Assembly (NCBI GenBank): GCA_026182355.1
Contig: JAPFBL010000104.1
Span: 2,473,501 to 2,537,500, forward strand
Direction: 5' to 3'
DNA length: 64,000 nt
DNA from: Hermatobates lingyangjiaoensis
Lineage: Eukaryota; Arthropoda; Insecta; Hemiptera; Hermatobatidae
In this document: positions 1-64,000 of the stretch, piece by piece
How the letters are laid out: each line of letters starts with the position of its first letter
Position numbering within the stretch: position 1 is the first letter of the stretch
Position numbers and translations under genes: made by a program
The notes under the pieces: model-generated
What the model saw: the letters and a program-made list of their open reading frames with translations, nothing else
What the model was told of the DNA's origin: nothing
Databases searched by the model: none

Positions 1-588
1 TAATTTCATTAGTATAACTACAGCAGTAATAACATTTTTGAAAAACCAAAGTGAACATTTCGTGAAACGAAATATTATCCTACAAGAGAACATGGCTATT
101 GTTCAAATAGCCAGTAGATTTCTTACATCGTTTACTTGACATCCTTCTACATTGAATATTAAAGTAAAATTTTCAAATTTAAAACAGGAAAATACTTTTT
201 TTTTTCTCTGAAAAACATCATAAACAGTGAAGAAAATATTGTTTTAAGGTGATTTATAACTAAGATGTACGATAATTACATTTATTAATCTCTAATCGAA
301 AGATTTCAATTTTGAATTATCTTTTACATTTTTGGTTTTTAACAGAATTATTATACTGGGAATTTTATGGCTTCTTAGTATTTAATAAAATCTTTTTCCT
401 TCCACTTTGTCAAATAACATATATACGAATTTTTTCTGAGTGAGTGTTATCATTTTCCTGCACAAAATTATTCCTCTTACATCTCATATACGTCAAAAAA
501 CAATTTAAACTGTTCCTTTATAAAATCAATTTTATCTCAGAGGATTCACTCAAAAAATTTCTAAGTCAATGTAAACAATGAAAAAAAA
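1..588 (-). mobile_element. HINE-like repeat copy A, first part (cut by window edge)
   Basis: This is the 3'-half interior of a 1.6-1.7 kb repeat, read on the minus strand. It matches positions 850-1440 of the next copy almost base for base. It stops in an A-run at about 581-588, where copy B has inserted, and the element resumes at 2323. The true 3' end lies outside the window. It is non-coding; small ORFs here are chance. Confidence 0.85.
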
Positions 589-2161
589 TCTGGAGTGGCC
601 TACACTCTACTTTACTATAAGTAACTTAATGTCAAATTTCTTGAGTATATAAAACATAACTAAATAAAATATAAAGATTAGATATAAAAATATTATAAAA
701 ATACTAATATAAAAATATTAGATATAAAACATATCTAAATGGGATATAATTATTAGCCTGTCATTCCTGAGGTAGTACAGATAGTGATTGAAGGAAATAT
801 CAATTTATAAGCTTATTTTTGAACATCACAAATAATTTATTATTTGCAAATAATTTCATTAGTATAACTACAGCAGTAATAACATTTTTGAAAAACCAAA
901 GTGAACATTTCGTGAAACGAAATAGTATCCTACAAGAGAACATGGCTTTTGTTCAAATAGCCAGTAGATTTCTTACATCGTTTACTTGACATCCTTCTAC
1001 ATTGAATATTAATGTAAAATTTTCAAATTTGAAACAGTAAAATACTCTTTTTTTCTCTGAAAAACTTCTTAACAGCGAAGAAAATGTTGTTTTAAGGTGA
1101 TTTGTTAATTAAAGATGTACGATAATTACAGTTATTAATCTCTAAACGAAAGATTTCAATTTTGAATTATCTTTTACATTTTTGGTTTTTAACAGAATTA
1201 TTATACTGGGAATTTTATGGTTTCTTAGTATTTAATAAGATCATTTTCCTTCCCCTTTGTCAAATAACATATATACGATTTTTTTTTAATGAGTGTTATC
1301 ATTTACCTGCACAATATTATTCCTCTTACATCTCTTATAAGTCAATAATATATTTTCATTTTTCCATTAGAAACATCAATTTTATCTCAGTGGATTCGCT
1401 CAAAAAATTTCTAAGTCAATGTAAACAATGTAAAAAAATACAAAAAATTCGACAAGTATAGCAGGTGATCTCTTAGTCTAGGGTAAACAAAGAGTTTTTA
1501 TATCGTTATTGCTCTTTTCCGTAATTGAAACTTCATGATTTTTTTTTATGAATTGCTAATTTTTGTTCCATTTTTGGTCAAATTTTCATAATTTTTTAAC
1601 GAGCCGTTTAGCGTCAAAAAAACATTTTCTGAAAACACAAATCGTACTCTAACGCCCCTTTAGCGAATGTAATTTTAGAAAAAAATATCTCAACTCATTG
1701 TCCATATAAAGTTCTATTTATAGGCATAGTTTCATTCTTGTCCGTCAAACAGTATGGCTTGTATCGCTCTCACAAGGTTTGAGATTGATTTATAAGTCAA
1801 AATTTGTACATTTTATTGAAAAAAAAATATTTCCTGTTGTCTTAAAATTCTGAATATATTTTAGTTTGTTGCAATTGAAACCTCAAAGATAATGTCAAAA
1901 TTTCAAAACTCTAGGGTTATCAGTTTAGGAGAAATAAATGTTTAAAAAAAAACGGTTTTGGCAAAAAAGTGACTTTCCCATCATGCATAATTCTTCCCAA
2001 ACAATAGGGATCTTCCTCCCTATGAGACCCATTTTTGTGTAAAATATCAACTTGATCCATCAAAGATTCTGGACCGTAGCGTGGTAACAAGCAATGCTAA
2101 CACACGCACCCACCCACGCACCACCACCCACCACCCACCCACCCACCCACACACACACACA

Positions 2162-2212
<51 letters not shown>

Positions 2213-2322
2213 TCATCGTAAAAACGTCATAAAACGACTTCTGGGACCTCAAAACATGTAATTCCGTCAAAATCTCGAGATCGAATTTTTTCACGATCAC
2301 TATACTTTACTTATAGTAAAGT
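589..2322 (-). mobile_element. HINE-like non-autonomous Helentron, copy B (complete)
   Basis: Complete copy on the minus strand, inserted inside copy A. In element orientation it begins ACTTTACTATAAGTAAAGT, a palindrome able to form a hairpin. It then has a (TG)n/(GGGT)n microsatellite and ends with the inverted subterminal motif ACTTATAGTAAAGT, the hairpin GAGTGTAGGCCACTC and CCAGA. It is flanked by T-runs on both sides (A-runs on the plus strand at 581-588 and 2323-2327). Subterminal inverted repeats, a 3' hairpin, an internal microsatellite and insertion between T residues together match Helentron-associated elements (HINE/DINE-1 type). No Rep/helicase ORF is present, so it would be non-autonomous. 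The class assignment is inference; the repeat itself is certain. Confidence 0.75.
2101..2209 (+). repeat. (CA)n with CCCA-rich lead, inside HINE copy B
   Basis: Imperfect CACC/CCCA repeats run into a long (CA)n tract. The tract sits at the same place in every HINE copy (also 3000-3081, 22651-22690 and 42963-43000 in the other orientation) with different length each time, so it belongs to the element. The Cys/Val-rich minus-strand ORFs across it are repeat artefacts. Confidence 0.95.
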
Positions 2323-3041
2323 AAAAATACAAAAAATTCGACAAGTATAGCAGGTGATCTCTTAGTCTAGAATAAACAAACAGTTTTTATATTGTTATTG
2401 CTCTTTCCCGTAATTGAAACTTCATGAATTATTTTTTGTGAATTGCTAATTTTTTGTTCCATTTTTGGTCAAATTTCCATTATTTTTTAACGAGCCGTTT
2501 AGCGTCAAAAAATCATTTTCTGAAAACACAAATCGTACTGTAACGCCCCTTTAGCGAATGTAATTTTAGAAAAAAATATCTCAACTCATTTTCCATATAA
2601 TGTTCTATTTATAGGCATAGTTTCATTCTTGTCCGTCAAACAGTATGGCTTGTATCGCTCTCACAAGGTTTGAGATTGAATTATAAGTCAAAATTTGTAC
2701 ATTTTTTTGAAAAAAAAATATTTCCTGTTGTCTTAAAATTCTGAATATATTTTTCGTTTGTTGCATTTGTAACTTCAAAGATAATGTCAAAATTTCAAAA
2801 CTCTAGGGTTATCAGTTTAGGAGAAATAAATGTTTTAAAAAAAAACGGTTTTCGGCAAATAAAGTGACTTTCCCATCATGCATAATTCTTCCCAAACAAT
2901 AGGGATCTTCCTCCCTATGAGACCCATTTTTGTGTAAAATATCAACTTGATCCATCAAAGATTCTGGACCGTAGCGTGGTAACAAGCAATGCTAACACAC
3001 GCACCCACCCACGCACCCACCCACCCACGCACCCACCCACC

Positions 3042-3085
<44 letters not shown>

Positions 3086-3195
3086 TCATCGTAAAAACGT
3101 CATAAAATGACTTCTGGTACCTCAAAACATGTAATTCCGTCAAAATCTCGAGATCGAATTTTTTCACGATCATTATACTTTACTTATAGTAAAGT
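2323..3195 (-). mobile_element. HINE-like repeat copy A, second part
   Basis: Continuation of copy A after the nested copy B. It resumes in the A-rich motif next to CAAAAAATTCGACAAG and runs to the element's 5' hairpin end at about 3177-3195, followed by an A-run at 3196-3200. Sequence is nearly identical to 1440-2322, with a different microsatellite length (3000-3081). Confidence 0.85.
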
Positions 3196-3200
3196 AAAAA

Positions 3201-5974
3201 ACTAATAAATCATTAGTCATATCAAATAAATAAAAAATAGTCATATTTTTTTGTATTTGAGTGCATTTGTTTGTGAAAGTATTTTAAAAACACCAAGCTT
3301 AACCGAGAAAAAGGGAATTTTTTTTAATCAAGTAAAAGTAAAGCAGTGTAGCCTTGATATCGGAAAAATCTGAGCTTTAATCAAATGTATACGTATAGAA
3401 AGAGTGGATAAGATGAGATGTGGGAGAAACAATCTGGTAATGGCCTCACACAGGGGCACATTGTCTTCCATTCCTATCTCTATGGACTTGATCATTCCAT
3501 CACACCTGTGGCTCTAGCCTTTCTCCTATCACACTTGTATCAACATTCTTATCGAAGTTTATAATAATTTAAATGGTTAAATTACAATGTTCTGTGCATA
3601 AGGGTGCAAAATAGTTTACACTCTAAGTGACCTTCAGTGCTAGCAATACAACGATAGAGAAACAGGTAAACAGGCAGTAAAAAAAAGGGTAAACTTAAAT
3701 GAAAGAAAAATAACAATATCAGCAATTAAATGTAACAATATCACAGTAAACTAAAAAAATTCATATTCACGGGACATCCTATTAATGTGTTGTTTCTAAA
3801 AAACCAAATGTCAGCGATAATTACCTTTGGAATTCATCTATATGCATTACTTTTATGCCGTCTACAACTAAGTCTGTTAATGTTATGAGAATAAGAAAAG
3901 TTCAAAAACATTCCCACTAAAATGTTTAAAAAAGAAATAAGCCAATTGTAAATTTAATGAATGTACAACATTTATAAAAAAAAATTCTTAGAGTCGTCAA
4001 CCAAGCACTTGAAATTTTAATAACTGGAAAAGTTGAAGTTGGCGTTCGCTATTTGTTTCATTTTGATATTAACCTGTCACTGATGCAGGTATTTGATCCA
4101 AGCCGTTTTTTATTTTTGTCCCTTTTAATGTCTGACAATGTTTCATTTATTCGCAGCCCCTTCCATTGGTGAAATTAAAAGTTAATTGATAGCAATTGTT
4201 AAAAATTTATATCTTCTAAATTCATCCATATTTCTTCTTTATATAAGTAAAGCAAAGCATTCTTATTGTTTCGTTTTTTTTGCTGGGATATTATGGTAAA
4301 TAAAGTAAATGTAAATATTATTTGTAAGAAATTCTGGAAGGTTTACTGTTAGTAGATAAACTGTAGAACTACAAATATCTCGCTCTACAAGCCTCCGAAG
4401 ATGCCCATATTAAGAGCGCGCACTGCACTTGGCCTTAATCAAAAGTGATAATAATTCATTTAATTAGTCCCTTGTCTGTGCATGTCATTTCTGATTCTCA
4501 AATACCTTTTGTTATCCTTTATTATTTAACTACTTCATTTTTTATGATTTAATTATCTAATTTTTTATTATTTAATTATTTTATTTATGTAATATTATTA
4601 TTTGTATTCTCAGTTTTATTTTATTTTATCATAACTTCTTCCGTGTTTTTATTTATGTATAAATTCGTCTGTTCATCCCTCGCAGCAAATTTAGAAACAT
4701 TTTATTAGACTGAGGCGCCTGAAACTTATACCTCCATGGAAAACTGGATATCGGAAACTTTGACCCAAATGCAAAACTTCCATTTCTCATACAACTCAGT
4801 ATGTCATACAGCTAGGAAATAAAAGTTGGTCCTCATGGTAATATTACTAATCTGAGAAGAAACAAGTCTTTTTTTTAAAGAAATTTTCTCAAGTTCGTAA
4901 GAGATTAATGGCTGGACATTCCCGACACTATATCAAATTATCATAGTTCCTAACCATACGTGGTCCATTTAACAATGATCTGGTTCGTTTTTAAAATAAA
5001 TGACTGTCCTATATGTTTAAATAACGATATTTAAACATATAAACATATAACATATAAACATAACATAGAAACATATAAACATAAACTAAACCATCATTTA
5101 TTTCCATTTTTAAAGAAGGTTAAAACCTTTCTCTTCAAAAAACTTTTATAAAAAAAATTATTAAACAGATTATTAGTTTTGAAATTATTAGAATTGAAGT
5201 TCAATAAAGAATGATTTACTTGCAAGTATAAACAAATAAATAATACATCAGAAGTATAAATCAATACAACCAAATAGCAGGATTTTGTTATATGTTTCGA
5301 ACCTTTATATTAACATTCATTTATGTTATCTCATTGATACTTAATTATTTTATTAAGATACTATTGCTGCATTAGTTTTCCTCTAATCGCTGTAAACGCT
5401 ATTAACATTTTTTTGTATTTTTGGATATCTCAGCTACAATTTCATGTATTTAGAAGTAATTTCGATCATTCTTAGATCTTCATATTTTTATAAAAAATTT
5501 AGTATTTTTCATAGTATGGTTAAAGAAAAACAAAGTTTAGACACAAATTCAGTTTAAAATTAAACTAGGCGTTTCAAAAACTTTGTTCTCACCCTTAGGA
5601 GCCATATAAAAAACAAAATGTTTCACATTATTATTGGAAACTGAAACAAAGAAATGTTGCGTACAGACAGATAAATTAAGTTGAAACCGGTCTTAAGAGG
5701 TAGGTTGGATATGCACTGTAGAGAAGATAGAGATTTTTAATAGTGATATACTGACTAAAGACTTGTTTGTGGCTTTTCCAATCCCATTGTAACTAAATAC
5801 GATAAATGTATGGTAAATAAATTCAGAACTCATAAATTACTGTCGTGTCAGATTAAGTTTCATTACACTAATAATACCATCAATGTAAATTAACTTTATT
5901 GAAAATAATTTTGCGAGACAGGAAAAATAAATATATCTGAAATAAAGTATTGTTTTCTTGACCACAATTACTAA
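3201..5974. other. AT-rich intergenic sequence
   Basis: No ORF, RNA gene or transposon end could be supported. There is a short imperfect ACATATA-rich repeat at about 5025-5090. The 3400-3540 stretch is more GC-balanced but has no recognisable coding frame. Confidence 0.5.
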
Positions 5975-6157
5975 TAAACACTTTTTCTTCTTCTCGGAAT
6001 TGGGTCAGGGTTAATATTCGGAATCACATTTTCGCCAACGTTTCGTCTTTATTTTAAGAGCCCTGAGGACGTCTTAAAATTAAGATGAAACGTTGGCGAA
6101 AAGGTGATTCCAAATATTAACCCTGACCAAATTCCAAGAAGACAAAAAAGTGTTTAT
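5975..6157. repeat. Inverted-repeat module with hammerhead motif
   Basis: Two arms of about 70-80 bp (roughly 5975-6058 and 6075-6157) are reverse complements with few mismatches. Both arms begin or end at a TAAACACTTTTT-like sequence. The plus strand carries a hammerhead-like motif at 6060-6097 across the centre. Head-to-head partial copies are typical of Penelope-like element debris. A decayed relative lies at 56111-56160. Confidence 0.8.
6060..6097 (+). ncRNA. Predicted hammerhead ribozyme (type I), family 1
   Basis: Helix I is GCC (6060-6062) with GGC (6095-6097). Core CTGAGGA is at 6063-6069, with one extra C at 6070. Stem II is GTCTT with AAGAT (6071-6075, 6082-6086). Core GAAA starts at 6087. 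The self-complementary ACGT at 6090-6093 would be helix III, and the residue before the predicted cut is T6094. All conserved core residues (C3 U4 G5 A6 N7 G8 A9 and G12 A13 A14) are present. Helix III has no loop, so cleavage would need two RNA copies. Prediction by eye only; activity unknown. Confidence 0.6.
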
Positions 6158-9100
6158 ATCTGAAATATACATATTAAATTTAATAAAATTGAAACAGTGT
6201 GTGAGAAATTTGTCATAAATGGATATACTAATTCTTAATAATACTCGTAATTTAAATTGTTAAGATATCTCTCCAAAATATTGAGATTGAGATTATTGGG
6301 AAAACGTCTAAAACAAAATATCATTTTTTCCAAGAAATGTTATTCATAAAACTATATTCCATATAAACAGTTATTTAAAAGAAATTTCATAGAGATGAAT
6401 TCCTAAAATATTTTCACGCTCTTTGATAGACATTCCAAAGAAACATCATTATCCATTAAGTAATAAAATAACTTATTTTTGGGAAACAGTCATTCCATCT
6501 TACCATGTAAGTTGTCATTACAACTTAACAGTTTTAGAAGAAATCAATTATTATGATGAAGCTCAATGTATTCTATGGTATTATTTACTTTACCTTTTTT
6601 TTTTAGAGTATATTGTACTAGACTACCATGCCATATTTTATTTAAAGAACTAAGATCATTTGAATTTTCTATATTTATTTATGAATTACTAGATTTGTTC
6701 ATATTTAGATTTGAATATACCTTATTGTTTTCTCTCTATGTATTTGTTGTCAGTTTTGTCTTTCTTTCCTTAGTGACATCTCTATGAATCAGCCAATCAT
6801 TTCAATATGTCGATTATCTAACGATCAGCTCGTTTGTTAATTACGCTCTTGTAAACTGTTTGATCATTAAATATTTGTACGGCTTTTTTAATTGGCTTTA
6901 GTTTGCTTTCCGTTATGGATTACGCCATTAAGTATGCAAACAAGTACGCCAAAGTCTCTGTGTTGTCTAAATCAAACTAATGATTGAAAGAAAATAAAGG
7001 AAATTAAAATCAAGATACAAACTGTTAAAGGTATTAATAAATAAAAAATGACAATATAATAAAGAAAACAGCTTGAGAAACTTATCCCTCAAAATATTTT
7101 GTAAAAAAAATTTATAAAATAGTTATGATATTGGTGAAAAAAGGAATGAAGACGCAAATACCACAACTCTGCCAGTAAAAAATGTTTACTAGATTCATAT
7201 ATCATTCATTAACTCACAATTTATGAGAAGATAAGAAAAATTATCAAAAGATGTCAATTTAAATAATTTTCTACAGGAATCATTATTTAATGGATTATAT
7301 TGTGAAGAAGTTAAAGTTGATAGGTGAAACAGTTTAATTTTTAATGTGTTATTAACTTGAAAATATAAAAGTATAAAAGCAATAGAAAAAAAAGCGCTAT
7401 TGGCCTGATGTCACTTCATGGTCAAAATATATAGCTCAAGTACATTTGTATTTGTCTAAGTAAATCTCTTTTTCTTATCTTTGACAGTTCTAATCATCTA
7501 AAAAAGTTTTAATCGTCTATAAAAGTTACCAGACGTCTTGTTATAATATAAAACCATCGTAGCTTGTAAATCTACTTTTCAGAACCATTCGTGCCATGAA
7601 GGTAACTAGATACATTATCAACAATGAAACCATTATATGTCGTAAATCTTGATATTTAGTTAGTACCATAGAAATCATTAGATCTATTATTGATCATAAA
7701 AACATCATATCTTTGTTTCTGTTAAGTTAGTTATAATTTTCTTAGTAGTCTAAATACCTCATTTAATCTAACCCTCGGTATTTGTGTGGGTTTGTTTTAT
7801 ATTAAATTGTGAGACTACAACCAATGAAAGTATACGTGTTCATCTGAACAATTCAAAAACTGCCTTTGGAATTAAGATGAAAGTTCACTATCTTCTCTCG
7901 TATCTGTTACCAGACAGCTCCACGAATTCTAAAGCTGATCGGTATAAAGAAAACCTTCCTCGTATGATATTACTTACAAGCTCTGTATAGTGGAAAACAG
8001 TACCATTATGATTTTGGAATTGATTAATTTAGGCTATTATAAATAATAAATGATAAGCGGTCTATGAAAAAAAATATTTTGATGTGAAGTGAATGAATAA
8101 TATTATATGAAGAAGAAAATTAGAAATCATGTGTTATTTGATGACATACTGAATAATGGTAGTAACGTTTTTAAAAATGTAATAAGATCTCTTATTTAAT
8201 GAAAATATATACTTTCCTTTCTTATCTCGCTGCTTTGTTACACTTTATTGTTGATTTTAGGAGTCATACGGAATAATTTATGGAAATAAATTGTTGGTCA
8301 TCAATCATATTGATAAAACTTTTCACGCTTTTATTGAAACCAAGATGCGGAATTATCAAAAAAATTGCAAGCAATTTTACATTTTCGCTATCTGGCTGTC
8401 TTGAAATTAAATTGATAACAGTGATAAAGATGGCAATCAGTGGAGATAACAAGTTGGGGGTGAGTGAGAAATAGGCCGCCCCTCCACTAAGGGTGGTCGA
8501 GTAGGGTGGGGCCGACTTTGTTTGTGTTTCGGGTTAGTTTGGACTGCCTCGCTCCAAGATACTTAACTTCCACCCTTCTCCTGCACAACCTTCCCTCTCA
8601 CCGCAAAACCCAATCACTTCCTTGTCTTCTACTCATGGAAATACATGTTTTACACTTTTTTTTTTCGTTATACTCCTCGGTTGTTATACTCTTCTCTCTT
8701 CCTTTATATGTTTGTGCAATTGTTTCTAATCTAACTATTGTAAAGACTGTTTTAGCCTGTGACAAAGTCCTCAATATGGACCTTTAAATATTCATGACAT
8801 AACTATTTTTATTATTCGAAAAAAACTCTATGCATGCTCAGTCAAGTTGCGACCTTACCTAAGACCTTTACTAGAGAGCATGGTCCCAGTCTTATGATTC
8901 ATATTTAACTGTTGTTTATATTTATTTTTTGTGACCCACAGGCTCACAATTACACACACATCATAACGCTCATATATCTATGTATATTATTAAAAAGCAC
9001 GGTGGCTTTTGCATTGATGATTTTCTTAGAAAAATGCTCTTTTTGCCTTATTGTCATTCTATAGCTTATAACCATAAGCACGAGTTCTTTAGCAACTTCA

Positions 9101-9637
9101 TGGTTTCTTTTTATTATTAGACTACTTTTGTAGTTCCCCGTGTTATCTTTATTCCTCGTAGTATCTCTTCTCTAATTTCTTCATCTATGTGATTTAGCCT
9201 TCAGAATTAGTTGGTCTGACAAACTTCTTGTTATGTTATCACACCCACAGAAAATATCCCTCGATAATCATCAATGTTGTTGGTGATAATAGTAAATATA
9301 AATGAATTACAAGAAATCCCACGAAAAAATTTACTAATAAAATTATTAAGAGTATTAATTCCAAGAAAAGAAACATTACTCGACTACTACTAACAGGTCA
9401 TTTTGGTCTTGGCTGTTGTTATAGTAATGTTAAAACGCACAAGCCATATATGACAATGTTTAAACCCCTAGGCCAATCGTCAGTCAGATATCTATACTCA
9501 CATGCTAGCTTGCCAAAAGACTTAATGATATTCTTATTCATTTTATTCCTTCAGAATTAACTATCTTCTTTTATTTATTTATTTTCTTAATTTATTGATG
9601 TCATCTCCAAATTGAGGTACTATATGTTCAAAAGTCA
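6158..9637. other. AT-rich intergenic sequence
   Basis: Short ORFs (for example at 6423, 6566, 7784, 8280 and 8506) show no recognisable domain, no conserved motif and no start context, so they are treated as chance. The 8440-8600 part is more GC-balanced and contains a small imperfect hairpin around 8474-8510, but no known family was recognised. Confidence 0.5.
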
Positions 9638-9649
9638 TTGGATCTTCTT

Positions 9650-9792
9650 TCATCCGGTGCAGGAAAAAATCCAACTAGGAAAAATCCCCCCGGAGGAAAA
9701 AAAACGGGTAAAAAACGGGTAAATGTCTCTGGAACCCCTCCCCCCCCCCGGGGGAAAAATCCCTCCTCAAAAAATCCTTCCCCCCCACCAAA
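9650..9792. other. G/C and A homopolymer block, possible assembly or read-error segment
   Basis: The sequence alternates AAAAAA with CCCCCC, GGGGG and a nine-to-ten C run, with repeated AAAAATCC and AAAACGGGTAAA motifs, unlike anything else in the window. It sits directly before the Penelope relic. The Pro/Lys-rich ORF at 9638-9895 follows from this composition and is not a credible protein. Confidence 0.5.
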
Positions 9793-9904
9793 AGAAAATG
9801 AATCTATTTTTTTACTAGAAGTAGTATATTATATCAATACTAAATTACCAAAAAATATAAAAACTTCTGGAATATCAATTTTTATAGGTCATTAAATTTA
9901 TTTA

Positions 9905-10440
9905 AACAAAATCTGGAAAATGCTGAAGGTCTCAGAACACAAATATATAGAAAACCCACTAACATAGGCCTTTGTATTTAGTGACAAAGTGAATGCCCAG
10001 ACCAATATAGGCGAGGTACTATTTTTGCTTATGCGAAGAGAGCCCTAACTTATTGTAGAAACTGGAGTAGTCTGCATGAAGAACTAGAAAAAGGAACTCA
10101 CATTTTGGTTAAAAATGACTACTTAAATAAAGATATTAGGTAAGAGATTGCTGAAGTTCATGGTTAGTGGTGTTGACAGAAAAGGAGATACTCAGCAGGC
10201 TAGAGAACAAATATCTGTATTTTATAGAGCCTACTTGACAACAAAATATAAGCAAGATGAGAGACCCTTAGAAAAATTATAGGTAACCTTATTATAATCA
10301 CCAACACAAAAGACATTATTGTCTAAACATTTTCCACAGAAGTAAGAAAACCAGCAACCTAGTTATTAGAAATTGTAATAGAGAAGAAATGCCGTGGCTT
10401 CAATGTTGTCATCTGGTGTACCAGTTCTGAGGTAAAATGG
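9905..10440 (+). pseudogene. Penelope-like element reverse transcriptase relic
   Basis: Conceptual reading of the plus strand recovers conserved Penelope reverse-transcriptase pieces in order, with stops and frameshifts between them. The motif IYRKPTNIGLC (about 9944-9977) corresponds to the end of the palm domain. RALTYCRNWSSLHEELEKG (about 10036-10095) and the following LVKNDYLNKDI match the thumb region, whose family pattern is a Cys/His-rich RAL...LHEEL...LVNNGY. YRAYLTTKYKQDERPLRKII (about 10220-10280) matches the linker before the endonuclease. The GIY-YIG domain is missing; the relic ends just before a hammerhead motif on the opposite strand at 10478-10516. It is non-functional. It belongs to a different Penelope group from the copies at 14-15 and 47-48 kb. 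Confidence 0.65.
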
Positions 10441-10477
10441 ATAAACCAACAAAAGTCTCCACACAAATGAAGTTTTA

Positions 10478-10516
10478 TTCAACGCGTTTCGAACACTTTG
10501 TGTTCATCATCAGGAA
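10478..10516 (-). ncRNA. Predicted hammerhead ribozyme (type I), family 2
   Basis: This is the cleanest hammerhead in the window. On the minus strand: helix I TTC (10516-10514) with GAA (10480-10478); core CTGATGA (10513-10507); one extra T; stem II GAACAC with GTGTTC around loop AAA; core GAA; self-complementary ACGCGT as helix III; then T before the predicted cut. Every catalytic-core position matches the hammerhead consensus. The palindromic helix III would pair only between two molecules, as in known dimer-type hammerheads of satellite and Penelope RNAs. The neighbouring reverse-transcriptase relic is on the opposite strand, so this may be the end of a second insertion. Confidence 0.72.
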
Positions 10517-12337
10517 GACACTATAATACAAATTAAATCTAATTAGTTACAAAAATTAGAGTGAAATAATAAAAAATAAAAGTTCAATTAAGAGAATTCA
10601 AGACATACCCAAGGAAGTGGTACTGACGGGTTGGTCAAGTGAAAACAACTAGTAGGAAACTGATCCCTTGCGAAAGAGGATAGGCAGGCATATAGGAGAT
10701 AAGGTGACAAAGGTATCGGGTATGCTTGAAAGCCGTTAACTGAAATAGAGAAGGCCAGAACCAATAATTTAGAGGAAAGAAACTTTTTTTTTTTTTAATT
10801 TATTCTTTGTGATTCTAGGAACAGCTTAAGAAATTTTGGACACCCTGGAATTTGATCATTAAGGCAGAGAGAGGCAGAATGAGTTTACCTCAGAATGAGT
10901 AAATACCACACAATTACGGATTGCATAACTAATGATTTAAAAATGGTGTACCAGTGTTGTGCAACCCTTCCTTCTTCCCATATAGCTATAAAAACATCGA
11001 AGCTGTCTAGATTTTACCCTCCACCTCTCATCAGGGCCATCTAAGGATCACGTAAAAAGATCGGGGTTACTCCGAGTAGAAATATGTTAGTATAGGGTAC
11101 CTTAGTTTTATTGAAAAACAATAATCCTAGACACTTACAAACATTAGAGGTACTTTAAATTAAAGATGTGTCCATCTCTGAATTCTCATTATTTATGACA
11201 TGCACGTCATAATCTTTGAACACAGAATAAAGTGCAAAGTGCCCCCCCCCCCCCACCACTGTTGTTACTTGTCGAATGCGTATAGGAGCTTGTAAAGTAC
11301 TGAAGTACTGGAGTCCAACGCATGGGTGAGCTAATATACTAGTTTATCAGAAAATATCCGGCCATTATCACTAACTTTACGAATGTAACATTATTACTCC
11401 TTTAATTTATTTTATTTTGAGTACTTTAATTGCTTACCTGAAAATGACCAAGGTGATTGAAAGCTTGTATCCTTAGTTTTAATTAAAGTTTGTTTTGTTA
11501 GTATTTTAAAGTTGTTTTCCAATTGTTGTTACAGGTTGTTAAGGTTCAACTCAATTCATTATTCTCATGAGCTATGCAAGCAGTTATTGTGTGGTATTTA
11601 CACATGTTTAGAGAGGAAAAGAAACACTGAATCAACATCATCTTACTGAGGCAGGTATGGAACTCCTTATAGTGTATATTTTATTTTAAAAGTTCGTTGT
11701 TTTAATAATATTATCTTTTTATTGCTTGTGTTGGGCGTAAGCGCCTTCCGTGGAAAACAGTTCGAGAAACGTGGCTCTGTATATTGATGTGGTAGTGTCG
11801 GCAATACTCAGCAATGCATTCTCAGAAGATTCATCGATAATGCGAATAATCCCAATTAATTGACTTTCCATGCCTGTAAAATAGTACTGAAATAATTATT
11901 GTCATATTTATAACACTCGAATGATAAATTTTCAAGCTTCTTGAAGGTTGAGCTTTAGAAATAATTTAATAATAGATATATGAATAATGACCTATGGTAG
12001 ATATATTAAAAAAAAATGATGAATAATAATGTTAAATTATCATTTTCTAAATCATTTCAAAAATTAATTTGATTTTAGCTATTGAGTCTTTGCAGGCTTA
12101 GGCATTGCCGCAGATACCGTAGCTAGGTAATTATTTATACAAAGTAGAGTCTTTTGATTAATTACTCTTATACAATCTACTGGCTCATAATTAAAAGGTC
12201 TTATGAAAACTTAAAACAATCTTACAGATCATGGATTGAATAAAGTATCAATGATTATTCAAAAATTTGATGTAATAGGTTAAATTAATTTATAGTCACT
12301 CAGCATTTCTGACTTTGATAAAGAATTGTTAAGAAAA
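10517..12337. other. AT-rich intergenic sequence with a poly(C) run
   Basis: No coding or RNA feature is supported. A run of 13 C lies at 11242-11254. The stretch 11740-11785 contains a sequence resembling the inner end of a hAT terminal repeat, but no partner end was found. Confidence 0.5.
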
Positions 12338-12766
12338 CACAGCGCAAAGCAATCTAGATAGGATTGGAAACACAGCACAAAGCAATCTAGATAGGATTGG
12401 AAACACAGCACAAAGCAATCTAGATAGGATTGGAAACACAGCACAAAGCAATCTAGATAGGATTGGAAACACAGCACAAAGCAATCTAGATAGGATTGGA
12501 AACACAGCACAAAGCAATCTAGACAGGATTGGAAACACAGCACAAAGCAATCTAGATAGGATTGGAAACACAGCACAAAGCAATCTAGATAGGATTGGAA
12601 ACACAGCACAAACCAATCTAGATAGGATTGGAAACACAGCACAAAGCAATCTAGATAGGATTGGAAACACAGCACAAAGCAATCTAGATAGGATTGGAAA
12701 CACAGCACAAAGCAATCTAGATAGGATTGGAAACACAGCACAAAGCAATCTAGATAGGATTGGAAA
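12338..12766. repeat. Minisatellite, 13 units of 33 bp
   Basis: Exactly 13 tandem units of 33 bp (429 bp), each containing CAATCTAGATAGGATTGG with an internal ATCTAGAT palindrome. Units are nearly identical: unit 1 has GCGC for GCAC, unit 6 has AGACAGG, and unit 9 has ACCAATC. Because 33 is a multiple of three and the unit lacks stops in some frames, two long minus-strand ORFs (12280-12741 and 12329-12784) with 11-residue repeats appear. They have no non-repeat domain and are best read as artefacts. The homogeneity points to recent expansion. Confidence 0.97.
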
Positions 12767-13796
12767 ATGCCATTGAAAATTCAACTTAATTTATAAGAAG
12801 AATAGAATATCTCCCGAGTCAAAGAGACACCAAAGTAAATTACACCAAGTAGTTGTAAAATTTAATACTTAAATACTAATTAGATTTCATATTTCATTTA
12901 TAACTTCTCTTTGAAATATTGCTAAATAAAAAATCATTATTGTTTATTTTGTTTCGCAATCAATATTGTTTGACTTTTGCAACATACAAGCCGGATTTTA
13001 TGCAAAGTAATTCAGTTAAAGCATTGTTGGAAACTTAATTGAACTTAAAAACTTTGTTGCCTGACGTCCTAACTTACTGTCTATTGAGACGTAAATAAAG
13101 TTGCTAAACGACAGCAGAAGTCTTTAGCCTTGTAGAAACAATTTTATCACTTCAAACACTATAAATAACCAGATTATTTCACCTTTCTCACTCGATACGA
13201 ACATTCTTTATAAAAAATCTGGAGTCATATGTACCTAACTTTACTATGAATATCAAAATATTGTAACTTACTTACCCTGACTAAATAGAATACTAACTCC
13301 AATAATCGTTAGTTGAATTTATACAAACCTAGTGAGTAATTCTATACCTGAAAATGACGAGAGTCAAAATATAGTAGTAAGTTATGCTCTTCCTCCATTC
13401 ATATTCTTTCTGTGTAATTTGATAAGTATTGCCGTGGCCTGCTTCTTGTATTTCCTTTTAACAAATTTTATGTTTTACCTATTTCACCAAAGTCTACATA
13501 GAAAGAATATGTTTCGCATATTTACACAAACCTATACTTTCAGTCTATTTCATCAATGTTTAAACCGCAGTATTTGATAAATGGGACTAAGGTCCTTCCA
13601 CCAAAATCTTTCTTCATCGTATTCAATGTCTCTCAGTCATTTTGTGACTCTAATAAAGTGAAGTTATTTTGGTAGAAAGACTTCAATTCCTTTTTTAAAT
13701 TTCTTACACTTGTTTAAACGCTGACTAATTTTACGTTTTTATTATATATATATATATATATAATTTAATAATATATCAACCGTTGGATAGAATAGG
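12767..13796. other. AT-rich intergenic sequence
   Basis: Contains a HINE 3'-end fragment (13218-13255) and a (TA)n tract (about 13742-13764). The ORF at 13332-13577 has hydrophobic Phe/Leu-rich stretches typical of AT-rich DNA and no recognised family. Confidence 0.5.
13218..13255 (-). mobile_element. HINE 3'-end fragment
   Basis: After an A-run (13212-13217) the plus strand reads TCTGGAGT, then a diverged hairpin region, then AACTTTACTATGAATATC. This is the reverse complement of the HINE 3' terminus (subterminal repeat plus CTCCAGA next to T-run). Only the end is preserved. Confidence 0.6.
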
Positions 13797-14098
13797 TGTA
13801 TAATGCAATCGGAATTCGGTCAATTTTCCAGGATCAAAGTCAAACTCTCAATGCCGACGTTTCGGTTTTATTTAAAACCTTTTTCATAGGCCTACAAACA
13901 AAGGATGACAAGAAATCATATATGATATTTTATTTTATCATATTGATTTATTTATTTACCAATATTTTATTATATATGATTTCTTGTCATCCTTTGTTTG
14001 TAGGCCTATGAAAAAGGTTTTAAATAAAACCGAAACGTCGGCATTAAGAGTTTGACATTGATCCTGGAAAATTGACCGAATCCCGATTACATTATACA
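13797..14098. repeat. Inverted-repeat module flanked by (TA)n
   Basis: Arms of about 120-130 bp (13797-13925 and 13975-14098) are near-perfect reverse complements around an AT-rich centre. (TA)n tracts border both sides (13742-13764 and 14102-14122). Each arm holds a hairpin of GGTTTT with AAAACC followed by GAAACGTC and GGC, a decayed hammerhead core (helix I GCC/GGC still pairs, CTGANGA is lost). The ORF 13796-14011 is a by-product of the palindrome. Confidence 0.8.
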
Positions 14099-14188
14099 CC
14101 TATATATATATATATATATATAAAGATTTCACATAAACACGTGAAACAACAATCAATGATCAAACCACAATAAGAAATGGGAAAACAA

Positions 14189-14231
14189 GACTAAGATCTT
14201 TCAACCGTAACAAGCGGTCTTCGTCAGAGTC
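14189..14231 (-). ncRNA. Predicted hammerhead ribozyme, family 3 (left arm)
   Basis: On the minus strand: helix I GACT (14231-14228) with AGTC (14192-14189); core CTGACGA; one extra A; stem II GACCG with CGGTT around a seven-base loop; core GAA; palindrome AGATCT as helix III; T before the predicted cut. The same motif is found at 15659, 47209, 48830 and 48881. Confidence 0.58.
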
Positions 14232-14400
14232 AAAAACCCAACTGAACACTAGATGCAGAAAACATCTGGTGAGGAGCTGAGAAGAGTGGGAGGGAAGAGT
14301 GGTATTTTAAAAGGGTGAAAGCACAGGAAAGGACTAATGTCCAGAAAGAGATGTTTGAGGAAACAAAGGAGTACAGTAAGAAAAAGTAAAAAACTATCCG

Positions 14401-14982
14401 CTAGCTGTCAACCCTCTTTGAAGAGGCTATTGCCCTCGTGACGAAAGTATCAAGTTTGAAGAGACCGTTACTAATGTTTATAATGTTAGATCTATTAAAT
14501 TTAATTAGAGACGATTCAATAATATTTCTTAACAACATTGATTTTTCATGGGTAATAAATTTAGCTCCTGTCCAATCAATATGATGATTTTCATTTTTTA
14601 TATGCAAGAATAAGGCACTACTTTTTTCCTGTCTACTTACGTTATATTGGTGTTGTTTTTCACGTGTCTTTAATGATTTACCAGTTTGACCAATATAAAT
14701 TTTATGGCAATTTTTGCACGGAATTTTATAAATACCAGCGGACTCCAATTCGCTGGGAGAGTTTTTTATTAACATATTACCCACGTTATTACGATTAGAA
14801 AACACTATATTAAAATCAAGTTGTTTGGCTAATCTTGGAAGGGGGTCCAATGATTCGTGGTATGGCAAAACTATAGAATTTGATAAGAAAAGGGGCTCTG
14901 TTGAAGTATTAGAGAAAGTTTTTTTAGCACCCTTCAAAGCTAAATCAATATAAGAAGAGGGGTATTTTAATGAAAGGGCCCA
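14401..14982 (-). pseudogene. Penelope-like GIY-YIG endonuclease fragment (left arm)
   Basis: Reads in one frame on the minus strand to a stop at 14401. An upstream YPSSYIDLALKGA segment, the end of the reverse-transcriptase thumb, is visible before the first ATG at 14937. The C-terminal half carries GIYKIPCKNCHKIYIGQTGK, i.e. the GIY...YIG pair with a CxxC between them as in Penelope elements, followed by SLKTREKQHQ. The domain cleaves target DNA for insertion. The polymerase body is absent, so the copy is truncated although the frame is open. The right arm encodes the same protein with a handful of changes. Confidence 0.85.
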
Positions 14983-14989
14983 TTTTCAA

Positions 14990-15489
14990 CAGAGCCCCTT
15001 TTATTATCAAATTCTATAGTTTTGCCATACCACGAATCATTGGACCCCCTTCCAAGATTAGCCAAACAACTTGATTTTAATATAGTGTTTTCTAATCGTA
15101 ATAACGTGGGTAATATGTTAATAAAAAACTCTCCCAGCGAATTGGAGTCCGCAGGTATTTATAAAATTCCGTGCAAAAATTGCCATAAAATTTATATTGG
15201 TCAAACTGGTAAATCATTAAAGACACGTGTAAAACAACACCAATATAACGTAAGTAGACAGAAAAAAAGTAGTGCCTTATTTTTGCATATAAAAAATGAA
15301 AATCATCATATTGATTGGACAGGAGCTAAATTTATTACCTATGAAAAATCAATGTTGTTAAGAAATATTATTGAATCGTCTCTAATTAAATTTAATAGAT
15401 CTAATATTATAAACATTAGTAACGTTCTCTTCAAACTTGATACTTTCGTCACGAGGGCAATAGCCTCTTCAAAGAGGGTTGACAGCTAG
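14990..15489 (+). pseudogene. Penelope-like GIY-YIG endonuclease fragment (right arm)
   Basis: Plus-strand counterpart of the left arm. The frame is open from about 14990 (TEPLLLSNSIVLPYHESL) to the stop at 15489, with no in-frame ATG near the start; the first TTG is at 15022. It carries GIYKIPCKNCHKIYIGQTGK followed by SLKTRVKQHQ. Differences from the left copy include REKQH/RVKQH, RQEK/RQKK and NGLF/NVLF. It is a 5'-truncated element without polymerase, so not functional alone. Confidence 0.85.
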
Positions 15490-15658
15490 CGGATAGTTTT
15501 TTACTTTTTCTTACTGTACTCCTTTGTTTCCCCAAACATCCCTTTCTGGACATTAGTCCTTTCCTGTGCTTTCACCCTTTTAAAATACCACTCTTCCCTC
15601 CCTCTCTTCTCAGCTCCTCACCAGATGTTTTCTGCATCTAGTGTTCAGTTGGGTTTTT

Positions 15659-15701
15659 GACTCTGACGAAGACCGCTTGTTACGGTTGAAAGATCTTAGT
15701 C
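15659..15701 (+). ncRNA. Predicted hammerhead ribozyme, family 3 (right arm)
   Basis: Helix I GACT (15659-15662) with AGTC (15698-15701). Core CTGACGA is at 15663-15669, extra A at 15670. Stem II is GACCG (15671-15675) with CGGTT (15683-15687). Core GAA is at 15688-15690. AGATCT (15691-15696) is self-complementary, and T15697 precedes the predicted cut. It lies in the 3' region of the Penelope copy. Confidence 0.6.
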
Positions 15702-15736
15702 TTGTTTTCCCATTTCTTATTGTGGTTTGATCATTG

Positions 15737-15737
<1 letters not shown>

Positions 15738-15778
<41 letters not shown>
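15738..15778. repeat. (TA)n tract
   Basis: Long (TA)n run between two Penelope-type modules. Similar tracts bound nearly every module in this cluster (13742, 14102, 16360, 16540, 16754), suggesting insertion into TA microsatellites. Confidence 0.95.
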
Positions 15779-15781
<3 letters not shown>

Positions 15782-15930
15782 AAAATTTGGAAGCAGTCCT
15801 TCATTTAAGCATATTTCGTTGAACAACTGACCGTATTTCACTGATGTCATTTTCTTCACCAGTTTTTCAAGGTTTCTGAATACCTTCTTCTTTCCTTCAT
15901 CCAAACGTTGGAGAATGTTAATTAAGTGGG

Positions 15931-15970
15931 AACCGACATGTTTCGACTGGCTTCCAGTCATCCTAAGGTT
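15931..15970 (-). ncRNA. Degenerate hammerhead, family 4 (left arm)
   Basis: Helix I AACC with GGTT pairs at the outer edges. Stem II GACTGG with CCAGTC is perfect around AAG. GAAA and the palindrome ACATGT followed by C are intact. The 5' core is reduced to TTAGGA, apparently CTGAGGA with changes, so this copy should be inactive. Confidence 0.5.
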
Positions 15971-15978
15971 AATTAATT

Positions 15979-16015
15979 ATGAAGATGACTGGAAGCCAGT
16001 CGAAACATGTCGGTT
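15979..16015 (+). ncRNA. Degenerate hammerhead, family 4 (right arm)
   Basis: Core reads ATGAAGA (C3 replaced by A). An extra T, a perfect six-pair stem II, GAAA, palindromic ACATGT and C16011 before GGTT follow. The upstream helix I partner is missing here. Together the two arms outline the original motif. Confidence 0.5.
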
Positions 16016-16137
16016 CCCACTGAATTAACATTCTCCAACGTTTGGATGAAGGAAAGAAGAAGGTATTCAGAAACCTTGAAAAACTGGAGAAGAAAATGAC
16101 ATCAGTGAAATACGGTCAGTTGTTCAACGAAATATAT

Positions 16138-16328
16138 ATATAGTTCAATATAGACAAACAAACATAGAGAAATTAAAAGAACATACTTACAGTCTCTAAT
16201 TTTCGGTTTGAACCACCTTCAGGAGAGATAAGAGAGGGAAACCAAGCGCACTGGGAAACCGAAAATTAGAGACTGTAAGTGTGTTCTTTTAATTTCTCCT
16301 TGTTTCTTTGTCTATATTGAACTATATT
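16138..16328. repeat. Inverted-repeat module with hammerhead, family 5
   Basis: Arms 16138-16209 and 16257-16328 are reverse complements. The left arm carries the ribozyme motif at 16193-16226; the right arm keeps only its GAAA-helix III-helix I part. A fragment of the same sequence lies at 46938-46965, and a diverged inverted pair at 61373-61680. Confidence 0.8.
16193..16226 (-). ncRNA. Predicted hammerhead ribozyme, family 5
   Basis: On the minus strand: helix I TCTC (16226-16223) with GAGA (16196-16193); core CTGAAGG (A9 changed to G); extra T; stem II GGTT with AACC around CA; GAA; palindrome AATT; A before the predicted cut. The A9 change would weaken catalysis. The 61437 copy keeps a perfect CTGATGA. 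Confidence 0.5.
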
Positions 16329-16359
16329 TGTCCATTTTGGATCGTATTTCCAACAAAAA

Positions 16360-16507
16360 AGTATATATATATATATATATATAAAACTCAATACAAAAAG
16401 AGAAAGACATGAATATAGGCTTACAGCACTCACTACTCTATTTCGACTGACGTCGTCATGAGGTAGAAGTAGTCCAACGAGTAGCCGCGGCTGACTCTCT
16501 CTTACTC

Positions 16508-16566
<59 letters not shown>

Positions 16567-16592
16567 TTTTTATATATTTATATATATATATA
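16360..16592. repeat. TA and CT microsatellites around a hammerhead-bearing module
   Basis: (TA)n at about 16362-16383, a (CT)n run at about 16510-16540 and another TA-rich tract to 16592 flank a short module. The module (16385-16500) carries a hammerhead-like motif at 16433-16466 on the minus strand. The ORF at 16266-16511 crosses these repeats and is not credible. Confidence 0.85.
16433..16466 (-). ncRNA. Hammerhead-like motif, family 6 relative
   Basis: Helix I CTAC (16466-16463) with GTAG (16436-16433) pairs fully. The core is CTCATGA (G5 changed to C), then an extra C, stem II GAC with GTC around GTCA, and GAAA. Helix III is no longer symmetrical. Probably inactive, but it shows the same plan with a helix I sequence different from the related 49477 copy. 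Confidence 0.45.
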
Positions 16593-16715
16593 AAGCTTAA
16601 ACCACAAAAAGGAAAAAAGGAAAACAATAGAACTGAATGTTCTGAGGCCTTTCAATGTATGCCATCAGAGCATTTATTTTTATTGTTTTCTTTTTTCATT
16701 GTGGTTTAAGCTTCA
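16593..16715. repeat. Inverted-repeat module, family 7
   Basis: Arms begin with AAGCTTAAACCACAA and end with TTGTGGTTTAAGCTT. The centre, read on the minus strand, shows CTGATGG (about 16668-16662), GAAA and the palindrome AGGCCT, a weak hammerhead resemblance with a poor stem II. Confidence 0.55.
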
Positions 16716-16768
16716 TTGATTGCATCATCTGTTTATTTATTGTGATTTTTCTGTATATATATATATAA

Positions 16769-16940
16769 ACTTTGTCACATAGGAAAGAACACAGAAAGAC
16801 ACTACAGAACTCACTTCGATATTTCGACATCCGTCGTCATTGGGAAGAAGTTCGAAGTACTCACGTTGAGTAGCAAACTGCTACTGTGTACTGTGTTCAA
16901 ACTCTTTCTGTGTTCATTCCTATGTGTTAAAGTTTTTATT
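16769..16940. repeat. Module with hammerhead related to the 49.5 kb Penelope 3' end
   Basis: Positions 16769-16875 match 49431-49540 closely; the right end returns as a short inverted copy (about 16893-16935). It holds a hammerhead-like motif at 16814-16847 on the minus strand: helix I CTTC/GAAG, core CCAATGA (changed at two positions), extra C, stem II GAC/GTC, GAAA, palindrome ATAT, C. Confidence 0.7.
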
Positions 16941-16960
16941 GTCCACATGGACCTTTCATT

Positions 16961-19900
16961 TTATTCGACGTATATAAAATAAAAGTAAAACTGAAGTAAC
17001 TAAAGAAGAATAGAGTAAAAAAACCAAAATTATTTTTTTTTCAAAAGTTAATAAGACTTAAAAATTATTTGCTGCAAATGACCAGAAAATCAGACTTTTT
17101 TATACCAAAACCACCTACACTCACGTAACAACGTTATTATGATTATATGGCATACCATAGATATAGTGCAAATAAGTATAAGTCGCTCATATTTATAATT
17201 ACATTTATAATATTCAACAATACTTAATAATAAATTTAGCGTTTCCAGATTGTTAAAATAGCAGGTTAAAATTTGTAACACATTTATGTGAAGTATATTC
17301 CCATGATTGTATATTACCAAAAAGGTATGGCACCTTTTATTAGTATTAAATTACCTTATTGATTATACTGGGCAACCCAAGCATACCTAGCCCCTCTTAC
17401 CAAGACAATGTGAAGGCACATAGGATGGGGAGAGCACAAAAACCACTTGTGGTTTTTAATATTCAAACAGATTAATTTAATTCTGTCAGTAGGACTTGCT
17501 GACGTTAGTACTTATAATTACATACTATTCTGCTTTATCAGAGCATAAAGTCGGACTCAAAATTACAACATTTACTATATTGCATGGAAACATTGGTCTT
17601 TGTTTGAGGAACTTTTCAGTGTTTTTTTTTTTCTTTAACTACATAATAATAGCGTTTGAAGTCAAAGCGTTATGTGTAATGCTTCAAGAACATTGTTTTG
17701 GAAAATCTGTCATAAAGTATCCTCCGAAAACATGAATATTCTGAAAATACTTATCCTTGAAAATTCAAAGAAAAAAACTGGTAAAGAGTTTATTTTAGTT
17801 TTGTGTTTTAAATCATTTTTTTGAATAGTGAAAATTACATTAACTTGTGCAAATTTAATTAAAATCTATCTTGTTGAAATTTATTCAGCTTTCTTTACAA
17901 TAGAATATCTTTTTTTGATAACAAAAATATTTTACTAATTTTTAATATTTAATTTTATATCTGACAGAAATATGAAATACTTGCTTCAAGTATCATTAGT
18001 TTATGTTAATTTTGAACAAGCGTTCGGTGTTTTACTGCAGAGGTTTGTTTAAAAATGCACTGGATTTCCACTTGCCTCTAATTCAAGTCATCATCTCTGA
18101 AGAGGTTATCTACTGTTACTTTATCTTGTCTGTTCCAATACCCATTTGATTATCCTACCTAATGCACCATCTTGGTTAAGTAGATCCATTAAGAATGACT
18201 TCTCTTTTCCTGTTCAGATGAATTTTCTCCATTAAATGGATAAGTTTCTTGACTACTATTCCATTATTTCCCTCCTTTATAATTCCCTCTAATAATTGCA
18301 TTACTTTTTATTCTTAATAGTTTTGATAGCTTTACTCCAATTAATATTCTTTTAAATGATTTTATTTCATTGCACATTCTAATATTTAAATTTAGTTATT
18401 TAAGAAAAAAAGTAAAAGCTTAATAATATCATAATCATATATAATCAATAAAGTTAAATGAATCAATAAAACTGTAAAATAAACTAAAACAATGAACCCA
18501 AGTCAAAGAAAATAGACATTTAGCTTGATTTACTTTCTTTCGACGCCTACACTTACAGACTACAGATCATTTGTAGACCATATGTATAGGTAAAAGTATG
18601 GTAACTTTCCATTCAACATACAGTAAACAATTGTGAGTCACTGTCTCCTTGCTAGAATATATGGCGAACTTTCTATTAAAGGCATATGGTATCACCCATC
18701 CTGGTGCCAATCAAGCCAAATGTTGCTTAGCTTTCGTAATATAGTAAAGAAACAGTTCATTCAAAATGGTTATCACTGTGAAAAATAAGTCGGTTTAACA
18801 TTTTAAAACTCAAAACTAGTGAACTGTATTAATAAAAGTTCTTGAAATAATTCAATTTGACATGAAATAAAATATCTAATTAAACAGTAAAGTTGAAAAA
18901 AAAAATATATTTTGCTTACATTTATATTGAAATTTTTTGCAAATCATCAAAGAAGTAAAAATTTAAACTATTAATTGATGAGTTGTAGATTAAAAGGCGT
19001 TATGTTAGTTCACTAAATGTGTGTTCTATTACAATTATCCAAGTGCTCAAATTGTATCAAATTTGAAGCAAAGAAGTCAAGTAAATTTATTCATACATAA
19101 CTTAAAATTTGTTAATGCAAAGAAGCAGTGATTTTGATCCCTATTTCATAATTTTAACGGGTTGTACTTTCTGTGGTTTCTTTACATAAACCAAAGTTTA
19201 TTTAAAAGAAGTAATGGGAAAGTTTATGTCAAGTTTACTTTAATAAACCAAAGTGGTGTATTATTAAATCTAACAATTTTAGATAGATAATTTCTTAAAT
19301 CCTGTCTACGTCTAAATGTCTAAGATATAATGCATTAAAGTGCCAAAAATAAAAAATATTAAAATATTTTAAAAGCAAATAACTTTTGAGCTAAACTTTG
19401 TTTAGTTTTAAATTTTATCTACATAACTTTTGCAGGTCTATAAACAACAAGAGGCTGTTGACCTCTTGCAGGTCTACAAACTTTTGGTCACAATCTTACC
19501 TAAATACTAATCACACGCATATACATATACAAATACTTAATCGAATACACTTAAAAAAAATTACCAAGCGAACCCTCAAAAACTTGTAGATCCATCAAAA
19601 TTTAAATGTTTTTTTCATTATTACTATATGTTGCTTGTAGTAAAATGAAAATATATTTTTAAAATTTGAATAAAAGCTAAATGAAATAAGGACCCATTTC
19701 ATGTTGTCTTCACATATGCATAATTATATACTATTAAAATGATGTCAAGTAATACCTTAATTGCTTTATGTATAGACATATTGTAGGTACGTGTAGTTCT
19801 ATACATTGATGCGGTACTGCAAAAAAAAATCCGTTGCGATATATTTATAAATGCAATATATTCCATACTCTTTTGTAATCTTTTTTTATACTATACACTT

Positions 19901-21687
19901 GATTTAACGATTTCTTGATTTAAATTTCATTTAAATGCAATTAAAGTATGTAATCAGTACAATGAAAATGTGAGAAAGCCGTGTTGAGGAGACCAGTCTG
20001 GCTACCGCAATTCAGCATAATTGCATAGAGTTGCAATCTCAAGTGATTGCGTGGATGAACTTAGTTACCAAGCAATAATACCATTCAGTCAAGGAGCTAA
20101 TTCAATCTGAGTTCACGCAGTTATTACCCACTCCGAATTATACATTGTATATCAACTTTCTTATGTGTTAACAATATATTCAGTAATTTATTGAAGGTTG
20201 TATGTGCTTGAATCAAAGTAGAAATTATTTAAGGAAATAGTCAATAATGAATATAGTTATCAATTGTCTGTGAGTAATTGTCGGCTAAGGTTTGTATAAC
20301 AATAATTTGTTGTTAATGATAGTAAGAAGGACTGCTACTAAAATTTACAGATATAAATATACCTCTGCACAATAACCGAATAATAATGTTTGTAGAGTAT
20401 AAAGGAGAGCTAAAAACAAGGCAAACATTTATTTTGTATATTTATTCAGTATGGAATGTAAACAATTTTTTCAATAACACGATCTTGTATCAAAGCTAAA
20501 CATTCTCTATTATTAAAATGTGTGACTTAACCACTAGGCTTGCCACACCAGTAGGATTGTATACTGGGGGCTTTACGAAAGGTCATTACCTATGGCAGTG
20601 TTCTAAACTTTTTTACTTCAGGGTGCTCTGATGAAAAACCAAAGCTTTGGGGCAAATCGCTGATTTTAATACAGAAAAGTTAGTCCTGAAATTTGAAAAC
20701 AGGAAATGATAGGAAATTAAAAGGGAACAGTTTTTTTAATAGAAAGAGAGAGGTCAGTAAAAATGATTTAGATTTCCAAGGAAAGGAAAAGAAAAAATAT
20801 CTATTGCTGCTTAAAGATTCAAGAAATTTATCTTACAGTTCAAAATGTCAAGTGACGGAGACTTAACAAGTACTTGAAAACCACATACTTGGTGTTGCTA
20901 AAATAAATGAAAATGATGCAAATTTTTAAATTATGAACATGTTTTATAAATTTAATCATCCATTTGAGGAGCACTTACCTAAATATTATGATGATTTATG
21001 CAGTTCTGTATATATCCTGACCAATATGACATTGGGATTTACCCTGGCATTCATTCATCTCCTGTACAACCTTGTAACATCCAAACTTTCTCTGTCCTCC
21101 ATTGATTGTTTTGCAACGTTTATATCGCTTTTTCGTCACTTCTTGCAATATTTGCATGAAATTCTAGGCTTCCTGGGAGAGTTTTTTCATAGCCTTAAGA
21201 AATGACAAAATCGTGTAGACATTATCATATTCCTTCTTTTGTTTGACAGTGATCCTATTTTTATTTCAATTATGTATTATTATGTACCTCTATCTTCAGT
21301 CTTCATTATTATAAGCGTGAGTGAAAAACATGTTATACTTAAGAAAAAAATTATGAATTATGTTAAAACATATTTTACCTGTTTCCTAACAAAATATTAT
21401 ATATCAGCCAATAAGATAATTTAATTTGTTTAAATTTTTAATTTTTAATTGTTATAATTTTTAGTTTTTTAATTTTTTATAGAGGGTTTTGCTCAAATAA
21501 TTTAAATTTATATCCAGTAAGGGTTTCTTATTTGTTTCTTATTTTGGCTATTTCTTCATTACTCTAGGTCAAGTGTTGCGTCAGTAGTGGTCTGGTGCCT
21601 CCACCAGTGTTTTAGAAGAGGTGATTCAAGGTCTCTGTCTTGATCTTGATACTAAATTTTTCACATGACTGATGAAATATATTATTC
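16961..21687. other. AT-rich intergenic sequence
   Basis: No gene is supported. ORFs at 17090, 17496, 19398, 20933 and 21239 have no recognisable domain; the one at 20933-21205 (90 codons) is the longest but shows only generic hydrophobic and aromatic residues. Around 20597-20640 there is a sequence resembling the start of a hAT terminal repeat, with no partner found. Confidence 0.5.
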
Positions 21688-21815
21688 ACGCTGTCCTCTA
21701 AAGGAGGGTTAAAGGCCGTGGTCAGTGAGCCTGTACGATTCCACCTACTCATTAGATATTCTTGCCGTAGTAAACTTGAGAAAATCAAAATTTATCACTC
21801 CCAGTGTAGAATTAA
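21688..21815 (+). mobile_element. SINE, 3'-part fragment
   Basis: Matches the central and 3' part of the full SINE at 26336-26675 (GAGCCTGTACGAT..., TACTCATTA..., ACTCCCAGTGTAGAAT) but lacks the tRNA-like head. Diverged and old. Confidence 0.7.
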
Positions 21816-22538
21816 CCCTAGTAATTTGGCTATTATACATTTATAATGGACATAAATTGACAAAGGAACTATATTTTAAACCATAAAACATCAGTCAAGG
21901 TGAAAGTCCTTAAGCAGCATGTACATGTACATCATGTTTATACTTTGCAGAATTAGATCAGAAATAACTTTTATATTGCAATTAAACATTTGAGAAAGTT
22001 AAAATAGAACTTGATGCACAAACACACTCACAAACATACAACAGTATGTATACTGGGAAGAAACACACAGGCACATTAGGCAGGTCATTTGAAAAAAACT
22101 TAGTTTATTGGGTTCAGGAAACCTCAAAACCTGTATTTACTTTGGAAACTCGATATGAATACTTTACTCTGAATGCAATACTTCTATTTCTCTATATTTA
22201 ATTTAAAGAGTAAATGAAATTGGCCTCAAGATATCAAATCAGGAAAATTTTAATATTTCCAGATTTGTCTTTCTAATATTCCATTTTGGCATGCTTAAGA
22301 GTTCTCATCTCTTCACCAAGATTTTTAACCTTTAAGTTCCAGTTTTAACAACAATCACCCTACCACTAGACCAATGTTATAGTCAATAAGGGTTTTATTT
22401 CAACTTAACATCTTACTTGAACTATTTTCTAAGATATGACATATAGGAGGTTTTATTACTTGAGCATGTAAGACCCTAGTTCAGAGTATATAAGAACTGT
22501 TGGTTCAAAGAATTTTTGTAGTAATTTGTTTACTTTTT

Positions 22539-24161
22539 ACTTTACCATAAGTAAAGTATAGTGATCGTGAAAAAAATCGATCTCGAGATTTTGACGGAAT
22601 TACATGTTTTGAGGTCCCAGAAGTCGTTTTATGAAGTTTTTACGATGATGTCTGTGTGTGTGTGGGTGGGTGCGTGGGTGGGTGCGTGTGTTAGCATTGC
22701 TTGTTACCACGCTACGGTCCAGAATCTTTGATGGATCAAGTTGATATTTTACACAAAAATGGGCCCCATTTAGACGAAGATCCCTATTGTTTGGGAAGAA
22801 TTATGCATGATGGGAAAGTCACTTTTTTTGCCAAAAACCGTTTTTTTTAAAACATTTATTTCTCCTAAACTAATAACCCTAGAGTTTTGAGATTTTGACA
22901 TTATCTTTGAGGTTACAAATGGAACAAACGAAAAATATATTCAGAATTTTAAGACAACAGGAAATATTTTTTTTTCAATAAAATGTAAAAATTTTGACTT
23001 ATAATTCAATCTCAAACCTTGTGAGAGCGATACAGGCCATACTGTTTGATGGACAAGAATGAAACTATGCCTACAAATAGAACATTATATGGCGAATGAG
23101 TTGAGATATTTTTTTCTAAAATTACATTCGTTAAAGGGGCGCTACAGTACGATTTGTGTTTTCAGAAAATGATTTTTTGACGCTAAACGGCTCGTTAAAA
23201 AAAAATGAAAATTTGACCAAAAATGGAACAACAAATTAGCAATTCACAAAAAAAAATTCATGAAGTTTGAATTACGGGAAAGAGCATTAACGATATAAAA
23301 ACTCTTTGTTTATCCTAGACTAAGAGATCACCTGCTATACTTGTCGAATTTTTTGTATTTTTTTACATTGTTTACATTGACTTAAAAATTTTTTGAGCGA
23401 ATCCACTGAGATAAAATTGATGTTTCTAATGGAAAAATGAAAATATATTATTGACTTATAAGAGATGTAAGAGGAATAATATTGTGCAGGTAAATGATAA
23501 CACTCATTAAAAAAAATATCGTATATATGTTATTTGACAAAGGGGAAGGAAAATGATCTTATTAAATACTAAGAAGCCATAAAATTCGCAGTATAATAAT
23601 TCTGTTAAACACCAAAAATGTAAAATATAATTCAAAATATAAATCTTTCGTTTAGAGATTAATAACTGTAATTATCGTACATCTTTAATTAACAAATCAC
23701 CTTAAAACAACATTTTCTTCGCTGTTTAAGATGTTTTTCAGAGAAAAAAAGGGTATTTTACTGTTTTAAATTTGAAAATTTTACATTAATATTCAATGTA
23801 GAAGGATGTTAAGTAAACGATGTAAGAAATCTACTGGCTATTTGAACAATAGCCATGTTCTCTTGTAGGATAATATTTCGTTTCAAGAAATGTTCACATT
23901 GGTTTTTCAAAAATGATATTACTGCTGTAGTTATACTAATGAAATTATTTGCAAATAATAAATTATTTGTGATGTACAAAAATAAGCTTATAAATTGATA
24001 TGTCCTTCAATCACTATCTGTACTACCTCACGAATGCAATGCTAATAATTATATCCCATTTAGATATTTATGTTATGCTTAAATGATACGTTATGTTTTA
24101 TATACTCAAGAAATTTGACATTGAGTTACTTATAGTAAAGTAGAGTGTAGGCCACTCCAGA
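22539..24161 (+). mobile_element. HINE-like non-autonomous Helentron, copy C (complete)
   Basis: Complete copy of the family described at 589-2322. It starts at the 5' hairpin (ACTTTACCATAAGTAAAGT, one base changed) and ends ...CACTCCAGA. It is flanked by TTTTT at 22534-22538 and 24162-24166. The short TG/GGGT microsatellite is at 22651-22690. Very close to copy D (42850-44424), which indicates recent activity. No protein is encoded. Confidence 0.8.
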
Positions 24162-24419
24162 TTTTTACTATTTATTTTTAAAATATATTTTAAACTAATA
24201 AAAGGCAGCTCAGATTTGGGATATGATAACTAATATTCTCAAGAGATATTTACTTTAGGGATTTTTTAAGTAAATGGTTAGGTTGATACTTCTTTATTGA
24301 AAATATTGTATTATTTACGATATATTGTGCTCTCTGAGGCGATACAACTTTTAATTGGCGCTGCGGAATAGTTGTGCTGGTCATATTTTTTTTGTTTTTC
24401 TAGAGGGATGAGGGACTGA

Positions 24420-24668
24420 CAACGTAGCCCTCCGATGCTCACTCCTCGGAAGAATATAGCAGCTCCCATTGATTCTAGATTGAGAGTCTTAAATTTTGTC
24501 TAACTCAAAAATATTAAGAGTACTTCTTGGCATATTACAGGTTCAAGACCGGTTTAATGTTCTCTCTGAGAGACAACGTACTCAGATTGAGGGCCTGAGT
24601 GGGTACTGAACCCCGGACTTACCAGTTGAGAGGCGAGCACGTTACCACTGAGCTAATCTGACCCATGT
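24420..24668 (-). mobile_element. tRNA-derived SINE, diverged copy
   Basis: On the minus strand it starts GGGTCAGATTAGCTCAGTGG, containing a pol III A box (TAGCTCAGTGG). A B-box-like GGGGTTCAGTACCC follows about 35 bases on. The same central domain as the 26.4 kb copy follows. More diverged, with a different 3' end. Confidence 0.75.
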
Positions 24669-26335
24669 CTTGGTTATACTTTGTTCTAAATTCATACATA
24701 AGCCTATCTATGCATGATGAAGTATATGTATACTTATTATACTCATCTATTACTTAATTATTATCAAGCATACTTAATATCCATACTTTGAATCGGCAAG
24801 ACAGACGGAGGCCAGTGAGGAACCATGTGTTGCAGCCATCATTCAATTTGTTTCTTTTTTCCCTCTTCGTTTGACTTCTTTTGCATGGCTGGCATCATGC
24901 TTTGCGGGTTTTTCACAATCCATCATGACCAGATCATGATTTTTAGTATGTATGTATTGATCCCTCCAAAATGTATATAATTTTGTATAATGTGAAGGTA
25001 TATTTAACAATGTGGTATAAAAATACATCGTATTCTAAATATTGTGTTATATCATTTTAAATAGTTATAAGAACTCCACAACTTAAATGAGGGATAGTAT
25101 CATGCCCATCTACAGGGTAGGCTACAGAAATTTCTAACATTAACATTTGTTTTCTATTTTATATGATATTCATCATAAAAATATAAATGGCATGTGTAAG
25201 TAAATGACATTTTATAAGAAGCTGGATGTTATATGAAAAAGCAAGAATAAAAGCAACATTGTAGGGAGTTATTCCCATCACATCAAAGGGTCATTGAATG
25301 GATTATTCATGGTGCAAGGAGAATGCCCACTGCGTCTTTAAATTAAAAATGCCTTTCCACTTGTATTACGTAAAACAGAGTCTTATTAATTCTGCAAAGC
25401 AAGTCTTTCTCACGGAATTTTCGTGAAATTCATTCTTTCTCCAGGCCATTCTCCTATTCTCTAGTTAATTCGATTATATTATTATATAACTCTTTACTGG
25501 ATATCCCATAACTTGTTTTTTAATAATTCAAAAAAATATATCAACGGAATCACGACTTAATATTACAACACCCTAATCTCATTCAACGTAAACAGTTATA
25601 TAAAATATTGGTATTTCAAATTACTTTAAGTCTCTATGTAACCGTTGTACACCTACATATACACACATTGAGTTTCATTTCAAAGTCTTTGAACCCTCTG
25701 TCCTTGACAAGCAGTAGCTTCATGTATTTGTTAAGAGTGCTATAACCACTCCTTGAGTTCATTTCATTACTCATATTTACTCTCTACATCAAAAATAAAG
25801 AAATGAATTTGTTCCAATTGGGTCAAAAAATGCATGTTTTTGCGTGCTGGCAGGTCTGTATCTAAAAAAAATGTTGTAATAATGAAATTTCATATTTAAG
25901 TTCCTGGAATATTGAGCTAGAACCAATGGCTGGTTACAATAATTGCTCTGTTTTAGTGCATATCGCATAAAAATAATCGTTCTTTTTTTCGTTTTACTAA
26001 AATTTTGAACATATTTTGATTAAACGTGCTGTGATTCTGGCCGTTCAGTTGACATTTAATATACATCAAACAATGTGCACAAAAATTGTCTGTGACATTC
26101 AACATTTCAAAAAATAAATGTTCTCTAATGGTGATCAATGAACTTTTAAAAGATTTTTGTTTTCATAGATACGGATATTAAACTAAAGATAGTAAAATAT
26201 ATATATATATTAATAATAAATTAGATAAAAAGCTGAGAAAAAGAAAGAAATGAGAAATTATAGAAAAAACAATTGTGTCGAAAATAATAGGTACAAAAGG
26301 CATCGGCAGCACTTCTAACATCTAACACACATCTA
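24669..26335. other. AT-rich intergenic sequence
   Basis: No supported feature apart from a short (TA)n at about 26197-26210. Small ORFs at 24843 and 25953 are treated as chance. Confidence 0.5.
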
Positions 26336-26675
26336 GGGGGTCAGGCTAGCTCAGTGGTTACGAGCTCACCTCTGAACTGATAGGACCGGGGTTCAATCCT
26401 CACCTCGCCCTCGATTTATTCACGCGGGAGGTGAATAAATCTGAGCACGTCGTCCCTCGGAGAAGGACGTTAAACCGTCGGTCCCGAGCCTGTACGATGT
26501 CAGGTACTCGTTAAAGATCCCTACTCTAAATACATTTGTGTTAGGCAAAATTTAGGACTCCCACTGTAGAATCAATCTTCATTGTGTGGTATCACAAAGG
26601 GTCAATGCTTTGCCTACGTGTGTTCTCTTGTGGGATTGCCACTGCAACCTAACCTAACCTAACACACCCTAACAA
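26336..26675 (+). mobile_element. tRNA-derived SINE with CCTAA-repeat tail
   Basis: The 5' head resembles a tRNA. A box TAGCTCAGTGG is at 26347-26357, with a perfect GCTC/GAGC D-stem, and B box GGTTCAATCCT is at 26390-26400, at tRNA-like spacing. A body of about 200 bp follows, including the block CGGAGAAGGACGTTAAACCG, seen again in the other copies. The tail at about 26646-26674 consists of AACCTAACCTAACCTAAC plus variants, i.e. the CCTAA telomere unit of arthropods. Transcription would use the internal pol III promoter, and mobilisation depends on a LINE elsewhere. It is not a functional tRNA: acceptor and anticodon stems do not pair properly. Confidence 0.85.
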
Positions 26676-28722
26676 ACCCACTACTGTTATAATTAGGAAA
26701 ATGAAAGTCACATGACGTCTCAGACCAGATTTTCTTAATTTATTGAATTAAAAGAAAGAAAGCTGTAAGTTAATACTAACAGGGAAAATGAAGAATGCTT
26801 CAGGTCCTCAATAAATCAATGAGATTGTAATATTTCAGATGACAAAACCCTACATAGAAACTGCTGCCTTCTCTCGTATTCTCAAATCGAGAATACAAAT
26901 TGTGGTGGTTTCTTCAATCTCCACTGGAATTTTGTTAAGTTATCCATTTTCAAGAGAAAACTAAAAGTTTTTCTGTATTTAAAGTTATATGAAGGTAATA
27001 ATTGAATCAAGAGAAGGTCGCTTATTGGTTTCATCTAACTATTAATATAGAATAAGTTTCAGTTTTTTCTTGACAATGAACGAGGTTCTGAAACCAGTTA
27101 GCTTAATGAAACCTCCGAGTTAAGTTTCTATACGAAATTTTTAACAACCTTTGTGGTATTAATTATGATATGAACTTAATGTGGAAGAGTATAAATCTAC
27201 TATTATTTACCAAAAGTACATGATTTTTGGGAAAGAAATATATTTAAAGCATTAAATACAAGGGAATAAGACTTTAGTTGCTTAATAAAATATTATATTC
27301 GAGTCATCAACATAGCTGTTCTTTGTTCACAACTTTAAACTACCTTCATAAAACTAAAAATTTACTATTGTTTGCTAACATGATCATTTATATAAACTTA
27401 CCAAAATGTATAAAGTAATTCACAAAAGTACTTTAATAATTCCGAAATGATATCACAAATTAAACTTTATATATGGTTTTAATGGTTGATGTCTGAGACT
27501 ACTAACAAAAATGGCAGAATAATGTAACTCTGTTAAAGAATTAAACTCTTATTATTTAACCCTTCTAATATATTCTTTCTTTAAAAAAACGACTTTAAAC
27601 TAAACATTTCATGCAAGAAACAAGACATTAGTTATTGTTATTTGTCTACCACTCTACTGGTATGAATAACTGAACATTTAGCAGAACGCAAAACAGTAAT
27701 ATATGTGCATTATAATTTTAAATATTTGTTATTGCAATCAATATATATTGCTTATAATAGCTGGTGTATATGTTCACTTTCTTCGTTTGATTCTTTCTTA
27801 TTCATTATGGTAATATGAATGTTGTTTTTTGGTTCGGGCTGTAGGAGGAGATTGACGTTTTCAATCTTGGCTACAGATTTGAAGAATTCTTTCACTGCTC
27901 ATTGTATAGTGTTTTTGTTTTCAAATTTCCTGAATATTCGTACTATTTTGTCTCTACGACCTTGAATATGATTAATTTCTGCATGGACTTTATTATCCTT
28001 TTTCTATAAGTGCTGTTTCCTATTTCATAGCAATCCCTACTTCTAGTCCTGATGGTTTCCAGTCTTATGTAAAGTACTTTTCGGAATCAGCACCCCAAAC
28101 CCAGACTCTCTTCCTGGCTCTAGCTTGCTAGTGCTATCAAAGACTATTATGACGAACCTTGACTACACTGTACCAACCATAGGTGTGACTGCAGGTTTAT
28201 TATGTCGACTTTGCAATCAGTCGACAGAGAGCCAGCATTCTGCTGGAGCCTTTTTTAATAATATATTATATTTAATTCGTTCACTATTCAAAAATAAAAT
28301 TAAAAATTATTTAATTTTCAAATGACATTTTAATGTTTAGTAATCTTAAATTATTTATTTAACTGCACATACTAAGCAATGAATAAACATTTTTTAATTC
28401 CAAATATGTAATAATGTAATATAATCTCGCACCAGTAGCAATCTTGAGATTATAAACTTGAACAGTTTATAACAAGTTGGTAGCTTCAGTATTGCCTCGT
28501 AGATGTCTGAAATTTCTAGCTAATTATATCAGTTTATTAATAACTCAATTATCATTAAGTGTCTATAACAATTAAGCAGATTTGCAAATGATTAAGAATT
28601 TATGTAGCGATAGTATTTCTCATTGTCTCTTTTAAAGTTCATTTTACTAGGAGTGCTATTAAATAATTAAAGAGAGATAATGGTGTAAAAAAAAAGAACG
28701 GTGTTTTTACAAAATAAGACTT
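26676..28722. other. AT-rich intergenic sequence
   Basis: No supported gene. The 27830-28250 stretch is more GC-balanced and may be an old transposon piece, but neither strand gave a recognisable domain. Confidence 0.5.
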
Positions 28723-28905
28723 TTACTGATTCTTAACATAACAACCACTATTAATACATTTGTCCAAACAATGAACTAGTTTTTTTTTACTATCTGTTGT
28801 AAAAAAGATTTTTTCTTGTTTATTGTTGCATATATCAACAATTTTTTTGACATTTTCATTGTTGGTGAGATATGTTCTACATAAAACATCCTAGAGTAGA
28901 CCCCA
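28723..28905 (-). pseudogene. mariner-type transposase, C-terminal remnant
   Basis: The minus strand reads TYLTNNENVKKIVDICNNKQ, then KIFFTTDSKKKLVHCLDKCI, then NSGCYVKNQ and a stop at 28725-28723. This matches the end of mariner transposases, whose pattern is an acidic/Val stretch, a Phe-Phe, a Gly-x-x-Lys-Leu, an Arg-Trp-x-Lys-Cys and a Gly-x-Tyr-Val-Glu-Lys finish. The catalytic acidic residues lie upstream and are not recognisable, so only a decayed tail remains. The ORF called in another frame (28776-28973) is a shadow. Confidence 0.6.
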
Positions 28906-29896
28906 GGAATAAAAAAACTCAAATAAATCTGTCTGTTTTCAAAGAAAAGAAAAAACACTATTTGGATTCTCAAATTTATTTGGAGTAATTATATTTGTCG
29001 GTGTATGTATTCTCTAAGTTTGCAGATTAGCAGTCTAAACTTTCCAATAAAAAAGGGAGCCACGTGGGGGTGGGGACAGCATGGTGCCCACTGTTAGTTG
29101 GTCTCCAACAAGTGGAGAGAGTACCCAAATACGGATGGAAAGAACATCGTGGTTTAAGAATTTTATATTAAATTAAAATAGTATTAAAAATAACTGCTCC
29201 AAAAATAAGTATTCAGTCAAATTATGATATTTAAAAAAAAATAATGATTAAACATTCACAAATCATTATTATTCACCATACATTTTGATTAAACAAATTT
29301 TTTTCATAAAGTAAAAATTCATTTTTAGTAGTATTACTTGAATATTACAGTTCAAAGCATATTTGTAATTAAATTTGGCTTTCTTGTTTGTCAGAATTAT
29401 AAATTGTGAAAAAAAATCCTTTGCAGATTGATCTTTTCCAGTTTTAGAACATGTCCACTTGATTAATATTATAGAGTCACGGTCCTCTCTCTGCCATGCC
29501 TCTTCAATGAGCTTCGCTATGACATCTTTAGCAATTATACCCCTTTAGGGCTTAAACGATACAACTCCCTCATTTCGGTTTCTGCCGTTCTGATTATTTA
29601 ACCCCGTTTGACTCGCTTTATCAGACTTCCCTTCTGTCTCTTGCTGAAGTTTTCATCTCATGTCATCTTTTTGTAATACCTTTTTTCCTTATCTCTAGTG
29701 TCCAGTTCTAACTGAAGAATTTATCTGATCCTTCCTTCATTCTTTGACTTCAACTTTTGTTTCCACAAGCACAATAATGTCATTGCCAAGTAACATCGTA
29801 CTTTTCTCCAGATCAATAGCTAAATAAAGTTTTTGAAAATTTCTTTTTTATAACACATAAAGAGATTAGTATTATTATAAAGACAACTTTAAAAAC
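28906..29896. other. AT-rich intergenic sequence
   Basis: May contain more of the mariner relic near 28906-29000. Nothing else could be supported. Confidence 0.45.
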
Positions 29897-30170
29897 CAGG
29901 TTTGCTCGGTTAACATACTCTCCTTTGAACTAGCAGGTCCGGGGTTTGATACAAACCTGGTCCTCGATTTATTTACGTGGGAGGTGAATAAATCTAAGCA
30001 CATCATCCCTTGGAGAAGACATTAAACAGTCGGTCCTGAGCCTCAAAGATGTCAGATACTCACTCATTAAAGATACCTATTCTAAATACACTTGAGTTAG
30101 GCCAAATTTAGGACTACCATGTAGAATCAACAGTTAATGTGGCTTGCCCATTACTAAATTGGGCGCCAAA
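29897..30170 (+). mobile_element. tRNA-derived SINE, diverged copy
   Basis: Same family as 26336-26675. The body is well preserved (TTTACGTGGGAGGTGAATAA, GGTCCTGAGCCT, TTAGGACTACCATGTAGAAT). The head is damaged: the A box is unrecognisable and the B box reads GGTTTGATACA. No CCTAA tail. Confidence 0.8.
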
Positions 30171-33100
30171 TAATAAATAAGCCACAATTTCCGCCCCTAG
30201 AACAGCACTAAAAGGTGAAAGGCTTACAAGTTTTGGTGATGGAAAACAAACAAATAATGACTACTAATGTTTAGGAGGTGAGTTATATATCTGATTTGCT
30301 CAAGTTATTATCTATTACTTAAAGAAATAGTGATAGAAAATTACTTATTTCGTACTACAATGAAGTGGTGCTACAGAATTGGTATTACTGTATAGTAATA
30401 CACTTTTTCCTATGTGATATACAATTTTTTAGACTTTTAAGAACAAAGTAGGATATTTAAGTTACACTTTTTTTTAGTAGAATATTTTTAGTTTGGGTGT
30501 CCACGCATGCCCTTGCTGGCTTTGACATTAGGCACCAAGCTATCAAATACAGAATTACAACAATGATATCCATTACAGTAGATACGTAAGTCACTCGATT
30601 GTAATCGTAAATAATTTGAATGATGATAGCATACTAAATATAAAAAATTACAAAAATTCATTAAATATTAAAATCAAATTTACCTGTGAAATAGTATTAA
30701 ACGTTAAATTAATTTTATAAACTTAACAATTGAAAAAGTTAGGAATAATCTAAATTTTTATATTTTTTAACGTCTTTCCTTTTTTAACAATTTTCTAGTT
30801 GGATAACCGATGAGAGTTTTTTTCTTCATTTCCACATTGTTTCGTCTCTTTTTTTTTTTAAACTTCTTCATTTTTACTTAACTGATTATTTTCTCAATAT
30901 TATATGGTATCAATGAAATTTCAGCTTGCATATAAAATTCTCTTCTGTTGAGAAACGAATTTTTTTATAAACTTTTGTTCAAGTCGTTAGTTAAAATTCA
31001 GGCAACAGTATTATTACTGATAAATTAAAAGTAGATGACTAAGTTTTGGAATGTGTGTCATCTATGGTAAGTAGTGTTCTGAATCAAGAAATATAAATGG
31101 TTGATGACAGTTGTGGTCGGCTGATGAAAGGTGATGAGCGGGGTAAGGAGTAAGGGTAAGGAGTAAGGTTCAATGGCAGATTATGGGCGATGGGGAAGTT
31201 AGATGCTGAGATTAATTTCGATTACATTCCGTCACTCTGATAGCAATAATTATTCGGTTTAGAAACAGCTCAGTACTTCATCAGGACTTAGGGCTCACCA
31301 TAATTGAATCAACATTATCAAACCAATGGTCACTGATCTCATAAAAGCCAGGCTCGTACAATGCACACATTAGGATTCTCTTAATTCCAGTAGAAGTCCT
31401 AATCGTTAAAACAGCTTGAAATCTCTCACAATGTAGGTAGCTTTCTATATTCGTTGATTATAATCTACTCATAGATTGACATAGTAAATCTATCCCAATA
31501 TAAATTGGACTGTCATCTAAAATTTTATTGAATTACCACATTGGCTTTATAAACAGTCCCGGTTATAAAACGTACACTTTTAATTGAGACAACTTGGATA
31601 AAGTCTAGTTTGTTATAAAATTCACAAAGTGATATTTAGTCAAATAATTTACATCTTCTTATCAAATTTGTGTACATAATACATTCATTTACATCTATAT
31701 AAATTATATATTAATAGAAGTACTAAGCCGAATTTTCGGCGGAAGTTCGCTAGAATCCAATAAAATTGGTTTCACAATTTTCCCTGTCTGTATCAGTGTG
31801 TAGGTATAATTATGTATATATATACCTACTTAATATATTAGTGTATATATATATATTCACTGGATAAACGGAAAGACGACCCAAACTGGACACAATAACA
31901 GTTCAAAATTAAAGATAGGCGGCACACAAAGTAAAGAAACACACTTACAAACTCAAAAGTTTATTTTCCATTGCATATTGTTGTTTGATCATTAGTTGTT
32001 ATTTCACATGTTTTTGTGAAATCTTGTTATATATACATATAAGTGAGCGTGTATTTGTGTGTATTCAAGATATACCAAAATGCAAAAGAGCTATTTTCAC
32101 CAAATTCCATTTTGAAATTCAATTTAGTTGTGTGAAAATATTTTTTTCAAAATCTATCCATATAGTTTTAGTTAATGTCACTGCCTTGTGCATTTAGTTT
32201 GAATTAGAAATTGTCATTCAGAGTTAATACTTAAAAAAATTTTTCTGGATAGGAATAGACTCTTGAAGTTCTCTTACATTAGTACAGTTATTGAAGCAGC
32301 TAAAGTAATATAGAGTCAATAAATATTTAACTTGATCCAAATTGTTTAAACTGAGAGAGAAAGAAATGTAATAAACATTTGTTTCTTGCATAACAATGTG
32401 AAAACCTACGACTTATATACAGATCATCTAGTGACAAAATGTACACGCTATATTAAATGTAGACTTTGGCTGTAGTTAAAACTTCTTTGTATAATTAATT
32501 TTCTTTGTTATTACGATCTGACGTACTAAAGTTTGTTTGAACTTATTTGTATAGACAAAACAAAGTACTATAGTTAATTAGTAGTAATTGTTATGAAATA
32601 TTATTTGGTTTCATACGTTTAACCTAAATCATGTATAACCTTTTATCTATTACTATAAATTACCATTTTTAATTGATAAGGTAATTCTTACTAATTCCGA
32701 TTCACATAAACAACATATTTTTCACATATAATAAAATAGATGCTCTAAAATAGATGGTAAAATATGTTTGATCTTAACATGTACATTTGTTACAATTAAC
32801 TTTTTGGAAGCTCAATTACAACACATACTTCTTGTTATTATCATAAGGATAAGAGATTATTCAAACATTTCCATTTATATGTCTTATAATTGGGCTCAGC
32901 ACAAATATCTTAATTTTTGTTTTTATTTGCAGAAAAAAAATGATCATTTTGTATTTCATAAGTAACAAAAAGTTTAGGGTTGCCTAAATTTACATACTTA
33001 TGTATTTAACATGGATCAAAACCTTGAACGAGATATTTCATTTTATAAAAGTAATTTTTAGTTACTTTATCGTTATAATCCGGGTAAATTTTCATTCTTT

Positions 33101-34343
33101 AAAAAAATTTGAAATACTCAAGTCTTATGACATAATAAAAAAAATATATTCTTACCAAATTTTGTTTCCAATGAGAAAATCGTATTCCACAGATATAATC
33201 AGAAAACCATGCAAATAAAAAAATTCCTTATTAAGATGAATGATAATGATTGAATATTGTTGTCCCATTGCCTTACGGTGGAATGATAAGGGTTGTATTT
33301 GCAATGCTAGTCTGGCGTAGCGCAATCTCTAGCAACTGCCAAGAGCTTGGGTTCACTTGAATCTTGCGTTTGACAGCAGGCTTTCAGCCTACGTGAATTT
33401 GTAGACATTGGTAACCGCGAGGGAAACCCAGCCCTTCTAACAATATAGCCAATTCTCTGGGGCTAGACTGAGCCCAACAATCTGCTTTCGACTTCCATTT
33501 ATGACATCTCACTTCGACAAGTCTAATAACACGTAAACTAAATCAAAGTAATAACGTTTCTACTAATAACACACAATATTTATTTCTATATACAATATAG
33601 TTCATCAATAAGTTTAGAGAATAAAACTTATTAATTAAAGCCTAAAATGAAATTATGATCCTTAAACTGGGTATTGAAGTTTCTCAGAGTCACAATTTAA
33701 ACGCAAGTTTGAGTAATTTAAAATTAGGTAAAAGGAAGAAAAGGGACAATAGAAAAGCCCTATTACTACCTATCTAATAATGGTAACAATAACTATAATT
33801 TATGCATGAATATTTAAGTCAGTCAAATTTATCTCAGGATTTCCGATTCATATAAAAAAACGAATGCATTAGACTTATTCAGTTTAGTGATTGAGTATTT
33901 GTGCAGTCAAGGCTAAATTTTAATGTGTTACCTACCAGTCACAGCTATGTATATTATGCAACGTTTGCATGAAACTTTATATGTGCTACCATATACTTAT
34001 AGTCTACTTAAATGTAGACTATATTAATGTAATATTAATATATTGAATGTAATTAAATATCACTAATAAGGCTTTATTCTTAACAACTCATTTCTTTTAT
34101 ACTATATATAGTGGTCAGTATTTTGGATCCAAAATTCAATATCAGTTTACGGGAATTCAAACGTTAATGGACCATGGGTACAAACTCATTAGTCGACGTG
34201 TTCATTTTTTCATCCCCTGTTCAACCCACTTCAATAACCTAGGTTTAATCACACAGATTAAGCTGTTAATTTAAGTGATTAACTAAATCACTTAATCTCT
34301 TTTCCATTTATACTAACTCACTAAACAATATACATATTGTATA
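30171..34343. other. AT-rich intergenic sequence
   Basis: Holds (TA)-rich tracts at about 31815-31850 and a short Penelope-terminus module at 31984-32042. The ORFs at 31985, 32768 and 33000 have no recognised domain. The 33275-33480 stretch is GC-richer and could be an old SINE, but A and B boxes are not convincing. Confidence 0.5.
31984..32042 (+). mobile_element. Family-3 Penelope terminal module, solo
   Basis: Matches the outermost part of the family-3 elements (48951-49000; reverse at 14113-14160): TGATCATTAGTTGTTATTTC, then a TTTCACATG...GTGAAA hairpin, then TA-rich DNA. Another solo copy is at 57978-58026. Confidence 0.6.
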
Positions 34344-34893
34344 TGCATATACATATGTGTGTGCGCGTGTGCGTGCGTGTGTGGATAGGTGAGAACACTG
34401 CAGCTAACACCATTTGATAGATCAAATTCATATTTTACATAAAAATGAGCTTTAGACTGCAGAATCTCTGGCTAGAAGCTATAGAAACCTTGGATAACAT
34501 TATATCTGAATAAAAGCCAATTGGTTTTAGGGGGGATAAAGTTATTTTTCAGATCTTATCAATCAAAGTAGACTATGCTTTTCTATGTAAATTTATGAAG
34601 GTCATTAAAGAACTTAAAATCTGAAGTTGAATTTAGTTTAAACGACAAGATGTACAATATGACAGGTGTGGTTGCAGGGCATAGGAGTTCGATAATATGT
34701 AGGCCCTCATTTTAATAATATGTCAGATTGATCTGTGATTTCATGTTTCATATAACTGATAAAACGATTATAATGTGAACAAATGATACATTATTCATTA
34801 GTATGTGGGCATAGCCACATTAAAATAAAAAAAAATCATTTGGTTGTCAAAGAGTCTAATATATTTACTTACAGTAATGTCGAGTGCTCATAT
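34344..34893 (+). mobile_element. HINE-like element, diverged copy
   Basis: Starts with a GTGTGCG-rich microsatellite (34353-34383). AACACTGCAGCTAACACC and TTGATAGATCAAATTCATAT follow, aligned to the interior of copy C with many changes and deletions. It ends with a TTACAGTAATGTCGAGTGCTC 3' terminus. An upstream GCCACATTAAAATAAA block (34812) is shared with 55433 and 39541, defining a subfamily. Confidence 0.55.
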
Positions 34894-35378
34894 TTAATTT
34901 AATTAATGAAGTAGATAGAAGACCACACAATTTTTTTTTTCTTTTTAATGCAATTTGTACGTATCTCCATTTTTACCTTTAGCACCATCTGTTTAAAAGC
35001 AGTAAACAGAATGTTAATATTCTTCCATCTTCTAGAAGGGGGGACGGGAAGAGGTATTGTACAGTCATGAAGGCTCATTTACTTAAACAAAATTAGACTT
35101 TCGAAGAACAAAATTATTAAAAATTGAAATTATTATACATAGAAAACTGGCTTACACTCAACTACATTATGATATTGTGGAAATAACACACAACCATTAT
35201 AGAAATCGTAAACAAGCATTCAAATATATTATTATTTGAATCATAGAGACGTTTAATAATATTATTATAAAAAAAATTGAATGTGGTTCACTTTCAAACC
35301 TACTGTGAGCAAATATAATAAAAATCTTGTTAAAAACTAATGGAATTTAACGTTTACTTAATTTGTTTGTTTGTTTTA
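34894..35378. other. AT-rich intergenic sequence
   Basis: Nothing recognised. Confidence 0.5.
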
Positions 35379-35551
35379 GATAATAGATGAAAGTGGGGTT
35401 ACTTCAAAGTTTGGAACTTATTTCAATCATGGACGATCCATCACAGGAAGTACCAGCAGAACGTAGTGGCACCCATCCAGGTACTAAACGCTCAGTGTTG
35501 CTTAATTTTTATGATTTAATGGGTACCGCTGGAAACAACATAGCTACAATG
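35379..35551 (+). CDS. Candidate coding exon, unknown product
   Basis: A T-rich tract ending in TTTTAG lies just before this segment and a GTAAGC donor-like site just after it. Inside, a frame from ATG at about 35388 reads MKVGLLQSLELISIMDDPSQ, then EVPAERSGTHPGTKRSVLLN, then FYDLMGTAGNNIAT. A second ATG sits before DDPSQ. Base composition is more balanced than the surroundings and the peptide is mixed rather than AT-biased. If read through without splicing, the frame stops directly after the donor position. It may be a first coding exon of a gene mostly outside the window. No domain is recognised and no partner exon was identified, so it could still be chance. Confidence 0.3.
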
Positions 35552-38039
35552 TAAGCGTGACATCAAGCGCCCTAGTAAATATTACCAAAAAGATATTAGA
35601 TCAGTTAAATAAATCAATTCCTTTTTCATAAATGTATCAATTACTATATCCATTGGATTAGTAATAAAAAACTTATAATAATTGATTTCAAAGAATCTGA
35701 CGTACTTTATTATTATTATTGCTTCGGTTAGACAGTCCCATCGACTCGTGTGCGCAGTTGCTAAATCTTTTCCCTTCTGCTATATTCCCTAGTTTCAAAA
35801 ATCAACTCAAGATTTTAAGTTCTTTGATGAATTTTATGATTGTCCTGTCAGAAGTATACTTCACTTTTATTGGCTATAAGCATGATCTAAGGGAATCTTT
35901 AATCTTTAAAAGGTAATTACCTCTCATTCATATAGAATGTTACAATCCTTCCAAACTCTCTTCCGTACAGAGTGTGAATTATTCGTATATAACTATATAA
36001 AAGAACAATGGTTATATATTTCCACATATTTCAAATCCTTAACATAAACATAAAATCCTTCCATACAAAATTATGTTCAATTAGAATGAGCTTTTTAGAC
36101 TAAAACAGATGAAAGCCTTTGAAATGTTTTCGTTTCAGAAAAAACTATACAAAATTACAAGTATAGTTCTTGGTGTGGTAGCACACCTCAATGGTTTTGG
36201 CAGTAATGAATCATGGGAAATTTGTATTAACATATTTTACTGCAAAAGTGATACTAACTTTAACCTGCTTTTCTGGTGATGCTATGACCAATACAATTCG
36301 TATTAGTTGCTGTTTTAATATCAATATTGCTTGAGAAAAATTTCAGAAATTTTTAATATTGAATAAGGAATCGAAACAGGTGAAAACACAACTGTTATTC
36401 ACTCATGTTGTCACTTTTAAGATTGTCATATAATAAGTTGAACATTTCCGTTATAATTAATAGACTTGATATAGCTTCATTAAAATAAAACTTTTCAATA
36501 ATTGGTTATAAAAAAAGTTAACAGGTTTATTTGTATTGTAGTAGAGTATAGACCCTCCAGATTTTTCTAATAATATTTCTTACTAAGAGCTTCTGTGGTA
36601 TCAACGGTATTATCATTTTATCAACTGATATATATTAAAGTAGTTTCAAGTGAAAGGACAAGTTAAGCAATGACCTCTACCCATTATCGAAAGTAAAACT
36701 TCGATTAGTAGCATTGCCACAATTAGGGTTCAGAATAGGATAGAGTGTAGAGTATGGTGTATTGGAACTAGGCTGCAGAATAACGGGACCGCCTCTCGTT
36801 ACTGGCTGGGTCTAAATGACATAGATAAATCTCACACCGGCTTTCCCTCTTCCCCAAAGTCAATTAATAACATCCTCCTGTCTTACCCTATAATGAAATA
36901 TTTCTATAGCTCAGTCAGTAAGTATACCACCCTATCATTTATTATTGACGTACTGAGTAATATGGTGTCTCTGCTGACTAACAGTTCACCTTTATCAAGG
37001 TTACAATTAATGCAGTCTCTTAAATCTTAGTGTTTTCTTTTAATAAAGTACTTACTTTTGGTACAAAGGTGCTACTAAGATTCGCCAAATGTTGTGTGAG
37101 TGGGGGAGGGGATAGCAAAGCTAGTCAAGGCAGCAGAGTTCTAAGAGGAATTCTGTATGCCCCTAACAATTTACGGAAGAAATTAAAACAAGTTATAGTC
37201 TTTTTTTTCACTAAAATATGTGTTCAGGTTTTTTTTTGCTTTTGTAACACTGAACTTGCTGTGGACCTTAACATCTTTCAAGCGTCACTAGCATCCTCAA
37301 AATAGTCCTGAGTGTGTAAATGATTAAGTTTTTGTGCCACTTTGCCTTACTGAAAATTCACTTTGTTATTCACTTGTGTTTTAAAAAAATGACTTTTCTC
37401 CTAAACTACTAATTTTAAAGTTCATTTTTTGCAGTTTTTATGAAATTAAAATTTTCATTAAGTGAAAAAAGCTTCAGAATTTTTTAATAATTAAAAGGTC
37501 ACTTTTGTATAGAAATGTTGACTTAGAATTAAATTTGAACGCTTCAAACAGATTGAATATTTATAAAATCTGACCAGTTTGCAGGTTTTGATGCTCCCTA
37601 AATATATGTTGCATAATGTCTACCTGGATGGTGAATATTTTTTAAGTTTAATAAATTTTGCAGGCTTTTAGTTTCCTGAATACATCTTTCATGATGTACC
37701 TGGATGTTGGCTGTGATTAGAGTTTGATATATTGAAAATTCTCATTCTATTGAATACACGCTGAATGTTGTTTACCTGGATGGTCAATACCTACAAAACA
37801 TATTTAAAAAGGTCACTAGTATTAACAATTATCGAATCGTAAAGATATTTAACAATCATATAGTTTATATTGAAAAGAACCTAATCAAATTCAGCTAATA
37901 TTATATTCAATTCGTAAAACATTCTAAATCAAACTAGTTCTTCTTGAAATTCTAGAAACCATTAACATTAAATTTTATTAGCTTAATAAGAATATTTCAC
38001 AATTAAAATTTCATGAATCTTGAAAAATGAAAGAGGAAA
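35552..38039. other. AT-rich intergenic sequence with HINE fragments
   Basis: Contains a HINE 3'-end scrap at 36539-36569 and an eroded HINE interior at about 37355-37510 (CTCCTAAACTACTAATTTTA and following). ORFs at 35719 and 37030 show no recognised domain. Confidence 0.5.
36539..36569 (+). mobile_element. HINE 3'-end scrap
   Basis: GTAGAGTATAGACCCTCCAGA followed by TTTTT matches the last 20-odd bases of the HINE family. The hairpin is partly broken. Confidence 0.5.
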
Positions 38040-38184
38040 TCTATATAAATAAAATAATGATTTTGTCTGTACATTGCTTAGAACTGACTCATTTCAAGTT
38101 TTCTTTACGTTTCATACATTGAAGAAACCGAATCCACCCTTAGAAAAATGTCTGTCAGTTTGTCTGTTTGTCCGCAAAATTTTA

Positions 38185-38478
38185 TCACAAGTAAACACAG
38201 CCACCATAAGACTTATCAAGCTGAAACTTTTACAGTAGATTTGTGTATCTCTAACTTAAAATATAGGTTCTGAATTGATTGGAAATTCAACGTACAAGTG
38301 AAGTTATGGAAGTTTAAAGCAAAAACGTTTGTCACAAGTAAACTCAGACACCATGAGACATAGCGAGCAGAAACTTTGACACTGGATTTGTGCATGCCTA
38401 ACTTAAAATATAGGCTCTAAATAGATTGGTAATTCAGTACAGAAGTGAAGTTAAGGGGCTTTAAGCTGTATTTTCCTA
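38185..38478. repeat. 147 bp tandem duplication inside the Helitron
   Basis: Two diverged units with a period of 147 bp share CACAAGTAAAC, TAACTTAAAATATAGG and GAAGTGAAGTTA-type blocks. Divergence of the two units shows the duplication is old. Confidence 0.8.
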
Positions 38479-38741
38479 ACCTCACAGACAAGTTTCTTTT
38501 GAAAATACACAGGTATGGCAAGTAATTATTGTTACTTGATTTTAATTTCATTGGAGCATATGCATATATTGTGTATTTGACATCATTGAAAAGGTGTTTC
38601 CCAGAGTTGAAGATGTACTATCTATTAAGAATAAATAGTTTTGTAAACGAGCAATTCTTACCTTTAATATGAACAGGCAGGAAAAATCAACAAACAAGTT
38701 CTTACGCTATATCATCCCAGGAAAGAACTTACAAGTCAGTA

Positions 38742-39213
38742 AAAAGAGCGATTAGTGATGAGGAAGCAGTTCATTATCCAACTGAATTTCTTGACTCTGA
38801 ATTTATTTCTCCTGGACTGCCTGCTCATGAGTAAAAACATAAAGTAGGAGCACTTTCATGCTGCAATTTAGTAGCTGTAACAAATTTCATGTTAAGAAAT
38901 ATGAGTTCCCCAAAATGTGCAACGTGACATGACTCTGATTTCGTGCTTCGCACAGATATACCATAGAGGTGGACATCATGACAGGATGTGGAATGGGGAG
39001 TCTATGTGTATACCACCCATACCACTGATTCCGAGAAACTGTCTGTTTCCGTTGAAACGATTGCAAAGTCCCGTCACAGTCCATTTCGCAATCACATTAA
39101 CTAAGTCGTAAGGGGAAACTTTATCTAACACAGGAATTCAAGTTAGCAAGACCAAGTTTTTCTCACATGGTCAACTGTAGTTTACTTGCTCAAGAGTCAG
39201 AGGTTCCAACTGT
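38742..39213 (+). pseudogene. Helitron Pif1-type helicase, C-terminal remnant
   Basis: Plus-strand reading yields, in order, RAISDEEAVHYPTEFLDSEF, SPGLPAHE, a stop, KHKVGA, and then IPPIPLIPRNCLFPLKRLQS, PVTVHFAITLTKS, a stop, and TKFFSHGQL. These correspond to the C-terminal blocks of Helitron helicases: the PtEFLNSL...GlPpHxLxLKvGa block, the IPRI...PFxxKRxQFPV block, the FAMTINKSQGQT motif and the FSHGQLYVALSR motif. Key residues are eroded (INKSQGQT reads LTKS then stop), so it is non-functional. The ORFs at 38887-39084 (-) and 38917-39111 (+) are partly this remnant or its shadow. Confidence 0.8.
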
Positions 39214-39426
39214 TTGTTCTTCCATGAACCTGAAGGGCAGACAGCCAATGTAGTGTACCACATGCAGAGGCATTTGCTTAACATGGTACTAATAATGGTA
39301 TTTTCTACTATTCTATTTATAATTATAGTATTAGTATAATACTAAATTGGTATGGTATTCCATGGTATTTTGGAATACCAAGAATTAATATAATTTGATT
39401 CCGTCAAAGACGGGTACGTTTGCTAG

Positions 39427-40859
39427 TATTATAGTAGATATGACTGCTGTTATCTGTAGTATCTGCAGTATGGTATCAGATTTTTCTAATTGTATCAAGA
39501 TTATACTAATTCCATTTGTATAATTTGTATAATCAATATAGCCACATTAAAATAAATCCAAAATTATATTGACTGTTGACATTTTTTTATAGCATTCTTT
39601 TTATATACTAAAGTTGATTTTAGCCATATTTATGAAATATCTCTTGAGAATTTTTTGGAAAAATATGGCAGCAAAAAAGGAATTTTTATTAGGGAAATCT
39701 TAGAAAGCCAAGTTGTTGAACAGGAAAAGACAGTAGGAATCGGAAAAGTAGAAAAACATAGAGAGACTGAAGATCAAAGTAAATCTCGCTTTCACATAAT
39801 AAACAATGAATGCCCTGGTTCTTTAAAATACAAGCCTTAGTTTCTGTGTTCTAGATAGTTTCATCTTTCTTGTAGTATCATTTATGGAAAAAACTCTCCA
39901 CTCATGCGTATAAAATGCCTAAACTAATGTTAACAGGTACAAAATCGTTAATACCAGAGAAGTTGGAAAACATAATATTAAAATAAAAGTCTGTCGTACA
40001 TGGTTTATAGGTGATATATCCTCCCAACCGGTTTTACATGTTGTGAATCTTCAAGAGGACTGAGAAATGTTGAAAGGTAATAGGAATAAATACCTATTGA
40101 ACAAGTAATACCAATACATTTCTAAATTTCCTGTTATTAATTTTCGATTTATTTTATTTATTATCTGATTTTATTTTTTTAAAATTTACATTATCATTGT
40201 CATATCCGTCTAGTCCTGTTTTTAGTTTTATAATATTTTTAGTATATCTAATTGATGTTTAATATATTCCTTTATTAAATCATCTGCGATTTATGCATAT
40301 AAATTTCTTAAATTTATTTAAATTAATAAGTTAAATTAGCTTAAATAAAAATGGACATAGACCGAATAATATCGAAAAATTAATATTATTAATTTCAATA
40401 TACAGAGTATACAAGACAAAGGTTAATATAATACTGGAAACTATAACTCGAAATTTATTTAAATATTTTTTTAAATAAATACTTTGGTTTGTTGTATATT
40501 TATAATTGTCACCAGTTTAGCCGCCCGGCTACTAAAATATACATAAAAATAATATATTCGTTGACGGAGACTGAACACAAAATACTAGAGTGAGACATTA
40601 TTCATGATTTTCTCCGGATTCTTCGTCAGCTTGATTAATATCTTTACCAATCGTTTCAATTTTGGTTGTATATATATGCTTATTTCTTGAATGTGTTACA
40701 TCTGTTCTATAACATGTCGTTATATAACTAAGAAGTTGGTTTTGCAAAACATGAGTTTTCCGAGACACAATTTACTGAAAGAATTAGTGAGAATAATAGA
40801 ATATTATTCTGAGTTGTTCCTTTAAGATCTCGGCTTTCTTAATATCTTTAGATTCTATA
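39427..40859. other. AT-rich intergenic sequence
   Basis: A GCCACATTAAAATAAA block at 39541 is shared with two HINE-type copies. The ORF at 39655-39840 is hydrophilic (Lys/Glu-rich) with no recognised domain. Confidence 0.5.
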
Positions 40860-42840
40860 AACCTTTTTTTTTTTTTATTGTTTGCAGTCTTTGACTTATT
40901 TCAAATCTATAAAAAATTTTATAGTGGTTTGCTGAACTTCAACTTGTTCAATTCTAAAAACCTTGTGTTTTGAAGTTGATGAGAGCTAATAAAACTAGTT
41001 TTTTATCCTCTAAGATATATATTTTATAATTAAAAGCATTAATTACTTAACAGTACAAAGAGCTCTCTACTCTCAAAGTGTTAGCTCTCTACTCTCAAAG
41101 TGTTAGCTCTCTACCCATTTGGGCAGTTTGTCCATTGATCAATATTTAATGAAAAAAAAAAAGTTAAACATTAAATTTACTGTTACTCTTTTGTCTCTTG
41201 TGCAAATATTTACAAAAGAGTTGAAGAACGTTATTGTGAAAGAGAAATTATCTGTGCAGAAGCTTAGAGGAGAAGGGAATATTTAAAGGGCCTGGTAGGT
41301 AGAGACCAGTAAATTCAAAACGGTTTCCACTTCGCAAAGGGCTTTCAGATACCTTTGTAATTTTATAAAATGAGTTCCAGTGTCTAGATATTTTAAGAAA
41401 AAAATTAGTTTTCAAATTAAAAGATGGTAAATAATTGAAAAAAAAATAGTTGAAGAGAGTTACATAAAAGGATAAGAGATATGGATTTGGAAGGAGAGTT
41501 AAGATGAAGGAAGAGGCTTAGTAAGAGATAGCGGGGTGGAAGGGGGAGGGAGAAGCAAGATGAGATCTGTAGATAACGGCCTGATTGCGTCTGGCTCCAC
41601 CCATTGTGGTCAGAGCTTGCCTAATCCTAGACATAACGACTCCTTGGCAAAAAACATCAGAACAAAACCCTTCAGCAAAACAACTTCGCCCCTTCCAAAC
41701 CTGTATTGAGTTTCTTTGACAGTTCTGGGATTAACTACTCAGCAGGGACGAGAGCCATCATGACTGCTTTCATGAAAATAATGTAGTTTACATAATACTT
41801 TATTAAGAATGCTTATTGCATATGTAACTTTCTAATTATTCACCGAACAAGGACAGCGAGCAAACAAAATGGTTTGGACAGAAATGGATCTGTAGTTTAA
41901 AGTTTTCACCGAAATAAATAAAAACTGGATGACATTTTTCTTTGAGCAATAGCCACACGACATGTTGAGTATATCAATTTCCGTTAGATAGAGGTGAATA
42001 TGACAGTTAATATTACTTCTAAAATAATGATTATGTTTTTATCATGTGTACCAAAAGTCTAAGGTTTGGTCCAATCTTTGGGATGTCCTTTGATATATAT
42101 TCTGTACAATGTTGTAAAATTGTAACCGCCATTCTCCGGAGAAGTTGGGAAAACTTGCCTTATTCTAATCAAACGAGTTCGACTTCATCCATAATTGTTT
42201 AAACTATTATGACATAACTAAATAAACTCTATGTAATAATAGCATAATTGGAAGCTTATTAAATTTATTTAATCATATAATGTCAATTGCCGATGTATGT
42301 GTACTCTGGTATTCTAGTATGAGTTCTGTGTTACTGGAATACAAATTATTTTATCGCTTACTAGTACTGTTTAGTTCTAGTTATTTAAATTATGGCAATG
42401 TTCGATTCAACACAATAATGTACTATTCCGTGTTGTTATTTTACTGACTAAATAAAACTCCATTATCTTTTAAAGTAAACTAATAAAAATTATAAAAGCC
42501 TTTTTGTTCCTTTTGTACCTCTACTAGTGAGAGTCTAGTAGGCATATTCGGTCATTTCAAAAGATATGTTTACTGAATGAATAAAAAGTGGCATTTAGAG
42601 ATGAAATGCAGGAGGAATAAGTATGGGAAGCTTTTAAGGAGTGAAGATAGCGGGGTTGAGGGTGCAGCCCTGGACAAGCCATTGATCCTTTCCAGCCATA
42701 AGAAGATCCATATTTCAGATCCAGGATGCCGCTCTCGATATATGACTGGCGATCCCCCATAACTTTCTCACTTCTTCTCTCCACCTTCCTCTTTACTATA
42801 CCTCTTTACTACAATCTTCTTGCAACATTTTCTTTCTATA
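40860..42840. repeat. Tandem duplication, unit 1 (1.98 kb)
   Basis: Runs from AACCTTTTTT to CTTTCTATA and is repeated at 42841-46445. The sequence TTCTATA stands both just before unit 1 (40853-40859) and at the end of each unit, as expected if the duplication formed at a 7 bp microhomology. It includes a 22 bp near-triplicate AGCTCTCTACTCTCAAAGTG (41061-41113) and a GC-richer block at 41560-41760. The paired ORFs at 42557 and 42577 recur in unit 2 only because of the duplication. Confidence 0.9.
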
Positions 42841-45800
42841 AACCTTTTTACTTTACTATAAGTAAAGTATAGTGATCGTGAAAAAATTCGATCTCGAGAT
42901 TTTGACGGAATTACATGTTTTGAGGTCCCAGAAGTCGTTTTATGAAGTTTTTATGATGATGTCTGTGTGTGGGTGGGTGGGTGGGTGGGTGGGTGCGTGT
43001 GTTAGCATTGCTTGTTACCACGCTACGGTCCAGAATCTTTGATGGATCAAGTTGATATTTTACACAAAAATGGGCCCCATTTAGACGAAGATCCCTATTG
43101 TTTGGGAAGAATTACGCATGATGGGAAAGTCACTTTTTTTGCCAAAAACCGTTTTTTTTTTTAAACATTTATTTCTCCTAAACTACTAACCCTAGAGTTT
43201 TGAGATTTTGACATTATCTTTGAGGTTACAAATGGAACAAACGAAAATTATATTCAGAATTTTAAGACAACAGGAAATATTTTTTTTTCAATAAAATGTA
43301 CAAATTTTGACTTATAAATCAATCTCAAACCTTGTGAGAGCGATACAAGCCATACTGTTTGACGGACAAGAATGAAACTATGCCTATAAATAGAACATTA
43401 TATGTACAATGAGTTGAGATATTTTTTTCTAAAATTACATTCGCTAAAGGGGCGTTAGAGTACGATTTGTGTTTTCAGAAAATGATTTTTTGACGCTAAA
43501 CGGCTCGTTAAAAAATTATGAAAATTTGACCAAAAATGGAACAAAAATGGAACGATATAAAAACTCTTTGTTTATCCTAGACTAAGAGATCACCTGCTAT
43601 ACTTGTCGAATTTTTTGTATTTTTTTACATTGTTTACATTGACTTAGAAATTTTTTGAGCGAATCCACTGAGATAAAATTGATGTTTCTAATGGAAAAAT
43701 GAAAATATATTATTGACTTATAAGAGATGTAAGAGGAATAATATTGTGCAGGTAAATGATAACACTCATTAAAAAAAAAATCGTATATATGTTATTTGAC
43801 AAAGGGGAAGGAAAATGATCTTATTAAATACTAAGAAGCCATAAAATTCCCAGTATAATAATTCTGTTAAAAACCAAAAATGTAAAAGATAATTCAAAAT
43901 TGAAATCTTTCGTTTAGAGATTAATAACTGTAATTATCGTACATCTTTAATTAACAAATCACCTTAAAAACAACATTTTCTTCGCTGTTTAAGGTGTTTT
44001 TCAGAGAAAAAAAGGGTATTTTACTGTTTTAAATTTGAAAATTTTACATTAATATTCAATGTAGAAGGATGTTAAGTAAACGATGTAAGAAATCTACTGG
44101 CTATTTGAACAATAGCCATGTTCTCTTGTAGGATAATATTTCGTTTCAAGAAATGTTCACATTGGTTTTTCAAAAATGATATTACTGCTGTAGTTATACT
44201 AATGAAATTATTTGCAAATAATAAATTATTTGTGATGTACAAAAATAAGCTTATAAATTGATATGTCCTTCAATCACTATCTGTACTACCTCACGAATGC
44301 AATGCTAATAATTATATCCCATTTAGATATTTATGTTATGCTTAAATGATACGTTATGTTTTATATACTCAAGAAATTTGACATTGAGTTACTTATAGTA
44401 AAGTAGAGTGTAGGCCACTCCAGATTTTTTTTATTGTTTCCAGTCTTTGACTTATTTCAAATCTATAAAAATGTTTATAGTGGTTTGCTGAACTTCAACT
44501 TGTTCAATTCTAAAAACCTTGTGTTTTGAAGTTGATGAGAGCTAATAAAACTAGTTTTTTATCCTCTAAGATATATATTTTATAATTAAAAGCATTAATT
44601 ACTTAACAGTACAAAGAGCTCTCTACTCTCAAAGTGTTAGCTCTCTACTCTCAAAGTGTTAGCTCTCTACCCATTTGGGCAGTTTGTCCATTGATCAATA
44701 TTTAATGAAAAAAAAAAGTTAAACATTAAATTTACTGTTACTCTTTTGTCTCTTGTGCAAATATTTACAAAAGAGTTGAAGAACGTTATTGTGAAAGAGA
44801 AATTATCTGTGCAGAAGCTATAGAGGAGAAGGGAGTGAGTTATGTCATGGGGCCCTCTGGTAGGTAGAGACCAGTAAATTCAAAACGGTTTCCACTTGCA
44901 AAGGAATCACTTTCAGATACCCTCAAAACAAACGTCTGTTTATAAAATGAGTTCCAGTGTCTAGATATTTTAAGGGAAAAAAATAAGGTTGTTTCAAATT
45001 AAAAGATGGTAAATAATTGAAAAAAAAATAGTTGAAGAGAGTTACATAAAATGGATAAGAGATATGGATTTGGTAGGAGAGTTAAGATGAAGGAAGAGGC
45101 TTAGTAAGAGATAGCGGGGTGGGAGGGGGAGGGAGAAGCAAGATGAGATCTGTAGATAACGGCCTGATTGCGTCTGGCTCCACCCATTGTGGTCAGAGCT
45201 TGCCTAATCCTAGACATAACGACTCCTTGGCAAAAAACATCAGAACAAAACCCTTCAGCAAAACAACTTCGCCCCTTCCAAACCTGTATTGAGTTTCTTT
45301 GACAGTTCTGGGATTAACTACTCAGCAGGGACGAGAGCCATCATGACTGCTTTCATGAAAATAATGTAGTTTACATAATACTTTATTAAGAATGCTTATT
45401 GCCTATGTAACTTTCTAATTATTCACCGAACAAGGACAGCGAGCAAACAAAATGGTTTGGATCTGTAGTTTGGATTTGTAAAACAGAAATGGATCTGTAG
45501 TTTAAAGTTTTCACCGAAATAAATAAAAACTGGATGACATTTTTCTTTGAGCAATAGCCACACGACATGTTGAGTATATCAATTTCCGTTAGATAGAGGT
45601 GAATATGACAGTTAATACTACTTCTAAAATAATGATTATGTTTTTATCATGTGTACCAAAAGTCTAAGATTTGGTCCAATCTTTGGGATGTCCTTTGATA
45701 TATATTCTGTACAATGTTCTAAAATTGTAACTGCCGTTCTCCGGAGAAGTTGGGAAAACTTGCCTTATTCCAATCAAACGAGTTCGACTTCATCCATAAT

Positions 45801-46445
45801 TGTTTAAACTATTATGACATAACTAAATAAACTCTATGTAATAATAGCATAATTGGAAGCTTATTAATTTTATTTAATCACATAATGTCAATTGCCGATG
45901 TATGTGTACTCTAATATTCTAGTATGAGTTCTGTGTTACTGGAATACAAATTATTTTATCGCTTACTGGTACTGTTTAGTTCTAGTTATTTAAATTATGG
46001 CAATGTTTGATTCAACACAATAATGTACTATTCCGTGTTGTTATTTTACTGACTAAATAAAACTCCATTATCTTTTAAAGTAAACTAATAAAAATTATAA
46101 AAGCCTTTTTGTTCCTTTTGTACCTCTACTAGTGAGAGTCTAGTAGGCATATTCGGTCATTTCAAAAGATATGTTTACTGAATGAATAAAAAGTGGCATT
46201 TAGAGATGAAATGCAGGAGGAATAAGTATGGGAAGCTTTTAAGGAGTGAAGATAGCGGGGTTGAGGGTGCAGCCCTGGACAAGCCATTGATCCTTTCCAG
46301 CCATAAGAAGATCCATATTTCAGATCCAGGATGCCGCTCTCGATATATGACTGGCGATCCCCCATAACTTTCTCACTTCTTCTCTCCACCTTCCTCTTTA
46401 CTATACCTCTTTACTACAATCTTCTTGCAACATTTTCTTTCTATA
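42841..46445. repeat. Tandem duplication, unit 2, interrupted by HINE copy D
   Basis: Unit 2 begins AACCTTTTT at 42841, is split by the HINE at 42850-44424, and resumes with the T-run and ATTGTTTCCAG at 44425. Outside the insert it matches unit 1 at high identity with scattered substitutions and small indels (for example extra bases near 44830 and a 22 bp insertion near 45455-45480). Confidence 0.9.
42850..44424 (+). mobile_element. HINE-like non-autonomous Helentron, copy D (complete)
   Basis: Starts ACTTTACTATAAGTAAAGT, ends CACTCCAGA, and sits inside a T-run (TTTTT at 42845-42849 and from 44425). The empty target is preserved in unit 1 at 40860-40880 as one uninterrupted T-run, so the element boundaries are directly visible. 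Compared with copy C it has an internal deletion of about 55 bp near 43546. Microsatellite at 42963-43000. Confidence 0.85.
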
Positions 46446-46937
46446 TTAGCTCACTCTTTCTTTTTCCCTTCCCTCTTCAACTTTTACGACGCTACTTTAC
46501 CGCTTTACATTTTTATGTTCAATATTTTTACTAACAACTCTTAAAGTTGAATGACTTTCTCAATGTCCTTTATAATATTCGCTTAATAAATAATAAAAAA
46601 AAAGGGAAAGGATGGAGTTTTATCAAACAATACGAGTATAAACACATATAAAGTACTAATGATAACAGGCTGTGAGGTATAGTAAATGGCGTTTTAGTCC
46701 AACTACAAGCAATTTGCTACTGATGTAATGAAACATCTCCATTCTCGAATCACTCATGTTAAACATATTTATTTAATAATACCACGAATTTCTAGTAATT
46801 TATAATGTATATATAATTATTTTGTAGCACTAAATATGCTTTTATTACGTGCGCTAAACGAGATAAATAACCTGTTCGCAGTGCTTCCGTAAAACGGCAC
46901 TTGTTTTATTGTTCTACCTAATATTGTAGTTAATAAA
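46446..46937. other. AT-rich intergenic sequence
   Basis: Nothing recognised before the start of the Penelope cluster. Confidence 0.5.
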
Positions 46938-47137
46938 CCCGAAAATTAGAGACTGTAAGTGTGTTCTTACGTTTACATAAAATACGTCCGTTTTGGATCG
47001 TATTTCCAACGAAAAAGTATATATATATATATTTATATATATATATATAAAGATATCACATAAACTCGTGAAACAACAATCAATGATCAAACCACAATAT
47101 GAAATAGGAAATCTAAGAACTTTCATATTGTGGTTTG

Positions 47138-47176
<39 letters not shown>

Positions 47177-47185
47177 GATCAAACC
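46938..47185. repeat. Scraps of Penelope-type modules in (TA)n
   Basis: Positions 46938-46965 repeat the family-5 GAAA-AATT-GAGA segment. (TA)n tracts lie at about 47018-47050 and 47140-47170. Between them is a short inverted repeat with GATCAAACCACAATATGAAA and its reverse complement, the outer terminus of family 3. The small ORFs here reflect TA repeats. Confidence 0.8.
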
Positions 47186-47208
47186 TCAATAAGAAAATGG
47201 GAAAACAA

Positions 47209-47251
47209 GACTAAGATCTTTCAACCGTAACAAGCGGTCTTCGTCAGAGTC
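47209..47251 (-). ncRNA. Predicted hammerhead ribozyme, family 3
   Basis: Identical over the motif to 14189-14231: helix I GACT/AGTC, CTGACGA, extra A, stem II GACCG/CGGTT, GAA, AGATCT, T. It lies in the 3' region of the Penelope copy that encodes the endonuclease fragment at 47421-48065. Confidence 0.58.
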
Positions 47252-47420
47252 AAAAACCCAACTGAAACACTAGATGCAGAGAACATCTGGTGAGGGGTTG
47301 AGAAGAGTGGGAGGGAAGAGTGGTATTTTAAAAGGGTGAAAGCGCAGGAAAGGACTAATGTCCAGAAAGGGATGTTTGGGAAACAAAGGAGTACAGTAAG
47401 AAAGAGTAATAAACTATCGG

Positions 47421-48065
47421 CTAGCTGTCAACGCTCTTAGAAGAAACTATTGCCCTCGTAACGAAAGTATCAAGTTTGAAGAGACCGTTCCTAATGTTTA
47501 TAATATTTGGTCTATTAAATTTAATTAGAGACGATTCAATAATATTTCTTAACAACATTGATTTTTCATAGGTAATAAATTTAGCTCCTGTCCAATCAAT
47601 ATGATGATTTTCATTTTTTATATGCAAGAATAAGGCACTACTTTTTTCCTGTCTACTTACGTTGTATTGGTGTTGTTTTACACGTGTCTTTAATGATTTA
47701 CCAGTTTGACCAATATAAATTTTATGGCAATTTTTGTACAGAATTTTATAAATACCACCGGACTCCAATTCACTGGGAGAGTTTTTTATTAACATATTAC
47801 CCACATTATTACGATTAGAAAACACTATATTAAAATCAAGTTGTTTGGCTAATCTAGGAAGGGTGTTCAATGACTCATGATATTACATGATATTAGCACC
47901 CTTCAAAACTAAATCGATATAAGAGGAGGGGTATTTTAATGAAAGGGCAATTGATCTAATGTTGTTAATCTCTTCATTAAGGAATTCAGGATAGCACACT
48001 CTTAACGCTGTTTTTAGAAATATGTTTTTGAGGGCGTGAACGTAAATTTTTGACGGCAAATGCAT
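47421..48065 (-). pseudogene. Penelope-like RT thumb and GIY-YIG endonuclease, truncated
   Basis: Third copy of the 14-15 kb family. It extends further upstream: HLPSKIYVHALKNIFLKTAL, RVCYPEFLNEEINNIRSIAL and SLKYPSSYIDLVLKGA represent the reverse-transcriptase thumb. Relative to the 14.9 kb copy about 75 bp between LKGA and YHESL are lost, and an in-frame TAA lies at the join (about 47878). After it the frame continues with GIYKILYKNCHKIYIGQTGK and SLKTRVKQHQ. The first Cys of the CxxC between GIY and YIG is Leu-Tyr here, another sign of decay. Non-functional. Confidence 0.82.
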
Positions 48066-48789
48066 ACTGTGAAGTTCACAACCTAAAGATATCCGAAATG
48101 TGAAATAGTGAAGATATTACTGTTATTGATGGATCTATGAAGTCCTTCAATATGGTGCATACTCTTACATATGATATCAAAAATTGTAGATAGTGAAGAT
48201 TGCGTGTTGTAGGCAGCCTCTGTCAAATAGTTCCCAAGACAGTATGAAAACTGAAATCATAATTATTGCGGAATAAAAATTAACGAATGAGAACATTAAA
48301 TAAATTAGAGCTTTAATAGAACATTAATTTAATTAATATTCACAGGTTTTTTTGGTCTAGGTGTACCAGAAAACTTTCACCAGTACCAGAAAATATAACC
48401 CTATAAGAGGATGAGTTTTTACTTTGACGAAAAGAGAATTATTGTATATTTTTCAGTTTAGATGTTTTTTTTTTCTAAACCGCTAACCATATAAGATTTA
48501 CATTTTTTGTGTAAAAAATCTCCCTAAAATCAGTATAAAAACTGAACCATAACTTGGAATAGTGTTAAACTTCTGTACATATTGGATACGTTTAAATAGA
48601 CATAGTTATTATATCTACATTGAGTAAAAAAATTGTAAATTAAATGTTTAATAAAAGATGTTTTAATATTATTAAAATATTATATAAATATTATTTAGTA
48701 TAAGATCATATTAAGTTAATATGATATGTAAAAAAAAACTATATTTTTTGGACTATAAAAGTAAACGCAAATTAAACCATATTTATATA
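48066..48789. other. AT-rich sequence with an eroded HINE-like interior
   Basis: About 48420-48560 resembles the HINE interior (TTTCTAAACCGCTAACC and the preceding T-run), strongly diverged. Otherwise nothing recognised. Confidence 0.4.
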
Positions 48790-48829
48790 TATATAAATGA
48801 TCAAACCACAATAAGAAATGGGAAAACAA

Positions 48830-48872
48830 GACTAAGATCTTTCAACCGTAACAAGCGGTCTTCGTCAGAGTC
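48830..48872 (-). ncRNA. Predicted hammerhead ribozyme, family 3
   Basis: Same motif as 14189-14231, all core residues intact. Confidence 0.55.
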
Positions 48873-48880
48873 AAAAACCC

Positions 48881-48923
48881 AACTCTGACGAAGACCGCTT
48901 GTTACGGTTGAAAGATCTTAGTC
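48881..48923 (+). ncRNA. Predicted hammerhead ribozyme, family 3
   Basis: Same motif as 15659-15701, except that helix I reads AACT instead of GACT at the 5' side because the arm junction falls here. Three helix I pairs remain. Confidence 0.5.
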
Positions 48924-48991
48924 TTGTTTTCCCATTTCTTATTGTGGTTTGATCATTGATTGTTATTTCACGTGTTTATGTGAAAGCTTTT

Positions 48992-49024
<33 letters not shown>

Positions 49025-49037
49025 TAATTTAATTTTT

Positions 49038-49365
49038 TTTTTAGGGTTGAGGTCTAATGATTTTAAACTAGTCCTTTCGCCGACGTTTCGACATATATTT
49101 ATGTCACATGATTCTTTTACAATTAGCACTACTATTACAACTATAATCAGTTATTTCGACTATGGATTTTTTTTTAATGACATAAGGATATTACTATAAT
49201 TATGTCATTAAAAAAAATCCATAGTCGAAATAACTGATTATAGTTGTAATAGTAGTGCTAATTGTAAAAGAATCATGTTGTAACCCTGAAGATAACATAA
49301 ATATATGTCGAAACGTCGGTGAAAGGAATAGTTTAAAATCATTAGACCTCAACCCTCAAAAAAAA
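49038..49365. repeat. Inverted-repeat module with hammerhead, family 8
   Basis: Arms 49038-49187 and 49202-49365 are reverse complements, from a TTAGGGTTGAGGTCTAATGA-type end to a short AT centre. The right arm has about 14 extra bases (49281-49293) containing the CTGAAGA core; the left arm lacks them. (TA)n tracts lie on both outer sides. Confidence 0.85.
49283..49320 (+). ncRNA. Predicted hammerhead ribozyme (type I), family 8
   Basis: Helix I ACC (49283-49285) with GGT (49318-49320). Core CTGAAGA is at 49286-49292, extra T at 49293. Stem II is ACATA (49295-49299) with TATGT (49304-49308), closed below by an A-C mismatch. GAA is at 49310-49312. ACGT (49313-49316) is self-complementary, and C49317 precedes the predicted cut (a GUC site). 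All core positions match. Confidence 0.65.
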
Positions 49366-49476
49366 AAAAAAAAAATTACATCATATAAATATTGGGTCAA
49401 GAAAGCAAATCATGATATATATATAATATACACTTTAACACATAGAAAAGAACACAGAAAGACACTACAGAACTCA

Positions 49477-49510
49477 CTTCGATATTTCGACATCCGTCGT
49501 CATCGGGAAG
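49477..49510 (-). ncRNA. Predicted hammerhead ribozyme, family 6
   Basis: On the minus strand: helix I CTTC (49510-49507) with GAAG (49480-49477); core CCGATGA (U4 changed to C); extra C; stem II GAC/GTC around GGAT; GAA; palindrome ATAT; C before the predicted cut. It sits downstream of the Penelope ORF on the same strand, so it is physically linked to a recognisable reverse-transcriptase fragment. Confidence 0.55.
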
Positions 49511-49724
49511 AAGTGCGAAGTACTCGAGTTGAGAAGCAAACTGCTACTGGCCTCCAGAGTAACTCGTGGAACCACCGCAATGCTGCCCCCCAGCGGAGGA
49601 GAGGAGAAATAGAAATCCCTCCAATATTTATTTATAAAACAAGATAAAAAGTATATAAAATATGAAATAATAATATAAAAAATAATAATAATAATAAAAA
49701 TAATAATAATAAAATAAAAAATAA

Positions 49725-50613
49725 TTAACGGTACAGGTTAAGACCAGGAGGAGAACGAGCCCCAAGGAGGCATATGAATGCCTCTTCAGAAGCTCTAAGG
49801 GTGACATGGGAATTAGACTCGGGGATTTGTTTGAGGATTTGTACCCTGAAACAATCATTGAAAGGGAGGTCATGGGAATTAGCATGGATAGCTATGGGTA
49901 GGTCTCTGCGCTGACCAACGGACGCCCTGTGATTGTTCATACGCAGGCTCAGCTTGGTTGAAGCCAAGCCAACGTAAAAAGCATCACATCGAGTACACTC
50001 CAAACGGTAAACGCAGTTACAGGAAGTGCAAGATGTATCTGAAGGAACAGGATAGGAGTTGTTACTCAGAGGGGAAGTAAAGTAAGGACTGGAGTTAATT
50101 AGGGGACAGGTTTGGCAGTTACGGCGTTCACATCGCTTCATCCCTCTGCTAGCACAGGGGCTGTTGGAAATATGGGTGAAAATGGATTTAAGGTTGGAAG
50201 GTCTACGGTAGGAGAAAGTAGGGGACTGACTGAAAATAGGAGAAGTAGACGAAGAAGAAGAAAGTATAGGAAAGAACTCCCTAATAACAGCGCCGAGCTT
50301 GTGGGAGCCTGGGAAAAAAGTAGAAATGAAGGTAGTAGTAATCCTACGATCCCTTCTAGCTGTAGGGAGGTGAATACTCTCAGCAGGAATGACGGAACTG
50401 TTGATTATATTACGAGGGTATCCTCGTTCAATAAATTTTTCTTTTAATAGATTAATTTGTTTAGTTCTACTATTAATGGAATTGCAAATTTTATGGATTC
50501 TAATTGATAGGGATCTAGGGATAGCTTTCTTTATATGTGAAGGGTGACAACTGTTATAATGGAGGTATTGCTGAGAGTTAGTGGCTTTTAAATGAACAGA
50601 AGTGGAAAATATA
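49725..50613 (-). pseudogene. Penelope-like RT thumb and GIY-YIG-type endonuclease fragment
   Basis: One uninterrupted minus-strand frame of about 295 codons, open at its 5' end and stopping at 49725. The upstream part, before the first usable ATG at 50141, reads TSVHLKATNSQQYLHYNSCH, then PSHIKKAIPRSLSIRIHKIC. It is followed by LLKEKFIERGYPRNII, matching the conserved Penelope reverse-transcriptase end (TDsHqYLhy.SxHPxHxKxxIPxSQxxRxxRIC, then a thumb with GYP). Next come a Ser-rich linker (SSSSSTSPIF), a Cys-rich segment CERRNCQTC, and CVYRLECTRCDAFYVGLAST, the GIY-YIG position with variant residues (VY...YVG). An RMNNHR helix follows. The absence of stops suggests youth, but polymerase motifs A-D are missing. 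Confidence 0.8.
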
Positions 50614-51166
50614 TATATATATAAGCCTTCTTTTTAAACAATTCGCTGACCAATATATTTATCAATAAAAGGGGCTATCTTAACATTTATTGAGACTGAT
50701 TTAAAACGGAGATCACTAATTCCAAACAAAATTTTTAAAAATTGAATATAAAGGAATATTATTAGGTTAGATTAGTTAGATAGTTAGATGAATTAGAGAA
50801 GTTAGATATGTTGCCAGATACATTGCCCCCTCCACCAGAGAAAATTGTTTAATTACATGTCCACCTGTAATCAAAGTAATTACAAATGATCACCTGATTT
50901 TAAAGCTTCTTAGTTTTAAGAAACTGTGTCTTTATTGGCATACTGATCAGTAAAAATAAGTTAACTCTGATGTGGGTACTTAGGTACATGGAAATATAAG
51001 GGAATCAGGCAGTGGATAGGTTGTAAAAAGATGGAGCCAAACAAATCATCTGCGGCCTGGAATATTTTTGCACAATACACTGCAGCTTTCTCAATAATGA
51101 ATTTCATTCAATGAATGGATGAAGAAGATTGCTATGAGACAATCATTCCCAAAACCAATAAAGATA
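50614..51166. other. AT-rich intergenic sequence
   Basis: Nothing recognised apart from a short repeated GTTAGATTAG-type run at about 50763-50810. Confidence 0.5.
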
Positions 51167-51174
51167 ATCTACAT

Positions 51175-51512
51175 GATAAGGGCTCTTAAACTTTGTATAT
51201 AGCGACCTGTCAAGCTATAGAAATTAAACGACCCCTCCTCATATAATGAAATATATATTAACCGTAGATGTAGATGGTAATATCGCACTATTTTACAATT
51301 AATAAAATAAGGAATTAAAGAATACGTAACCATGCATCACATACTTATAACTTGGAAACTGCAATAGTAATTGTATGTAATTAATTGTATTTATATTTGA
51401 ACGTAGTGTGTATACTAATTTAAATTTTATTATAAGATTGAAAAGTATCAGATTTGCGACCCCTTTCAGTATCTCGCGACCCCTGGGTCGCGACCACAGT
51501 TTAGAAGCCCTG
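51175..51512. mobile_element. hAT-like MITE with 8 bp target duplication
   Basis: The right end, read inward, is CAGGGCTTCTAAACTGTGG, a typical hAT-type terminus. The left end carries AGGGCTCTTAAACTTTG. ATCTACAT stands immediately outside both ends (51167-51174 and 51513-51520), the 8 bp target duplication of hAT elements. A GGGTCGCGACC-type palindrome lies near the right end. There is no ORF. The first few bases of the left end differ from the right, and GATAAGGGCT also occurs just after the right duplication, so the left tip may have been altered by local conversion. Confidence 0.7.
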
Positions 51513-51520
51513 ATCTACAT

Positions 51521-52547
51521 GATAAGGGCTATTTGTGTATATAATGTAATATATAAATAATTAAAACAAAAATAGACTGTCTTGTATGGTAATTCGATAG
51601 CAACATTATAAAGTAGGAATATTAATCTAAGCTGCACCAAACTTAAACTGGAAATAATGCAAGAGAAAACAAACTGAATAATGAACTTGGAACTTTAATT
51701 AAAACAAAATATGTATCCTAAGATGGAAACTGTCTACGATTCTGAATTCATTCATTAATGAATATATGGATACTTAAAATGAAGCATTGCAGGTTTCAAG
51801 CAAACCAAACTGAATACTGAAAAGTTATTTTGATTTGGAAAGAGATACAACGAGATCCAAGGCATAACTGAGTAAGAAAAACACCACAGTATAAAGACTT
51901 TTAGTTAATAATGGAAATGATGGAAATATTTCAATATAACTTTCAGAATATGTAAAATAGTATGATTTCATTGTTATCATTTTAATGGGTAATTTGAATA
52001 AAAATGGGTTTCATTAATTTTATTGATAGGGATAACAATTATTCACACATTCAAGAATGACCATGATCAACGGTACTCTTGGGTGCCTCACGTCATAGCT
52101 GGTATTACTCCTATCTGGATCAAATAGTAACTTCTATTGCTGTCACACAACAATCCAATTGCATTTCAACTGAGTCCTCCAGTCAGTTATGTAAGGCAGG
52201 GACCTGAACTGTGGATGATATTATCTGTATAGCATGCTAAATGAGGCGCCCACCTAAGAACAAATAGTTTTTTCACTATTCTAGTCTAATAGTTCATACC
52301 ATTATTTTTAAAAATTTAAAGCTTCCAGCTTGTAAATTTAAAATTATTCAGAAAAGTCGACTTTGGACTTGATTTGAGAATGCAAAAGTGGCTAATTATC
52401 AATACTTTTTTTTTTTCAATATAAATTTACAGCAAACTTATAATAGAGTACAGCACGTGGGAAAAAATAACCCTCGCTCAGAGTAAATTGGACTTTTATA
52501 ATTTTTGACTAAGGGAAAGAAAAGTGAGTTTTTAAAAAACTCTAACA
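51521..52547. other. AT-rich intergenic sequence
   Basis: Nothing recognised. Confidence 0.5.
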
Positions 52548-53141
52548 TGCCATAAAATTCCCAGTATAATAATTTGATAAAAGACCAAAAATGTAGAACA
52601 TTATTTTAAATTAAAAAAAATCTTTTAAAAATATATATGAAATTATCCTACATCTTAAATTAAAAATTATCTGAAAACGACTTTTTTCTTACATGTTTTT
52701 GGTATTTCAGACAAAAGCTTTGTAATGTTTTTAAAATACTTAAAATATTTTCAAGTTTTAGATGGGAAATTATGTCTTCAATGTAGAAGGAGGTCAGATA
52801 AACTATGAAAGTGATCCACTGGTTATTGGAACAAAAACAATGTTCTCCTGTAAGAGTAATATCGTAATAAGAAATATACACTTTCGCTTTTCCATAATAT
52901 TATTACTGCTGTAGTGATACTAATGACATTATAGGAATCAGTGGTGTGATATACAAAAATAAGCCTGTATATTGATATGTGGATCAATCACACTATCTGT
53001 ACAACTCCAGGAATGAAAGACTAATAAACCCCTCCAGTTTAGACATTTACATTATGCTTATATGGACATTATATATTATATATCGAAGAAGTTTGATATT
53101 ATCTTTACTTATAGTAAAGTTGAGTGTAGACCACTCCAAAA
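52548..53141 (+). mobile_element. HINE-like element, 5'-truncated diverged copy
   Basis: Begins at the block GCCATAAAATTCCCAGTATA and follows the 3' half of copy C with many substitutions. It ends with ACTTATAGTAAAGT, GAGTGTAGACCACTC, CAAAA and a T-run from 53142. The terminal hairpin is intact (GAGTG/CACTC). Confidence 0.75.
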
Positions 53142-53146
53142 TTTTT

Positions 53147-54585
53147 AATGAAGCTTTTGTTGTAATACCTGCAAATACTTTATTAAAAAGCAGTTATGTC
53201 ACCTCAGAAATTCTTTTTGAGTGATTCATTACATTGTAAATTGTGATTATTTATCTTTTAATGCCTTCCTGCAAATGAATTGTGCCATTCATTATTACAT
53301 TGAATACTCTTTTGTCAACTATTTCAGGTAATTTTTTCTATATTGTCCAGTCAAGCGGTTTTAGTTCTAAGGTATTGTTGGTTGCAATAATTCATGAAGA
53401 TTATTTATTCTTATAATGTTTTAAATATTGCAATTAACGAGAAAAACAGATATTTAGACATTCCAACACAAACCATAACAATTTGTAAAATATTTTTATG
53501 CCGTCTTTCAACTGGTAGTTGCTCTATTTTTATTACACTGATTAAAGTTATTCATTTTAGGAGTATTTAGGGTCTTTTACAGTGAATTTTCTTTGTTAAC
53601 AAGTACTGATCCATTTACGAATAATTTCATTCTAAAATAATAGTTCGAATTGCACCTAGTCAGGTTACTCTCTTGATATAGTAGTAATTAAAACGGAACC
53701 ATTGCTTCATTTAAAAGAAGCGTATATTATTTTCAAAAGTCAGGTGATGTTTTATGAACACAGATCATTAAGCGTTTAATTCTTTCTATCCGTGAGTATA
53801 TAGAGTATGGTTCTTATAAATGCCACAAGGAATTGTAACTGCCTCTTGTAAATACTAAAAGTTATACAAGAAGTTATATACAAGAAATATAACTTTTATA
53901 TTTATAGTCCTGCCGAAGAGATTTATGAAATTAATACAAGCATAGGTAGCGAAATATTCTCAAATTATTACTTTAATTTGGTTACAATTAGAAAGTAGTA
54001 ATTGTTACATCCCGCAGGAGACTAGAGGCGCATTCTATCGTCGGAACGCTGAACTACCTGAGCACAGAATTAGTGACAATACAAGAGTTACTCCTTCATT
54101 ACGCTGTCTTCGTTATGAGGTAATCAAAGTACTATAAATGAAAAATGCATATTCAGTTGAATATAACAGCTCAATTGTTAAGATTCCTTTCTTTTAAATG
54201 TTACAACAACATTTTAAATCAAATACCAATAATACCTGACTCGTTCATACTGAAATACTTAAAGAAATGTTACTACGACATATATATTTACTCTTAAAAA
54301 TTTACACACTATGAACATATTATCTTGTATAGAAATATAGTAACCTTTCTCATATAATTCGTTCTATTAAATTTGTATTTGTGTATGGATTTTTAGGAAC
54401 CATGCATCACGTACAGGTATACAGAAAACTGTATATTATAATATTGAATTAAATTGTGCATATTATCAAGAGACTTGCTCTTGAAGATAGGAACAAGAAG
54501 CACCCAAAACCACCGCGTCTCCAGTCAATGTAGAGGATGGGAGTTAATATTACTAACTCAGTGGAAGTAACGCATTAACTATATC
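53147..54585. other. AT-rich intergenic sequence
   Basis: Nothing recognised. A short repeat of TATACAAGAA-like motifs lies near 53860-53895. Confidence 0.5.
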
Positions 54586-55523
54586 TACTCAACTTTACTA
54601 TAAGCAAACATAATATCAAACTCGTTGACAATCAATTGAGTTTTTTTTCTTTATGGTAGGTTTCGTGTAACTACATAATAGATCAGTCTATCAGTTTACC
54701 TGTTTCCATTGTGTAAATGTAATATCAAGCTTCTTGGTAATGAACTAGTAGATGTACGTAATCAAATTACATATTTCTTTACTTTTACTGTGCCTATATC
54801 CGTTTTATTAGTTATACAAACTTGAAGTCATTGGTGTAGAACAATCTGTCATGTTGTTATAATATCTTATTATTGTATTGCCTTAATTTCATCGTACTCG
54901 TACACAAATGTACATGTACAAATGTTGTCATTTCTGAATCAATTAGGAGTTTAAATTCTTTAATGAGCTTAGAGAAGTATCTCTCACTTTTATCCGTTTT
55001 AAGCATAATTTAATCAAAATCGTTAACCTCTTAAATTTGTCTAGCTCTGATTTACGAAGAACAGAGTCTTTGAGGCCTTCATTTTTTCTTCATTAGAAAG
55101 GCTTAAGGACTTGTTAAGGCTGTGTTTATAACCAGCCTTTTCATCTTTACTCAACTTTACAAACTGTACAGCATTCTCCACACTAAAATCTAAAGTTGGT
55201 TTTTAGAAATGACAAAAGAATACACAATTTACAGATATGGCTCATATGATATATACGATGGCACATGTGATGAAACTTAGGCATTCAGTTTAATACTAAT
55301 TAAGTCAGATTGAACCAAATCAATGATTTATAACATCAAGTTCGTTATAACTGATAACATGGATATTTCCATATTTAAACAAATTATATCATTATTAGAT
55401 TATCTATTGTTTGATATTTAAACTCCATGGTGCCACATTAAAGTAAAGTAATCTAAACATAAATTGATTGTCAACGAGTTTGATATTATATTTACTTCCA
55501 GTAAAGTTGAGTGCAAGTCACTC
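54586..55523. mobile_element. Inverted pair of HINE-subfamily ends (MITE-like)
   Basis: The left end (54586-54640, minus orientation) has ACTCAACTTTACTATAAGC and TATCAAACTCGTTGACAATC. The right end (55455-55523) is its reverse complement over about 50 bp and continues into the terminal hairpin GAGTGCAAGTCACTC before a T-run. The left end lacks the hairpin. The interior (about 800 bp) is non-coding and AT-rich. It may be one element with long terminal inverted repeats or two head-to-head subfamily copies. Confidence 0.65.
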
Positions 55524-57977
55524 TTTGTTCAAATACTATTGCAATGATTATGCTTTTTTATAATTGGAAAAATAGGGGTAAATATAATTTAAAAAATCAT
55601 TAAATTACACTGATTGCAATATTTTTTGGTAATGTATATTTGTATGTAGCGTTTTGTATATTTGTATTTGTATGTCTCTTAATTCGTATTTTGAAGAGTA
55701 ATTTAAAAACATTTTTTCAAATAGAAACCAAATTTAATATCTTAACGGACATAAAAGGCTGATATTATGTTTTTTTAACTTTCGTTTAATGCTTTCATGA
55801 GAATACGAACAAAGTCCTAATATCTGTATTACTGTTATGTTTGTCCATTAGTGTGGATTCAATTTCAGGAATGTGCAGAATAAATGATTGGATTGAACGA
55901 CTTCACTGGGATTAATTGAATTGAAACCAGTCTAAGTCGAATAGGGAGCATTAAAGTAATGAAATCCAATCAAACAAAATATTCTGGGGGAAATATTCAA
56001 ATTGGAACGAAAGATTAGAAAAAAAAAAGATAAAAAAACTGTGGAGATAACTGCGTCAGAATGAATAAAGATTCTGAGATTTTTCCTAATAACCTTCTTA
56101 CTCCAACTATGTCCAACATTTTGTCTTTATTTTAAGACATCTTCAATGTCAGAAACAACATTTCAGTCAATGTTTTTCTAATAAGAGATATTCATTGTGG
56201 TTAATAAGTGTAGTTAATACATTGTTACTATCTTAAATAGATCCGAAAAAAACTTATTTTACATCATAATAGTATTATCTATTTTGAAACTTACAACAGT
56301 TCTGCTATCTGACTATATTACCAAAAATTTGTTACAATTTCAGCATATATTAGAGTATTAAGAACCCTTAACTTTAGTTAACATTGTTCGGTATTAAAAT
56401 ATCCCAGCAGTTTTTGTTTTGTTCTTCAACTAATGTTAAAGAACAAAACACAAAGACATTGGAATATTTTGATACTTAACAATTTAATACAATGGATCAA
56501 AATAACTGTTGATGTTAAACTATACATTCTGTTTAATTGACTGCATCAGTTTTTAAAGTTGTAAGTATTCTTTGCTTTCAGCGTATATGCCTAAGGTAAA
56601 AGTAATGTATAAACTATACCTATATGACCACAATGTGTAAAACGTTGGAAATAGTTGAAGTAAGAGAGTTATTTAACTGAAAAAAATTGAAAGTACTTAT
56701 AAAGTAAACTAAATGAAGTAATATTATAAACAATGTATTTGTAATCGTAAGAGTCTTTCCATGTAAATACAAATAACTTTAATGACAAAAATAGATGCAC
56801 ATAGTTTTTATTTTCTATTAGAATAGTGTCAATTTTATTTCATAAGTTTATGGTCTGGAGAAAATCAATGTTATTTTGGTTTTCATTATAGACATTGTTG
56901 CTTCCTACACAAGATTAGGTGTCTTTCGCCTATAACTGTGGACTAGGGGATGGAAAGTGAGGCTCATTTGTTTCTTGACGTAAATTTTAACTTTTAGAAA
57001 GTCAGGTTGATATTAAAGATTTTCAAATAATGAAAAACCATCCTCTTCTCTAAAATCAACTAAGCATGATAAAAAAAAAAAGTTATGATCAGTAGTGGAT
57101 TTTATTGTCAGTTTACATTCAGAATTCAGTATTCATTGGAGTCACGAAACAGAAACTTGTAAAATAGGAAGACAAAACAGCACCATGTTGAACTAGGAGC
57201 TCAGCATCTTTGCTTCCTTCGAATCACTAAAAGTTTAAGTGCATCCTTATTCAACTTTGGCTAGACAAGCACCATTCATGAAAACTATTTCATCCCAAAA
57301 CTTTTGAAGGACATCAACTAGCAGACTGACCTGCTAGTTGGAGCCTTAGAAACGAACAAAGTATAGTGGTATAATTAAAGTGGCTGTAGTGGGATGCACC
57401 ATCGAGAAATAGATTTCAATACAAAACATTTTGGGTCACTTTTGTCTTCTTACTTACTTCCTCTCCGAGCACTACATTTTCTATGAAAGATAAATATACT
57501 GAAGTCATATTTTGTCAGGATAATATTTAGATTAAATTCATTAATATTATTTCTTGAAGAGTAACTTTATTTATGGAATAGTAACTTCACAACTTCTGTC
57601 AACTATTCGAAAATACAACTTTAATTAGGAAATTTACCACTACGACCAATTTGTATGTTATTTTGTTCTACCATATATTCATGTATAGTTTTGAATCAAT
57701 TACGGACCATCAAATCATTTTGTTTTACCACATAACACTTATTTTTGATTCAATTATCTTTCTGAAAATCGATTTGTTCTTCCACAACATATATTTACAC
57801 TTTATTTTGAATCTATTATTGCCTTCCAAATCTATGGTCAAGCTTTCATCTCTAATGCTATTCTAGAGGATGTAAGTTGATATCAATTGTTATTTAGCAC
57901 CCATTTCAATTACGGGAGATATAGATGTATTAATAGAAATTGTTAAAAATTATTCTTTCTAATAATTTCATGCATAT
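55524..57977. other. AT-rich intergenic sequence
   Basis: Contains a decayed family-1 hammerhead at 56111-56160 (minus strand: GTCTT/AAGAC stem intact, AAAATGTT in place of GAAACGTT). No gene is supported; the ORF at 57651 is chance-like. Confidence 0.5.
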
Positions 57978-58026
57978 GATCATTGATTGTTATTTCACGT
58001 GTTTATGAGAAATCTTTTTATATGAT
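57978..58026 (+). mobile_element. Family-3 Penelope terminal module, solo
   Basis: GATCATTGATTGTTATTTCA followed by CGTGTTTATGAGAAATC, the outermost module of the family-3 elements without the rest. Compare 31984-32042 and 48951-49000. Confidence 0.65.
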
Positions 58027-58030
58027 AATA

Positions 58031-61000
58031 AATATTGAGCACCTTTTTTTTATGAGTATGAATTATATTTAATTTTATTTGATATTTTAGATTTACAAAT
58101 TTTGATTTTCTAAAGTCAAACAGTGCGGCTATTATAAAGTTATTATAAATATATAATGTACATGATATATAGTAGCAGGCCCTGGACATTGCACCATAAG
58201 ATTTAACTTTTACATTAGTCAAAAGTCGGTAAATAAGCATGTGATTTCTATCTAATACCTTATTCTGAAAACAAAATTAATGTTTGTTATTTAATAGGAG
58301 ATTATAGAATAGTTTTTTTTTAGTCTTGAGGTCACCACCAGTTTGACTGCTAATTTTGTGATTATAGGAAATTGAAATAAATTATCTCTACGCTAATGAA
58401 ATTTTATGAGAAAAAGTAACGCATTTCGAACACTTAGGGCGTTTTTTTCAGCTTACATCTGATTATGAATGAGATGAGGGATGATGAGGTGGCAAGGTTG
58501 AGCCGCACAACCCAACGAGCCGTTCAACCTGCCCGCTAACCTGAAGAACAATACTGAGGATCTGAAACACTTTTCAAACTTTTTGCTTTCAAAAAACTTT
58601 CAAACCATAGTAGTTCTGTTCTTTTAATTTCCCCATTGTGCGAAGGTAAATACCACAGATTAACTGTTGCAGAATTGCTTGGTAATTTACCATAATTGAT
58701 ATATCAACATATAGTTTCTGTATGAATTTGTTGGTATTAGGTTTACGATAAATTTTCCCCATCATTTAATAAATACCCGTTAGGTAAAAAATAAATAAAA
58801 TACTTTTATAACAACCATTTTTATAACACCTTTTATATCAATTTCCAGCAAAACATTTAACATATTGTACAACAAAGCTAAATAATAACACATTTTTTTA
58901 CATCATTATTTCTAACAATCAAATACGACAATTTCAAACAATTAAACCAAATTCCACACTCTCATCACTAGGCAATTTCTAAAAAAATATTAGACATTTT
59001 TTTTTCTTTTAAATAAGATGAATAAAAATTTTTGATAAGCTTTTATTTTAAATGAAGTTTGCAATTGACTTTTGTGTAACGCCTAAGAACTATATTCACA
59101 TGAGAAAATCAAAAGGAGGAATGGTAACTGAAAACTTTCGCTGTTTGGCTAGCACACCAGCGCTGGAGCGCTGAAGTAACTAGTTATCTGGAAACAGTGT
59201 GTTTCCTTCTATGTGACGATTGTCTCACACTTTAATAATTTCAACAAAAAATATGCACTTTTTAACCATGCAGCTATTAATGTAATCCTGGGCGTTTTAC
59301 CAATTGACAAACAATTATTTTATTGCATACATTATCTTATCACAATAAATTTTAAAAACATTTACGACTGTCTTTAAAATATCATAAATCCAGTGGTTCT
59401 CTCAAAGAAGGTATTAAACCTTAAAATGGCTTAAAGCTGAAGAAAGTATTCATAAACTCTGCTGGTAGAGATTAAAACTATAAATATTTTATGAGAAGAG
59501 ATGATCAACGACCAATTGATATTTTCGAGCACGTCGTAATTACCTGTTGCAGAACCGATGCTATGTCGATGCTGCTTTATGTGGGAAGGTCTTAAGTATG
59601 GTCAACTAAAACACACTATTATCCCATTATATAACTTTATTTTCGTTGTCATGTGAACTTATCAAACATAGTGAAGAATTATAGAACGGGTCGTACTACT
59701 TTTAGTTAGATGTGAAAGGTTATGAGAGGGTTGTGAGAGATACTATTATTGTCACTACGATTATTACACAAATCCAGGAGTTCAGCTATTCAAATCTACA
59801 TTCTTTTTGAGATGGGACTAAAACCATCTTATTCACAGATAAGTAAAAAAATTTTCAACATTACATATCAATATTAATGTTGGAAAACGATCTGGAACGT
59901 TGAAATTAATAAAAGAAGGATACTGTCTTAACTGGTAAGAACAGTCCTTTCGTTGGACTGTTCGAATAAGATAATTCGAAATATATTCTTCAACTACTTA
60001 TATGCTCTTTTATTTAAATGGATGAGCAGCATATATTTTTTGTCGACAGGATAATGGCAACTTAATACTTCAATTTGACTACTGAATAATAACCTTTTCT
60101 TTAATGAAAAATTCGAATTTGATGTTTTTTTAGAGCAGAGCAGAGAGGGAAAAAGAAAGAGATGTTCTGATAGAGGAAGTCTGTAGGGGATAAAAAGAGA
60201 ACAAGAAAAATCTAAAAATTTGTGAACCACTGAATTAAATATTTTTACAAAAACAGTAATATAAAATCAATTGATTAACCATAAATAACATAATAAATAG
60301 AAACATCAAATCATAGATTCAAATTTCATTCTATAAATCAAAGACTATTACACAGTTTTCATTCTTCGTAAGTACCAAGACAAATTTAAAAAGCGTCAGA
60401 AGTAAAATTGATTTCAATACTTTACTCAAATATTTTAAATAAGTAATTTGACATTTTATTTATTATTATTGACTTAATAGAATTAAATATTTGTAGTTTT
60501 ACACACCAAATTCTGAAATGAAATTATTTTGCGAATTTAAAGTGCATCTTTTAGTAAAAATTGATCTTTTTTTTGATAGAATAACTATGTAAAGGATGAG
60601 GTGCTTCTATCCTGAATGTAATAATTAAATTTATTCATTTTTGGTGTTATACAAATCTGATATTTGTGCGACAAAAGTTGTTGTATTTAGTTAAGTATTT
60701 TTTCTATACAATTTATTTTTGTTTGGAATTCATATATTGCAAATGGAGATTTCTGTTGATCAAAAAGTCTTATGAATAGCAAATGTTCCTAAAAAAAAAG
60801 GCGTCAAGTATGGTCAGGTAGCAGTGTGTAGAAGTACTGAAGATTTATGTTCCAATAATCGTTATAAATCTAGATTTTATGTATGTAAGAGATTTAAATC
60901 CTGTGCACACCATTCCACCGTGGGATGTAAATTCATCAGTTGTAGTCAGGGAGTCCCTAGAGAGCTATTAGCAGAGTGTTTGTAAAAGAATTGAACATTC

Positions 61001-61077
61001 AGATTTGAATCTAAGTCATGATCCTAGAATGATTGTATGGCATATGGGAAATCTAGTACACGTAGGAATAAAAAAGT
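58031..61077. other. AT-rich intergenic sequence
   Basis: A decayed family-2 hammerhead lies at 58416-58455 on the minus strand (GTGTTCGAAATGCGTT kept, core CTGATGA lost). Otherwise no feature; ORFs at 57995 and 59994 are not recognised. Confidence 0.5.
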
Positions 61078-61240
61078 CCTCGGTCGGTCTCTGCCTGTAT
61101 AGTATCAGGTAATCGTTAAATACTTTCTCTAATAAACTTGCATAAGACAAAATCTGTATGCTCCATGTAAGATAAACTAAGCAAAGTGTCTCACTTATAA
61201 CTATCAAAGGGTCTGATCCACGTGACATGCTGTCCTTCGG
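61078..61240 (+). mobile_element. SINE, 3'-part fragment
   Basis: Shows the SINE body blocks TCGGTCGGTCTCTGCCTGTA, ATCAGGTAATCGTTAAATAC and ATCAAAGGGTC. The head is missing and it is diverged from the 26.4 kb copy. The minus-strand ORF across it is a shadow. Confidence 0.65.
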
Positions 61241-61372
61241 ATAACATTGAATGAACAAGCCTGTGATAGTAGATGTTAGAAGTAATGAACTTCTTCCAAA
61301 AAAAAGTTTGTTAAACTAAAGTAATATATAATGAAGATTTTTTCTTTATTATCATCAAGAAAACTATCCACA

Positions 61373-61680
61373 AAGGACAACCAACATTTCAGAATAAACT
61401 GAAGGTACACAGTAAATAAAAAAAACTCACTTATAGTCTCTAATTTTCGGTTTGAACATCATCAGAAGAGAAGAGATAGGGACACCAAGTGGACTTGCGA
61501 ATCGAGTTGTTTGGTCTTCCTCCAACCGTTGCTTCCCAAGTGCTCTTGAGGTCCCCATCTTGTCTCTCCTTATGACGGTTAAACCGAAACTTAAAGGCTA
61601 TAAGTGAGTTTTTCTATTTACTGTGTACCTATACTTTACCCTGAAACGTTATTTTGTTTATGAATGTCCTTTTATAGCCG
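61373..61680. repeat. Inverted-repeat module with hammerhead, family 5 relative
   Basis: Arms 61373-61500 and 61540-61680 are diverged reverse complements, sharing GGTACACAGTAAAT and AAACTCACTTATAG. The left arm (minus strand) has a full hammerhead core at 61437-61469. The right arm has a damaged one (TTATGAC...GGTT/AACC...GAAAC). A second GAAA-type motif further out in each arm (AACATTTCAG / CTGAAACGTT) suggests another eroded ribozyme. Confidence 0.7.
61437..61469 (-). ncRNA. Predicted hammerhead ribozyme, family 5 relative
   Basis: On the minus strand: helix I TCTT (61469-61466) with GAGA (61440-61437, one G-U); perfect core CTGATGA (61465-61459); extra T; a shortened stem II of GTT/AAC with a bulged C; GAA; palindrome AATT; A before the predicted cut. 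The core is better preserved than at 16193, the stem worse. Confidence 0.5.
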
Positions 61681-63149
61681 TTGACTAAGTGAAGATGTAG
61701 CAGTCTGCATTCCACCCGGATGGGGGTCAAGGCATGTGATACCACTCAGTCCCTTCATACTGAGCACACCAGTTCACTCAACTGCTATTACAGACGCTTC
61801 TCTCTATTTCCTTAGTAGGGTCACACTTTATATTAGGAGATCGAGTAAACACATAAGTGGCAAGTCTGATATCTCCCCCCAGTCTCTTTTAGCTCTGATC
61901 AAATATTTTCACCACAAGTTTTTCTTCTATTTGCTGATATAATTTCCTGCCCTGAACCATATAATTCTATTTACTGATTCTAAAATATTTGAATATATAA
62001 ATCTGCCACCTACACAGTACTTGAAACAAAGTTTTCTTTATTACTTTTAAATATTATAAAAAGCCACATAAAAATACACAAACTAAAAATTTATCGCATC
62101 ATTTTTATTTAAAACAATATTAATAAACGAAATCTTGATTTGTTTTAGTGGCCTAGTCAGTAAATATGTGGTACCTTGGAATAATTTTGTTCTAAAATTA
62201 GTGAACACTTAACAGTTCACTTTTTTTTACTACAATGGGTTTTGAAATATTGAAGTGAGATTTGTTAGTGTTTTCTTCTTAAAATTTGGCTGATTAAATT
62301 GAATTTATTAAATATATTTTCGTTTACATATACTTCTGTAAAGAAATAGAAACTAAGTTCTAGTACAGAATCCTTCCAAATGTCAATGAACACGGCTAAA
62401 ACTGCTTGGTCAAAACAACTTAAAAGTTTATATAATTTTATAACAGATATAATGTTTTATGCTCTTTTATAAAACTTTCAAGGCCTACACTTATGAATTT
62501 AAAAATGAAGCTGTAATTATTTAAAAATATAGATATGTACTATAAAAATAATGGAATAATAATAAAACTGCTGATAGACATTATATACCAATCTTCAAAA
62601 TACCAAAATAAAATAATATTATTATATAATTCAAGCTTAATGTAGAATAATCTTTAAACTAAGATATTAAAATTCAATAACAAAGTTAAACAAATTAAAC
62701 ACATAAATAATTTACTAATAGACTAATATAATTGAAATAATTTTGTGTAACAAGGTAAAATTTTTTAAAAAAATTTAAAATTTACAAACAAATTAAAAAC
62801 CTTTTTTTTTGATATTTGTGATAACGTAATAAAATAATACAGCTTTTTAAAAGATACTTTAGGGCACAATAAGTCTCTTGCATTAAAATAGTAAATTTTC
62901 CCTTTTAATAATAATGAGAACCTATAAGAGGTTGGTCCTCAGTTTCAGAACGAAAGAACACGGGAGGGGGGGGGGGGGTGCAACAGACAAAGCCACTAAT
63001 AATGGTGTACTTCGAACACAAGTATAACCACTACTCAAGACTGATTTACATGTATCTTTACGTCATCATAATTATCGTGAGACTTGTTTCTTTTAAACAG
63101 TCCTTAAATTTATCGTTATGGTTAATTATTGTACTGTATATTAAAACGT
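61681..63149. other. AT-rich intergenic sequence
   Basis: A poly(G) run lies at about 62966-62978. No gene is supported; the ORF at 61736 is chance-like. Confidence 0.5.
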
Positions 63150-63640
63150 AGGGACATAGGTCTGCAGATCTGCTTGTTAAGGCTTATGATTAGAAACTGG
63201 CGTAGATTTATGGAATTAGACGAAGTTGTACAGAGTTAATACGATTGTGAGTCAAGTTGCTTCAGCAAACTAGGATAGACATAGATAATTAGACAAAGTA
63301 TTGTAGATCTGCATATATAGGCATACAATTATAGGCATACGTTTTCACGCATACATTGTAGGTATAATTGTATAGAGCTACTTGATTCTATACACATACG
63401 ATCATAGACCTGATTGTGTAGACATACAATTAAAGGCCTGTTTCTATAGGCATAGTATAATTATAACCTTGTTTATATGGACTGACGATTGTAGGTATAA
63501 TTGGTTAACATATATTGTAGGACTAATTGTATAGATGTACTTGATTGTATAGTCATACACTTAAAATCTCATTGTATGAGCATATAATTATAGGCCTGAA
63601 TTTGTAGACATACGACTGTAGGCCAAGCTGTTTCAATGCA
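63150..63640. repeat. Degenerate minisatellite, unit about 25-30 bp
   Basis: Recurring variants of TGTAGACATACAATTATAGG followed by CCTG, e.g. at 63307, 63340, 63415, 63540 and 63590. Units differ in length and sequence, so the array is old. No coding potential. The remaining 63641-64000 is AT-rich with nothing recognised. Confidence 0.75.
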
Positions 63641-64000
63641 CATGTATAAACATAGTTGCAGTATCCACCCAAGGACTTTTTGCTTTCAATTTATTTATAA
63701 TTAATTCAATATTTTTGAGATAAAAATATTCGTTAAATATTTATTAATTAAAACGCAAAGTTTTAATTAAATATTTAAATTAAAACGTATCACATAAAAT
63801 ATTATGTGCTAAATAATATGAAGAGCAAACTTTATAATTAATTAACTTAACAAAATTCAGTACTTAAATCATTGTTAAAGAAATATGCTGATAGTTATCT
63901 CCATTACTAAAGAAAGATTTTCTACTTCAATCTTAGACCAATGTATAAAATTAAATATTTCTAGTAACCATGAAAAAAATAAGAAACTGAATTATGAAAC

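Follow-up and report, generated by a model that had tools for sequence, protein, structure and literature searches.

The window analysed in this study is a 64,000-nucleotide stretch of the Hermatobates lingyangjiaoensis genome (contig JAPFBL010000104.1) that contains short hammerhead-like motifs of several repeat families. The AGATCT family (helix I GACT/AGTC) includes a head-to-head module of a Penelope-like element (PLE) at 14152..15738, which consists of two 5'-truncated copies with GIY-YIG fragments and outward 3' ends. The left end of this module has a long tail and the right end is short; both lie against (TA)n. Its arms are 99% complementary and reach -751 and -677 from hammerhead C3. 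One arm holds a minimal hammerhead at 14189..14231 (-) and the GIY-YIG end of a 5'-truncated PLE ORF at 14401..14985 (-; Pfam PF01541, 0.00052, below the curated cut-off). The other arm holds the corresponding ORF end at 14974..15489 (+; PF01541, 3.1e-05, above the cut-off, at 15025-15486+) and a minimal hammerhead at 15659..15701 (+). A further 5'-truncated copy with a GIY-YIG fragment is located at 47175..48040 (-), with a rearranged upstream end and a hammerhead at 47209..47251 (-). An ORF-less head-to-head module at 48793..48990 has a short left end and a long tail at the right end, and its arms stop at -15 and -2 from hammerhead C3. Its hammerheads occupy 48830..48872 (-) and 48881..48923 (+), and the outer helix I of the latter is cut by the junction.

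Two ORF-less inverted modules belong to the ACGT family. The module at 6000..6140 contains a minimal hammerhead at 6060..6097 (+; helix I GCC/GGC) and a partner box at 6048-; that at 49066..49410 contains boxes at 49094- and 49305+, a long tail at the right end, and a hammerhead-like motif at 49283..49320 (+; helix I ACC/GGT). The ACGCGT family is represented by a minimal hammerhead at 10478..10516 (-; helix I TTC/GAA), with more copies at locus L032, and the ACATGT family by an ORF-less inverted module at 15811..16135, whose 152-nt arms are 99% complementary and whose cores are both decayed. The AATT family (helix I TCTC/GAGA) has a decayed hammerhead at 16193..16226 (-) and a hammerhead-like motif at 61437..61469 (-). 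Decayed hammerheads of the ATAT family (helix I CTTC/GAAG) lie at 16814..16847 (-) and 49477..49510 (-), and an ATAT-like one (helix I CTAC/GTAG) lies at 16433..16466 (-). The motif at 49477..49510 is downstream of a 302-codon open frame at 49725..50633 (-), which has a weak GIY-YIG match (0.0041, below the cut-off) and is probably a PLE fragment.

Hammerhead core, helices, and controls

The initial annotation described the motifs as sharing CTGANGA. This core was intact at nine of the 15 listed positions (6060, 10478, 14189, 15659, 47209, 48830, 48881, 61437, and 49283) and absent from the other six, in which the 3' half was kept. The decayed cores read ATGAAGA (15979+), CTTAGGA (15931-), CTGAAGG (16193-), CCGATGA (49477-), CCAATGA (16814-), and CTCATGA (16433-), and relatives with an intact core were found at L010, L025, and L028. 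A different core type was considered for the ATAT-family copies and rejected, because the relatives showed these cores to be decayed CTGATGA. Of the intact cores, helix II is broken at 61437, and its closing pair is mutated to A.C at 49283.

The bare pattern CTGANGA..GAAA had 12 matches in the window versus 3.45 in shuffles (largest, 8); the matches beyond the nine intact cores (21264-, 40609-, and 58541+) look like chance. The full, strict descriptor demanded the core, a helix II of at least three Watson-Crick pairs, GAAA, a palindromic or hairpin helix III, H17, and a helix I of at least three pairs. Composed post hoc, when the motifs were already known, it matched the window seven times (6063+, 10513-, 14227-, 15663+, 47247-, 48868-, and 48885+), against a mean of 0.025 and a maximum of 1 in 200 dinucleotide shuffles of the window. 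The assignment as type I hammerhead-like motifs is supported. A looser descriptor with no demand on helix I or helix III was applied to a 200-kb sample at preset coordinates on contigs C1-C4 and gave 15 matches versus 0.4 in 50 shuffles (largest, 3).

In the hammerhead consensus, the core comprises C3-A9 and G12-A14 together with helices I and II, and A9 directly adjoins the 10.1-11.1 pair of helix II. The former arrangement is present here; the latter adjacency is not. An additional base intervenes between A9 and helix II in 7/7 window hits and 13/13 likely real hits of the 200-kb sample, both scans having permitted 0 or 1 base at this place. Helix III is mostly a short palindrome across families, and the same core recurs with many different helices. 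As the initial annotation had claimed, helix I differs between families and yet pairs: over 23 combinations, helix I strands formed 70 of 92 pairs with their own partners versus 48.2 on re-dealing, and none of 20,000 re-dealings reached 70.

The Rfam search proposed with the initial annotation did not recover the motifs: the hammerhead had no match at gathering scores and was not among the 25 matches with E<=10. Those 25 were mostly inverted repeats resembling microRNA precursors. Homodimer folding was better than in shuffles in only one of seven units, and the fold of the ribozyme segment was no better than that of shuffles (51/200 as good). On pattern and context, the motifs are best described as minimal type I hammerhead-like sequences in PLE pseudo-LTRs (pLTRs), with putative cleavage. 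The primary papers on minimal hammerheads of PLEs and Terminons are reportedly Cervera & De la Pena 2014 and Lunse et al. 2017.

PLE identity and copy number

At L038, an 811-codon frame matched RVT_1 (2.5e-11, above the cut-off) and GIY-YIG (0.00064, just below the cut-off), and 115 homologues with the same domains were found at E<=0.001; two of the names from this search are of Oratosquilla, the sole basis on which a crustacean-like affinity could rest. Two direct ribozymes are 2,649 bases apart at L037 and L038, and once more among 100 places listed. At L038 the ORF is enclosed by direct pLTRs and an inverted pLTR is also present; L037 is similar, but a second truncated copy replaces the bare inverted pLTR. 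Modules are nested or chained at both loci. By its RT and GIY-YIG domains, at least one motif family is that of a PLE. The link to PLEs in the initial annotation was upheld for the AGATCT family, for which the PLE ORF was seen, and more weakly, by the endonuclease match in the window, for the ATAT family. For the window's ACGT, ACGCGT, ACATGT, and AATT families, to which no ORF was traced, we infer a PLE origin. The families had also been called unrelated, which holds for their flanking DNA but not for their architecture, which is shared.

Three genome-wide patterns gave 7,947, 8,192, and 55,807 matches; the last pattern starts with H and excludes the reference G at -22, so longer copies are left out of its count. 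Tandem units of 637 nt, each with an open frame and a minimal hammerhead, were found at one locus (L079). A search for a circular viroid-like fold of this unit was negative, the circular fold (-113) being weaker than that of 15 shuffles (-128, sd 4).

Orientation, tails, and ends of the modules

Close pairs were predominantly head-to-head. All 26 endonuclease pairs within 5 kb (from 150 places) were -/+. The other three samples, each from 100 places, gave the same orientation for 23 of 24 ribozyme pairs of the ACGT group (up to 1.5 kb apart), for 26 of 30 pairs of the AGATCT family in its long form (up to 5 kb; 4/30 not), and for 16 of 18 pairs in its truncated form (up to 300 bp; 2/18 not). 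The optional one-end tail of ~30 bp that is a PLE feature was observed, a 'short' end being one in which the tail is absent. One long and one short end were present in 21 of 24 scorable endonuclease-pair modules (2 short/short, 1 long/long; 2/26 unscorable), in 10 of 11 modules of the window and 200-kb sample (one exception), and in 4/4 ACGT modules scored by eye. The tail RNA folded at -14.5 kcal/mol, and 0/200 shuffles folded as well.

Target duplications of 13-14 bp were found in 6/19 modules (swapped flanks match in 31/342); most flanks are (TA)n, so that duplications are readable in few modules. Where readable, the duplication flanks the whole pair. No (TA)n lay between the arms in the modules examined. 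Arms within one module are nearly identical, and inner junctions vary from copy to copy. In 14 modules of one ACGT subfamily, drawn from 20 fetched with the other six left out, arm lengths were unequal in 12 and equal in two; in three of the 12, the difference was just 6-8 nt.

Most exact AGATCT-family copies end close to TC|AGTT. The match to the long form drops from 56/62 at -16 to 11/62 at -19. Of 32 AGATCT arms in the 200-kb sample, 16 end at -18..-13 and one extends further. Among the 31,505 copies that are exact from -16, the match continues over -22 to -17 in 4,858. This sharp stop, seen in this family only, resembles an RNA 5' end, and an RNA start is predicted there. No sharp 5' end was found in the 14 modules of one ACGT subfamily, whose ends are spread, and a subfamily of the ACATGT family had no clear 5' end within 34 nt in 12 copies.

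The ORF-less inverted modules of the initial annotation are present, but they need not be a separate class, since ORF-less modules and ORF-bearing copies of the AGATCT family are alike in tails and orientation. Most copies in the window are probably PLE insertion ends and not independent ribozyme genes.

Proposed integration mechanism and alternative explanations

We consider it probable that the modules are best explained by PLE pLTR hammerheads combined with two-strand priming. By this mechanism, target-primed reverse transcription would proceed on both strands, beginning at two places on a single RNA stem-loop, and would often run off the 5' end. The PLE protein would make cuts staggered by about 13 bp in the two strands of an AT-rich target, often (TA)n, and both target 3' ends would prime reverse transcription at a stem-loop within the PLE RNA that immediately precedes the ORF. 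The two start sites would lie about 33 nt from each other and each serve one strand, which would leave one arm tailed and the other tailless. The cDNAs would pass through the hammerhead and then either stop early or, for AGATCT-family RNA, reach its 5' end, ~16 nt upstream of C3; joining of the two free cDNA ends would yield a head-to-head module inside the target duplication. Long ORF-bearing arms would come only from tandem or read-through RNAs. Two tandem ribozymes in one RNA could pair through their palindromic helix III, and cleavage may then occur in the dimer.

An unlikely alternative, though the strongest of those considered, is that the motif never was or no longer is a working ribozyme, its hairpin and palindromic box being kept because the PLE protein uses them for RNA recognition, dimerisation, or start-site choice. 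The base inserted between A9 and helix II, the absence of a helix III hairpin and of an Rfam match, and dimer folding not above shuffles in 6/7 units fit this possibility, as does the report that cleavage is dispensable for insertion (PMC11167929). It is opposed by the recurrence of the core with many different helices, by the covariation of helix I, and by protein-assisted cleavage of a PLE hammerhead that is described as lost in core mutants and partly restored by a double mutant (PMC11167929).

Self-priming, in which the free end of a single cDNA bends back on itself and acts as the primer for a second copy, giving a head-to-head palindrome, is rather improbable here. It would suit the near-identical arms within a module and the equal arm lengths in 2/14 modules, and it is favoured, with an antisense template, in the account of bdelloid Penelope, where palindromes at the inverted junction are reported (PMC3846280). 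A copied arm should end like its template, yet the ends are long/short in 21/24, 10/11, and 4/4 modules.

It is very improbable that each pair arose from two separate insertions that hit one (TA)n hotspot in opposite orientations, a model suggested by the common (TA)n flanks, the nested or chained modules (L037 and L038), and a few close pairs that are not head-to-head. This model failed on orientation bias: it predicts all orientations equally, whereas non-head-to-head pairs numbered 0/26, 1/24, 4/30, and 2/18; moreover, (TA)n is absent between the arms examined and the readable target duplications enclose the pair. It is likewise hardly credible that the ORF-less modules are a DNA transposon of palindromic type (foldback or MITE) that captured a hammerhead, since their inverted arms, AT-rich target, and missing ORF are outweighed by variable inner junctions, two unequal ends, and PLE-ORF arms with the same ends and orientation.

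For two-strand priming, the chances seem to us about balanced that a fixed division of strands between start sites, leader run-off, and orphan hammerheads as by-products represent general PLE geometry. If so, one target strand would start on the 5' side and the other on the 3' side of a single 5'-leader stem-loop, and a complete PLE insertion would consist of two head-to-head arms, one ending with the tail and the other without it. With the stem-loop so close to the 5' end of the RNA, run-off copies of the leader alone would make up the majority of events, and the orphan minimal hammerheads of animal genomes would be by-products instead of a separate ribozyme-bearing class. Dispersed minimal hammerheads are already known; the formation of ORF-less inverted modules is less expected. 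The copy number here is sufficient for direct reading of the integration signature, and strand-specific start sites are a sharp prediction for the existing in vitro system.

Comparison with known systems

In metazoan retrozymes, short units are described as repeated in tandem, with a type I hammerhead in every unit (PMC7229834), an arrangement comparable to the 637-nt units of L079. Compared with that description, the present units have a minimal instead of a canonical hammerhead, an open frame, a head-to-head arrangement, and a circular fold weaker than shuffles. The initial annotation considered the set unusually diverse, a claim that does not stand by itself beside a coral for which more than 6000 type I motifs, grouped into 16 families, are reported (PMC7229834).

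As outlined in a review, the minimal hammerheads of PLEs and Terminons share with those found here the type I topology, a helix III without its non-conserved part, and an occurrence by the thousands in non-coding DNA, some in PLE pLTRs (PMC7761336). They are thought to act as dimers, and their role is called a mystery (PMC7761336). The extra base between A9 and helix II is a candidate difference of the present motifs.

Penelope of Adineta vaga is reported to have direct and inverted pLTRs arranged head-to-head, with an optional 31-bp tail at one inverted pLTR (PMC3846280), as in the ~30-bp tail here. Its target duplications are 8- to 10-bp in the cases compared, and those here are nearer 13 bp; it is of low copy, whereas very many copies and a hammerhead are present here. 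The origin of the inverted Penelope copies was left for further experiments, and the self-priming favoured there (PMC3846280) does not fit the tail asymmetry of the present modules.

PLE transposition is described as relatively little known (PMC11167929). The purified PLE Poseidon of Anolis carolinensis (PAc) extends both strands from two start sites that bound the 'tail'; its hammerhead is uncleaved without protein, and hammerhead mutants insert normally (PMC11167929). PAc resembles the present elements in its RT and GIY-YIG ORF, hammerhead at the ORF start, AT-rich target, two internal start sites bounding the tail, and cutting and extension of both strands. The palindromic helix III seen here has no mention for PAc in the passages of PMC11167929 compared here. 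PAc loci are described as tandem repeats, whereas close pairs here are mostly head-to-head, and, unlike in PAc as reported, the two start sites appear to be divided between both ends of one insertion (PMC11167929).

Hammerhead motifs in the window and genome-wide

The standard hammerhead numbering and consensus are used here; families are named by their helix III box, and negative positions are counted from core base C3. The initial annotation listed 15 positions in the window as hammerhead-like. CTGANGA is intact in 9 of them and 7 match the complete descriptor; the observation is real and was partly overstated for individual copies. The complete descriptor, adjusted after the motifs had been inspected, gave these 7 matches against 0.025 expected (200 shuffles). 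As a fairer sample, 200 kb at preset coordinates on four other contigs of the assembly (C1-C4, segments L009-L028) was scanned with helices I and III left free, and this looser descriptor gave 15 matches against 0.4 expected (50 shuffles). A single base lies between A9 and helix II in 13 of the 15, and all 13 carry a short palindrome after GAA. Nine of the 13 belong to one family, AGATCT with its close variants, and hence are not independent. The remaining two, with neither linker base nor palindrome, were taken as chance. Scaling from 13 per 200 kb gives a crude estimate of ~59,000 motifs per genome.

The assembly (910 Mb, 1629 contigs), in which the window occupies G000:C104:2473501-2537500, was also searched genome-wide; the counts are of pattern matches, and the ribozymes are putative. 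CTGANGA..GAAACGTC gave 7,947 matches against 114 for the reversed pattern, CTGANGA..GAAACATGTC gave 8,192 against 10, and a pattern for the AGATCT family's 5' half, with any base but G at -22, gave 55,807 against 2. Among 100 listed places of CTGANGA..GAAACATGTC, at least 10 distinct helix II sequences were counted by eye. The class of motif is already known. The accessible part of PMC7229834 reports 126,247 in axolotl and >6000 in 16 families in a coral, which are precedents for large numbers and for many families; the proposed unusual diversity of the set is therefore not supported.

Helix pairing and folding

A scan of the window and loci L001-L109 demanding the one-base linker yielded 34 versions of helix II and 23 different combinations of helices I and III. 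The set is partly biased, L001-L008 having been fetched by the ACGT pattern and L029 onward mostly by endonuclease or ACGT pairs. The proposed pairing of helix I within each family held: own partners formed 70 of 92 pairs, against a mean of 48.2 and a maximum of 65 when partners were re-dealt (0/20,000 reached 70). When each helix I 5' strand was allowed a single row, the figures were 43 of 56 against 28.9 (0/20,000). Of the 23 combinations, 19 have a palindromic helix III, against 20% expected for random letters (ACGT, AGATCT, ACGCGT, ACATGT, AATT, ATAT, AGCT, and ATGT with a G.U pair). A loop-free palindrome of 4-6 bases cannot close on itself and can pair two ribozymes; earlier descriptions of a palindromic stem III and of dimers are found in the consulted portions of PMC3088659 (legend of Fig. 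S8) and PMC7761336. Thermodynamics does not support the hammerhead or dimer reading: two-copy folding gained above shuffles in 1/7 units only, and 51/200 shuffles of the ribozyme segment of locus L038 folded as well or better. An Rfam search, at gathering thresholds and also at E<=10, returned no hammerhead match.

Other repeats in the window

An inverted pair at 13849-14040 has a GAAACGTCGGC box with CTATGAA replacing the core, and has relatives in L013, L009, and L014. A further inverted module, in which no hammerhead was recognised, adjoins (TA)n at 16571-16735. A 33-bp tandem repeat (12236-12865) has about 14 in-register copies, with several frames open. A large dispersed repeat occurs in direct and inverted copies, about 89-100% identical, at 1-3215 (internal period about 850-895 bp), 22519-24339, and 42844-44339. 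Positions 40869-45782 hold a direct duplication whose copies are 98-99% identical and offset by about 3.56-3.6 kb.

The AGATCT family as a Penelope-like element

In the window, the AGATCT copies include GIY-YIG fragments. When this protein was searched against the whole genome, 150 of 27,159 first-look candidates were scored, all at 98-100% identity. In loci L037 and L038, the unit runs from a partial pseudo-LTR (pLTR) with a hammerhead, through an ORF whose first ATG lies ~110 nt after C3, to a 3' pLTR with a hammerhead, after which an end of either the short or the long kind abuts (TA)n; the direct ribozyme pair is spaced 2,649 bases in each. RVT_1 was recognised in the 811-codon frame of L038, together with a GIY-YIG match that narrowly misses its cut-off. 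Its 115 listed homologues (7,993 candidates scored) are mostly environmental proteins, with two named from Oratosquilla oratoria, the longer at 50% identity, and two insect names at 30-31%. From this layout, the domains, and the homologues, the AGATCT family is a canonical Penelope-like element (PLE), of the kind described in the available parts of PMC3846280 and PMC11167929. The ORF link covers the AGATCT family; the window's ACGT, ACGCGT, ACATGT, and AATT families lie outside the ORF tracing.

Sharp 5' ends of AGATCT copies

AGATCT copies follow the long form to about -16 and then stop. Among 62 copies, agreement with the long form was 61 at -14, 56 at -16, 48 at -17, 40 at -18, and 11 at -19; this set omits 38 of 100 listed copies with more than one mismatch in -14..-1, and the non-G at -22 pattern leaves out the longest copies. 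Exact copies from -16 on number 31,505, and -22 to -17 is also kept in 4,858, a drop due in part to point mutations in these six bases. The 200 kb contain 32 AGATCT arms: 16 terminate at -18..-13, 15 fall short of this range, and 1 extends beyond it. The stop, between TC and AGTT, resembles the arthropod initiator consensus, TCAKTY, and on this resemblance the site may be read as an RNA start. Short modules would then be run-off copies of the leader.

No 5'-end peak was seen in the one ACGT subfamily examined. Twelve copies of one ACATGT subfamily (L110-L121) were examined for a sharp 5' end, and no clear one was apparent over 34 nt; upstream of the hammerhead they have TATATATA near -35 and TCATT near -10. 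The spacing is like that of a TATA box and initiator, as judged from sequence; alternatively, the TA run may be target DNA.

Head-to-head modules and their junctions

Endonuclease pairs within 5 kb were minus-then-plus in 26/26 cases among the first 150 places listed, with 26 different spacings (501 to 3849). Among the first 100 listed in each case, the same orientation was found in 23/24 ACGT-group ribozyme pairs within 1.5 kb, and head-to-head pairs made up 26/30 AGATCT long-form pairs within 5 kb and 16/18 truncated-form pairs within 300 bp, these listings of 100 places covering few contigs. Of the four long-form exceptions, three were plus-minus, and the fourth was a direct pair spaced exactly 2649. 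Twenty ACGT-group modules were fetched, 14 of one subfamily. In this subfamily, arms were unequal in 12/14 modules (by just 6-8 nt in three) and equal in two; junctions had a 4-12 nt overlap in five and 4-20 extra nt in nine.

Evidence for target duplication is modest. Six modules with flanks other than pure (TA)n (L039, L045, L051, L057, L067, L073) have 13-14 bp common to both flanks; by an automatic criterion, own flanks matched in 6/19, and swapped flanks matched too (31/342).

Locus L079 (G000:C3:2179900-2184200) has 637-nt tandem units, roughly three each side, head-to-head. Each unit has one minimal hammerhead of the ACATGT kind (helix I TTGC/GCAA) and a 243-codon open frame through it with its ATG inside helix II, similar to Poseidon of Anolis carolinensis, whose ORF begins at stem II according to the consulted part of PMC11167929. 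Where arms exceed one unit in length, the template must have been tandem or circular. Treated as a circle, the 637-nt unit folded less stably than shuffles, and the circular reading is therefore not pressed. The left-side unit adjoining the junction is oddly noisy, perhaps through assembly error.

One tailed and one tailless end

AGATCT ends are of two kinds: long, through GTTTCACGTGTTTATGTGAAATCTTT, and short, without GTTTCACGTGTTTATGTGAAATCTTT and usually stopping near TTTGATCATTGAT. Outer ends were fetched for all 26 endonuclease pairs; 24 were scorable, of which 21 had one long and one short end, 2 were short/short, and 1 was long/long. One of the short/short modules, whose two outer flanks are identical, may be something other than a simple insertion. 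One long and one short end were also found in 10/11 head-to-head pairs from the window and the 200 kb. Ends of the ACGT family likewise come in two kinds of their own, and 4/4 modules with both ends visible had one of each (by eye).

In the L038 leader, the tail RNA is predicted to form a stem, UCAUUGAU/AUCGAUGA, enclosing a second hairpin (-14.5 kcal/mol, z -3.5, 0/200 shuffles as good). On this stem, the short stops map to the 5' strand and the long stops immediately precede the 3' strand. Two start sites bounding the tail could serve the two target strands, one each.

Within the literature searched, as far as it was accessible, no statement of the rule of one tailed and one tailless end was found; the primary PLE-hammerhead papers lay outside this search, so prior publication is possible. 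In the available text of PMC3846280 the tail is optionally present at one inverted pLTR, and in that of PMC11167929 it is the stretch between two start sites. Added here are the count of tail types and the reading that two start sites may serve two target strands. For the ORF-less inverted modules, this reading would offer a testable explanation, one different from the self-priming idea in the consulted part of PMC3846280.
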